Shown: positions 1 through 64,000 of the stretch, piece by piece
Numbering within the stretch: the stretch's first letter is position 1
How the letters are laid out: the number at the start of each line of letters is the position of its first letter
NCBI GenBank assembly: GCA_021018995.1
Contig: CM037585.1
Span: forward strand, 65,908,646 to 65,972,645
DNA from: Chloranthus sessilifolius
Taxonomy: Eukaryota; Streptophyta; Magnoliopsida; Chloranthales; Chloranthaceae
Reading direction: 5' to 3'
Length of the DNA: 64,000 bases
Translations under genes and position numbers: made by a program
Notes under the pieces: model-generated
What the model saw: the letters and a program-made list of their open reading frames with translations, nothing else
The model's database searches: none
Told to the model about the DNA's origin: nothing

Positions 1-2192
1 CAGAAAGAGGATGGAGTGTGAGAAAATAAATATAAAAGGGTGAGAAGTATGTTATTAGGTACAGATCTGATGGGTCTTATAACTCAGATTCAGATCTGCT
101 GCTATAGAAATGATGTCCAATGGCTACATTATCACCAAAGAGGAGAAAGGATCCAACTCACCCCTGTGCCATGATTCAATCCCTTATGGCTATAACCTGT
201 CCACTTAAATGGTCACAGACTATCCAATAGGGGAACCACAATTCAGAGGTGGGTCAGAACAAAATTATCATTGTAGGCACTACTTCATCCAGGCTACAAG
301 CTCAAGAATCCTTAGGAACCTCAACCTTTAAAGTTCTGCGTGTGGGGCTAGGCCTACAAAGTGCACGAGCCTGGACACACAGGACCAGCAAGATTTTGAG
401 TACTAGCTTTTAAGCTTGGCTGTTCACTGCTTTAAAAAGATAGCAGTGATCCAGTCACAAGCCTACAATCTCTATAGCCAAAATCAGATCTGCAATCTGA
501 TGGTGGGTCTATACAAATATAGGGGAGTCTATCTCTACACAATCTCTCACAAGGCTACAAGCACAAGTGCCGAGAAGAAGAATCTGTCTTAGTTCTGTGG
601 ATTGGCCTCACCCTAGGGCTATAATCTGTCCACTTGAATGGTCACTGACTATCCACAGAGGCTATCCTCCTCACAGAGGTCTAAAACAGAACAAGAATAT
701 TATTGCCGCCACCATGTTCACAAGGCTACCAGCTCAAGCTCTCATGGGGATTCAGATTTAGTGAATCCTGTGGTGGGGGAAGGCCTGCAATGTGCCTAAC
801 CTAGACACACAGGTCACTTGGATCTAAAAAAAACCTTAAAAGCAATCCTCCATTGCTTACAATACAACTTAGCAATGGAGGATCTCAAGGCAGCAGCCTT
901 GCACAGAATAACTCACAACAAAAATACCATCTCATATATGCAATAGATCTTATTACAAAACTCCATTAGAAACTATACCATATAATCATACAAAAGGCAT
1001 AGCCAGCAAGTGCTGGACTATGGAGAGAAGGAAAAAGGAAAAAGAAAACTCCTAAACCCTAACCTTAGCCTACTGTAATTCTACAGTCGGTTTCAAGAAG
1101 AAGCACAGAAGTCGAGAACAATAAGTCGATCAAAAAGTCCCTTAAACCTAAGCTAGGCTTAGGCTTATATAGCAGTCGGTTCCCTCTCAATTAGTGCAAT
1201 TGAGAGGGAACCGACTACTAATGCAATTGCGATTAGGAAAGCCCTAATTTCATTAATGCAATTGCGGCCCATTCTTGTCCCTTAGATACCTCGAGGCACG
1301 TGCATAGAGATTGGAGCATTAGAGTGCGTGCCCTAATTGCTGGAGATTCTCAGATTGCCCTTGCAGAAGTGGGGAGAAGTTTAGAACTCGATCCTCACTG
1401 AGTAGAAAAGATTTGCTGATCTTGCCATGTGGTAGAATTGGTGTCGCAAGGTTGCTTTGATTTGAAGCTCTTGCAGTCGTGGGGTTGGTACTTTGATCGT
1501 CGTGGGAATGCTTTGGTCGTCACAGGATTGGTCTTTGCATTTAAATGGCGAGAGAATGGTGCACGCAGTTTGTTCCTTGGTGAATCCCGTGGCGATCCCC
1601 GCGAAGAGAACAAAGTACATAGGCTTCTAGATCCCGCGAGCAGTTCCTTGAAAGTGTATGTCCCATGCCAACGTATGTCTACGTAATCGGAATGCTTGGT
1701 GCTCTCTATTGGAATCGCGGCTGAAAACTCATCTCTCGAACTACGCGAGACTGTGCGAGTGCTTCATGAGCGCTTAAGATTGAGCCTCGGAGAACCTCGC
1801 AAAGTGTATTTTTATTCCCTACTGACACCCATCTGCACGTGAACGACACGAAGACTGCGCGACCGATTGGGGTGCTTCCTTCAGAAGCCCGCGATAACTG
1901 CGCGATGTATTCTTTCTGATTTTATTAAGCCCTGTGACATCTGTGCGAGGCATTCTCTTTTATTTGTTTCTATTTTGCTATGCCTCTGCTACAGCCAATT
2001 CTCTGTCTGGGTTTAACCTTCACATTTCTGAGGGTCTTCTGGTACCAGTAGGCTTCTTAGCATGGTTAGGGGTTTATTTGCAGCTGCTGCTTATTACCTA
2101 CAGAATAGACTTAAAACATATTTATTAAATGATTAAGGGTTTAACAGAGATTAAGTTAAGAGATGAAAAGTGGTACTTTTTATGTCTTAACA
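1..2192 (-). mobile_element. LTR of a C-related Athila-like family (C'), cut by the window edge
   Basis: On the minus strand it begins TGTTAAGACA at 2192 and runs to the left edge. It aligns along its length with the two LTRs of element C (17017-19507, 35911-38402) but is clearly more divergent from them than they are from each other (by eye above 10%), so it is a separate subfamily. Roughly 300 bp of the LTR should lie before base 1. It has a minus-strand TATA box near 1164-1171, CG-rich motifs upstream of that, and two copies of the LTR hairpin block (about 190-235 and 610-655). It interrupts the reverse-transcriptase region of element A. The duplicated target on this side would be CTTCC (2193-2197); the other side is not visible, so I cannot say whether this is a solo LTR or the end of a whole element. 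Confidence 0.85.
1440..1945 (-). promoter_or_regulatory. CG-motif array upstream of the TATA box in LTR C'
   Basis: Scattered copies of TGCGCGAG, CCGCGA, CTCGCA and related CG words lie upstream (minus direction) of a TATATAAG box at 1164-1171. The placement matches the C LTR arrays, but the copies are more degenerate. Promoter function is inferred from position only. Confidence 0.5.
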
Positions 2193-4620
2193 CTTCCTCT
2201 TTGACTTGAAGGGCTGTTTGGGGGTGCATCCTGCAAAGTTTCTGCTTAATAGGTTTCGCATCGGATTCTAAGATAAAATGATGTTTTACTAAACTTGGGT
2301 CTAAACCAAGCATGTCCTCGTAGGACCATGTGAAAGAGTTGAGATGTTCCTGTAGGACTTATACAATCTGTTGACGTTCTCTAGGATTAAGTGTCGCACT
2401 AATCAATAGTTTCTTAGGCTTCTCGTCGATGCCAAAATCGATTTCCTCCGTGGGCTCAGTGGCAACTTGGGTCTATTCGTCAAAATGTTTAATAACCCGC
2501 CGAAAGTCCTGAGTCTCATCAGGGCCTCGTGTTCCTCCTTCATCCTCGATGAGCTCATATATTGCGAAATTACTAGGCTGGGAATTTAATCTTGCACAAG
2601 GCAATTCATCGTCAGCGTAATTTATGACCAAAAGATCTTTGGTAAAGTGAAGGTCAAGGCTATTGATTCTTCTCTCAAAATTGTGGAGTATCTCTTTCAG
2701 TATGATGACTGGCTTATTTCTTAGCCTGCAGGCCTTGCATCCTTGCGCATGAGACGGGTCAGGAGTTAGAGGAAGGAAGTTCCCTCGTTGACTGCAGACT
2801 TGAGTCGGGGTAAAGAGTTCCCTTTTTTTTCAAGGTTTTCTAATTTTTTTAGGTTTTGTATTTCTAGGTTTTTTGGGTTTTCTATGTTTTTTACTTTTTT
2901 GATTTTTGATAATAAATATGGTACAGGGTTGGTGGCCTCAAAGGGCACCGGGAGAGCCTCTTCCTCTAGTTGAGGGAGCGAGACGGCTGCTGGAGCCGTT
3001 CGGGCAATCCTTTGGGGAACACAGATTTATTGTAAATTTGGCTTTTTTTTTTTTTTTTTTGGAGTCCACATCCAATGGGATCTTTCGAATAAGTAATGTT
3101 GATGACAGGGGTATCATAGTTCAAGTTTTCTCTACTAGGTTAATTGTCTCTTCCCTGAAGAAGCTCAAGAGATCATAATCGATTGAACTATTGTCATCAA
3201 AATTATGAGATGATTGTCCTTCCCGCAAGGGGGAATCTCTTAAAGGGTTCCAAGGGAGAGGGAGCTCTTTCTCTTGATCTTCATGATATGTCGAGATGAG
3301 CGCACATGCTCTGCAACGGGGCTGGTAATGGTAAGAAATGCAGGGAGATTCCCAAGGACATTCTCATCCTTCCAAGTTAGAGTCGATGATATTATCCAAT
3401 TCGCTCTCTTGATCAGATAAGGCGTGAAATTCTAGGTTGGCTTGCTCTGCCAATTCGAGTGCAGGGAGGTCTATCTAGTAGTCCTCGTCATCACTTGGTG
3501 GAGGTTGCCACTCTTCCTCGAGCAATTGCCAAAATATTTGGAGTTGTGGTGCATTTGGGGATGAAAGAGCATCTAGTTCAAATTCCTCTTCAAACTCTAA
3601 GAGTGGGACGTGGGTGTTTCCTCCTTAGTCGAACAACTGACCATCAGACTCTCTCTCTTCTGGTGCTAATAGCGAGGTTGGTGGATTACTAGTCATGCTT
3701 ATGGTTGTAGGGTCGGATCAGTCCACTTTGGTCGTTAGGGGATGTGTGATCTTGCTAGTAAATTGCTCTAGTATGTGAGTGCATGCTCCACACCGGGGTT
3801 GATATGGGTGAAAGATATAAGGCGAGTCCCATGGGCATTCCCATCCTCCAAGGCCGAGGCAAAGGCGGATGCTATATGAATTAATATTTTCTTGCAGGGT
3901 GTCATCCCCTTCTCATGGTGAACGTGAGTGTTCTTTGTCATCTCGTAAGGTCTCTATGTGAAAATCTTCGTCATCTATAGATTCCCAATCCTGTAATTAT
4001 GGTTCGATTTCTGGAGGATCCTTCTTTCTTCCTTCTATGAGATTTTCAGTGTCAAATAAAGGTTTGATTCCTTCGAGGGGTTCATCGATATCATCGTTCA
4101 GGTTCATCAAATCGTTGAATGCTTTGGATATTAGTTCAATTTCTGTCTCCTAGGGTTTTGTGAGGGATACTTCCTTCTGCTTCGGCACATCTGCTTTCTC
4201 AGTAGTTCCATAGACGAAGTGATCATAAAGAAACCATTTTAGTGAGGTAGGGAATAAATCGGCTGGTTGGTCGTTCGATTGGTAACCTAATCCTATGTGC
4301 TTGCGTATGTTAGTCGGGAATATAGGTCTCACACGACCTTGCTTATTCTTACTGAGTCTGGTGTGGGGGACGTATTCGAGTTGGTACATAAGATCACACC
4401 CTTCATCGCGGTTGGGTTGATGTCATATAATTTAACGAGGTCTGGGCTAACCTCCCTCCTCATTAGCTCTTGTTGTAGCTCTGGGTGAAAACCAGGAAGG
4501 GCAGGTGAGTAGAATCCTATGACAGCTGCTTCATTAGGGATTCGCGTCTTTTGGATGTGGCCTGTGTTTAGTACAGATTCATGGGCTTTCGGAATGCTTG
4601 CCGCATAATCGGTATCCATC
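2193..4620 (-). mobile_element. Element A, protease-to-reverse-transcriptase part (Tat-like Ty3/gypsy, fossil)
   Basis: Second visible part of element A, continuing from 38855 on the other side of element B. The minus strand encodes the spacer between protease and reverse transcriptase typical of Tat-lineage polyproteins, including a KHIGLGYQS stretch at about 4290. At the low-coordinate end it reaches the start of the reverse-transcriptase domain, with DAKPIKQKLCRMHPQTAL, the usual Tat motif of a pre-RT linker followed by KQKxRRM. Coding remains are badly decayed, with many breaks across A. The rest of pol lies left of the window. A poly-T run at about 3042-3060 is the only simple repeat here. 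Confidence 0.8.
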
Positions 4621-4889
4621 TCTTGAAGAGAATACCACTTTTCACCCTATAACCTGACCATTGATAGACCTGTGAGCACACTAATAAGCTTTTGTCAAGT
4701 GCACTTTGTAGACAGCAATAAAAGAAGGTACTAATGCAGAAAACCACTCAAGAATGCCCAAAAAAGAACTATGTCTCAGCACAGGACAAATCTAGCAACA
4801 ACACACCAGAGGGTAGCACATCACTGGACCCTTGGAGCGAGTGGCTACAGCAAGGCAAGGCAAAGGAAGTGAAAATAGGCTGAGAACGT

Positions 4890-5450
4890 CCTATCAATTG
4901 GTCACCTAAAGACATCGATAGGAGCTAAAAGCAAAGAAAGGAAGAATTCGTGCAGTTGAAGAGGTCTTCGATAGGATCTGAAGGCAGAAGAAGGATGAAT
5001 TCGTGTGGATTAAGGAGTTCGATAGGATCTCAGAACTTATCAAGCATCTGAAAGGAAACAAGAAACCATCCTATCGAAAACCTGCCTGAAGACTCAAAGG
5101 AACCTATCGAATGGTTTCTTGAACCTATCAAGATGAGAATGCTGGAACAGAACCTATCAAGATGAGAATGCTGGAACAGAACCTATCGAAGGGTGATTGA
5201 GCCTTTCGATAAGACTAAAAGCAAACCTATCGAAATGGCAGAATTAAGAGTGAAACCTGTCGAAATGGTTTTCCAACCTGTTGAAGAGCTTCTCCAACCT
5301 ATCGAATACTCCAAACCTGTGACTGAGAAGGCTAGAACTCCAAGCGAAGATTCATCCTATCGAAACCTATCAAACGAACCTGAGAACCTAGCGAAAGGAC
5401 CAAAATGCTCAATTCCAACTTGTCGAAAGCCTCCTGAACCAGTCAAAATC
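4890..5450 (+). promoter_or_regulatory. CCTATCGAA/TTCGATAGG motif array in the B 5' LTR promoter
   Basis: Roughly twenty exact or near copies of CCTATCGAA or its complement TTCGATAGG occur in about 560 bp, in both orientations and at irregular spacing. The TATA box follows about 200 bp later. Many copies read CCTATCAA, as expected from methylated CG decay. The 3' LTR copy (15594-16130) keeps more intact CGs. Confidence 0.75.
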
Positions 5451-5657
5451 ATGTGTAGAACTTCTCAGAAATTCTGCTGAGTACACATTGTACTTTAGTG
5501 ACCCGTTGCACGCAACTCGAGGCACTTGGTGATCGACACGATGGTTCTAGAAGATGCCCTAGATAGCCCTAACCGACCCATGTGCTTTAACAGAACTCTA
5601 ACAAACTCTGATGACCTTCTAGAAGGGATTTTTGGCAGGAAAAATAAAGGAGAAAGC

Positions 5658-5665
5658 TATATATA
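5658..5665 (+). promoter_or_regulatory. TATA box, B 5' LTR
   Basis: TATATATAG lies downstream of the motif array. The matching site in the 3' LTR is at 16335-16342. Confidence 0.65.
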
Positions 5666-6151
5666 GATATCCCCAATTGCCATTGAGGGGGATCGAGATC
5701 TAAGCCAAATTCTGGAGATTAGCGCCTGCAGAGCAATTCCATTTCCCTCCTTTAGCCCAACCATGGTTGGCTAAGTCCCTTGGAGTAGCGACGAGCGAAG
5801 TTAGATCTGTAATTGGGTGAGGTTAAGAGTGCTATTATAGGTTCCTAGCTATACAGACTACAGATCTTAGAGTATTTCCATTGTTAAGTGACCTTGTTTA
5901 CAATGATAATGTCATTTTTAATGCTTTAATTAGATTTAAATTTCCTTTGGTTCCATTTGGTGATCGATCGGATTTGTGTAGAGTTGTAGATTAGCTCACC
6001 CACTTAACTGTTAGACCTCTTGGATACCATCTGATCTCCCTGGATCTAATGCTCCTGTGATTCCTTGAGTCTGTGACCTGAGAATTGTAGCATCTGTAGT
6101 GATTTTAATTATTCTAATTGAGGCTCTGGCTTTGTAGGAGATCCATAGGAT

Positions 6152-6288
6152 GGTCTGTTACCATTAAAGTTTACAGATCATAACCTTAAGATAAATCTAA
6201 GCTCAGGCCTCAATTCGATTCATTTGTTGCAATCCATGGATTCGATAAAGTCTATAGGATGGTCTATGACCATTAAAGTGGACAGATC
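6152..6288 (+). other. Duplicated LTR hairpin block (B 5' LTR)
   Basis: Two copies, 6152-6178 and 6261-6288, of GGTCTGTGACC-ATTAAAGT-GGACAGATC. TCTGT pairs with ACAGA and CC with GG, with a two-base bulge. The same block occurs twice in C LTRs and once in D and E LTRs, downstream of the TATA box. Confidence 0.55.
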
Positions 6289-6790
6289 ATAGCCTTAAAA
6301 CCAGGTGGATCCTATGATTTGGAGTGGAATTTTTACCCTGCAGCTGTGCTTATAGCCAGCGAGGGAATTGTATACTCTGAACCTCTATAGCATGATTAAT
6401 TGAATCTGATTTCATTGAAAACAAACCTCTAAGATACTCTTCTCCATTTTCTGCATTTTTACTCTTTTCCCCTACAAGATCTAAGCTCCTAAACTCGATC
6501 CAAGATAGCTTATGTTTAATTGTAGCTTAGTTTAAGTGACAACCCATTCCAAACCTCTCCCTTGTCTTTTAACTAAATTAGTAATAGCTAGGGTGCCAGA
6601 TCTGACACAGATCTGGAGATTTATTATATTTCTAAACAACCTCCCTGTGGGCATTCCCTTACTCACCATTCTTTTAAAGCTTGCTACAACAGATCCTAAA
6701 TACTTGCAGGTCTGTATGAGTGTGTCTGCCTAGTGTTATTGTTGATTTTAGACCCTCATTTGAGGGAAGGCAAACACACCAATAAGTTTT

Positions 6791-6808
6791 TGGCACCACT
6801 GCTGGGGA
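6791..6808 (+). other. Primer-binding site of B (tRNA-Asp)
   Basis: TGGCACCACTGCTGGGGA, seven bases after the LTR end. It is a decayed match to TGGCGCCGTTGCCGGGGA, the complement of the plant tRNA-Asp 3' end, the primer used by Athila elements. Confidence 0.8.
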
Positions 6809-7109
6809 GGCAGTTTAGAAATTGATAGATCTAAGTTTTGATCATAGATCTATAGTTTTTTGTTTGATTTTTTTTACTAACTGCAATTGTAAGTTGTGTT
6901 ATTTTTGAGTAGTTTGTGTGCAGTTCATCAGATCTAAGGCTACCAGTGAGAGGAGAATAGTGTTGGAGATTGCTTTGTAGTTTGCATCCCTTTACTCCCC
7001 TGTTATTTTTCATATTTGTTGATAATTTTTGTTAGAATAGTTAGAAAATTTGGTTGATTCTGTTTATTGTGTGTTTGGATCTGTTCTACATTCGAAATCT
7101 GAGTGTTGT

Positions 7110-8990
7110 ATGTTTGGTAGGAGAACTCTGCAACCTCAGATTATTCCACTAAATCCAGAGGTTGAAAGACTTCTCAGATCTAGACCAACTACACCCACTT
7201 CTGTTGCATTTGATTCTATAGAAATGGGTGAGCAACAGCAGCCAAGAACCCTTAAGGAGTTTAATGCACCAAGGGTCTACAATTTCCCCTTCTGCATTCA
7301 ATTCCCAGCTGCTCAGGGAAACAATGAGATAAAATCATCCATCATTCAAATGCTGCCCTCATTTCATGGCCTGACCAAAGAATACCCCTATAAGCATATT
7401 GATGAGTTCTTGGGACTGTGCACTACATTTAATATCACAGGTTTGGGGGAGGAGGCCACCAGGATGAGACTCTTTCCTTTTTCATTAAAGGATAAAGCCA
7501 GGACATGGTTGTCCTTGCTTCCACCTAACAGTATTCAGTCCTGGAGTGATCTCCAATGTTAGTTTCTGGCCAAATTCTTTCCTATGTCAAAGACCAGCCA
7601 GTTGAGGAAGGGTATCATCTCCTTTACCCAAGATCCAACTGAAGACTTTCATCAATCCTCGGAGAGATTTAAGGAACTCCTCAAGAAATGCCCCCACCAT
7701 CAAATCCCTGAATGGCAATTGGTTCAAAGTTTTTATCAGGGAATTGATGCTAAAAGCAGAGATATGATAGATGCCTCCTGTGGGGGCACCTATCTCCCTA
7801 AAACTATTGAGGAGGCATGAGAGCTCTTTAATATCATTAGAGAGAACTCTATGCAAAGGGAAACCTTAGCAAGAGATCTAGAGCCTCCTAAATTGATGAA
7901 AGAGAACACCTCAAGGGGAAAGATATATGAAGTGAGTGTGCCAAGTGAGTTGGAAAGGAAAGTGGACAGCTTAACTCTAAAATTTGATAGGCTGATGGGA
8001 GCAATGCAGTCACCTGTGGCTGCTACAGTGGAGGAGGCATGTGCCATATGCCAGTCCCCTGCTCATCTCGTGGAAGAATGCCCATCTGCTGTCCAATTTC
8101 TTGATTTTATAACAGAGCATGTGGCTGCAGCTCAGTCTTATGGACAACAGCCTGCTCCTGGGTATCAATGGAGGAACCACCCCAATCTGAGGTGGAGAAA
8201 AGATGCATACCCCAGCCAGCAGCAGCAGCAACCCCTGTAGCCCATTCCCTACAAAAATGCTTAGCCCTATCGAGAAGGTTATGCCCCAAGACCTTAGTAT
8301 CAGCAACCCATGGCCCGACCTGTAGCTCCTCCTGTGCAGCAATTTGCACCCCCTCCAACTGTGAGAGCACCATCCTCTGAGGAACAAGTTTTATCTTCAC
8401 TACGGAGTTTGAACACCTTAACCTAAACTGTGCACTCTCACAATCAGAGCATAAAAAAGATAGAGGACCAACTTGGTCAGCTGTCTGATGCTCTGACTAG
8501 GAGAGAGGGAGGAAGGTTGCCTAGCCAACCACAGGACAATCCGTAAAGGCAGTTTGTAGCGGGTGAAGTTTCCTCCACTTATGAGGAAGCTAAATCTGTT
8601 ACAACTTTGAGAAGTGGCAAGTTAGTAGACAACCAAGTGGGCTGTGAGCTTGTGAGGAACTTGGAGGAAGAAAATGAAGTAATTTCTACCATCACACAAT
8701 AAAGACCACCAATGGTGGACTTGCAAGAATAATCAGCTGTGAATAAATACGATAATAAGGATCCTCAAGAAAAGAAAAAACTCAAAAAGAAAGAGACCCT
8801 ATTAGCTAAGGCTGCAATTATGGGAACAACCCCATACTTGCCATTTCCTAAGGCACTACAGGCACCTTCCCCTTTTCATAAAGGGTAAGGAAAAATTGAA
8901 GAAATGATGGAGACTTTCAAGCAAGTAAAGATCAATCTACCTTTACTTGATGCCATTAAATGAGTCCGAGTCTAAGCCATGTTTTTAAAA
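7110..8990 (+). pseudogene. Element B gag region (fossil)
   Basis: Starts MFGRRTLQPQIIPLNPEVE, the same opening as gag in E (46891) and C (27526), which fixes the start. The central Ty3/gypsy capsid-like domain (retrotransposon gag family) is clear: SSIIQMLPSFHGL, YPYKHIDEFLGLCTTFNI, LFPFSLKDKARTWL and QSFYQGIDAKSRDMIDASCG. A short zinc-knuckle-like CAICQSPAHLVEECP follows, then a glutamine- and proline-rich stretch. The product would form the particle shell around element RNA. The coding frame is broken at several points. Confidence 0.8.
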
Positions 8991-9054
8991 GAACTATGCA
9001 CCCATAAAAGACAATCCAAGATACACATCCAAGAAAATCTTTTCAGCAGAGAAA

Positions 9055-9710
9055 GTGAAACAAATTTTGTCGATTGCAACCCCAACCAAATTCCAAGACC
9101 CTGGCACCCCCACAATCCCCTACATCATTGGGGATCACATCATTGATAGAGCCTTACTAGATCTAGGAGACTGCGTAAATTTGCTTCCATATTTCCTATA
9201 TGAGAAGTTCGGCTTGGGAGAATTAAAGCCCACCCATGTTATCCTACAGCTGGCTGACAGATCTGAAAGGAAACCTGTGGGGATAATTGAGGATGTTTTG
9301 GTTAGAATTGACAAATTCTTCTATGCTGCTGACTTTTTGGTATTAGACATGGAACCAAACAAATGTGCTTCTTCCATACCTGTGATTCTAGGCAGGCCCT
9401 TTTTACCATAGCCAATGCCCACATACAATGCAGGTATGGGATCATGGAAGTGTCATTTGGAAACATGAAGGTTAAGCTGAACGTGTATAAAACTGGCTAT
9501 CAATCCTCTCCTGATGAGGCTTGTTTTTCCATTAATGCCCAAAAGAATGTGATGCATAATAATCCACATTGGTTGGTGCAGGAAAATGCTTGGTTCACAG
9601 ATGGAAAACTGCACCCAAGGAATGGACACTGGCTGAGGAAAAGATCTATAAAAAGTGCCAAGTTTGATGAGCTTGAGGAGACCATGGACCTTCCAGACCC
9701 TCCAGATTAA
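9055..9710 (+). pseudogene. Element B protease region (fossil)
   Basis: Retropepsin-type aspartic protease region. The active-site loop appears as RALLDLGDCVNLLPY, an Athila-type DLG form instead of DTG. GLGELKPTHVILQLADRS follows, and the flap/C-terminal signature is SSIPVILGRPF. In related elements the polyprotein continues into reverse transcriptase. Here the reading soon gives way to noncoding leader, and I see no RT, RNase H or integrase before ORF3. Confidence 0.78.
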
Positions 9711-10640
9711 CCCCTGCAGTCTGTATGTATCATATCTACCATACTCTATTTTTTTTTGTAGGTGTTTACTTAGTTGTTATTTGATTCTTTTTATTTCTTT
9801 TCAATAATTAAAAGAAAACAACAAAACTAGCATACTCAATACTAGATCGTCATTCTCAGTTGTCCTGAAGTAATGGGAGTTGTTCATAAGTGACTCTAAT
9901 CATGGGGCACCACATCAACAGAGCCTTCTAAGAACTGAAACTGCGAATGCCTAGAAATACAGCTTTATTTGATTTTTAGAAGTCTTCGACAGGTCAAAGC
10001 TCACCTTTCGATAGGTCACTTAGTGATTCCGGCAGGATGTTAGATGGTTTCGATAGGTAATGAACCTCTCGATAGGTAAAACTAACTTTTCGATAGGAAA
10101 ATTGGAGATTTCGATAGGTTCTAGATACCAATGGGGAACCTATCGAAATGAAGATTCAGCTGCCGTTTAAATTGATCGAAAGGATGGTTCCACCTATAGA
10201 GATCCTATCGAATCATCCCCTTTCAAAGTTTTGTCTGCTATGTTTCTGACAGGACGTATGAACCTATCGAAACCATCTAGTTCATCCTATCGGAATCGTA
10301 TTTCACCTTTTATATACCCATCGATAGGTCATTTGTGCCTCATTCCATACCTTCTGCAAACCCTAGCTCTTGTTCCTCTCGCAGTCGCCTCCCTCTTCCT
10401 ACACTAATTCCTCATAGAACCTATAGCTGTTTAGTCTGCCTTTTTGTCAGAACATTTAGCTTGCCCATTGGAGCATTTTGCCACTAATTTTGGAAAAATT
10501 GAAGCTAGGCAGTGCGATTTCAGTTAAACCCTAGGTATTGTGAGGTCAGTTGCCTTCCCCCCATCAATCTGTCGATCCTCTAATTTTTAAACCTTAAACT
10601 CTGCTTCAAGTTGGTGAAAGCTTAATTTCTGAAGAGTAAA
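9711..10640 (+). promoter_or_regulatory. ORF3 leader of element B: motif array plus TATA-like site
   Basis: Noncoding gap. At 9984-10330 there are about fifteen copies of TTCGATAGG/CCTATCGAA or near variants, the same word that fills the B LTR promoter. A TATATA site follows at 10311-10316, 325 bp before the ORF3 ATG. A T-rich run ending TTTGTAG at about 9750-9763 could instead be a splice acceptor. An internal promoter is inferred from the repeated arrangement in C, E and F. Confidence 0.6.
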
Positions 10641-13551
10641 ATGGATGAGCCGGAGGAAACCCTCATGAACATACGCCGAAGAACAACTGCTTCCACCCCC
10701 AAATCCTCCAAAAAGTCGAAGCCAGCTGAAAAACCACTTGAAGCTCACTGAAATCTCACCCAAAAAGACCCCTAAAGCTAAGAAACCCAAAGCTGTTGAG
10801 ATTTAGGAACCTAGAGTAGAAGAAACCTCAGCGAGAGCTGCCCCTCCAGTAGAACTGCCTGTGGGGTTAACTACCCCCAATGAGTTTGTAGAAAAATTGA
10901 GTCTTGTCCCTGAAACGGATTTTGATCTGGCATATTTTGCCAACATTGGGGAGTGCTAGGGGACATTGGAATATTTGAAAAAAGAAGGTATGCTACCCCA
11001 TCTTTCACCATTGAAAGAAAATGTCTATCCCAGATTAGTGAAATTGTGGTACCAGAACCTGACAAAGAAGGTGGTACCTGGAGCTGAGGATACACTGGAA
11101 ATCTCGATTGATGATTGGCAGCTGACTATCGATTGCTGAGATATTGGGATGGCTTTTGGAGTCCCATATCAATTTGACTCCACCAGAGCTGAGGGAGCAC
11201 CTACAGGGGCCACATATTGGGAAATGGCTAAACAACTTACTAATGGAATAGTGGGCTCTGGTGAATCCTTGATGAGAAGAGACCTCCATCCTACCCTCCG
11301 ACTCATTGACGCCATTCTGAGGAAAAATGTCTGTCTCTGGCCATTTGCAAGAGAGAAGGACCCCTTTAGTGGATGCACTATACTTTTGTTCAAAGGGGTA
11401 ATTTGTGAATGCACCTAAGCTGATTTTTGAGACAATGGTGGACATCAATGACAAGGTGTGGAAGACATCAATGACAAGGTGCGGAAGAGGCAAGCTTTTG
11501 CTAAAGGAGGTGGCCTGCCTTTTTGTAGACTCATCACATGTCTGCTAAGGACTGGAAAATATGTGATTACGCAATCTGAACCAATGGAGAAGCTCACCTA
11601 TAAATTGTATGGTAAGCGAGAATGGTCAACCAGCCTCACATTGATTAAGAAAGGCCAACTAGTTGGAATGGAGGTGGCTGAGAAGACAATCACTTTCGTG
11701 GCAGCAGAGATTCCTGCAGAGATACCCTTAGCCACTCCCCCACCCACCATACCTGTCCCACTACCCACACCTCCACCCACTTTGCTTTTTCCATTTGTAT
11801 CAGTCCCTCTTCAACCAAACCTCCCCCCATCCACCTATGAACCTGTTTTACCTCCACCCACCTCCCAGGTCCTCCACCCTGACATCATAGAACCTCCCAC
11901 ATTATCCGAGCTTACCCTTACCATCCCTTCTCTACCCAGTACCCAACCCATTTCTAATTCTCCTCCATCTCCAACCCCTCTGCATCCACAGGATGTGGAC
12001 CTGTTCAACACTACTGGGTTCACAGCCCTCATGACCTCAATTGTGGAGGATGTCACTCATGAGTACACTCCACGTCTTGACTCCCACACCCCACTCCTCC
12101 TCATTTTCACCATTCACCATCCTCTCCCTTCCAACATGTCCATGCACCAGCCCCTTCTACTCCCACTAGGCCTGACACCCTCACTCAAATCCTTTCCATC
12201 CTCCAATCCATTCAGTCCCAATTAACCATCAACATCGACACCCAGACCCTCATGAGCTCATGTCTCCAATCAATTCAATCCACCCTTATCCCATCCTCTT
12301 CCGCTCCTCAACCCCCTCACCTATCCCCTCCTGTTTCACCAATACCCACTCCATACCAGGCAACTGCCCAACCTGAGGAAGTGGCCGCACCCACTCTCCA
12401 CATGCTTTCCTCACCACAGGCCACTTTACCCTCATCCCTAGATTTACTAGCCTCCCCAGTAGCTAAATCCCCTATACCCTTCGCCATCCCCCCACATGTT
12501 TTCCAGGATGCCTCCACCTAAACTGATCCATGGGAGGATTTGGTTCTTTCCACCCCCTCCTCTTCATTCACTACACCCTTGTCCTTGCCTATTGTCCTTC
12601 GACAATTCATGTACATACCTCCTTACCTCACCCTCCTGTGTGCAATGAGGGACAACCCTTACATCCACAGGGATGTCTTGAGAGGTATGGCTGCACTTTG
12701 AGCTTCCATTGAGGCCCCTTATGAAGAGAGGATTGCTAACATCGAATTGGAACACCGAATTCAACTCCGCGATATCTCTCAAGGGTGGTCTGAAATCCTG
12801 ACTCGTTATGAGTCAACAAAACAAGTGGCAGTGGCTGAGAGTCTCATTGCCAAATATGAGAAGAAGAATTCCAAGCTTCTAAAGAAAAAATTAGCCAATG
12901 CTCCTGAGATCCTCAAGGCCACCAAAAAACTATTTGATGCCAACCTACTCTATGCTGCCAAACAGATTGACATATTGGAGAAAAAGGTTGCCTCCCTTAC
13001 CTCTCAACCATTCCAACCCACCCCTCTTGCCACTGCACCTCCTGCCTCGCGATCCTGCCCCCCCTACAATTCAACCTCCTCCCACCCCCCCTGTGGATGT
13101 GCACCCTCCTCCAGCCTAGGAACCTCCCCTACTCAACCTGCCCCTCAATAACCCAAAAGGGCTCCCCCCAAGAAGAAAGTCACTTCCAAAAGATCTGCCC
13201 CCTCTGCTGCCCCTGCCAAGAAGGGGAAGATGCCTGTTGCCCAGTCTAAAACAACCTCTTCCACCCAGCCCCCTATCCAACCTGTTGCCCCTTACATCTT
13301 AATGACAAAGGAAGAACAAAGGAAGAATGCTGCAGCTCTTGGATTGGACCCACTGCTCTCTTTCCTTTCGATTCAGATTTCGATTCTGTTGTTGCTGTCG
13401 ACCCCAAAGGAAAACAGCCCACTGCCCAGTCTGTGGAGGCATCAAAGGGACAGCAACCGAGGGCTAAATCTAAAGGCAAAGCTCCCTTATCCAAGGATGA
13501 GCTGAAAAACTTAGTTGACCTCTACAATTGGCCAGATGATACCTGTAAATA
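10641..13551 (+). pseudogene. Element B ORF3 region (fossil)
   Basis: The extra ORF after pol in Athila elements, often called env-like. It starts MDEPEETLMNIRRR. The conserved N-terminal domain has TTPNEFVEKL, LKENVYPRLVKLWYQNL, SIDDWQLTID, GMAFGVPYQFD, MAKQLTNGIVGSGESLMRRD and LPFCRLITCLL. I believe it belongs to the family databases call putative plant transposon protein; that needs a search. A long Pro/Ser/Thr linker follows, then CAMRDNPYIHRDVLRGMAAL, a helical lysine- and glutamate-rich stretch, and a basic tail. No signal peptide or membrane segment is visible. Several breaks. Confidence 0.75.
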
Positions 13552-13712
13552 GCTATGGCAACTTGTTGTTTTAGTTTCTTCCTCCTTTTCTCATGTATAT
13601 ATTTGGCATTATAATACATTTTGTCTTCATATAGATTTTCTGTATCTCTCTTTTACCCCTTCGTACCTCCCCCTAATTTCATGCTGTTAATAGTAGGGAC
13701 ACTGTTTAGTTT

Positions 13713-13728
13713 AGGTTTGGGGGTATGG
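13713..13728 (+). other. Internal polypurine-tract-like motif (B)
   Basis: AGGTTTGGGGGTATGG is almost the same as the tract that precedes the 3' LTR in these families (AGGTTTGGGGGTGTG), but lies about 1.6 kb upstream of the LTR. C, D, E and F have it at the equivalent place. Confidence 0.6.
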
Positions 13729-15218
13729 CATGTATGTATGCTAATAAATTAGTTACTTTTAGTACAGCTAGGCTAAAATGAAGTGTTTGGAATTAATTAG
13801 AGTAAATTCTCATTGGAATTTTTGTAAAAAGAGGATATTAAGAAAACAACTTTTTAAAACTGAAACGACCTATAGTTTTAACATTTTTCATAAGGCAAAT
13901 GTCAACAATTTGTCAAAAATAATGTCTGATGTGTAGTAAACCTGAAATGAGAGAAAATTGTGAAGACAACCCCTGCAAATGAGATGGAAGGCCATACCCA
14001 GTGAGATTTGGGCCTAAAAAAAAAGTTTCCTTGAAGAGTGCCTTGGCAATTTTTCCGCTCTTTGGACTGATTAGATCTAATTCTAATCACTAGAAGTTAG
14101 ATAATTCCAAATTGAAACAGCTTGACAGCACTCATGACATTGAGGGCATGAAGTAAGGCCATCCCTTGGTCAGTTTGAACTTAAAATGTCCCTCCTTTGA
14201 ACTGCCCTTGATGCACACCACTTGAGCCTTAAAAATCCCAACTTTCTTTGAAGAAAACCAGAAATGTTAACCCAAAACCTTTTGAGTTATTTCAGTTCAC
14301 CCCCAATCTGAGAAATCAGGAAGAGGAAGGAGAAGTGAGATTATAGGAAGATGTTAAATCTGGTTGAAAGATAGGAGAACACATTCTTTGCTGTTGTGGT
14401 GGTATTCCATAGATATAATTAACAAAAAAAAAAAAAAAAAAGAGCAAAAGAATGAGAAAGAAAAGTCATTTCATTGAAAGATTGAAAGGAAGAGAAGAAA
14501 CTGGCCACTTTGGCTCTTAAAATTAAAGAAGTAAATGGAATTATGCTGAAATGAAGAGGTTAAGCTGCAAATCACCTCCTTACCTTATTGATTTCTCAAT
14601 TTTGAATCCCATTTTACCCCTTTATTCTTTTACCAATTTCTCCCCTAAGCCACATTACAACCAAATAAAAAGAACTTACTGATCTGAAATGGATTGAGTT
14701 GCCATGTGGAGATGAGAATTTGTCTGATCTATGGTGAAAAGAGTTAGAAACTTTCAAAAATTAGAGCAATGCCCATGCTCATGCTTACAGCCCTATTTGA
14801 GGACTGTAACTGCTCTTGAGCTGTGTGAAATTCTACACCCTTCATTATTGTTGTGAGTTAATAGCCCTGGTAAGACTTGGGCCTGAAATCCAATTTGATG
14901 GGGGTAGTATCAAAACAGAAATCTCAAGTGAAGGGTGAGTTATGCATCAATCCTTAGACACAATGCCTTGACATGAACCAATTGATGATGAAGGAATTAC
15001 TGCAAAAATTCACGTTTTAAGTTGGTGATTTTTTTTGCTAAAAACCCTCTAGAACAGAAAAGACATGATGAGAATTTATTCTAATTTACTGAAACTCTGT
15101 TTAGCAGGATGTACTACTATTAACTAACCGTATTGGGGAAGTTTCTGGGTACCTTCACTGAAAACCCTCAGGAGACTTCACTCTTCCACTAGGGATCACC
15201 TAGGGGTTTAAAAGGTTT

Positions 15219-15239
15219 GGTGCATATCCAAAATGCACC
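15219..15239 (+). other. Stem-loop upstream of the B 3' LTR
   Basis: GGTGCAT-ATCCAAA-ATGCACC: a perfect 7 bp stem with a 7-base loop, 82 bp before the LTR. The equivalent stems in C and E have different bases but still pair. Confidence 0.65.
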
Positions 15240-15321
15240 CGTGCTCCCTACGAAAGTGGCATTTTTATTTTCTTTTAATTCTCCTTTGCTCAAGGACTAG
15301 CAAAGCTTACATTTGGAGGTG

Positions 15322-17016
15322 TGTTAAGTGATGAAAAATGCCACTTTTCACCCTATAACCTGACCATTGATAGACCTGTGAGCACACTAATAAGCTCTTG
15401 TCAAGTGCACTTTGTAGACAACAATAAAAGAAGGTAGTAATGTAGAAAACCACTCAAGAATGCCCAAAAAGGAACTATCTCTCAGCACAGGACAAACCTA
15501 GCAATAGCACACCAGAGGGTAGCACATCACTGGACCCTTGGAGCGCGTGGCTACAACAGGGCAAGGCGAAGGAAGTGAAAACAGGCTGAGAACGTCCTAT
15601 CGATTGGTTACCTGAAGACGTCGATAGGAGCTAAAAGTAAAGAAAGGAAGAATTCGTCTAGTTGAAGAGGTCTTCGATAGGATCTGAAGGCAGAAGAAGG
15701 ATGAATTGGTGTGGATTAAGGAGTTCGATAGGATCTCAGAACCTATCGAGTAGCTGAAAGGAAAGAAGAAACCATCCTATCGAAAACCTACCTGAAGAGT
15801 CAAAGGAACCTATCGAATGGTTTCTTGACCCTATCGAGATGAGAATGTTGGAACAGAACCTATCGAAGGGTGGTTGACCCTTTCGATAAGACTGAAAGCA
15901 AACCTATCGAAATGGCTGAATGAAGAGCGGAACCTGTCGAAATGGTTTTCCAACCTGTCGAAGAGCTTCTCCAACCTGTCGAATACTCCAAACCTGTGAC
16001 TGAGAAGGCTGGAATTCCAAGCGAAGATTCATCCTATCAAAACCTATCAAACGATCCTGAGAACCTAGCGAAAGGACTAAAATGTTCGATTCCAACCTAT
16101 CGAAAGCCTCCTGAACCTATCGAAATCGTGTGCAGAACTTCTCAAAAATTCAGCTGAGCACATGTTGTACTTTAGTGACCCGCTGCACGCAACTCGAGGC
16201 ACTTGGTGACCGACACGACGGTTTCAGAAGATGCCCTAAAAAGCCCTAACGGACCCACATGCTTTAACAGAACTCTAACAAACTCTGACGACCTTCTAAA
16301 AGGAATTTATGGTGGGAAAAATAGAGGAGAAAGCTATATATAGAGATCCCCAATTGCCATTGAGGGGGATCAAGATCTGAGCCAAATTCTAGAGATTAGC
16401 GCCTGCAGAGCAATTCCATTTCCCTCCTTTAGCCCAACCATGGTTGGCTAAGTCCCTTGGTGTAGCGAGGAGCAATGTTAGATCTGTAATTAGGTGAGGT
16501 TAAGAGTGCTATTGTAGGTTCCTAGCTGCATAGACTACAGATCTGAGAGTATTTCTGTTGTAAAGTGACCTTGTTTGTAATGATAATGTTGTTTTCAATG
16601 CTTTAATTAGATTTAAATTTCCTTTGGTTCCATTTGATGATCAATCAGATTTGAGTAGAGGAATTATAGATCAGCTCACCCACTTAACTGGTAGACCTCT
16701 TGGATACCATCTGATCTCCCTGGATCTGATGCTCCTGTGATTCCTTGAGTCTGTGACCTGGGAATTGCAGCATCTGTAGTGGTTTTAATTTTTCTAATTG
16801 AGGCTCTGGTTTGTAGGAGATCCCTAGGATGGTTTGTGACCATTAAAGTGGGCAGATCATAACTTTAAGATAAATCTAAGCTCAGGCCTCAATTGGATTC
16901 ATCTGCTGCAATCCGTGGATTCAATAAAATCTATAGGATGGTCTGTGACCATTAAAGTGGACAGATCATAGCCTTAAGACCAGGTGGATCCTGCGATTTA
17001 GAGTGGAATTTATACC
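15322..17016 (+). repeat. Element B 3' LTR, first part
   Basis: Begins TGTTAAGTGATG after the polypurine tract and runs to the C insertion, ending with the ATACC duplication (17012-17016). Motif array 15594-16130, TATA box 16335-16342. It continues at 38408. Confidence 0.9.
17012..17016. repeat. Target duplication of C (left)
   Basis: ATACC, repeated at 38403-38407. Removing C and one copy restores continuity of the B LTR. Confidence 0.92.
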
Positions 17017-19507
17017 TGTTGCTGCCCCAGCTGTGCTTTCTTTATTTGCTTATAGTAAAAGAAATTTAAAATCAAAATAAAATAGGGGATGAAATCAGCA
17101 CAACTGAGAAGTCCGAGACCTGCAAGATACAGGGCCCATTGTGGCAAGTTTTGATAAGTAAGAGTTTGTCCCACAGGGAAAGATGATCTACAGCTCCAAG
17201 GGAGCCATCTCTAGTAGTCCCTCCAGATCTGACTGCAGATCTAGCAGTCCTTAAGGGAAGGGAGTTTAAGGTCACTTAGTTTAGAGATCTTAAGGTAGCC
17301 TAATGTCAAAACTATAGAAAGGGTTGAGAGGATGGATGGAGTGTGGAAAATAAATATAAAAGGGGTGAGAAGTATGTTATTGAGCCTAGATCAAAGGAGT
17401 TTTGTAACTCAGATTCAGATCTGATGTCATAGAAATCTTGTCCGATGGCTACGCTATCACCACTGAGGAGAAAGAATCCAACCCATCTCTCTTCCATGAT
17501 TCAACCCCTTAAGGTTATAACCTGTCCACTCAAATGGTCACAGACTATCCCATAGGGGAGCCACAATCCATGGATGGGTCAAAACAAGTTAATCATTGTA
17601 GGCACTATTTCATCCAGGCTACCAGCTCAAGAATCCATAGGGAACCTCAACCTTAAAAGCCTATGTGTGGGGCTAAGGCTGTATAGGACCATGACAGCCC
17701 AGACACATAGAACCAGCAAGAGATTGAGTACAACCTTCGATCTAGCTGTCCATTGCTTGAATGAGGCTATAATGGTCAAGTCAAAAGCCTACAATCTCTA
17801 TAACCAGATCAGATCTAACATCTGATAGCGAATCTATACAAATATATGGGAGTCTGCCTCTGTACAACCTCCCACTAGGCTAATACAAGCTCAGGTGCAA
17901 AGAAGAAGGATCCATCTTGGATCGTTGGATTAGAATCACCCTAAGGCTATAACCTGTCCAGTTGAATGGTCACAGACTATCCCAGACGCTATCCTCCTCA
18001 TGGAGCCCAAGACAAAATAAGAATATCGCTGCCACCACCATGGTCACAAGGCTACCAGCTCAAGCTCCCATGGGGATTTCAGATCTAGTGGGTCCTGTGG
18101 TGGGGCTAAGGCTGTATAGGACCAAGATATCCCAGACACACAGGTCACTTGGATCTGAGTGGCCCTTAGAATAAGTCCTCCAATGCTTTGAATCACAGCC
18201 AAAGCAATGGCGGATCACAAGGCAGCAACCTTGCACAAAGCAGATCACATTCAAACACAAACCCCATAATGTAAAAATCCTATTACAAAACTTCTATTAA
18301 ACTAGTTCAAAATGCATATAAAGACATAGCCAGAAAGTGCTGGACTATGGAGAGAAGAAAAAAAAGAAAAAGAAAACTACTTATAACTGTAAAAGAAAAG
18401 AAAAACGATCTCTGATCAAATCTCCAAGAGATGAGATGTGTTCAAAGATTTGTTCAAAAAGGATTTGTTCCAAAAGATGATCCCTAAACCTAAGCTAAGT
18501 ATGGGTTCATATAGCAGTGGTGTGGCGGCGCATTAGGGTTAGGAAACCCTCATTTTAACGATTCCACGTGGCCTAATAGTGATCCTTGGATGCCTCGGGG
18601 TGCATGCATAAAGATTTAAGCGTGGGAGTGCGTGCCCTAATGACTAGAAATTCCCAAAAAGTCCTCTGCTGAAGCGATAGAAGTTGAAGTTCAGAGCTTC
18701 ACTAGGTAGCTGTTGTTTCCCAGAATTGTCGCGTGGTAGCTCTTGCTCTTCGCGAGGATGGTTTGACATTGAAGCTTCAACAGTCGTGAGGTTGCCTTGG
18801 TTTTCTCTTCAGGCAGTTGCGCGGTAGAGAATTGCGCTCTTGCTGGATTGGGCTTCGCGAGGTTGAGTAGACATCAAAGCATTAGATGTCGCGAGGTTGG
18901 AGTTCAAGCAGTCACGAGGAAGCTGTGCATTCGCTGGGTTGATCTTCGCAAGGATGGCTCTCTCTTCGCGAGGATGCTTTCTTCTTGAATAGCGCGAGAG
19001 CTGCGCGAGGAGTTCTCTTCTGATATTTGCATCCTGCGGCTACTGCACGAAGAGTCTTCTGAAGCTCTCTCTCCTCAGCCGTTCTGAGCGAACTGCGTGA
19101 GGTTGAGAGAGGTATACTTTGAACTGTGCGAGACTGTGCGATGTGTTCTACTCTTGAGCTTCGCGAGAGCTATGCGTGTTTATGCTTCGGAAGCTCTTCA
19201 GTCACTCAACTGCGCGAGAAGTTATTGTAAAGTCTTCGAAAGCTTAGTTGGACTACGCGAGGCATATTTCTCCTGAATCCTCTAAAGCTTGGGTCAGCTG
19301 AGCGAGGCTCATTTCAGGTCTAGATTCAGAGTTCATCCTTTTGAGGGACTTCTGGTGCCAAAATAGGCTCCTTAGCAAGATTTCTGGCCTTATTTTACTG
19401 CTGATTATTACCTACATAAAACACTTAACAAGAGCTTATTAGGTGGCTAAGGGTCTAATCAAAGGTTAAGTTAAGGGGTGAAAAGTGGTACTTTTCAGGT
19501 CTTAACA
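17017..19507 (-). repeat. Element C 3' LTR
   Basis: 2491 bp. On the minus strand it begins TGTTAAGACCTG at 19507 and ends AGCAACA at 17017. Near its start TGAAAAGT-GGT-ACTTTTCA (19478-19496) is a perfect inverted repeat. The CG array is at 18665-19305, the TATA-like site at 18506-18513 (minus), and two copies of the TCTGT..ACAGA hairpin block at 17520-17546 and 17952-17979. Confidence 0.92.
18665..19305 (-). promoter_or_regulatory. TTCGCGAGG/TGCGCGAG motif array in the C 3' LTR
   Basis: About twenty exact or near copies of TTCGCGAGG, TGCGCGAGG and decayed forms (TCGTGAGG, TTGTGAGG). In the direction of transcription the array lies upstream of the TATA-like site at 18506-18513. The same array in the 5' LTR is at 37560-38210. 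Confidence 0.72.
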
Positions 19508-19595
19508 CACCCTCAAACCTAATCTTTGTTAGTCCCTTAGCAAAGCTACATTAAATCTACTACAAAAATTAAATGCCACTTTCGTAGGGAGCATA

Positions 19596-19616
19596 GATAC
19601 ATTTAGCATATGTACC
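19596..19616 (-). other. Stem-loop upstream of the C 3' LTR
   Basis: On the minus strand GGTACAT-ATGCTAA-ATGTATC. All seven pairs form, one as G-U. Compared with B, an A-U pair replaces a G-C pair. Confidence 0.65.
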
Positions 19617-21167
19617 AAGCCTTTTAAACCCCTAGGTGATCCCTAGTGGAGGAGTGAAGTCTCCTGAGGGTTTTCAGTGAAGACACCCACAAACTTCTCA
19701 ATGAAACAATTAACAAAAGTGTAATATCATCAAGTGAGCAGTCAAGGAGCAGACTTAGTCTACTCTTGAATCAGTAAACATAAAAGAAATTTAATCCATT
19801 GGTTGCACAGTAATTTAGACAGCATAAAATTCTCATGAATGCACAACATTTCCAATCAGTTTACAACCACAGAATACTGCACAAGTGTGTGCCAGCACTG
19901 AGCTCATCATCAGATCAAAAATTTGGTTATAGGTCATACATAATGCATTCAAGATCAGACCCAAAAACTATTCAAGGCATACTCTCATAAGGGTTTTATT
20001 GAGGGGTTCATTTTCTCTCAGGCTCAAGAGCAGTTACATCCCACAAAGGAGTCTGTAAGCATGAGCATAGGTAGAGTTCTTAAGTGCTGACATCATTGAC
20101 AGATCCTCACCATAGATTGGATAACTCTTTATATCCACATGACAGCTCACTCAACTTTGGATCACAAGGGCTTTTAATTAGGCTGTAATGTGGCTTATGG
20201 AGTGGGGTTAAAAAGAATGGAAGGTTGAAAAGGGGTTCAAAATTGAGAAATCAGTAGGTGAAGGAGGTGATTCATGACTTCACCTTCTTGATTTTAGCTC
20301 CTTTCTTCTACTTTGAGATTTTCAGATTTGAAGTGATCAGTTTCTCTTCTTGATTTTGATTTTCCAAAAGAAAGTTCCTCTTGATTCCTCTCTGACTCCT
20401 CTTCATTATTATTTTTGTTTCTTTTTGGTGGAATTTTCTTCTTTTTATTTTTGTTTTTGCTTTTCTGAAATGCCACCATGTTCTCGCCACTATATCTTGC
20501 GAATTTTGAGATACTTTTTCTCCATTCACCTAATGTTGACCATAGCTAGTCCATCTTTAACTCTTTCTCCTTTACCTTCTGAATTCTCATAGTGAGGGTA
20601 GGGTGAATCAGGTTCATAGGTTCAGGTATAAGTACTCAGGTGTATTTTGAAGAAATTCAGGATTTAAAGCTCAAAGGGGGTATGGACAAGGGCAGTTGCT
20701 TTAGGGTTGGCCTTTTTAGGCTCAAACTGTCCAAGAGAAGGCCTTGATCCTTTCCTAAGTCTCATGAGTGCTATCAGTTGTTTCAACTTGGAGTTGCCTA
20801 ACTTCTAGTGAGCACAGTGACTCGGCCAGTCCTTAGAACTAAAAGAAATTGCCTTAGTCACTCCTCAAAGGATGGAAAATTTTTTATAGGCCCAATTCTC
20901 ACTGGTTATGGTCTTCCTTTGAACTTTTAAGTATGTCTTCACCATTTTTTTTTTCTCTAATGATTCACTAAGTGTTGATACAAGTAGGTTTCCTTGGTGA
21001 TATCATCATGGAAATGTGAAATATTAAAAGTTTATAATGTCTAAAGTTTGGAGAAATTTTAAATTTCTTATTTTTCATGATTCTTAAGTGAACATAGATC
21101 CATTTCCATATTACTCACATGACTCTGCTGCACTTAGGTTAACTATTCCATTGGCAGGGTCTACCTG

Positions 21168-21183
21168 CCACACCCCCAAACCT
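21168..21183 (-). other. Internal polypurine-tract-like motif (C)
   Basis: AGGTTTGGGGGTGTGG on the minus strand, preceded by ACCAGTGAGGGCATTGCTCC as in D, E and F. About 1.66 kb upstream of the 3' LTR. Confidence 0.6.
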
Positions 21184-21410
21184 ATGAGGAGCAATGCCCT
21201 CACTGGTTCAAAGTGAATGTACACCAGATTTATTGATGGTAAAAGGAAAAGAAAATAACATGGAACAAAACACACAACAGACAAAGCCAAATAGTAATGA
21301 CAAAGGAAGAAAATCTATTAAAAATGAGAAATGTACAAACTAAAAGAAAACAGAAGCAAAAGAGTGCAGAAATAGAAAATATCCTAGGTACAATCTAATC
21401 AGAATCTGGA

Positions 21411-24400
21411 TCAAAACTTGTCCCAACCCATCTTCTTGGCATGCTCTTGAAGGTAAGCCTCTTCCTCTTTTTTCTTTCGTCCCCTCTCTTCCTTTCTTTG
21501 GGCCGCAGTTTTGGGTATGGTTGGGGCCCTGACCCTCATTTCTCTAGTCTTTGGTGGTGGAGGGATCACTGAAGATTTATCTGGGGTCGGCTCAAGAGAT
21601 TTGATAGGACTTTTTTCTTTGGGGCTCTTCCCCTTTGGGCCCTTCCCTGGCTGAGGCTGAGGGGGGATGAGAGGGGATTGGGCTTGTGCTGGTTCAGGCA
21701 GGATAACAGGGGACTTATCTTTATCTTTCACCTGAGGCAGGAGAGGACTTTTCCCTTTGGCAAGCTTAGGGGGAGCCACAGAAGACTTTTCTTGCTCCTT
21801 TGCTGCAGGAATGGCAGGGCTCTTCCCCTTCTCTGGCTGGCTCATTGGTGGTGCCTCCCCTGACTGGGCAGATGTTTCTTTTCCAATTTTTAGAGAGGCA
21901 GCAATGTGAGAAGTTCTTTTAGCGGTAACTTTCCTTCTCTGAGGATAGTTTTGTTCAGCAGGGCCTGATGAAGTAGCAGCAATAGGAGTCTTGGCACTGG
22001 GATCCATAGGTGGTCTTGAGAATCAGTCTGAGTCGAAGGAAAGCTCTGGGATCCAAACCAAGGGTAGCGAATTGCCCTCGTTCCTCTTTGGAAAGTAGGC
22101 GACCATGGGGATCATCCTAAGCAGAAGCTCTGGTGACCTTTGGAGGTGGGGATGGAGGGGCTGGCCTTTTTCCTTTTTGGGCTGCAGTGGCTCTTTTGGA
22201 AGTGGAGGGTTTCTTGGAAGGAGTCCTTTTTCTTTTGGGGGCAGGAGATTGAACAGGGGAAGGCACTGAGACAGGAGCAGGAACTGGAGTAGGGACTTTA
22301 GCAGGAGCAGGAACTTGAGGAGGAGCAGGAGGAGGTACCGGAGATGGGGCTGTAGGAGGTGGGGGAACAGGTTGTGTAAGTGTAGGGGCAGGGGGAGTGG
22401 AAGAAGATGGGCCTGGTTGTGTGGAAGAAGATGGGGCCTCAGGGGGTGCTATGGCCAGAGGGGTGGCCTGAATTGGTTGGGCAAGTAGGAAGGCAACCCT
22501 TCGTTCCAAAATCTCAATTTTCTTGGTAGCATACAGGAGATTGGTATCTGAAAGCTCCTTACTGCGTTTGTTGATCTCCTGAGCATTTTTCAGTTTCCTT
22601 TCTAAAAACTTGGCTCTCTTTTTCGCCATTTCGGCATTGGCTTTTTCCATCTCCGTAGTCATTCTGTAGTAAGTTGCCGCAGCCTTGGTCGCATTGAGTG
22701 TCTCCAAAATTGCTTCCCACCCCTTGAAAATATCTCTCAGCTTCTCGCTATGAGCAAGCTTCAAGTCACTCAACTTCTGTCGCCAAGGGGATTCAATGGA
22801 TTGGCGAAGTTATGCCATGCCCCTCAGGACATCCCTCTTGATATAGGCATTGTCCCTCATAGCATGGAGGACGGTGAAGTAGGGAGGGGTGTAATAGGAG
22901 TGTCTAGGTAAGATTGGTAGAAATGGAGTGGAAGAAGTAGAAGGTGATTGATCCTGGGGGGGTAAAGTGGGGGCTGTAGTGATGAAGGTTAGAGGAGGGG
23001 TAGAAGTTGTTGGGGCAGTCTGTGTTAAGTGGTCAGTGAATTGAGGAGGGGGTAGGATAAGAGGTGGAATGGAAGGCATGGGTGGAAAATTAAATGAAGG
23101 ATGGTTAGTGGAGGTGGATGGTCTTGGGAAAGGGAAAAATGGAATGGTGAAGGGTCGAAATGGAAGTGGTGGGATTACAAATATGTGGGGTTGAATGGGA
23201 AAGGTGGATGGGAAAGGAATGGGGTTTGTTTGGGTGGAAGTGTTGGTAAATAGTGGTGGAGGTAATATGAGTGGGGGAAGGATAGGTAGAGTGGGGAAGG
23301 AGTGGGGGTTATGGTGTCTTGGAGGGTGAAGGGTGTAGTTAAGTCAATTGGGGTGAGGTCTGGTTACACTGTGGAGTCAGAGGTGGAAGGGGCTTGGATC
23401 AGTGGGGTGGTAGGAGGTTGTGTAGAGATGGGTGGGTTTGTCAATGTTTGAAGGGTGGATTGTATGTTGGTGATGTTAGTCTACATTTGGGCTTGGGTTT
23501 GTGTTGTGGTGGATAGCTGGGTTTGGATGTCATGTATTAAGGAAAGGATATGGGTAAGGGTGTCTGAGGTTGGTTGGGGTGGAGTATGAGAAGAGGAGGG
23601 AACAGGTTGGAAAGGAGAAGTGGGGGCATGATGGAAAGTTGTAGGGGGAGAAGATGAAACGTCCGGTGAGTGATGTGGTGAAGGGAGTGGGGAATCTGGG
23701 AGAAGGTTATCATGGATTGGCAAGGTATCAAGTAAGGTAGTCATGAAAGCCTGATACCCTGAAGTGGTGGCTAGGTTAAAGTCAAGGTCTGGGAGTGGAG
23801 GTGAGGTAGGGATGGATGGGATGGTGGCTGAGTCAATATGTGGGGTATTTGTGGGAATGATCGGGGTGGTTGGTTTAGGTAAGGATCTAGTTGGGGTTGT
23901 GTGAGAGGTCTTCTTTTTAATGTAGGATATTAGGGGAGGGCTGTCAGGGTTTAGGTCAGATGATTGTGGAGATACTGGGGCTGTGTATTGAGGTAAGGTG
24001 GGTGAAACGGGAGTGCTGTCATGGGGTTCAACACTTTCCACCCAGGAAGGAATCACAGGGGAAGGTGGAATGGAAAAGAGAGATAAGAGAGGGAAAGGGA
24101 GGATGGAAGAGGCAAAGAAACTAATGGAGGGGCAAGTGTGATGGATGGAGGCATTGCTACAGAAGCAGAGGTGACAGAAGCTTGCACCACCTTCTTTGGA
24201 GCAGGGGCCTTAGCCACAGTAGTTCCCTCTCCTTGCTCAGAAACAACCTGAGCTTCAGCCTTCTTCTTCTTCTGGGGATCCATCAGACGCCTGCTGATCT
24301 CCCATTGTCTTTTGGCAAAAGTTGTGGGAGTGAGGTCAGCAAATAACTCCCCCACTGGTATCTTGTACCCTCCCATCAGAAGTAATTTGGTGATGAGTCT

Positions 24401-25169
24401 TCCATAGGGGAGAGTGTGGATCTTCTTTTGCAGCCCGAGCTTCACCATCATATCCTTCATGGCCTCAAAAATCAACCTTGCAGCATTAAATCCATTGCCC
24501 AGAGAGAAGGAATAGAGAGCATCAGCAATTGGTGTCCTCCTCTCTTGCTAATGGCCGGAGCAATAAATATTCTTCCTCAGCACTTGATCAATGAACAGTA
24601 ATTTGGGATCCAAATCTCTTCTTCTGATGGAGTCCCCTGTGGCCCTTCAAACCTCTAGTAAGGGCCTGTGCAATGGTATCAATGGGGGCACTCACAGGGG
24701 AACCATAACCATAGTTGGGATAAAAAATGGCAGGGATGCCCATGACTTCAGCAATCAACGCTGGGCTAAGTAGCATCTCAAAATTGTCTACTAATACAAG
24801 GAGGCCTGGCTGCCCATGTGTGTCTGGTCTAACCTTAAGCTGCTGGTAAAAGAGTTGCACTAACCTAGGGTAGGCTAGTGGAGGAATCATTTTCATCAAG
24901 GGGATCAAACCAGCCTTGCATAAGAACTCAATGGCAGGTGCTGACAACAGCTCAGTTTCAAAGAAAGATATATCAAAAATGGCTTAAGGCTCTAAGGGAA
25001 TGGAAATGAGGAGCTCAGAGGGTGTAGAGTAATCAGGTGTTTGGTCAGCCACCTCAGGAACCACCTCCTTCCCTTTTTGTTGTGTTGTAGAGGACTTGGC
25101 TTTCTTAGGGGCAAGCTCCACGGGAGCCTGATCCCTGGCTCTCTTCACAGGTGCACTTTTAGGAGCCAT
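21411..25169 (-). pseudogene. Element C ORF3 region (fossil)
   Basis: The minus-strand start is MAPKSAPVKRARDQAPVE, lysine-rich like the other ORF3 starts. The conserved N-terminal domain includes GLIPLMKMIPPLAYPRLVQL, LVDNFEMLLSPALIAEVMGI and GLQKKIHTLPYGRLITKLLL. A very long Pro/Ser/Thr linker covers about 22.8-24.1 kb. Then come VLHAMRDNAYIKRDVLRGMA, a long helical segment (ERKLKNAQEINKRSKELSDT), a second Pro-rich part, and a tail with repeated GKSP/DKSP units. No hydrophobic membrane segment is visible. The longest ORF3 of the window. Several breaks. Confidence 0.75.
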
Positions 25170-25985
25170 TAAGATTCTCCTTGGTGAGTGTGCGGTTGAA
25201 ATTTTGAAAGAAAAAATTAAGAGCTGAGTCTTACCCTAAAAGTTAGGGTTCTGTTCAATTTGATGCACGGTAGACCGCAGGAGCTCCTAGCAGGGGGCAA
25301 CTATTGATGGAAGCTTTAAGATCAAAAATCTAGAATTTCAAAGTGAACGATGAATTGTAGACAGGATGCTGGAGGAGAGAGATTGAGAGGAGCGGGAGCT
25401 AGGGTTTCGCTGGCAGGAGAGGAAAGAGAAAGTAGTAAAGAAAAGCAGCGCGGGGTTGGATTTTAAATATCATGAGGCTTGGCGCGATTTAAAAATATTT
25501 GCTCGCTGGATAGGCATGAATGGGCGCGAGATTGGATGTTCATTTAAACTGCGCGAGGAAGCCCACACAACTATATCTGAGACTGGCGATAGCAAAGCAA
25601 AGTAATTCTTTATGAACTGCGCGAGAGGAAACCAAACCAAATTTTTAGAACCTCGCGACGGCTTAAACAGAGTCAGAATTCACACACCCACTAGTCAGCC
25701 TTTTGACCTTTGTTTTGTGGGTGGATTCTCTCACAGGCTCTCTTCCTGGGACACCCATAAGCATGATAAAACATTTAAAAATTCTCATACTCTCAAAGCA
25801 TTAAATTCACACATCATGAAAAGCATTCAAACAATACCATCATCATTCAATCACTTGAAATTATCAAACAAAGGGAACATGAATAAAAGTAGGCATAAAG
25901 CACTAGACTCAGACTCCAACAAGATCACTAAAAATTCCTATAAACAGTAAAATACATAACATACAAAGTGCATAGTTCTTAGCAT
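25170..25985 (-). promoter_or_regulatory. ORF3 leader of element C: CG motif array and TATA-like site
   Basis: Noncoding gap between gag and ORF3. At 25475-25670 CTGCGCGAGG, GGCGCGAG, CCTCGCGA and variants occur, the same words as in the C LTR promoter. A TATTTAAA site (minus, 25462-25469) lies about 293 bp before the ORF3 ATG. The rest, 25690-25985, is AT-rich with no gene that I can see. Confidence 0.58.
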
Positions 25986-27526
25986 CAATTCAATGAAAGA
26001 TCCCCTTCAGGGATTGAGGATCCTTCACCAATCAAAAATTGGCCCTTGGGATTAACCACTGGTTGACTGGGCAACCTTCTCTCTTCTCTTTTGGCTAAAG
26101 TATTCGCTAGTTGGCCAATCTACTCTTCCATCTTCTTGATGCTCTGACCATGAGAATTTGAGAATTCGAGCCAAAGGAACCTGTTTTGCAGTGAGGTCAA
26201 GACCTGGTCCTCGAAAGAAGTATTTCTGGGTTGAGATGGGGGTAAGACCAATTGACTTTATTACTGATGGGGTTGCTGATGGGGCTGGAAGTTAGACCTA
26301 GGGGCATAACCTTGATTGGACTGCTGCTGTAGCGTTTGAGGTATAGCCAACATCTGTTGGGGCTGCATATAATTGTCTTCCCTCCACCTCAGATTTGGGT
26401 GGTCTCTCCATTGGTAACCAGCATTTTGGTGCTGGTAACCATATGGCTGTTTGTTGTAGCCTCCAGATTGTTGCTGGCCAAAAGATTGAGCAGCAGCAGC
26501 ATGCTCCAAAACTAATTCAGGATATTGCCCTATAGATGGACATTCCTCCACTGTGTGCTGTGGGGACTGGCATATTAGACAAGCCTCCACCACTTGAGCA
26601 GCCCTTCTGGGTTGTATCACAGTCAGTAATTTGTCAAACTTCATAGAGAGGTTTGCCATCTACAGCTGCAGGTCATTGTTCCCAGACACCTCACAAACTT
26701 TTCCTCTTGTCAATGCAGCAGGCCCCACTTTTGACTTAGACTCCTGACTAGTTCTTGCCTGGGATAACTTTTGAAAAACATTTTCACTAATCACCTCAAA
26801 CAATTCCCATGCCTCATCAGCAGTTTTGTGCATGTAAGTGCCACCACAAGAGGCATCAACCATATCTCTACTTTTTTCATCAATCCCATTGTAGAAGCTT
26901 TGAACAAGCTGCCAGTCTTGGATCTTGTGGTGGGGGCATTGTTTGAGCATTTCCTTAAACCTATCCCAGGCTTGATTAAAATCTTTAGTTGGGGCTTGGG
27001 CAAAAGCAAGAATTGCCTTCCTCAACAAGCTAGTTTTGGTCCCAGGGAAGAACTTGGTCAGGAACTTGGTCTGCAGGTCTTTCCATGAAGCAATGCTATT
27101 ATTGGGAAGAGTGGTCAACCAGGTACTGGCCCTATCCTTCAGAGAGAAGGGAAAGAGTCTGAGCCTAGTAGCCTCAGGTCCTAAACCAGTGATATTAAAA
27201 GTGGTGCACAAGGCCAAGAACTGGTCAATGTGTTTGTAAGGGTCCTCCTTGCTAAGCCCATGGAAAAAGGGCAGCATCTGGATGATTGAAGTCTTTATTT
27301 CATAATACCCCTGAACATCAGGGAATTGAATGCTAAAAGGGGAGTTATAGTCATCTGGAGCTTTCAACTCCTTGAGAGTTCAAGGTTGTTCTTCACCCAT
27401 ATTTGCTGTCACAGATTCACTTGGGGGCTCTCCTGTGGTGTGCCTGTCTCTTCTAAGTCTCCTTCCCCTTTCCAACTCAGGGTTAAGAGGCTCTAAAATA
27501 AGGCTGAGAGATCTCCTCCCTAGCAT
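25986..27526 (-). pseudogene. Element C gag region (fossil)
   Basis: Starts MLGRRSLSLILEPLNPELE. The capsid-like domain has TSIIQMLPFFHGLSKEDPYK, HIDQFLALCTTFNITGLG, LRLFPFSLKDRASTWL, FAQAPTKDFNQAWDRFKEML and QSFYNGIDEKSRDMVDASCG. A CLICQSPQHTVEECP knuckle-like motif follows, then a Gln-rich stretch and the end motif EEQIGQLANTLAKREERRLP with LPSQPVVNPKGQF. After this, leader sequence starts instead of protease. Few breaks; the best-kept gag domain after that of E. Confidence 0.82.
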
Positions 27527-27576
27527 ACAAGTACACCAACAGCAAGGAGAGCTTCTTGCAGGCACATTGCAAATGA

Positions 27577-27581
27577 ATAAC
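27577..27581. repeat. Target duplication of D (left)
   Basis: ATAAC, repeated at 35593-35597. Confidence 0.9.
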
Positions 27582-29389
27582 TGTTAAGTAGTGAAAAATA
27601 CCATTTTTCACCCCTAAACATGAGCTTTGAAAGACCCTTGAGAAGACTAAATAAGTGCTTTAGTGTGCATTTTACAGCTAACCAATTAGACAGGTCCAAG
27701 TCCGAAAAGCATCCTAAAATGATCAAAAAGCTGACAACTCATGTCAAGCTCAAAGAGGGAGTGAAGAAATAGCCTCAGCAATGGCTAAAAAGGTCCTAAA
27801 AGAGCAAGAAAAGACCTGAAGAAGAAGAAGGATCCATTCGCAAAGAAGAAATCAAGTTAAAAGTTCAAATCGCAAAGTAAAAAGTACTTTTCGGAAAGGT
27901 CAAAGTTCTGTTCGAATTGATTACGGAGGCGTAATGAACTACTCGAAAAGAACCATGTTCTGCTCGAATAGTTGAAATTTCCTTTCGAATAGAAGATCGG
28001 GAGAAGTCCTGCGAAAAGACTTTACGAAGCCAAATTGCTGCGAAAAGAACTTACGAGCCAAAACACTTTGCGAAAAGGCACTTAAACTCTACGAAAGGAC
28101 ATTACGGGAATTATGACTTGTTTAAAGGGCATTTCAAGATAATCTCGCACGCCCCAATGCATTTAATACCCAGGGACATTTGAAGATTCCAATCAAGATC
28201 CAAAAGCATATTCCAACCCATGTGAGCGCTCAAAGATGAAATCACTTGGCGGAACTTCTAGAAGCTCAAACAGATTTTTGAATTCCATAGAATTGATGCT
28301 TCTAACGCTGATTGGTGAACGATCGAGAGCATTTTCATTGGCGAACAGATCTGGATCCCGTGCTCAATCGCCATTGGGCAATCCAGATCGAACACTTCGA
28401 TTGGTCAATTCACTGCAGGATCAAGGGAAAGCTATAAATAGAAGACATTTGCCCAATTGTGGCATCCAGATTTTGAGTTTTCATCTCTGTTTCCCTCCTT
28501 AGGTCGGATAGTCTATGCCCCTTGTAATTTCTTCCTCTGTTTTGCTTTTGAGAGTTGTTGAGAGTGATTTGTAACTCCAAGGAGATCGGATTCAAGACGC
28601 AAGTCCGAGGGCTTTCTAAAGCCGTGCTTTGTAATTGTAATTTTGGATTTTAAAAGGTTCTGTAATTTGTGTCTTCTCCATTGGAGTCATGTCGAGGGTT
28701 ACGAATGTTCACCTTAGTGCATTAGACTTCTTTAGATTCACTCACCCGCATCCAACTTCCCTTAATTCATTGTCCTGTCGAATTAGCGTTGGTAACCTAA
28801 TTCTAGCAAAGACTTACGTGATGTTCATGTTACGAACTAAAGAAGAACAGCCACAACTATTGGATGATCTGTGACCATTGGATGAGATCATAGCCATAAG
28901 TCTAAACCTATTCCTTAATTGATTTATTTCTCTTACATCATCTTTGGTAGCGAGATGAAGATTGAATCTGCTCTATTGGAATCTGATTCTCCATTAAAAT
29001 TCAAAGGCTAAAATACATGAAGCTATTATTTCGCATTTGTTTTATTTTAAACACCTCCACAACTCGGATCCGGATCACGAAGTTAGTTCTTTTCTTTATT
29101 TGCTTTTAGTTAAACGTGACAAAACCCAACACTCTCTTTTATACGCTTTCTAGATAATTATAGAGCGGATCGTATACAGATCCGGAGGTCTATCTCATAT
29201 TTGAGACAAATTCTCGTGGGACGATCTTTAATATACTCACTTTTAAAACTTGCTACAATTGGCCCCGATCTTGCGGCTATTGTTAGCCCTCAATGTCGAT
29301 ATCTCTTTCATAATTTAAAATTATGTAACTTAATATTCATTAATTCGTCATTCAAAACACATAAATCGAGCACATGTGGAGCAACAACA
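27582..29389 (+). repeat. Element D 5' LTR
   Basis: Begins TGTTAAGTAGTGAAAAATACC and ends GAGCAACAACA. The GCGAAAAG/TTCGAA motif array is at 27836-28105 and TATAAATA at 28433-28440. It is followed by a decayed primer site (about 29390-29412). Confidence 0.9.
27836..28105 (+). promoter_or_regulatory. GCGAAAAG/TTCGAA motif array in the D 5' LTR
   Basis: A dozen or more copies of GCGAAAAG, CTTTTCGGA, TCGAAAAG and TCGAATAG lie upstream of the TATA box at 28433. The 3' LTR equivalent is about 34025-34290. The words are those of element E. Confidence 0.68.
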
Positions 29390-31380
29390 AGTTTTAGGCC
29401 ATGGGAATTTGTTCTAAAATTGGTAGACCTAAGTTTTTTTTTAATTTTATAGATTTGATTTTCATTTTAGTTTTTGCTTTAAACCGCACTTTGTATTCCA
29501 AGTGCTTGATTAAATGTCTCTGCATTTTGTATAGAAAACCTATTTTCTTTGCAGCAGAATTTTTTATTTTTTATTTTTCTAAGTTTTTATTCTTTGCCTT
29601 CTAGTTGTTTGAATAAATGCCGCTGCCACTCTTTGTCTTTTGTCAAATTTGAGTTTTTCTTTTTTTATTTTGTCAATATCTGGAATAAGTCTCATGCTTT
29701 TGGATTTTTGCAGATCTGAGCAAGTCAACAAGGAGCATCTGGACTAAAGGCTGGAGCAGATCTGCTGAGTTTGCATCCTCTTCTCCTTTGCATTCATTTT
29801 CTATTTTTAAATACTTGAGAACCAGCAGCTTATTGTGTTTATTGTTTGTTACGATTATAATTTCTTGCCTTTTAGGCATGCCGATTTTTTTTACAAAACC
29901 AAATACAAATAAAAGAAAATGAAAACACAAATAGAAAATCTCTTAGTTGTTTCTCATTATTTTCAGCGATAGTAAATAAGGGCTCTTGTTGAGCACGGTG
30001 ATCCAAAACAAGTAAAAAATAAAAAAATAGAAAATTATAAAATAAAAATATATATATATCTTCGTAGTAATGTTTTTCTCCATTTGCATCCACTTTTCCC
30101 ATCGGACCTCTTGAGATCAATTTTTTATTTTTAGGAATCATGTAGGATAATGAGTAGTGGATCATAGGTCGCTTTTGAATATTCAATGGACTCACCGATT
30201 TTATTTTCCTTCAAGATTTCTTCATCATAAATGGGTCTCAAATTTGTGTATGAACTCTTTTTTAATATGTGCTCCCATGCTTCATTATTATTATTTTTTT
30301 CATACACATCATCAACAAAGGGTCGATCTTATGAATCTTGCTTTTCATTGTATTCCTCGCTAATCATTTTTTCACTCGATTCATAAGTATCTCGTGCTTT
30401 TGGCCTTAGATTTTCTGCTTTGGGCTTAGGATGTATCATTTTTTCTCTTTGGGCTTAGGATGTATCCTTTAGATTTTCAAATTCTTTTTAGGAATTTTAG
30501 TATTCGCTTTTTAGATTTTCAAATTCTGCTTTTTAGGAATTGTAGTTTCAAATTCTTTTTAGGAATGTTAGTTTCAAATTCTGTTTTAGATTTTCAAATT
30601 GCTTTTTAGGAATTTTAGTATACATTTTAGATTTTCAAATTCTGTTTTTAGGAATTGTAGTTTCAAATTGCTTTTAGGAATGTTAGTTTCAAATTGCTTT
30701 TAGGAATTTTAGTTTCAAATTGCTTTTAGATTTTCAAATTTGCTTTTTAGGAATTTTAGTATTCTGCTTTTAGATTTTAAATTCTGTTTTTAGGAATTTT
30801 AGTATACATTTTTTAGGAATGTTAGTTTCAAATTCTTTTTTAGATTTTCAAATTGCTTTTTAGGAATTTTAGTATTCTGCTTTTTTAGATTTTCAAATTG
30901 CTTTTTAGGAATTTTAGTTTCAAATTCTGTTTTTTAGGAATTTTAGTTTCAAATTGCTTTTAGAAATTTTAGTTTCAAATTGCTTTTTAGATCGATTTTT
31001 TTTTTCTTTCTTAGGTTAATGTGTCCTAGTTTTACTAGTTTTCGTCATTTTTTTGTGAGTATAGTTAGTTTCTAACTTTGTTTTCCTATTTTGCATTCAC
31101 AAATTCTGTTTTGTATCAACACTTTTCTAATTTTTTTAAACTTTGTATGCAGTCCCTTACCTTGTTTTACTTGTTTCTCTATTATTAGCATTAGTTTCCT
31201 TCCATTTGCATAGCAATCCTGCTATTTTTTTTTTTTTTTTTCTTGTATTTGTATATCATGTTTTCCATTTCCTTGCTCATATATTCAATTTTACATTTTT
31301 ATTTTTCTCACGCATATAGTTTAGATTTTTACATTTCTTAGTTTTTCTTTCTTCTTTTATCCTGCCCTCTTCTTTGAACC
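29390..31380 (+). other. AT-rich internal filler of element D
   Basis: About 2 kb with no gag or pol similarity that I can see. It is mostly T-rich on the plus strand and contains the low-complexity array at about 30450-31000 and a poly-T run (31224-31240). Confidence 0.55.
30450..31000 (+). repeat. Low-complexity array in D (TTTTAGGAATTTTAG / TTTCAAATTGC)
   Basis: Around twenty irregular units mixing TTTTTAGGAATTTTAG, TTTCAAATTGC and TTTTAGATTTTCAAATTC in changing order. This looks like slippage and unequal exchange of three related words, not a fixed-period satellite. Confidence 0.8.
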
Positions 31381-31449
31381 CATAGCACTGAGCTGAGCTA
31401 GTTCTTGTCAGAGCATGACAGAGAACCAAGCCTCGAAAGTGTGGGTGGG

Positions 31450-32060
31450 CATGTCAGAAGTGGAAATTGTTTGTGGCCCCTCAACCACCCCGAGCCTCAC
31501 CACTACCAGCTGTTACAAGCCCAACTCCTGTGGTGACCAGCTCTTAGCGCACCACTTGTCACTTAGTCCACACAGTCTGAGGTAGCCAGCTCTTCTGCAC
31601 CTCCTACAGCCCTGATGGCCCGGTTCCCTATTCCTCCACACCTCCCCAATCCTCTAGGCCAATCTCCCCACACGCTCCCTACACCCAGATCCTCACCTAC
31701 CTCCAAAATATCCAAGCCCAGGCTCAAACAAATGCAGACATAATCACTGCTACATAGGAGCTCATCCAAATGTTAATCGCCCCATTACCACCTACCCCCA
31801 TTACCCCTGCTCTCCATTTTGCCTCACAGCAACCCAAATGCACCAGAAGTCCTAGTGCTTCCCCCTCCACTACCACCCAGACTACCCAAACCACCTGAAC
31901 TACCTATGGCCTCACTTCCCTTGTTCTTTGAGTTAGCTACCCAAACAGACCCCCTCTATCACCACCTGCTCCGCTAACTTAACTACCCAAAACACAACCT
32001 TCCCTCCACCTTCCCCGCCCTCTCCCTTAATCCCAGTCCCCTCATCTTTAATTTTCTTTT
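31450..32060 (+). pseudogene. ORF3 proline-rich vestige in D (fossil)
   Basis: C- and A-rich stretch related to the ORF3 linker of E: GGTGACCAGCTCTTAG matches the repeated GTGACCAGCTCTTTAG of E (about 53870-53990), and CTACCTCCAAAATATCCAA matches E near 54506. No usable reading frame remains. Confidence 0.55.
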
Positions 32061-33779
32061 CTTCTCTGTAATGTTTCTAGTCAATAAATTTTGCTTTCTC
32101 CAATGCTCATGTCATGTTTTACTTTCATTGCTTATGATTTCCTTCATGTTTTTCCCGAATAATGGAACCATGCCACCTTTGAACCAGTGAGGACACCGCT
32201 CCTCATAGGTTTGGGGGTGTGGCATGATCCGCCCTCGGACAACAAAGATAAAGGCAGAAAAAATCACCTAAGTAAGGTGAAAGAATTTAATGTACTTAAG
32301 AATCAAGTTAACTAGGAAATTTTTAAATATTCTTTGCAAAAATTTAGACATTCTAAACCTTGCGATAGTCTACATTTCCATGATGATTACACCATAAAAA
32401 CATATATCACATAGTAAGTCAAAAGGAAGAGAAAAGGTAAAGATATACTTAAAAGCTCAAGAAAAACCATAACCAAAGTGAGAATTGAGCCCATATATTT
32501 TCCATCTCTGTTGAAGAGTGACTGAGGCAATTTTTCCGATTCAAAGGATTGAGGCATTAGATCCACTAGAAGTTAGGAAACTCCAAATTGAAACAAGTGA
32601 CAAGACTCATGAGATCAAGAAAAGATCAAGGCCTTCTTTGATGACTGAACCTAGAACCAACCAAGAAAATCTGCCCTGTTTGTACCCCATTTGAGTCAGA
32701 ATCCTACAATCCTTCATCAAAATACCCAAAAGTACTTGCAAGAACCTATGGAACTAATTCAGCCTTCCCTCACTCTAAGAATTCAGAGGTAAGGAGAAAA
32801 GAATCAAGATGGCCCATTTCGGGCAACATCAAGAAAATGAAGAGAAAATACCTCAAAAACAGCAATATGGTGACTGAGAAAGAAGAGACAAACAATATGA
32901 AAAGTTGCAAGCAAAAAGGCAAAAAAGGGACCTTATGTTAAAAAAATGCAAGATCAAAGAAAGAACTGATCACCGTGGAATGTGAGAATCTCAAAAGAAG
33001 AAGAAAGAAGCTAAACTCAAAAGGTGGAGTCATGAACCATCTCCCGCACTTCTGAGTTCTCAAATTCAAACCCCTGCTCAAACCGCCTTTCCTTGAAACT
33101 TCACTCCATAAGCCATACAAACAAACCTAGATTAAAAGTCCTTGTGATCCAAAGTTGAGTGAGCTGTCATGTAGAGATAAGAAGTTCCCCAATCTATGGT
33201 GAGGAGATGTCAATGATGCGATGCACGAGAAATGTGCCTATGCTCATGCTTACAGATCCATTTGGGAGATGTAACCGCTCTTGAGCTTGAGTGAAACGAA
33301 CCCTCAACAAAAACACCGATGAGAGTATACCGTGAGTGTTTGGGTTGGAACTTGAGCACATTAAGTATGACTTATAACCTAATTTTTATCCATAGGATGA
33401 GCTTATCGCACATTTGTATGATTTTCTATGATTTGTTTCACAGATTGGAAATATTGAAACATTCATGAGGTTTATAAATGTTGAAATCTCCTTGCAAACA
33501 ATACAACTAAATTTCGTGTAAACATGGATTCAAGAGTAACTAATTTCGATCTTTGATTGCTCATGAGATAACAGGTGCACTAATGCCAATCGTCCCATGG
33601 AGAAGTTTGTGGGTACCTTCTGAAAACCCTCGAGACTTCACTCCTCCTCTAGGGATCACCTAGGGGTTGAAAAGGCTTGTTGCATATGCTAAATGCACCT
33701 GTGCTTCCTACAAAGTGGCTCTTTACTTTGTTTTTATGTTTCTTTGCTCGTGGACTAGCAAAGCTTAGGTTTGGGGGTG
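32061..33779 (+). other. Conserved 3' noncoding region of element D
   Basis: Contains the internal polypurine-like motif AGGTTTGGGGGTGTGG (32207-32222), the CTAGAAGTTAG..CCAAATTGAAACA block (about 32570-32600), the AATCTATGGTG..GCTCATGCTTACAG block (about 33190-33252), the stem-loop (33679-33699, one mismatch) and the terminal tract GCTTAGGTTTGGGGGTG before the LTR. Retention in an element with no genes suggests these are cis signals. Confidence 0.68.
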
Positions 33780-35592
33780 TGTTAAGTAGTGAAAATACCA
33801 TTTTCACCCCTAAACATGAGCTTTGAAAGACCCTTGAGAAGACTAAATAAGTGCTTTAGTGTGCATTTTACGACTAACCAATTAGACAGTCCAAGTCCTA
33901 AAAAGCATCCTAAATGATCAAAAGTCGACAACTCATGTCAAGCTCAAAGAGGGAGTGAAGAAATAGCCTCAAAGAATGGCTAAAAAGGTCCTAAAAGAGC
34001 AAGAAAAGACCAAGAAGAAGAAGGATCCATTCGCAAAGAAGAAATCAAGTTAAAAGTTCAAATCGCAAAGTAAAAAGTACTTTCGGAAAGGTCAAAGTTC
34101 GCTCAATTGATTCTCGAGTCAGAATGAACTACTCGAAAAGAACCATGTTCTGCTCAATAGTTGAAATTTCCTTTTCGAATAGAAGATCCGGGGAGAAGTC
34201 CTTGCGAAAAGACTTTCGAAGCCAAATTGCTTTGCGAAAAGAACTTGAGCCAAAACACTTTGCTAAAAGGCACTTAAACTCACGAAAGGACATTCTGGGA
34301 ATTACTTTTGTTTAAAGGGCATTTCAAGAATCTCAGACGCCCAATGCATTTAATGTTCAGTGGACATTTGAAGATTCCAATCAAGATCCAAAAGCATATT
34401 CCAACCCATGTGCGCCAAAGATGAAATCACTTGGCGGGAACTTCTAGAAGCTCAAACAGATTTTTGAATTCCATATGAAATTGATGCTTAGCGCTGATTG
34501 GTTGAACCGGCATCGTAGCATTTTCATTGGCCGTAACGGATCCGGATCCCGTGCTCAACGCCATTGGGCAATCCAGATCCGAACACTTCGATTGGTCAAT
34601 TCAGCCTGCAGGATCAAGGGAAAGCTATAAATAGAGAAGACATTTGCCCAATTGTGGCATCCAGATTTTGAGTTTTCATCTCTGCTTCTCCTTCCTACGA
34701 TAGTCTATCTGCACTTTGTAATTTCTTCCTCTGCTTTTGCTTTTGAGAGTTGTTGAGAGTGATTTGTAACTCCAAGGAGATCGGATTCAAGACGCAAGTC
34801 CGAGGGCTTTCTAAAGCCGTGCTTTGTAATTGTAATTTTGGATTTTAAAAGGTTGTCAGTAATTTGTGTCTTCTCCATTGGAGTCATGTCGAGGGTTCAA
34901 TGTTCACCTTAGTGCATTAGACTTCTTTAGATTCACTCACCCGCATCCAACTTCCCTTAATTCATTGTCCTGTAATTAGCGTTGGTAACCTAATTCTAGC
35001 AAAGACTTACAAGGATAAATTCATGTTCGAACTAAAGAACAAAGCCACAACTATTGGATGATCTCGTGACCATTGGACGATCATAGCCATAAGTCTAAAC
35101 CTATTCCTTAATTCAGATTTATTTCTCTTACATCCGTCGGTAGCAGATGAAGATTGAATCGCTCTATTGGAATACAGATTCTCCATTAAAATTCAAAGGC
35201 TAAAATACATGAAGCTATTATTTCTGCATTTGTTTTATTTTAAACACCTCCACAACTCGGATCTGGATCACGTAGTTAGTTCTTTTCTTTATTTGCTTTT
35301 AGTTAAACGTGACAAAACCCAACACTCTCTTTTTATCTGCTTTCTAGATAATTATAGAGCCAGATCTGGTAGCACAGATCTGGAGGTCTATCTCATATTT
35401 CAGACAAATTCTCTGTGGACGATCTTTAATATACTCACTTTTAAAACTTGCTACAATTGGCCCTGATCTTGCAGGCTATTGTTAGCCCTCAATGTGCTGA
35501 TATCTCTTTCATAATTTAAAATTATGTAACTTAATATTCATTAATTCGTCATTCAAAACACACATAAATCAGGCACATGTGGAGCAACAACA
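33780..35592 (+). repeat. Element D 3' LTR
   Basis: Begins TGTTAAGTAGTGAAAATACC after the polypurine tract and ends GAGCAACAACA, followed by ATAAC. TATAAATA at 34626-34633. Confidence 0.9.
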
Positions 35593-35910
35593 ATAACTTT
35601 ACAATTAACAAATTTATTTAACTAATTTATAGCTATTTAAAGAATACATTTACAACTATCCTAGATACTGCTAGAGAATTTTCAAGAAAGATAGATAGAG
35701 TTTTAAAAGTTAGAGAGTTTGCAAACAGAGGTAGCTAAGCTCCAATTGCAGTTCAACTGTCCTTCACTGCTGCTGTCTAGATCTGCAAAAAAAATAATTC
35801 ACAAATACATCAGCAGTATCAATTATTCTTAACTACCAAAGAATAATAAAACTACAAAAACTTAGGGTCTACTAAGAAATCAACTTTCCCCGGCAACGAC
35901 GCCAAAAACT
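35593..35910 (-). other. 5' leader and primer site of element C
   Basis: Noncoding leader between the C 5' LTR and the D insertion; it includes the right copy of ATAAC (35593-35597). Read on the minus strand, TGGCGTCGTTGCCGGGGA (35886-35903) lies seven bases after the LTR and differs from the tRNA-Asp complement at one base. Confidence 0.85.
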
Positions 35911-38402
35911 TGTTGCTCCCCCAGCTGTGCTTTCTTTATTTGTTTGTGGTAAAAGAAATTTAAAATCAAAATAAAATAGGAGATGAAATCAACACAACTG
36001 AGAAGTCCTAGACCTGTAAGATATAGGGCCCATTGTGGCAAGTTTTGATAAGTAAGAGTTTGTCCCACAGGGAAAGATGATCTACAGCTCTAAGGGAGCC
36101 GTCTCTAGTAGTCCCTCCAGATCTGACTGCAGATCTGGCAGTCCTTAAGGGAAGGGAGTTTAAGGTCACTTAGTTTACAGATCCTAAGGTAGCCTAATGT
36201 CTAAACTACAGAAAGGGTTGAGAGGATGGATGGAGTGTGGAAAATAAATATAAAAGGGGTGAGAAGTATGTTATTGAGCCTAGATCAGAGGAGTTTTGTA
36301 ACTCAAATTCAGATATGATGTTATAGAAATCCTGTCCAATGGCTACGTTATCACCAATGAGGAGAAAGAATCCAACCCATCTCTCTGCCATATTTCAATC
36401 CCTTAAGGTTATAATCTGTCCACTCAAATGGTCACAGACTATCCCATAGGGGAACCACAATCCAGGGATGGGTCAAAACAAGTTAATCATTGTAGGCACT
36501 ATTTCATCCAGGCTATCAGCTCAAGAATCCATAGGGAACCTCAACCTCTAAAGCTCTATGTGTGGGGCTAAGGCTGTATAGGACCATGATAACCCAGACA
36601 CATAAAACCAGTAAGAGATTGAGTACAACCTTCGATCTAGCTGTTCATTGCTTGAGTGAGGCTACAATGGTCCAGTCATAAGCCTACAATCTCTATAACC
36701 AGATCAGATCTAACATCTGATAGCAGATCTATATAAATATAGGGGAGTCTGCCTCTGTACAACCTCCCACCAGGCTAATACAAGCTCAGGTGCAGAGAAG
36801 AAGGATCCATCTTGGATCGGTGGATTAGAATCACCCTAAGGCTATAACCTGTCCACTTGAATGGTCACAGACTATCTCAGAGGCTATCCTCCTCACGGAG
36901 CCCAAAATAAAACAAGAATATCGCTGCCACCACCATGGTCACAAGGCTACCAGCTCAAGCTCCCATGGGGATTTCAGATCTAGTGGGTCCTGTGGTGGGG
37001 CTAAGGCTGTATAGGACCATGAAAGCCCAGACACACAGGTCACATGGATCTGAGTGGCCCTTAGAATTAGTCCTCCATTGCTTTGAATAATAGGCAAAGC
37101 AATGGCGGATCACAAGGCAGCAGCCTTGCACAGAGCAGATCACATTCAAACACAAACCCCATAATGTAAAAATCCTATTACAAAACTTCCATTAAACTAG
37201 TTCAAAATGCATACAAAGACATGGCCAGCAAGTGCTGGACTATGGAGAGAAGAAAAAAAAGAAAAAGAAAACTACATACAGCTATAAAAGAAAAGAAAAA
37301 CGATCTCAGATCAAATCTCCAAGAGATGGGACGTGTTCCAAGATTTGTTCAAAAAGGATTTATTCTAAAAGATGATCCCTAAACCTAAGCTAAGTATGGG
37401 TTTATATAGCAGTGGTGTGGTGGCACATTAGGGTTAGGAAACCCTAATTTTAATGATGCCACGTGGCCTAATAGTGATCCTTGGATGCCTAAGGGCGTGT
37501 GCATGGAGGTTTAAGCATGGGAGTGCGTACCCTAATCGCTAGAAATTCCTAGAAAGTCCTCTGCTGAAGCGATGGAAGTTGAAGTTCAGAGCTTCGCTAA
37601 GTAGCTATTATTTTCCAGACTTGTCCCGTGCTAGCTCTTGCTCTTCGCGAGGATGGTTTGACATTGAAGCTTTAACCGTCACGAGGTTGCCTTGGTTTGC
37701 TCTTCAAGCAGTCGTGCGATAGAGAATTGCGCTCTCGCTGGATTGGGCTTCGCGAGGTTGAGTAGACATCAAAGCCTCAGATGTCGCGGGGTTGGAGTTC
37801 AAGCAGTCGTAAGGTAGCTGTGCATTCGCTGGGTTGATCTTTGTGAGGATGGCTATGTCTTCGTGAGGATACTTTCTTCTTGAATAGCGTGAGAGCTGCG
37901 CGAGGAGTTCTCTTCTGATATTTGCATCCCGCGGCTACTGCGCGAAGAGTCTTCAGAAGCTCTCTCTCCTCAGCCATTCTGAGCAAATTGTGTGAGGTTG
38001 AGAGAGGTCTGCTTTGAACTGTGTGAGACTGTGTGATGTGTTCTACTCTTAAGCTTCACGAGAGCTGCGCGAGTTTGTGCTTCTGAAGCTCTTCAGTCAC
38101 TCAACTGCGCGAGAAGTTGTTGTAAAGTCTTGGGAAGCTCAGTTGGACTGCGCGAGGCATATTTCTCCTGAATCCTCTAAAGCTTTGGTTAGCTGCGCGA
38201 GGCTCATTTCAGGTCTGGATTCATAGTTCATCCTTCTGATTGACTTCTGGTGCCAAAATAGGCTCCTTAGCACGATTCCTGGCCTTATTTCACTGCTGAT
38301 TATTACCTACATAAAACACTTAACAAGAGCTTATTAGGTGGCTAAGGGTCTAATCAAAGGTTAAGTTAAGGGGTGAAAAGTGGTACTTTTCAGGTCTTAA
38401 CA
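35911..38402 (-). repeat. Element C 5' LTR
   Basis: 2492 bp, matching 17017-19507. On the minus strand the order is LTR head (38402), CG array (37560-38210), TATA box TATATAAA (37401-37408), two hairpin blocks, and the end GGGGGAGCAACA (35911). Followed on the right by ATACC (38403-38407). Confidence 0.92.
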
Positions 38403-38407
38403 ATACC

Positions 38408-38854
38408 CTGCAGCTGTGCTTATAGCCAGCGAGGGAATTGTGTGCTCTGAACCTCTGTAGCATGATTAATTGAATCTGATTTCATTGAAAACCAAACTCC
38501 AAGCTACTCTTCTCCATTTTCTCCATTTTTACTCTTTTCCCCTGCAAGATCTAGGCTCCTAAACTCGATCCAAGATAGCTTATGTTTCATGATAGCTTAG
38601 TTTAAGTGACAACCCATTCCAAACCTCTCCCCTATCTTTTAACTAAATTAGTAATAGCTAGGGTGCCAGATCTGACACAGATCTAGAGATTTGTCATCTT
38701 TCTAAACAACCTCCCTATGGACATTACCTTACTCACCATTCTTTTATAGCTTGCTACAACAGATCCTGAATACTTGCAGGTCTGTATGAGTGTGTCTACC
38801 TAGGTTTATTATTAATTTTAGACCCACATTTGAGGGAAGGCAAACACACCAACA
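38408..38854 (+). repeat. Element B 3' LTR, last part
   Basis: Continues the B LTR after C and matches 6338-6784. Ends CACACCAACA. Element A resumes at 38855 with GGTGC. Confidence 0.9.
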
Positions 38855-39351
38855 GGTGCATCGGCGTATATATGGACGATGGAGTCCTCATACAAAAATT
38901 TAATGCATTGATGGTATGTGGATGCGACAACCTTCATTGATTCTAACCATTTTCTGCCTAAAATGAGATTATATGTACTAGCGGAGTTAGCAACATGGAA
39001 CGTAACATCTTTTATCACGGGTCCAAGGTGGACCTGAAATTTAATAGTTCCTTTTATGAAACGACATGAGCCGTCGTAGGCTATGAGTGACAAGGCTGAG
39101 GGTCTGACATCTTGCTCTGTGTATTCAAGTATTTTTAATGTGGTGAGAGGGAAAATATTGAGTCCTGCGCCCGTATCGACTAGTGAATGGGGTACAGAAA
39201 ACCCTTTGATTATGACTATATGATATTTGAGGGTAGCGCTCCCGCGAAGTGACTCCTTAGGCATGTCTGCATCCGTTAATGTGAGGCCAGGAGGTTGTGC
39301 CATGACAGAGGTAATTTGATGGAGCTCATCCAAGGTCGTGTCTTCATCCAC
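38855..39351 (-). pseudogene. Element A protease region (fossil)
   Basis: Retropepsin-like domain with active site HSLVDTGAGLNIFPLTTL, GTIKFQVHLGPVIKDVTFHV and YNLILGRKWLESM, then ASTYHQCIKF, a standard Tat/Ogre order. In Ty3/gypsy elements it cuts the polyprotein. It is interrupted by element B just after HIYADAP. Confidence 0.82.
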
Positions 39352-39440
39352 TTGAGTGTCCTTATTAACAGTCGGTGATGATCATGCGACTTCTTGATGA
39401 GTTCTAATATAGATATCTGGGCTGGGATTTTTTTGAGATG

Positions 39441-42089
39441 TCATAACTGATCATACTCTTGCTCTGGCTCGAGTGTTATTTCTTTGCCCGATCGATGGGC
39501 CCTAGGTGCAGGTGGCTGAGGTGGTTGTGGTACGGGAATTGGTGGTGGGATGACGTGCGGTGGGGGTGGCAAGTCAGCTTCCCTTTCTCTCGTGTTCCCC
39601 TCGGGTAGTTGTGCATGTGTGAAATCTTTATTCCGAGGGAAAGGGGGAGGTGGATAGTTGGTTCCTGACTTGAGAATAGGGTAGGCCGGTTGCTGGTCGA
39701 ACCTAGCGTGACTCGATGTCGGTGTATTTCTGAAGCGAGTGAAGTTAGGGGTCGAAGTGCATGTCCGTATGACACTACTCCGAGGTGGGAGGTATTGTGT
39801 GTGATCCTCTTCCTCTAAGAAAGTGGAGACCAACGTCTCGCATGGATTATGTATTCTTTTTGTTCACTTTGCTCTTCATCTAACGGATACTCAGTTTTGG
39901 CTTCACTCTCTTGGTTTGGAGTCATGTGGGTGACACTATCTACCCGTGCGACAGTTAGAACGGTGGTTTGAAGAGCATAGTCACTATACTCAGATCCAGA
40001 GTCGGGTGAAGGGGGTGGTAAATTGGTGATTCAAGATTTTGTGAGGTCGATGGCTCTAGTGGGGAATGATAGAGGAATGGGCTGCTAGCCCTAAAGGAAT
40101 GGACTTGTATTTGAGTAAACTTTGGATATGGAGGTGGGCTCGGTGGCGCGATCTGTGTGATCAAGGCAGGGGGTAAGGAGCGAGGAGTTCTAATAAGGGT
40201 AGTAACAGTTTCAGAGGGTAGGATATGAGTAATTAATGTTGAAGGCCGAAAATGGGATTGACTGGGGAGATCTACAGTAGTGACCTGGGCCGGTGTCCCT
40301 TGGTTGTGGTTGGGCATGGGGTTATTTATGATCCCTAAATTCTGTTGGGGTTGATTGTTATTAGTGTTAGGGCTCCTAAGCTCTTCCCAATCAATTTGAT
40401 TCTGATCGTTCATGTCATAGATCTCGTCCCTGAGAACCAAACAGTCCTCTAGGTTGTGTCTCGTGTACCGATGGAAAGAACAGTATTTACCATAATCTAG
40501 ATTTGCAGGCCATGACCTAGGCTTCTCTTGTGGGAATTATAAGAGATTCTGGGCGCTAAGGAGGTGGAAAATGTTAGAAATAGTATCAAGTAACGAGGAT
40601 AGTGTTCCCGCTTTGGTTGGTCGGGTCCCCTAGCTAGGTTAATGTTCTGAGGTGGAGGTACGCTGTTATAATTCGGCGCATGGGCCAGTCGATTCTGTGT
40701 TGCATTTTGGACCTAATAAGCGTTAGGGTATTGGTTTCTATTTTGACATTGGCCTTGGTTCTGGTTTTGGCCCTAGTTCTGGTTTGCATACCTTTGATTT
40801 TGACTAGCGTATCATTGTTGGGTTTGGTTCTGCCCTAAGTTGCATGGTGGGAAGTTCCTGCTATTCAAATTTTGCCCTTGATTGACAACCGTATTAACTT
40901 GTTAAGTTCGTGAGGCTTTCTTATGATTTTTCAGTTTCGACTCGTTGGAGGAGCCCCCCTTTGACGTGATTATGGATAATACAAGGTCTCTGCCCTTGAT
41001 GTGTCGCGTTAGTCGGGATGCCCGAGAGTGAAGTGCAGTGAAGTCGGGGCAATCGCTGATGACTAGGGTGCTCCTTAGTGGTTCCTTAGTATCGTCAATG
41101 ATGATGCCAATTAAATCTTTCTCTTTCCTTGAAGTACCAGTTCTAGTAGCAAGCTTTCACCATCTAGCAACGAAGTCGATGAATTCTTCATCTGGTCCTT
41201 GCTTGGCCGCCATCAGGTCGCTGAGGCTAACGGTCTCTTGAATCAAGTGTTTGTATTGGCCTAGGAATTGACAGACTAGCTCATTAAAAGTCTCTATCTT
41301 ATAAAGTGGGAGCTCCGCAAACTAGTCTAGAGCTTCTCCTTCTAATGAACGTTGAAAGTAGTGAATGGGAAGTCCTTGATTGTCATGTATAGGATGGCAA
41401 TCATTACAAAAGAGGGCCAAGTGATGGTTCGAATTTCTGATGCCATTGTATTTAGTAAATTTTGGCGGTTTAAATCCTATGGGTAGGTCAAATTCAATGT
41501 CTCGACAGAATTTATTGACTCCGAACGAGCGACCTGGGCATTCCCTCTTAGCCATGTATTCATCGAGCATTTTTGGGAGGTCTTCGATCTTTATAGTGTT
41601 GTCTTTGGGAGTGATGCGTGAGATACCCTTGTCTGGCAAACTGTCATTAAAGAACATGTGAGTGCATTGCCTCAATGGCGTAGCGCGGCCTGACACCGTG
41701 CTTGGGGTAGAAGGTGGTCTCTCTTATCGTTCCTGCTCTCCCGATTTTTTTTGTCCCCTAATGGTTTCATATGCAGCAGCCAATCCTCAAAGCAACTCTT
41801 CGGAATCATCGCCTCCTCTTTGTATTCTTTGGATGCTAAGTTCTACGATTTGTTGAGTGGTAAGATTTTATCCAGAGCTATTAGTTCTGTCGTTATGGCT
41901 ATTTTCGGCGTGTGGTGTAGAAAAGGGGTTCTCTTGTTCACCAGCCATATTGACTTCAAGTTGTTGTGGGCTAAAAGTATAAGGTGGTTCTTCCTCGTAT
42001 GCAGGGTTGTTATGAAGTCTCCACAACGGAGTGTCTCCTAAACTTACTCTACATATGCCAGACATTTCGAGTCTTTGGCAAAGACTCAT
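39441..42089 (-). pseudogene. Element A gag region (fossil)
   Basis: Tat-type gag. Near the N-terminal side is IKIEDLPKMLDEYMAKRECP, then FDLPIGFKPPKFTKYNGIRN, HLALFCNDCHPIHDNQGLPI and YFQRSLEGEALD, the conserved retrotransposon gag core. A Q/N-rich stretch (about 40.7-40.9 kb) precedes YCSFHRYTRHNLEDCLVLRD, the zinc-knuckle-like region of this lineage, then a proline-rich C-terminus. Codon integrity is poor, with many breaks. Confidence 0.78.
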
Positions 42090-42180
42090 ATAAAAAGAAT
42101 CTAAACGACATGACGGGAAAGAAATTGGAAAGTAAAATAAAGCTAATTATCTAAATAAAAAGAAGGGGTTTACAAAAGTG

Positions 42181-42197
42181 TCCCATTGCGATCGCCA
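42181..42197 (-). other. Primer-binding site of A
   Basis: On the minus strand TGGCGATCGCAATGGGA, three bases after the LTR. It resembles TGGCGACTCCGCTGGGGA, the tRNA-Arg complement used by many Tat/Ogre elements, with several differences. Confidence 0.6.
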
Positions 42198-42200
42198 GTC

Positions 42201-44599
42201 TGTTGGTGCACTCTTTTTCTGGGTTCCTCTTGGTTCCCGTTGAATAAGTGGCTTCCAATTATGTCCTGTTGGACTCTAGCGATGCGGTGTATGTGATAAG
42301 GTGCGGGTAAATAATAATAGGAGGAATTTCCTAGGATGATTCCTAGTTAATTTGCGATCGCTAGCTATAGATATTTATCGACACTGTAACACCTCAATGA
42401 TCATGCGTTTAAGCGGGTGTGGGTTACTTCTATACTGAATCGTCCGCTTGCGGATGTTAGCAGCAGTGTCCTCTTTTAATTAGATAGTTTTAGCTTTCTT
42501 TTTAGTTTCCCTTATTACAGTAATGGTCAGTTTAGATTCTCTTTTTTTTGTTGTTAATTATGATTAGATGAGCTTATTATGATGGGTTATTTTAGTGTCC
42601 TGATGCTATCAGGAGTCCAATCATTTTTAGTTTCTCGGTATCATTAGCAGTCCAATTAATATCAAAGTCCTAGTACTACTAAGAGTCCAATCAATTTCAG
42701 TCTCCTACTGGTACTAGGAATGCATGTGTATCAGTTCCAATAATATTCTAATTAATTAAAAGAGTCCAATTATATCACAATTTTGGATAAAGCAGGTACA
42801 CTAATTTTATTGCAATTCTAGATAACCAGATGTATCAATTGTATGACAATCACAACTAAAGCATTCTTACTAGCATTCTAATTTGAAGAAAACAAAGACT
42901 AATTTTTTTTACTGCGACTCTGATTGAAGCAATAAATCAATTTACTAAAATAGGAATAAATGACCGAGGCAACAAAATTAACTCCCTTCTTTTTAGAATC
43001 GTAATCTATGGATCAATTATGGTAAAAATCTAACTAATAGTAAACAAATTAACTTTCCTAAATTCTGGTTGAGATAATAAATTGATTGAACTAGAAGACT
43101 GAATTGAATCAAAGCAAATAATGATATGAAGGCCTATTTGATGCAATTAGCCAATTATATTAAAATAGATAAACTAACTATAACTAACTAGTTAATCCTA
43201 AACAATCTAAAAAAAGGGGGGTTGGGCCCGCTATGCTAAGGAGGATTGGCCTCATTCCCGCGTACCCTCTGTAAGCTCCCGTGGGCAAATCGGATGGCTG
43301 AGATAAAAGATAGGTCGATGGTTAAATAATAAAAGGGAGATTTTTAGAATTGAATTCGAAATTATAATAAGAAATTAGATTGAGAAACTAAAGTTATGAA
43401 CTAAAATTTATATTTTTTTGGATTTTTGACGGTAGGAAAATATAGAATTAAATTATAGATTAAAATTTTAGGACTGAATTCGAGTCCGAAATCAGAAAAA
43501 TCAGGTCGTATGATTAAGGACTGGTTCTGAACTCTGAGAGTCAGAACCAGAAATTAATGATAGGACTGTACATTAAGATTTTATAGTAGAATCAGAGCAT
43601 AAGGTCGGTATATCGGACCACTAGATTAAGGACCGGTTCTAGAAATAGAGAACTAGAACCGAACATAGAGAATTTCGGTCCGAAGAAGGTGCTACGGTCT
43701 AAAAATTAGAAATAGAATTAATTAATTAAACTAAGGGGAAATCCTAAGTCTAAAGCAAAATTAAATTCTTACCTAGGGTCGGGGCCGTGGAGAGGAATCA
43801 TCGAAGATTCGGGGGTTTAAATTCTTACCTTGTCCTCAGAGTTCTTTGGTTTCGAAGTCCCAAAAAAGTTCCGTTCACTCTCTCAAAATTGCCAGCCTCT
43901 TCTCTCTCTTCGAGAAAATAAGCTTTTATAGGTTTTTATTCAATTACGCGCCTGTTTCTGAGCATTTAATTGAATTGCACACCAGTTTTCTGGTGCTTAA
44001 TCACTTTGAGTCAGTCACCGACTCAATGAGCGACCGGTTGAATTACTCAGCGGTTTTCCTAGTCCTAACGAAATTATGACTAATTACGTGCGTGATGGGA
44101 CATGCATTATCCTATTAAGCATGTTACCTAAAGTGCTTAATCGAGGAAACATAGGGTTCAAGGGTAGGAGACTAGGTTGGGCGTAGGCCAATTGCACGCT
44201 GGCGGTGTAGTACTCAATCCGATCTCACGTTTGTTTCTAGGCTCGTAATCGAGTCTCGAAATGGTCTGTGAAAGGAAGGTTGGTCTAAAAGGGGTCTGAT
44301 CGCGCGCTCGTGGTTGTACGTATGATCGAATTATGCGCGAGTTTTCAAGTGCTTAATTCAAGGTTGTCCGGGTATGGTCTCAAGAATGGAATGCAGGAAT
44401 ATTGTTTTAGTCTGTCTTCCGACTATATGCTATTGCTTAGCATATAGCCTCCTTACATTGGGATCTAAGCCACAAAGCTATTGTTTCAGCCTGTGTTCAA
44501 CCATGTACAGTTGCATGGTCCCATGTCGAGTGTTAAAAAGGTCAAGGGCTGACCAAACGACTTTGCGTACTCCGAGAGGGCAAAATGAGGGTGTCTATA
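42201..44599 (-). repeat. Element A 5' LTR
   Basis: About 2.4 kb, unrelated to the Athila-type LTRs here. TATAAAA (minus, 43924-43930) is a plausible TATA box. At 42590-42740 the words AGTCCAATCA/AGTCCAATTA and TCCTAGTAC recur in imperfect tandem. The partner 3' LTR is outside the window. Confidence 0.7.
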
Positions 44600-44826
44600 A
44601 TTATTTACCATAGCTATCATGGTATTGTTGTTTTTATTTATTTTTTGTCTATTAGATATATAATTTTTTCTTAGTTTTCCATTGAGAATAATAACTTAGC
44701 TCTGTTGAGGTCAGGAAGGTCTTTGATACATGAGAAATTAATGGGAATAGAGGAGGATTGATGAATTTGTGTTGGATGGAGACAGTGAACTGATGAGAAA
44801 TAATTTTGGATTACTAAGAGACCCGT
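44600..44826 (+). mobile_element. Element F, fragment between A and E
   Basis: 227 bp of the older host element between two separate insertions. It is T-rich, like the start of the post-pol leader of B and E, and ends with the CCCGT duplication of E (44822-44826). No coding content. Confidence 0.6.
44822..44826. repeat. Target duplication of E (left)
   Basis: CCCGT, repeated at 58865-58869. Confidence 0.93.
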
Positions 44827-45084
44827 TGTTGAGAACTGGAAAATACCATTTTTCACCCCTCAACCTGAGTCTTGATAGACCTTTGAGAGAACTAAATAAG
44901 TGTTCTAAGTGCTTGTATTTCAGCTAACAATAAAAGAGTGCTTAACAATAAAAGCAGCTTAGAAGTGCCAAAAAGATGATAATCCATGTCGATCCAAAGG
45001 AAGAAAGAGAATGGACAACCTCACTAGCTGTTAAAAGGTCTGAACCGAAGAGCCAAAGACCTGGTCTCAACCCAGAAAAGAAGT

Positions 45085-45345
45085 ATGGAGCAATTCGAAC
45101 AAAAAAATGCACTACAGAGTACTTTTCGCAAAGAACCTGAACTATTCGCAAAGAACCTCAACTCTGCGAAAAGAACTAAAAACTCCAGGCTTAGCTTTCG
45201 AAGAGCACCTGAACTCTTCGAAGAGATAAGTGACCTTTTCGAAAAGAAGAAAACTCAATTCGAACAGAACCAGAACATTGCGGAAAGAGCTTCAGGAGTT
45301 ACAACACCATGCGAAAAGTCCCCTAAGCTATGCGAAAAGGTATTC
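45085..45345 (+). promoter_or_regulatory. TTCGAA/GCGAAAAG motif array in the E 5' LTR
   Basis: About fifteen copies of TTCGAA, TTTTCGAAAAG, TTCGCAAAG and GCGAAAAG in 260 bp, upstream of the TATA box at 45696. The 3' LTR array (57300-57530) is shorter. Confidence 0.72.
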
Positions 45346-45695
45346 TGGAGATTCCCAGCTTTTGCAAGGGCAATTCAGTAATCTTTTTCACGCATCCAAA
45401 TGCATTTAAAAACCTAGGGACATTCCAGAGGATTCTAAGCATGATGGGAAGGCATATTCCACCCCATGTGAGCCCCCAGAGATGAAATAACTTGGCGGGA
45501 ACTTCTAGAAACTCTAACAGATTTTCAAAATGCATAAGAGAATTGATGCTTTTATCACCTGATTGGCTGAACCAGATCGAGCAATTTTGATTGGCCAAAA
45601 CAGATCTGGATCCTTGTGCTCGACTACCATTGGTCGATACAGATTTGAGCACTTCTGATTGGTTGATACACATCTGAGCAGGACTTAGGAAAAAC

Positions 45696-45703
45696 TATAA
45701 ATA
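45696..45703 (+). promoter_or_regulatory. TATA box, E 5' LTR
   Basis: TATAAATA in a context shared with D (28433) and the E 3' LTR (57879), followed by CATTTGCCCAATT and GGCATCCAGATTTTGAG, a likely transcription-start region. Confidence 0.7.
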
Positions 45704-46696
45704 GACGAACCATTTGCCCAATTTGGGCATCCAGATTTTGAGTTTCATTCCTATTCCCCCATTTCCAAATCAGATAGTTTGTCTGAAATCCCTGTAATAG
45801 CCTCACTTTTACTTGCAATTGAGAGCTGTGAGATACTTCTGTAATTCAAAAGAGAGTTGTATGCAAGACTACAAATCTGAGAGCCGTTAAGTCAGGCTCA
45901 GAATTGTAATGGTGAATTTGAAAAGGTTGCTGTAAACCGTACATTCTCCATTGGACTCATGTTAAGGGTTCCCTCTGATCGCCTTATTGCATTAGACTCC
46001 TTTAGATTTACTTTTCATGCAATTTCCCTTGATTCATTAATCCTGTGAGAATTAGTGTTTGTAACCTAATCTCTCACGGCATTTGTAGTAATGTTTCTTG
46101 TTCTAAATTAAAGATTTGGATTAAAGACTATTGGATGGTTTGTGGCCATTAAAGTTGACAGACCATAGCCATAAGCTTAAATCTAATCCTTGAATTAGAT
46201 TTATTTCTCTTACATCTGCGCTTGTAGCCAGATAAAGATTGGATCATCTCTCAGTTGAGCTGCAGTCATTCTCATTAGATATCAAGGACCAAATCAAAGT
46301 TAGATATTACTTCTCCATTTTTATAAGTTTACCTCAAAATTCCCCCAACTCGGATCTAGATCATTTAGTTTAACTTTTACTTTTATCATTTAGTTAATGT
46401 GACAAATTCAACCTCCCATCTTATGTGCTTTCTAGATAAGATAAGAGGCCAGATCTGGTAGCTCAGATCTGGAGGTTTATCTTGCATTTTAGACAAATTC
46501 TCTGTGGACGATCTTTTACTCACTAATATTTAAAACTTGCTACAATTGGCCCTGATCTTGCAGTCTAATTCACTTCTCTTTGTACTGATATTTCTTTACT
46601 CTTTTTAATATTCTAGATTCATTATAACTTAGCAGTTGCAAACCTATTTTCAAAACACAAATAAATCAAGCACACTTAGAAGTAACAACAAGTTTT

Positions 46697-46714
46697 TGGC
46701 GCCGCTGCCGGGGA
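46697..46714 (+). other. Primer-binding site of E (tRNA-Asp)
   Basis: TGGCGCCGCTGCCGGGGA, one difference from the complement of the plant tRNA-Asp 3' end. Confidence 0.93.
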
Positions 46715-46890
46715 ATTTGTTCTAAAATAGGTAGACTTAAGTTTTCACTTTTATTTTTATATCAGTACTAAACTGTTCTATTGTTTATACCTGTGCAGTT
46801 ATTCATATCCAATTTTTGAAGAAGGGAAACTACTTAAAAAGGAATTCTGAAGGTTTGCTGTGAATAATCAGATTTTTTGTTCTGAGTTGT

Positions 46891-48060
46891 ATGTTTGGTA
46901 GAAGGACTCTCAGCCCTGAGATTGCCCCACTGAATTTAGAAGTTGAAAGGCTATTACGAACCAAACAAACAACACAGAATTCTGTTACTATGGGTGAAGA
47001 ACCTCGACTTTTGAGGGATTACTTCGCTCCTGGTGCTTATAATTCTCCCTTTTGCATTCAATTTCCTACTGTTGAAGGAAATTAGGAGATCAAATCATCG
47101 ACCATCCAAATGCTTCCTTCCTTCCATGGGTTGAGTAAGGAAGATCCATATAAACATGTAGATGAATTCTTGGCTCTTTGCACCACATTCAACATAGCTA
47201 GACTTGGTCCAGAAGCAACCAAGCTTAGGCTCTTTCCTTTTTCATTAAAGGACAAAGCTAGAGCATGGTTATCTATGTTAGCACCAAATAGTATCACTTC
47301 TTGGAATGATTTGCAGTGTCAATTTTTAGCCAAATACTTCTCAATGTCTAAAACAAGCCAATTGAGACAAAGTATCATTTCTTTCTCACAAAACTCAACT
47401 GAAACTTTCCATGAAGCATGGGAAAGATTTAAGGAACTTTTAAGGCAATGCCCTCATCATCAAATCCTCAGATGGCAACTGGTTCAAAGCTTCTATCAAG
47501 GAATTGATCAAAAAGGCAAAAATATGGTGGATGCCTCCTGTGGAGGCACTTACCTGCAAAAAATAGTTGAGGAGGTTTGGGACTTATTTGAAGTAATTGG
47601 TGAAAACTCAACTCAACAGGAATCTCTGTCAAGAGATATTGAATATCCTGCTAGGTTGAACAATCAGCAAATCACCGAAGGAAAGATTTATGAAGTGAAT
47701 GAGTTGGAAAGAAAGATGGACAATTTAACCACAAAGTTTGATAGATTGATGGACTCACTTAAAAATCCAATGGTTGCAAGAGTAGAGGAGGCATGTCTGA
47801 TATGCCAGTCCCCTACTCATTAAATTGACCAATGTCCTGCTGCACCACAGTTCCCAGATTTAGTGGTGGAACAAGCTCATGCTGAGCAATCATTTGGACA
47901 GATGCAGTCAAATGAATATCCATGGAGAGGGCACCCCAATTTGAGGTGGAGCCAAAAGAGAGGAAGGAAAGTTACCCAGCCAACCTTTGAATAATCCCAA
48001 AGGACAATTCATGGTTTGAGAAGCTTCTATTTCACATGAAGAAGTAAAAACTGTCACAAC
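46891..48060 (+). pseudogene. Element E gag region (fossil)
   Basis: Begins MFGRRTLSPEIAPLNLEVE, 176 bp after the primer site. The capsid-like domain has IQMLPSFHGLSKEDPYKHV, DEFLALCTTFNIARLGPEA, LRLFPFSLKDKARAWL, ETFHEAWERFKELLRQCPHH and QSFYQGIDQKGKNMVDASCG. A lysine- and acid-rich stretch and a knuckle-like CLICQSPTH follow. The product would form the particle. About 70-80% of residues match gag of B and C in the core by eye. A few breaks. Confidence 0.88.
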
Positions 48061-48399
48061 TTTGAGAAGTGGAAGAATTATAAATAATGAAATGGGTACT
48101 GAAGAAGAAAAAAATGAGGAAAATGATAAATATATGCAGCAAGAGCAGCATAATGATAGCAGTGGAGGTGCTGATATACCTCAGAAAAATCAAACAAATG
48201 AAAAACAAAAAATTCAAAAAAATCCTAAAAATGCTTCCAAAGCTGTAAATGAAGGACTAGTTCCTCATTTGCAATTTCCTCATGCAATGAAATCTGTATC
48301 CCCTTTTGATAAAGGGAACACAAAAATAGATGAAATGATGGAGACTTTCAAGCAAGTGAAGATAAATCTACCTTTGCTTGAGGCAATCAAACAAATTCC

Positions 48400-49100
48400 A
48401 GCATATGCAAAAATTTTGAAAGATATTTGCACTCACAAAAGACAGTCTAGGATACAGTTATCCAAGAAGGTCTTTGCTGTGGAAAGAGTTAATCAGGTGT
48501 TATCCATTGCCACACCTCCTAAACTTCAAGATCCTAGAATCCCCATAATCCCTTGCATTATTGGGGAACATACCATTGAAAAGGCTTTATTAGATCTGGG
48601 TGCTAGTGTCAACCTACTTCCATATTCTGTATATGAGAAACTAGGTTTGGGAGAATTAAAACCCACTCATGTGGTGTTACAACTAGCGATGATCCGAGAG
48701 GAAGCCAGTTGGGATGATTGAAGATGTATTGGTGGGAGTAGATAAATTTTTCTACCCTGCTGATTTTCTAGTTTTGGACATGGAACCTACCAAAAGCAAA
48801 ACTTCCATCCCTATCATTCTGGGAAGACCATTCCTGGCTATAGCAAATGCTTGCATTCAATGCAGGTCTGGTATTATGGAAATCTCTTTTAGAAACATGA
48901 AGGTAAAATTAAATGTTTATAACGCAGTCACACAACCTCAATTCAGCTCTGAGGAATGTTTTCATGTTGATCTATTGGATGAACTGGTAGAAGGGTCTTT
49001 ACTAGCTTTCTACTGGTGTGAAGATTTCACCACAGATGCTAAAGATGCTTGGGGAAATTCGAGAAGAAAAGCGGTTGTATCTCAAAGTATGAGGAAGTAA
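48400..49100 (+). pseudogene. Element E protease region (fossil)
   Basis: KALLDLGASVNLLPYSVYEK carries the DLGAS active-site form of Athila proteases. GLGELKPTHVVLQLA and DFLVLDMEP follow, then IPIILGRPFLAIANACIQC. It matches the B protease region closely. It acts as a dimer to cut Gag-Pol. Confidence 0.88.
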
Positions 49101-49289
49101 ATGTTGTGCAAGGAACTCATAATCAATCGAAGTTTCTTTTCTTGAAACCTACTACTCTTCCCCTTCCACAAATAAGGTACCTTTGTTACCTTCTTTTCTC
49201 GCAACCACGATTTAGAATCAAGCAAATCGAAAATTTGAAATATGTGTTTTAGGAGATCATAAATCATTGCTCAATTACTTCTTCCTCCC

Positions 49290-50760
49290 TCACAAAGGAG
49301 CAAGAGGAAGAGCTGTTGATTGTTTTGAAAGAACATAGAAGGGCAATTGGCTGGACTATTGCTGATTTGGGAGGAATCAGTCCAGCTGTTTGCATGCACA
49401 AAATCCATTTGGAAGAAGATGCAAAGCCTTCAAGGGAAATGCAAAGGAGGCTAAACCCGCATATGCAAGAAGTGGTCATGAAAGAGGTTGTTAAATTGTT
49501 GGATGCAGGGGTCATTTACCCCATTTAAGATTCAGCTTGGGTGGCACCTACACAGGTGGTACCTAAGAAATCTAGGATCACTGTTGTAACCTCAGATTCT
49601 GGTGAGCTTATGTCAACCAGACAAACAACTAGGTGGAGGGTCTGTATTGATTACAGAAAATTAAATTCAATGACCAGAAAAGACCATTTCCCTCTCCCAT
49701 TCATTGATCAGATTTTAGATAAGCCAGCAGGAAAAGCTTATTACTGTTTTCTTGATGGTTACTCTGGTTACAACCAGATTCCTGTGTGCCCACAAGATCA
49801 GGAAAACACCATATTCACTTGCCCTTTTGGCACTTTTGCCTATAGGAGAATGCCATTTGGTCTTTGTAATGCCCCTGCTACCTTTCAAAGATGCATGTAT
49901 TCCATTTTCTCTAATATGATTGACCAATTTATGGAGATTTTTATGGATGATTTTTCAATCTACGGAGACAATTTTTCCCAGTGTTTACATCATCTCAAAT
50001 TAGTGTTACAGAGATGTGAAGAAACCAATCTAGTTTTGAGCTGGGAAAAGAGCCATTTCATGGTCACCCAAGGCATTGTCCTTGGCCATGTTGTTTCCCA
50101 CAAGGGCATTGAGGTGGACAGAGCAAAAATTGATTTAATTGTACATTTACCACCTCCCCAAACTGTTAAACAAATCAGAAGTTTTCTGGGACATGCTGGA
50201 TTTTACAGAAGGTTCATTAAGGACTTCAGTAAAATAACCAAGCCTCTTTGTCATTTTTTATGCCAAGATGTCCCTTTTGTTTTCAATAATGAATGCATGA
50301 AGGCATTTGAATTCTTAAAAAACTGTTTGATTTCAGCTCCAATATTGCAGTCTCCAGATTATTCACTACCTTTTGAACTGATGTGTGATGCATCAGATTA
50401 TGCTTTGGGGGCTGTCCTAAGACAGAGAAAGGAAAAGCTGCCTCATGTCATAGCTTATGCCAGTAGATCAATGATTGATGCACAGCTCAATTACACAACA
50501 ACTGAGAAGGAGCTGCTGGCAATTGTTTTTGCTTTAGAGAAATTTTGGTCATATGTCTTGGGTTCACAAATAGTGGTGTTCACTGACCACTCTGCCTTGA
50601 AATACCTTCTGTCTAAAAAGGACACCAAACCAAGATTAATCAGGTGGATTCTCCTATTACAGGAATTTGATTTACAGATCAAAGATAAAAAGGGGGTGGA
50701 GAATGTGGTGGCTGATCACCCGTCTAGAATTTTAAATGCTGAGATTGATAGGCTGCCTAT
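49290..50760 (+). pseudogene. Element E reverse transcriptase and RNase H (fossil)
   Basis: RT core: [71 protein letters not shown] and the catalytic [11 protein letters not shown]. The thumb/connection has [20 protein letters not shown]. RNase [46 protein letters not shown] and a final VVADHPSRI. These are the enzymes that copy element RNA into DNA and remove the RNA strand. This is the best-preserved domain of the window and the only RT catalytic core in it. Confidence 0.93.
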
Positions 50761-50799
50761 CAATGAATCTTTCCCTGATGAGCAACTTTTTGCTATTAG

Positions 50800-52090
50800 T
50801 GTATACACTCCTTGGTTTGCAAACATAGTCAACTTTTTGGCTACTGGGAGAATTCCTCAATATTGGAATAAAATGGATAAAGATCTTTTCTTCTCAAAGG
50901 TTAAACATTTCATCTGGGAAGATCCTTATCTGTTTAAGAGTTGTGCAGACCAAATGATAAGAAGATGTGTCCCTGACCAAGAGTTTCATAGAATACTTTC
51001 TATGTGTCATGAACAGGCCTGTGGAGGTCATTTTAGTGGAAACAAAACTGCTGCAAAGGTTTTGCAGTGTGGATTTTATTGGCCTACACTTTTCAAAGAT
51101 GCTCAAAGACTGTAAGTCTTGCCGTAATCGAAATTGGGCAAGATTTCCAAGAGAAACTCAATGCCTTTACGTATTATTTTGGTAGTTGAGTTGTTTGATG
51201 TTTGGGGGATAGACTTCATGGGTCCCTTTCCTCCTTCCAATGGGTATAATTTCATTTTAGTAGCTGTGGATTATGTATCCAAATGGATTGAAGCCACAAC
51301 CACTAAAACAAATGATCACAAAGTGGTTCTTAAATTTCTAAAGGAGCACATTTTTTCCAGGTTTGGTTTTCCCAGAGCCATTATCAGTGATGGGGGAAGC
51401 CATTTTTATAATAAACATTTTGAAACTTTATTGAAAAAATACTCTGTGACTCATAGAGTAGCTACTCCATATCATCCACAAACCAGTGGACAAGTGGAGA
51501 TTTCCAATAGAGAAATCAAACATATACTGGAAAAGACTGTGAAGAAGGACAGAAAGGATTGGTCCTTTAAGCTGAATGATGCATTGTGGGCATATAGGAC
51601 AGCCTATAAAACCCCAATTGGCATGTCCCCATTCAGGTTGGTCTATGGCAAAGCATGCCATTTACCAGTGGAGTTAGAATATAAAGCCTTTTGGGCCATT
51701 AAAACATTGAACATGGATCTAACTACTGCTGGTAATCACAGGAAACTATAACTTGCTGAGTTGGAGGAACTGAGAATGGATGCATACACAAATTCAAGAG
51801 TTTACAAAGAGAAAGTCAAAGCTTTCCATGATAAAAAATTGTTGAGAAAAGAGTTCACAGCTGGCTCTAAGGTATGGTTATTTAACTCAAAACTCAAGTT
51901 TTTTCCTGGAAAGCTGAGATCCAGATGGGAAGGGACATATACTGTCATTCAGTGGCTCATCGGCTGTTGACATCCTAGATCCAAGTAATGGAAGAATCTT
52001 GAAAGTAAATGGTCACAGGCTCAAACCATGCATTGAAAATACCCTGGAGCCTGTGCTGCCCATCTATCATCAAGAACCTCCCCAAATCTG
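50800..52090 (+). pseudogene. Element E integrase (fossil)
   Basis: Zinc-binding H2C2 region: [20 protein letters not shown] and [16 protein letters not shown]. The catalytic core has [30 protein letters not shown] and [20 protein letters not shown], giving the D, D and E of the D,D(35)E triad. The C-terminal part, ARTSYKTPIG-type, reads [20 protein letters not shown] and later FPGKLRSRWEGTYTV. No chromodomain follows. It inserts the DNA copy into the genome. Confidence 0.9.
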
Positions 52091-52803
52091 ATGGTATACA
52101 ACTGTACAATATGCTTTTAGTTCATGGTTTTTGCTTAGTTTCTTTTTCTCTGTTTTTATTCATGATTTGTCTCTTTTTGCATGGTTTAAATATGTGAAAA
52201 GTTAAGTCGTAAAGTAAAAATTATCTTTTCGCAAAGTTCAATTTACTTTTCGAAAAGACTCTGGATTTGTAACGAACTGCTCGAAAGTAAGGATTTGCTT
52301 TTCGAATAGTTGGTTCTGAAGCTATTTTCTTTTCGAAATGATGTTTCTGAAGCCATTTTATTTTCGAAAAGATGTTTCTGAAGCTATTAACTTTTCGAAT
52401 GGTACTGATGCCATTCGCAGTTGTAAAAAAGTCTATTTTGGAACTTTTCAAAAACTTAAAAAGGACTTTGCGAAATTAACTCTGAGCATATTTAAACCCT
52501 TTCGAAGTAAGGGTTTCATATTTGAAAGCTTTCTGAGAACGACCTGTTCCACAGAAACCCTATTTCTCTCTTTCCTTGCGTGATTTTAGAATCTAGCCAT
52601 ACTTTTCTTCACTTTTGTTCGATCATTTGAGTTTTCAGAGAAGGATTTTAGCTTCTAGTCTGGGGGATTTCAGCAAGCAAGCAACACGCTCAATCAAAAA
52701 CCCTAGATCTCAGTATTCTTCTGCGCATTCCCTCTGTTTATCATTTGCAAAATTTGATTTTGTGTCAGCATCTGTTGTGGGCATTTTCATACACAAATTT
52801 AGA
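52091..52803 (+). promoter_or_regulatory. ORF3 leader of element E: motif array and TATA-like site
   Basis: Noncoding gap. At 52205-52515 CTTTTCGAA, TTTTCGAAAAG, CTTTTCGCAAAG and related words repeat about a dozen times, matching the E LTR promoter array. TATTTAAA (52489-52496) lies 308 bp before the ORF3 ATG. T-rich tracts at 52114-52190 ending in TTAG could alternatively serve as splice acceptors. Confidence 0.62.
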
Positions 52804-55253
52804 ATGGGAAAAGCGAAGAAATCATTGGCTGCCATGTTCCCAAAATCCTCTGCTAAGAAAGTTAGCAAACCTACCCCTAAAGGAAAAACCAAAACTTCCG
52901 CCAAAAGAAAATTATCAATGGATAAAGCGGATAGGGTGGAGAAAGGTAAGAAAGTGAGACATGAGGAACCCATCCCCGCAGCTGTTAGTCTTGAGCCTGA
53001 GCTTCCTCCTCTGCCTATACATTTGGTACTGCCAAATCCATTCATTAAAGCTCAGAAGCTAATTCCTGAGCTGATTGTGGACGAAACTTTTTTCGTCAAC
53101 AAACCAGATTGTCTGCTATCTCTAAGATACATGAGAGTTGCCTCACTAAGCAATATCCTTACCCCTCTGCCAGAGAAAATTTACTCGCGTATGGTGAAAT
53201 TATGGTACCAAAACCTGGTAAAAGTCACTGAAAGAGATGCTGATGTCCCCACCCTGGTTATCTTTATTGATGATTGCGATCTAACTGTCACATTTGAAGA
53301 CATAGGGAATGCTTTGGGGATACCCTTCCAATTTGATCCTTCTGGTCCATTGGCTGCACTAGAAGCAGCCTCTTTTAGAGAAATGGCTACACATTTAACC
53401 CAATGAATTGTTGGCACTGGACAGTCCATCATGAGGAGAGACCTAGCCCCCCAATTTTTATTGATGGATTCCATTTTGAGGGGAAGTTTTATGTCACCGG
53501 GCACAACCAAGAGAGGAGAACACCAATTCTAAAGGCTCTCTTTCATTTTTCTAAGGGGCAGTTTTTCAATGCCCCTATGTTAATTTTTAAAGCCATGGCT
53601 GATATTAGTGCCAAGTTGAAAAAGGAGCAGAAATTAGCTGGACTCCCATTTGGTAGATTGATCACAGCCCTCCTCAGAGCCAAGTTTGACATTGATGACC
53701 AGGAGCCATTTGAAGTCATAACCCCTCACAATTTTGGGAAAAAGGCTTGGACTATAAGCCAAGCCATGCTGAAAAGACTGAGAGAAGAAGGTGAACCTGC
53801 ACCTACACCTGCAGCTGTTAATGAACCTGCCCCTGCAGCTCCCTTAGAACTAGTTTTGCCAGGTCCTGAGGTGACCAGCTCTTTCGCTGCACCAATTCTT
53901 GAAGCAGCTCTGCCAGACCCTGTGGTGACCAGCTCTTTAGCTGCACCCATTCTTTAAGAAACTATCCTCCCCATGGTGACCAGCTCTTTAGCTGCTCCAA
54001 TTCTTGAGGAAATTGGCCTTTTACCCTCCTCACCTAGTCCAGCCCCTGCCACATCACCTACCCCAGCTGTCCCATCTCCCATACCCACCATTATCCCAAT
54101 TATAGATTCCCCCTTTACACCAACCACTCCAACCATACTCACACCACCAATTTCTCCCACCAATGCCCAACTTTTGGCTGCAGACTTTATTGCCCAATCT
54201 CCTTGCACTCCTCTGCTCCAAAGCCCTTCAAATTCACTTGCTCATTCAGCCCACACACCTGAAGTATCCCATACACCTGAACCTGAGCCTTTTACTACAG
54301 AGGCTTATTCCTCATTAATGGGATCTACTTTTGAAACCGTGGGGCTTGAACCTATCCCTATACCTGACCCTCATCATTTCACTCACCTACCTACTTCTCC
54401 CTTTACAACCATTTCACCCGTTGCACCTCCACCATCCACTTCAGTTGTACCAGTCCCTGCTATGCACACCTCTCCCCCACCTGCATCTATTAACCAAATA
54501 CTTGCCTACCTCCAATCCATCCAAGCCCAACTACAACTCAACACAGAAAACCAGTCTGTGACCAATGGCCTTCTCCAAACTTTAGCCTCCACATCCTACA
54601 CAACCACCATTACCCCTGTACCTATTGTTGATGCCCATGCTACCCAAACTGAACTTGAAGTACCTCTGATTGCGTCCCCTTCACCACTCCTTACTTTCTC
54701 TGAGCAAGCCACTCAGACCGACCCTGAAGTCCTCCTTCTGGACACTTCTTCTCCCACTCCCACAGCTGGGATACCTTTGGTCCCCTATCATTCCATTCCC
54801 CTCCCCAGATTTGCCACCCTCCGAAGAGCCATGGAAGAAAATCCATATATCTGCAGAGATGTTCTAAAGGGATTAGCTGATTTACTAGCCTACATTAGAA
54901 CCCCCTATGAAAACCAAATTCGAAAATTGGAGTTATTTATGAAATTTGAAAGAGAGAAAATGAAGGACTTGCTGGGGCAAACTTTCCAGATGATTCAGAG
55001 TGAGCAGCATAAGGTGGCCATGTTGCAAGCACAGCTTGACCAGGAAAAATTGAAGACCACTAGACTTGGCAAGTACATTGGCCTCACCAAAAAGATCAAA
55101 TCAGAGGAATACACTGAGCTGCAAAATACAATCCAGGAGAAAGCTAAATCAAGTTCAGACTCCAATACTGATTCTAGTTCTGACTCTGACAGTGACTCCA
55201 GTTCTGAGCCCATTGAACCAACTTATGATACAGATTTTGACCCCAGTTATTAA
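52804..55253 (+). pseudogene. Element E ORF3 region (fossil)
   Basis: Start at MGKAKKSLAAMFPKSSAKKV, chosen over an upstream in-frame ATG (52615) because all four ORF3 copies open with a short basic stretch. The N-terminal domain has PLPEKIYSRMVKLWYQNLVK, FIDDCDLTVTFEDIGNALGI, FREMATHLTQ, RRTPILKALFHFSKGQFF and GLPFGRLITALLR. A linker with repeats of VTSSFAAPILE/VTSSLAAPILE and a long Pro/Ser/Thr stretch follows. Then come LRRAMEENPYICRDVLKGLA, a long charged helix likely to form a coiled coil, and a Ser/Asp tail. No membrane segment. Few breaks. Confidence 0.8.
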
Positions 55254-55412
55254 AGCACTTTATACTTATCTGTGTTATGAGCTTGTAATATAAATTTTGG
55301 TTTTTCTTATGAAATTACTGTGCATTTCTGTCTGTCCTCTTGTCATCATGATTTTTTTTTTCTTGCTTATGTCTCTTCTTTGCTTTGGACCAGTGTGGAC
55401 CCTGCTCCCCTT

Positions 55413-55427
55413 TGGTTTGGGGGTGTG
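55413..55427 (+). other. Internal polypurine-tract-like motif (E)
   Basis: TGGTTTGGGGGTGTG, preceded by GACCAGTGTGGACCCTGCTC, 1.6 kb upstream of the 3' LTR. Confidence 0.6.
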
Positions 55428-56934
55428 ACAAAAATGTCAATAATCAATAATTGAGTTAACATCACTGCAGCTTATGATCAGTGGAATTTTTGAAAATGAA
55501 GTAATTTCACACTCACACCTGCTGTTTTGAAAAAAATGAAGAAGTTAAAAACTTTTTGAAATTAATTTCTAGTGTAATTCTAATACTTTCATGAAGTGAA
55601 TGTCAGGAAATTTTCAAAAGAAAATTGATGTTTTAGTAAACCTAAAAAGAGGGAAAACAGTGATGATACACCTCAGGAATTTGATAAAAAAACTACACCC
55701 AGTGAGGTTTGGGCCTGAAATGTATTCTTTGGAGGTATGAATTGGTAATTTTTTCTGCTTTTGGGACTGATTGAACCTGCTTACTTGCATTAGAAGTTAC
55801 ACATATCCAAATTGAAATAATTTGACAGCACTCGTGATATTAAAGACATGATGTAAGGCCTCCTTTTGGACAGTTTGAACCTTACAAAGCCCCACCTTTT
55901 GAAACGGCCCTTGATACACACCATTTGAGCTTTACAAATCTAAGATTTCTTTGAAACCTCATCTAATAACCTCATCACCTTCATTTAGCCTAACCCTCAC
56001 TCTGAGAAGTCAGAAGATAAAGGGAAGGAAGCTGAAGAAAGGAGAATTGAGTAATAACAAGAGAAGAATAAAAAATTGAAGGCAATGATGTATCAGCAGA
56101 AGAAATGTGGCATTCCAGTCAATGCTAATTTAAAAAAAAAAAACAAAAAAAAAAAAATATTTTGAGAAAAACAAAAAGAGAGAAGACATTTCATTGGAAG
56201 TTTGAAAAAGAAAGAGAAAAAGATGGCCACTTTGGCTCTGGAAATTCAAAGAAGAAGTTGAAAATATGCTGAATTAAAGAAGGTTTGTGTATCACCTCCT
56301 TACCTTCACTGACTTCTCAATTTTGAACACCATTCCACCCCTCTATTCTTGAGAAATTTCACCCATAAGCCACATTACAACCCCAGTAAAGTCTTTACTG
56401 ATCAATAATGGATTGAACTGTCACATGGAGATAAGAATTTGTGTAATCTATGGTGAAAAGAGCAATGAATTCTGAACTAAAAGCAATGCCTATGCTCATG
56501 CTTACAGTCCTATTTGAGGGCTGTAACTGCTCTTGAGCCGTGTGAAATAGTACAACCCTCTTACTTGCCTGTTGAGTGAAAATCCTGGTGAGAGCTGGGT
56601 TTGAAATCAATTCATTGGGGTAACATCAAAGCTGGATTATTAAATAGAGGGCAAGTTGTTCATTCATTTTTCTTGTAAATAACTTTTGACATAAATTGAC
56701 TGAATGGTAACAAGAATTACAGCAGAATGTTAGTTTTGAACTGATGTTTTCCTTGAAAATCTTCTTACAACATGACTGATGCAGGTGTGAATAATCTGAT
56801 TGGATGAAAGTTTGCTATAACAAAACTGCAGTGATCTTAACTGATTTATTGAAGAAGTTTGTGGGTACCTTCACTGAAAACCCTAAGGAGACTTCACTCC
56901 TCCACTAGGGATCACCTAGGGGTTTAAAAGGCTA

Positions 56935-56955
56935 GTTGCATATGCTAAATGCAAC
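56935..56955 (+). other. Stem-loop upstream of the E 3' LTR
   Basis: GTTGCAT-ATGCTAA-ATGCAAC, a perfect 7 bp stem. Its second pair is U-A where B has G-C, a compensated change. Confidence 0.68.
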
Positions 56956-57038
56956 TGTGCTCCCTACAAAAGTGGCTGTTTACTTTGTTTTTAATTTTGC
57001 CTTTGCTCAGGGACTAGCAAAGCTTAGGTTTCGGGGTG

Positions 57039-58864
57039 TGTTGAGAACTGGAAAATACCATTTTTCACCCCTCAACCTGAGTCTTGATAGACCTTTGAGA
57101 GAACTAAATAAGTGTTCTAAGTGCTTCTGTTTCAGCTAACAATAAAAGACAGGCTTAACCATAAAAGTAGCTTAAAAGTGCCAAAAAGATGATAATCCAT
57201 GTCAATCCAAAGGAAGGAAGAGAAGGGACAACCTCACTAGCTGTTAAAAGGTCTGAACTGAAGAGGCAAAGACCTGGTCTCAACCCAGAAAATAAGTATG
57301 GAGCAATTCGAACAGAAAAATGCACTACAGAGTACTTTTGAAGAACTGAAGCTTAGAAAGAACACGAACTCGAAAAGAACTAAAAACTCCAGGCTTAGCT
57401 TTCGAAGAGCACCTGAACTCTTTGAAGAGATAATTGACCTTTTCAAAAAGAAGAAGAACATTGCGAAAAGAGATTCAGGAGTTACAACACCTTGCGAAAA
57501 GTCCCCTAAGCTATGCGAAAAGGAATTCTGGAGATTCCCAGCTTTTGCAAGGGCAATTCAGTAATCTTTTTCACGTGTCCCAATGCATTTAAAAACCTAG
57601 GGACATTCCAGAGGATTCTAAGCATGATGCGAAGGCATATTCCACCCCATGTGAGCACCCAGAGATGAAATAACTTGGCGAGAACTTTTAGAAACTCTAA
57701 CAGACTTTCAAAATGCATAACAGAATTGATGCTTTTGTCACCTGATTGGCTAAACCAGATCGAGCAATTCTGATTGGCCAGAACAGATCTGGATCCTTCT
57801 GCTCGACTACCATTGGTCGATACAGATTTGAGCACTTCTGATTGGTTGATACACATCTGAGCTGGACTTAGGGAAAACTATAAATTGACGAACCATTTGC
57901 CTAATTTGGGCATCCAGATTTTGAGTTTCATTCCTATTCCCCCATTTCCAAATCAGATAGTTTGTCTGAAATCCCTGTAATAGCCTCACTTTTACTTGCA
58001 ATTGAGAGCTGTGAGATACTTCTGTAATTCAAAAGAGAGTTGTATGCAAGACTACAAATCTGAGAGCCGTTTAAGCTGTGCTCTATAATTGTAATGGTGA
58101 ATTTGAAAAGGTTGCTGTAAACCGTACATTCTCCATTGGACTCATGTTAAGGGTTCCCTCTGATCGCCTTATTGCATTAGACTCCTTTAGATTTACTATT
58201 TTTCATGCAATTTCCCTTGATTCATTAATCCTGTGAGAATTAGTGTTTGTAACCTAATCTCTCACGGCATTTGTAGTGATGTTTCTTGTTCTAAATTAAG
58301 GATTTGGATTAAAGACTATTGGATGGTTTATGGCCATTAAAGTGGATAGACCATAGCCATAAGCTTAAATCTAATCCTTGAATTAGATTTATTTCTCTTA
58401 CATCTGCGCTTGTAGCCAGATAAAGATTGGATCGTCTCTCAGTTGAGCTGCAGTCATTCTCATTAGATATCAAGGACCAAATCAAAGTTAGATATTACTT
58501 CTCCATTTTTATAAGTTTACCTCAAAATTCCCCCAACTCGGATCTGGATCATTTAGTTTAACTTTTACTTTTATCATTTAGTTAATGTGACAAATTCAAC
58601 CTCCCATCTTATGTGCTGTCTAGATAAGATAAGAGGCCAGATCTGGAGGTTTATCTTGCATTTTAGAAAAGTTCTCTGTGGACGATCTTTTACTCACTAA
58701 CATTTAAAACTTGCTACAATTGGCCCTGATCTTACAGGCTAATTCACTTCTCTCTGTGTTGATATTTCTTTACTCTTTTTAATATTCTAGATTCATTATA
58801 ACTTAGCAGTTGCAAACCTGTTTTCAAAACACAAATAAATCAATCACACTTAGAAGTAACAACA
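57039..58864 (+). repeat. Element E 3' LTR
   Basis: 1826 bp, paired with 44827-46690. TATA box variant at 57879-57886. Followed by CCCGT (58865-58869). Confidence 0.95.
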
Positions 58865-59625
58865 CCCGTCGAGAGGTTAGAAGTGAAGTTCGACAGGTAC
58901 TGAAGGTGTTCATGTGAAATTCGACAGGTTCTGTAATTGCTATGGGAAGTGAGATGAATTGATAGGTACTAAATCAAGGTGTTTCTTGCAATTTTGACAG
59001 TTACGAATCGCCGAGAGGTTGAAAAACCTCTCGGAGCCTTAATGCCTGAATATTTGTAACCTGTCGAAAGGTTGGGTGAACCTCTCGAATTGTAATTTCC
59101 GTAGCCTATGAACCTGTCGAAGGTTTGAACAACCTCTCGAAACCTTCACTCTGAGAGTCTTCCAAATTCATATGGTTTTAACTGTTCGACATGATGAGTC
59201 AACTTGTCGAATTCTTCTTTACATCCTATCAAAATAGTGCTTTGCTTGCTTTAAATATATCGACAGGTTCATTTCATCCATTCAACACCTTGAGCTAATG
59301 TCTGGTTCCTCCTATGCCCGAGTTTCCATTTTCTTCTTTCTTCTCCACCTCACTGGTTCCCGTTCCAAGTACCTTGCCATTATTCCAGTTGCATCAACTT
59401 TGCAAGGACGACATTTTACACCTGGTTTGAGCCGATTTGATTCTGTGTACTGCAAGTTTCGAGAAGCCCTAGGTTTTTGAGTAAGTTCTTCTTCACCTTC
59501 ATCCTTGTGATTTCTCAGCATTATAATTCTATATTTTTGGAGGATTTACAGTGTGTGCGATTAATTAATTGAGGGAGGAAGATTGATGTGTTTATTGAGA
59601 AGCATTGGGAGGATTTTGAGTCCCA
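58865..59625 (+). promoter_or_regulatory. ORF3 leader of element F: motif array and TATA-like site
   Basis: At 58868-59275 there are about fifteen copies of TTCGACAGG, CCTGTCGAA, CCTCTCGAA and CGAGAGGTT, a variant of the B word. TTTAAATATAT (59250-59260) lies about 370 bp before the ORF3 ATG. E inserted at the first motif of this array. Confidence 0.6.
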
Positions 59626-62391
59626 ATGGCCGAATTTGAGGGAACCTTGACCAATTTACTCCAATCCCCTTCCCAATCCACCCCAAAATCCACTAGGAAG
59701 TCTAGTAGGTTAGCCTCACAGCCTAAGGCCAACCCACCTGGTAAGAGGAAGCTAGTTGTGGACAAAACCAAGAAAGCACAGAAAGCCAAGAAATCCAAAG
59801 TTGTTGAGGAGGTCACTGAGGAAATGCCTAGACCTAACCCTGTGCCCAAGATTGAGTTACCTGTGACCGTGACAACTCCTAATGAGTTTGTGGACTCTTT
59901 AGATCTGATTCTTGAGATAGTCTTTGACCTACCTTATTTTACTAAGGTAGAGGAGTGCAAGTAGGCCTTGGCCTACTTGGAAAAGGCATCCTTGACACCT
60001 TTGTTGACCCCGTTACAAGAAAAGGTATACCTAAGACTGGTCAAGTTATGGTATCAGAACATCAGGGAAAAGAAGATGTCAGGGTTAACTGATCCTTCCC
60101 GTGTGGTGTTGGTTGATAACTGGGAGCTTGTAGTGGATTACCAGGATATTGGGAGTGCATTGGGAGTCCCATTTCTATATGATCTAGCCAGCAATTTGGG
60201 AGCCCCTGACAAAGTCTCTTTTAGGAATATGGCTAGACACTTGACCCAGGGCATTGTGGGATCTAGGGAGTCTTTGATGAGGGAGACTTTGACCCCAGCT
60301 TGTTGTTCATAGAAACAATCTTGAGGAAGAATGTCTATGTCAATGGACATCAGCAGGAGAGAAGAACCCCAATAGTGGATGCCCTGTACTTCTTCTCCAA
60401 GGGTCAGTTCTTTAATGCCTCTCAGCTGATATTTGAGCCTAGAATAGATACAAGATCAAGAAGGGTCAGATGTTGCTAGGGTTGCCTTACAATAGACTCA
60501 TTATTACTCTGCTAAGGAAAGGAAAATTTGTGATCAAGAAAGATGATCCAATGAGGGTTTGAAGCCAAAAGAGTTTGGGAGGAGAGCTTGGTCTACTAGT
60601 ATGACTCTAATTGGCAAGAGGAAGAAGAAGCCAGTTGAGTGTTCTAAAAAGGAAGCACCTCAGGTGACCAGCTCAGCACCCACACCTGTGATCTCTACAG
60701 CTCCAACAGCCAACTCTGAGCCTCTGCCTACTTCTGCTGGTACTAACTCTTTGTCTTTGCCTACCTTTGTTGGTGGTATTGCCCCACCTGTGACCTTTGC
60801 ACCTTTATCTGTCACTCCTAATGTTGTGACCTCTATTTTTGTTAGTTATGTTCCCATTCCATCACCTTCTATACCATTCATTTCTGTCCCCATCCCTTCC
60901 AACAGCATAGCCATCTCCTCTACCATCACTGCCATCACCCCTATGTCAGCTCCTCCTACCACTGACCCAATTTAAATCTTGCCTTCACCACCCAAACAAA
61001 CCACCTATCATAGAAAAACCAAGGAAGCCACAATCACAACCCCTCCAGCTAGCCCATCCATTCCAAGCCTAGAACCTTTAATTCCTGAACCAGTAGCCCC
61101 ACTCACATCTACGTCATCTGACCCAATTACTTCCTCTCCTCTATCCATACCTTCTGAGATTGACCCCACTACCTCCATGTCACCCATCCATACCTAGGAG
61201 CTAGAACACTTCACCACTGAGGGGTATTCATTCCTAATAGATTCCATTGTGGAAGATATTGGGCACGAGTACTCCCCTTTACCTGATTCTCCACAACCTA
61301 CCACATTCCAACATATCTCTGCATCACCCTTCCAGTCTATTCCATCCACTCAACCTGTTACCCAAGCACAAATCCTACCTAATTCTATTACTCAAATCCT
61401 TTTCCTTCTCACATCCATCCAAGCCCAACTGCAGACCAATACAGACAACCAGTCTGTCATGGCCACTTGCCTTCATGCCATTCAATCCAATTTAATCCCA
61501 GCTTCCTCATCCACCCAACCTCTTACCACTCCTGCCCTTACCGCTACTCTTCCATCTATTCCTGTATCTCCACCAATTCCTTCTCCTCAGTCCTCTCCTG
61601 TAGTGGTCACTACCATTGTTGATACTCAGCTAGATTTGGTGTTTAAGGAGTGACTCCCTACCTCACCTACCTTGCTCTTTACTTCCACACAGCCTGATCC
61701 TAGGACAAAGGATTTATCCATTACCTTCACCTCTGTCTCTACCCAAACTGACCCTGTGGATGACGATTTACCCATAGACCTTGAGGAGGAGCTAGCACCC
61801 ACTCCCTTACCTTCCCTTTATATTCCATCATCCTCACCCATGCCATACCATCTTTTTTATTACCCCACTGAGAGGACCATGGTCCCTGCCTCTTCAAACC
61901 CTATGCCCCTATTTTCTACCCTTTATAGAGTAATGAATGAAAATCCCTACATCAGGAGGGATGTCATTAGGGGAATGGTTGAGCTAAACACCAGGGTAAA
62001 GCTACCATTGGTGGCTAAGATTGACCAGCTGAAGCTGAATCATAGAGTGGAGAAGTTTCAATGCGAGCAATTGTGCAAGCATACCCTCAATTTATATGAA
62101 GAGGAGAAGCAGAAGGCTGAGATGCTGGCCAAGTTGGCAGACACCCTGCAATCAACCATCTTAGGCCGGAAACCACCCTCATCAGCTGGGGTGTCCATCA
62201 ATGAGCCCACCATGCACTAGGGTAGCACCAAGCCTCAGAAGCCATCTGCCAAAAGGACAAAGGCTGGTGCTGCCAACACTGAGAAGCCAAAGAAGAAGAA
62301 GAAGCCAGCTGCAATCAAATCCACACCTGATGCTTCCAGTGGAGAACCAGTGAAGAAGGATAAGAATCCTTATGCAGAAAAGTATGCCTGA
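59626..62391 (+). pseudogene. Element F ORF3 region (fossil)
   Basis: Starts MAEFEGTLTNLLQSPSQSTP, followed by a lysine-rich stretch. The N-terminal domain has TTPNEFVDSLDLILEIVFDL, PLQEKVYLRLVKLWYQNIRE, LVDNWELVVDYQDIGSALGV and RNMARHLTQGIVGSRESLMR. A Pro/Ser/Thr linker of about 400 residues follows, then TLYRVMNENPYIRRDVIRGM and a helical segment (EQLCKHTLNLYEEEKQKAEM). The tail is lysine-rich (EKPKKKKKPAA). No membrane segment is visible. Closest in plan to B. Confidence 0.78.
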
Positions 62392-64000
62392 GACCCTCCT
62401 TTTGTTTTAAGTTCAGATACTGAGTCTAATTAGGTGTAGAGTAGTTGGTGTATTTAGATTTTGTAGTACTGTTGTTCTAGGTAGTTTTGTTGTATATAGT
62501 TTTCATTTTACATTTTGTCATCTCTGTAACTCTTTTTTGTATACAGTCCATTATAATGAAATATTCCTTTTATGTACAAATTGTATATATCTTTGTTGCT
62601 TATTTTTTTCTTACTTTGTGTAGTTTCATTTTGCTTTTACCCTTTTGTTTTTAGTTGATATATTTCTGAAACAGTGAGGACACTATTCCTCAAAGGTTTG
62701 GGGATATAGCAGGGTAATTTTAAAAAATTATGAGGTAGTTAAGCCAAGTGCAATGGTGTTAGTAGGGTTAAAATAAATTCAACAGAATTTCAACTGAGTG
62801 ATTTTGAAAAAAGGAAGATTTAAAATGTAGGATAGACTGTTTAATGCTAGGATCCTTTGAAAATTCAACATTTCCATGAAAGATATCATCAAGAAATTTT
62901 TGTCATAACCAGTATGTAGTAAACCATTATGGAGAGAAAAAGTAAGAACATGCTTTGTGAATCCAAAGGAAGACCATACACAGTGAGACTTGAGCTTGTA
63001 AAATTCTATTTGAAGAGTGTTTGGCATTTTTTGTGCTCTAAGGACTGTTTGAATTTAGTTCTTCTCACTAGAAGATAGGCACTCTAAATTGAAGCAAAGT
63101 GACAACACTCATGACATTAATGACATGATGTAAGGCCATCCTTTGGACAGTTTGAGCTTAAAAATCCCTATCCTTTGAACTTCCTTTGTATACACCATTT
63201 GAGCCTGAAAATTCCATTCTTCTTTAACAAAAACTAAAATATCTTTTTTCCTGAACCTCTTGACCTGTTTCAGCTCACCCTCAATCTGAGAATTCAGGAA
63301 GTGGAGGGAGAAGTGAGGTTAGAGGGGCAAGGTTTGATATTTGGTGGAAGGAAAAGGGAGAAAATCTAAGAAAAAGAATATATTGGTTGTGTAGCTGTGG
63401 CATTCCAACCCATAAAAAAAAAAATTTGAGAAAAATACAAAAGAAAAGCATACAAAAGGAGAAAAACAGAAAAAAAAAATAAAAGAGAGAAAAGAAAGAG
63501 AAGTCACTTCATTGGAAATTTTGAAAAAGAAGATGAGAAGATGGCCACTTCAAATTTGAAAAATATTAAGAAAATTGAAGATGTGCTGAAATGAAGATTG
63601 TGAAGTTGTAAATCACCTCCTTTCCTTACTAATTTCTCAATCTTGAATCCCTCTTTACCCTTTGATTCTTTATAAAACTTCACCCATAAGTCACATTACA
63701 ACCCAATAAAAAGACCTTACTGATCTGAGGTGGATTGAGCTGTCAGGTGGAGATGAGGAGCTATGTGATCTATGGTGGAAAGAATTGAAAGATTTCAGAA
63801 ATTGGTGCAACTGCCTACGCTCATGCTTACAGTCTTATTTGAGGGGTATAACTGCTCTTGAGTTTGAGTGAAATAGGACACCTTTGAAATCATTTATGAG
63901 AGTATGCCTGTGAGATAATTGGGTCTAAGATTGGATTTATTTAGGCATGATTTAAAATTGATTCTCAAATTAATGGTGAAGTACATATTTATTTGCACAT
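62392..64000 (+). other. Conserved 3' noncoding region of element F, to the window edge
   Basis: Has the internal polypurine-like motif AGGTTTGGGGATATAG (62694-62709), CTAGAAGATAG..CTAAATTGAAGCA (about 63069-63095), A-rich runs (63413-63481), and GATCTATGGTG..GCTCATGCTTACAG (about 63767-63831). No gene seen. Confidence 0.65.

Follow-up and report, generated by a model that had tools for sequence, protein, structure and literature searches.

The window, a 64 kb stretch of DNA, is a nest of Ty3 (Athila-like) plant LTR retrotransposons; the Athila lineage name is our assumption for the host elements, taken from the reverse transcriptase (RT) and the ORF layout. In element E the order is Retrotrans_gag, RVT_1, RT_RNaseH, Integrase_H2C2, ORF3 and 3' LTR, which is the layout of an Athila-like Ty3 element with a 3' ORF. 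Elements B and C retain ORF3 without a match to pol (RT or integrase, IN), and B is considered non-autonomous for pol because such a match is absent between its gag/protease region and its ORF3 leader. The features are listed in Table 1. The DNA sampled comprises 120 kb on C2 (including the window), 58.5 kb on C1 and 50 kb on C3, together with B loci on C1.

Table 1. Retrotransposon features and word arrays (positions in the window unless a locus is named)
Feature	Position	Strand	Details
B 5' LTR	4631..6351 (approximate limits)	+	CCTATCGAA/TTCGATAGG array ~4914-5428; TATA box 5656-5672
B gag and protease region	7041..9708	+	no RT/IN match before leader
B ORF3 leader array	9985..10330	+	7 exact, 11 at <=1 mismatch; convergent; TATA-like 10308-10319
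B ORF3, broken	10641..13502	+	ATG start 10641
B 3' LTR	15337..17038	+	B array as in 5' LTR, 8 exact
C LTR, element's 3'	17014..19507	-	CCTCGCGA/CTGCGCGA words ~18650-19310
C ORF3, broken; N-terminal part plus conserved domain	24056..25169	-	ATG start 25169
C ORF3 leader	25440..25700	-	few CTCGCGCAG/CCTCGCG sites; TATA-like 25458-25471
D LTR	27582..29451	+	E-like words
Second D LTR	33780..35593	+	E-like words
C LTR, element's 5'	35908..38402	-	
E 5' LTR	44827..46690	+	CTTTTCGAAAAG-type array 45085-45345; TATA box 45695-45707
E gag, protease, RT-RNase H, integrase	47086..51748	+	
E ORF3 leader array	52205..52515	+	CTTTTCGAAAAG; spacing 21/31/52; TATA-like 52487-52499
E ORF3, frame-broken	52804..55250	+	N-terminus basic; domain with weak resemblance to Transposase_32; linker rich in Pro/Ser/Thr; long helix at the C-terminus
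E 3' LTR	57039..58864	+	10 E-word matches at <=1 mismatch
F ORF3 leader array	58868..59275	+	CCTGTCGAA/CCTCTCGAA; TATA-like 59250-59263
F ORF3, broken	59626..62217	+	ATG start 59626
F LTR array, outside window	L019:750-1180		pairs with F leader array

The initial annotation had claimed that the families pack their own CG-containing words both into the LTRs and in front of ORF3. This was borne out for B, E, F and, more weakly, C by enrichment in each family's own regions over shuffled sequence. We counted six words in 19 regions against 200 dinucleotide shuffles each; the words were picked after the arrays had been seen, except for the de novo 9-mers, the shared exact 8-mers, the generic-pattern clusters and the CG-palindrome arrays of the C3 sample discussed below. 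Counts of the B, F and E words exceed every shuffle in the family's own leader and its own LTRs within the window, and the bodies of gag, pol and ORF3 stay at background in the same matrix. All 23 exact occurrences of TTCGATAGG/CCTATCGAA in the 64 kb fall in B (5' LTR, 8; 3' LTR, 8; leader, 7), and genome-wide this word pair occurs 11,534 times versus 19 for the reversed control. Both strands of the 64 kb hold nine exact copies of CTTTTCGAA: six in the E leader, two in the E 5' LTR and one in a related LTR, of D. The E 3' LTR has no exact copy and 10 at one mismatch or fewer. The C LTRs carry 6–10 word matches at up to one mismatch (0/200 shuffles); the C leader is thin, with two exact CTCGCGCAG (0/200) and two near matches to CCTCGCGAA (1/200). 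The B and F words are one base apart, so that each, at one mismatch, marks the other's arrays. In addition, one of the D LTRs has three near matches to the B word, and the F leader has two to the C word (0/200 shuffles). An F LTR beyond the window end, absent from the stretch initially annotated, contains the words of the F leader. Arrays at the two positions, with a matching word, are present in B, F, the E/H clade and K, a distant element outside the window.

Are the words recovered without prior choice? In the leaders of B, E and F, the de novo search for 9-mers ranks the family words themselves highest (14, 11 and 12 matches versus highest counts of 4, 8 and 5 in 20 shuffles); no 9-mer of the C leader rises above shuffles. 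Exact 8-mers with at least three copies in both leader and LTR connect the leader to its own LTR in B (7 words), F (6) and K (8), and no such 8-mer is common to the own leader and own LTR of A, C, E or H. One of the 42 off-diagonal cells is non-zero (E leader with the LTR of its sister H, one word). When CG-containing 7-mers are compared by cosine over 11 LTRs, the leaders of B, C, F, H and K find their best match in their own LTR; the own LTR comes second in E, after that of sister H, and third in A, whose leader fits the C LTR better than its own. Non-CG 7-mers, too, weakly favour the own LTR in B and F. As we read them, the words of B, E and F vary around a common pattern, C[CT]TN[TG]CGAA. 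The generic word forms 17 clusters in the 120 kb; by our placement, five belong to leaders (B, E, F, G, H) and 12 to LTRs, of which 11 are in paired LTRs and one in the single LTR of F. The CpG observed/expected ratio is 0.63–1.08 in leaders versus 0.34 overall; whole LTRs are not CpG-rich (0.32–0.51; D, 0.87).

The spacing of the sites had been described as irregular, which is incorrect. Distances follow helical turns, 109 of 130 deviating by no more than 2 bp from a multiple of 10.5 bp, a pooled count that retains poorly phased sites given by a palindrome-forced word in a stretch with TCGATTAA words (a different LTR-like stretch in the 8.5 kb around element J, in which the LTR of J itself was not found). 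Outside the window's tandem repeats, 97 of 118 neighbouring distances are still within 2 bp of such a multiple. The phasing vector strength is 0.67, compared with 0.28 for the best of 20,000 random draws, in permutations that treat the sites as independent of shared ancestry. For the first 100 genome places of the B pair among the matches listed, 41 distances are 20–23 bp, 52 are 29–34 bp, five are 10–13 bp, two are 25 bp and none falls elsewhere. Because ten extra B loci (L009–L018) were selected with the B word itself and are copies related to one another, the spacings within them do not count as independent; L018, one of these loci, has no match to the ORF3 or gag queries. Tested singly for phasing, the B 5' LTR, the A leader and one C LTR (C_LTRa) do not pass. 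With CGCG centres the A leader passes, and A_LTR, A_LTR3, the C leader, C_LTRa and C_LTRb fail.

The B motif is sharp (approximately 11 bases, with flanks of at most 0.6 bits in 257 B sites), and B site pairs converge (148 convergent versus 17). TATA boxes lie downstream of the arrays at both LTR and leader: the leader sites adjoin the TATA box (B 10320, E 52498, F 59260), and the LTR arrays of B, E and F are located 230–350 bp upstream of it. The initial annotation had interpreted the arrays as protein-binding sites at two promoters. That part stands on the TATA boxes, the phasing, the sharp motif and the word masking described below, without the argument from irregular spacing. The arrays are well supported as candidate protein-binding sites common to both promoters of a family, and a fast-evolving regulator as the putative reader of the words is consistent with the ORF3 data that follow.

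All eight ORF3s examined (A, B, C, E, F, H, J and K) follow an array, thin in the case of C. They are homologous, and a J ORF3 probe recovers the six ORF3s of the 120 kb as well as that of K. E and H share 94% identity in gag and 72–82% in the N-terminal part of ORF3, while E and B share 69% in gag versus 42% in ORF3. By these identities ORF3 diverges faster than gag; every ORF3 seen is broken, so neutral decay contributes to the divergence. The C-terminal helix is confidently predicted over approximately 70 residues. AlphaFold2 gives a poor fold for the N-terminal piece of the E ORF3 (mean pLDDT 40), and an ORF3 profile has no match among PDB sequences. Searched as pieces of broken ORFs, the proteins score at best 20.8 bits (J) and 18.7 bits (E piece) against Transposase_32 (PF20167), below its Pfam gathering cut-off of 45 bits, with one of four pieces at an E-value of 0.061; three pieces of K match no Pfam family.

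We propose, with a probability of roughly 0.55, that a nuclear protein, most probably the ORF3 product, binds the arrays as phased sites and opens the LTRs of its own family and its own promoter. Each array would provide sites for one sequence-specific protein ahead of the two promoters of the element, the LTR promoter for gag-pol and an internal promoter for ORF3. The reader would bind words of approximately 12 bp that are often palindromic and have a CpG at their centre. The occupied sites would share one side of the helix at intervals of at least two full turns, and neighbouring bound proteins might be joined via the long C-terminal helix. The reader would keep both kinds of promoter open by activation and/or protection from DNA methylation, with its action limited to its own family; if the specificity of ORF3 changed, the sites at both promoters would have to change along with it. 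Protein binding, ORF3 as the binder and an activating or anti-silencing effect are the steps that we infer.

The arrays might instead be by-products of tandem duplication and LTR–leader recombination, without a binding function. Array copying also occurs, as is evident from the D LTR (27849–28033) and the leader of the neighbouring G (L019:5455–5639), which are 88% identical over approximately 189 bp; F retains a slight leader–LTR similarity after masking of the words (39 versus a shuffle maximum of 31), and Tandem Repeats Finder reports local units of 20–31 bp inside several arrays. In B, E, H and K, however, leader–LTR similarity vanishes once the words are masked, which rules out recent copying for these arrays. 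A leader array recently copied from the LTR, which the initial annotation had itself named as one case against its claim, is thus rejected for these four families only and remains for F (slightly) and D/G. Simple tandem slippage is rejected as well, by the poor conservation of the flanks and by phasing that persists outside the window's tandem repeats; the same conclusion had been drawn earlier from irregular spacing, an argument that fails, and local repeats do exist. Moreover, CpG words survive in a CpG-depleted genome. We regard a by-product origin, already disfavoured for B, E, H and K, as very improbable.

If the sites are bound, the reader could be a host transcription or silencing factor and not ORF3, with factors differing by family and the same at both promoters. 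Phased palindromic sites upstream of TATA would be equally expected of host factors, and in the 50-kb C3 sample, LTR-like stretches without a detectable ORF3 homologue have CG-palindrome arrays, some with 21-bp steps, so that another reader is needed there. Yet an array lies ahead of all eight ORF3s, the words change in small steps (CCTATCGAA, CCTGTCGAA, CTTTTCGAA) beside a fast-diverging ORF3, and a host factor leaves unexplained why, in two distant lineages, a second array should sit precisely at ORF3; we consider such a factor unlikely but by no means negligible. The same ORF3-less stretches would be explained if another element protein (capsid, integrase or chromodomain) read the arrays, e.g., in targeting new copies or marking its own DNA. 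This is improbable given that B and C have arrays and ORF3 without an RT/IN match, and that gag is conserved between E and H and between E and B, yet the B and E words differ. It is also conceivable that ORF3 binds the words and represses, as a negative feedback limiting copy number, which the leader sites beside the TATA box would fit. The distance between LTR array and TATA in B, E and F, as is common for activator sites, and the precedent of VANC, which is described as de-repressing (PMC5735166), both speak against repression, and we think it remote.

The preferred reading, in which ORF3 opens its own promoter and LTRs, resembles VANC, the anti-silencing proteins of Arabidopsis VANDAL (Mutator-like) DNA transposons (PMC5735166, PMC10398659, PMC12859917). 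According to the available text of these papers, VANC proteins are element-encoded and sequence-specific; a 9-base word in non-coding regions is multiplied per element and differs between related families, protein and target change fast, and site density matters. A family-specific short word multiplied in non-coding regions is found here strictly in B, F and K, with mismatches in E/H, weakly in C and not in A. VANC belongs to DNA transposons and carries DUF1985/DUF287, whereas the elements here are LTR retrotransposons, and the Pfam matches of the scanned ORF3 pieces include neither domain. VANC21 sites, as described in that text, have one orientation and often lie in tandem repeats, whereas the present sites are phased, CpG-containing, convergent in B and located at two promoters. 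By analogy, a VANC-like anti-silencing system would be the best reading of ORF3 and its arrays.

Among LTR retrotransposons, the sunflower Athila 14 ORF(+) likewise has an extra 3' ORF, partly Transposase_32-like and with a predicted nuclear signal; unlike here, the available text reports neither a cis array of words nor a target on DNA (PMC11728184). The accessory ORFs of Grande (gene23) and Retand are antisense, and the text available mentions no LTR-shared word (PMC7264820, PMC11963269). A sunflower clade of the same Athila lineage shows clade-tied loss of LTR methylation, and element-encoded factors are raised as a question, with no motif or protein named in the accessible portion (PMC12844716). 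The literature searched, whose coverage leaves out preprints and most subscription journals, yielded no paper on word arrays in LTR plus leader.

What the extra 3' ORFs of plant LTR retrotransposons do is still a question in the available text of three of these studies (PMC7264820, PMC11728184, PMC12844716), and word arrays at the two promoters give ORF3 a function that can be tested. The self-recognition logic of VANC would extend to LTR retrotransposons, with many natural protein–target pairs, and it could explain how related elements avoid cross-activation as well as the LTR methylation loss in an Athila clade. Helical phasing and the central CpG lead to concrete predictions on cooperativity and methylation sensitivity. 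It is tempting to go further, at somewhat less than even odds, and to see in two distant Ty3 lineages a portable regulatory module that combines a DNA-binding protein of the ORF3 family with the promoter of its gene and with a phased, CpG-centred and often palindromic word at that promoter and the LTR. Word and protein would co-diversify into private channels, and the so-called env-like ORF of Athila-type elements would be a sequence-specific anti-silencing regulator, possibly a methylation-reading one. The second lineage is represented by K, a chromodomain-type element (the chromodomains of J, K, M and the C3 elements, and the ORF3 tail of M, were read from DNA by eye), which repeats the design with a different word, TTGATCGATCAA, present at up to two mismatches in 14 leader copies and 22 LTR copies.

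The window (C2:65,908,646–65,972,645; genome of 2.17 Gb in 32 contigs) is a nest of LTR retrotransposons, in which element E has a complete layout (see table). Elements B and C both carry gag and ORF3, the extra 3' open reading frame, and between these two genes no RT or integrase match was found; B and C would thus depend on pol supplied by others. The leader of F (the stretch before its ORF3) lies directly 3' of E's LTR, and F's own 3' LTR lies beyond the window end. ORF3 is broken in each of the eight elements inspected (A, B, C, E, F, H, J, K). The open pieces on the minus strand probably belong to another LTR element and have no link to the arrays.

Elements and associated features (window coordinates unless another stretch of the same genome is named)
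Feature	Coordinates	Strand	Description
E	44827–46690, 57039–58864		LTRs; between them gag, RT-RNase H, integrase, leader, ORF3
B	7041–9708		gag and ORF3 kept, no RT/integrase seen
C	26264–27379		gag and ORF3 kept, no RT/integrase seen
D internal region	30411–30999		complex AT-rich tandem repeat, periods 20–115
Open pieces	38821–41723	minus	gag-asp protease match
TATA-like stretch, leader	B 10308; C 25458–25471; E 52487; F 59250		follows the leader array or is run into by it
F LTR	L019:750–1180		array of F leader words, beyond the window end
D LTR, G leader array	27849–28033, L019:5455–5639		88% identity, about 189 bp
H	83179–85017, 95710–97537		new element in 120 kb; LTRs 93% identical
K	28334–30715, 38397–40782 of joined L025–L029		LTRs; K in L027–L029 (C1:84.02–84.05 Mb)
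M	L029, about 6500–9700		LTR array; apparent tail of an ORF3-like gene
C3 sample	L030–L034 (C3:70.00–70.05 Mb)		LTR-like stretches near RT/IN matches
LTR-like stretch	L035:5251–6300		word array

Are the same words found in LTR and leader? The initial annotation described family-specific CG-containing words at both sites; this is confirmed, and the case is now stronger than in that account. In a matrix of six words and 19 regions (200 dinucleotide shuffles), the words of B, E, F and C are enriched in their own LTRs and leaders; in the bodies of gag, pol and ORF3 their counts stay at background level. The weakest case is C, with two exact and two near sites in the leader and top de novo words that do not exceed shuffles. 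The words of B and F differ by a single base, and each detects the other's arrays at one mismatch. Genome-wide, the B pair (gap of at most 30 bases) has 5,722 forward and 5,812 reverse matches, compared with 13 and 6 for the control pattern read backwards. In a strict unbiased count (exact 8-mers, at least three copies in leader and in LTR), leader and own LTR share 7 words in B, 6 in F and 8 in K, and none in A, C, E or H; one of the 42 other cells is non-zero, E's leader with the LTR of its sister H. The 120 kb of contiguous sequence that includes the window contains 17 clusters of generic words, placed by hand in leaders (5), paired LTRs (11) and the F LTR (1).

Downstream of the TATA-like stretch, the leaders of B, C, E and F have a stretch of AAACCCTA type (in F, CCCTAGG); the ORF3 start comes some 300 bases later. 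The LTR arrays of B, E and F have a TATA box about 230–350 bp downstream. With arrays before TATA at both places, there would be two promoters and one word. A central CpG (hyphen) can be written in many of the words: E CTTTTC-GAAAAG, F CCT(G/C)TC-GA, B CCTATC-GAA, K TTGATC-GATCAA and M CGCTC-GAGCG; the cores of the A and C words are CGCG. Outside its core the B word has no symmetry, and information across 257 B sites is limited to about 11 bases. The CpG observed/expected ratio is 0.63–1.08 in leaders versus 0.34 in the 120 kb; whole LTRs are mostly at 0.32–0.51 (D, 0.87).

Spacing, which had been called irregular, proved to be helical. Neighbouring sites lie mostly 20–22, 30–33, 42 or 51–53 bp apart, with few one-turn distances. 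When the distances of 13 arrays are pooled, 109 of the 130 deviate by no more than 2 bp from a multiple of 10.5, where chance would give a fraction of about 0.4; of the 109, 66 are two-turn distances. Without the window tandem repeats the count is 97 of 118. For all distances and for those outside the repeats, the vector strengths are 0.67 and 0.64, and the best of 20,000 random sets reach 0.28 and 0.30. Singly, seven of ten arrays are phased at p < 0.05, the exceptions being B_LTR5, C_LTRa and A_lead; for CGCG centres, A_lead is the one of six A or C arrays that passes. Among the first 100 genome places listed for the B pair, 41 are at 20–23 bp, 52 at 29–34, 5 at 10–13 and 2 at 25, with none at 14–19, 24, 26–28 or 35–39. 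Pairs of B sites are convergent in 148 cases and divergent in 17 (17 arrays; 0 of 10,000 permutations as high), and the probabilities for both phasing and orientation are too small because related copies are non-independent. The phasing recurs across families without common spacer sequence.

Further elements were also examined. The F LTR contains three copies of CCTGTCGAA, one of CCTCTCGAA and numerous near forms; these are the words of the F leader, and a TATA box comes after them. In H, both leader and LTR carry E's words. Element K comes from a 50-kb sample on another chromosome, not chosen on its motifs, in a part of C1 with many B words among the genome matches listed. Allowing two mismatches, TTGATCGATCAA occurs 14 times in the leader of K's ORF3-family gene and 22 times in each LTR, mostly 20–21 bp apart; the integrase end appears chromodomain-like in our reading of the DNA. 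Element A fails the own-LTR prediction: the words of its leader (TATCGCGAG) match C's LTRs (0.21–0.28) better than its own (0.11–0.12). J has an array in its leader, and its LTR was not found in the 8.5 kb fetched.

A leader array might simply be a recent copy of LTR sequence, the case that the initial annotation had named as refuting. When words and three flanking bases are masked, leader–LTR alignment scores fall within shuffles for B (20), E (18), H (18) and K (22), so that copying is not seen there; F scores 39, above the highest shuffle value (31). The 88% identity between the D LTR and the G leader also indicates that arrays can be exchanged between the two promoters. Four of the five families tested thus retain their words in leader and LTR with no common spacers detected, a pattern that would be best explained by one protein binding both sites. 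From the site arrays we infer ORF3 as the leading candidate for this reader. Its N-terminus is basic and, by reading, NLS-like; its conserved domain has weak similarity to Transposase_32, and a C-terminal helix of about 100 residues is predicted, confidently over about 70. ORF3 diverges faster than gag, a single probe finds ORF3s in both lineages, and elements with no pol match still retain it. Arrays of the CG palindromes TCGATCGATCGA or TTCGATCGATCGAA, some of them in 21-bp steps, occur in several LTR-like stretches of the C3 sample, with no ORF3 match within the 50 kb. These count against ORF3 as reader; another protein may read them, or ORF3 may lie elsewhere or have decayed.

An array-reading ORF3 would work like VANC, the anti-silencing protein of VANDAL transposons. 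In one report, VANC21 of VANDAL21 binds the nine-base word YAGTATTAY, which is dense in non-coding regions; related families have different words, and VANC induces methylation loss (PMC5735166). A meeting report refers to unpublished work on how the structure of VANC coevolves with its target (PMC12859917). ORF3 is not a VANC member, however: the ORF3 pieces scanned have no DUF1985/DUF287 match, and the element class differs. Papers on related elements describe an ORF in a sunflower Athila element that resembles Transposase_32 and has a predicted nuclear signal (PMC11728184), loss of LTR methylation in a sunflower Athila clade, where the authors leave open a part for element-encoded factors (PMC12844716), and a promoter of its own for gene23 of Grande (PMC7264820). 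In the literature searched, we found no description of a word common to LTR and ORF3 promoter; new here are the helical phasing, the tests on F and K, and the result obtained with masked words.

Two more arrays were observed. In the LTR of element M, CGCTCGAGCG words are arrayed in 22-bp steps, and the ORF3-like gene of M is, by reading, apparently the tail alone. In the LTR-like stretch in L035, TCGATTAA words reach a maximum of 17 per 450 bp, and most of them are 19–21 bp apart.
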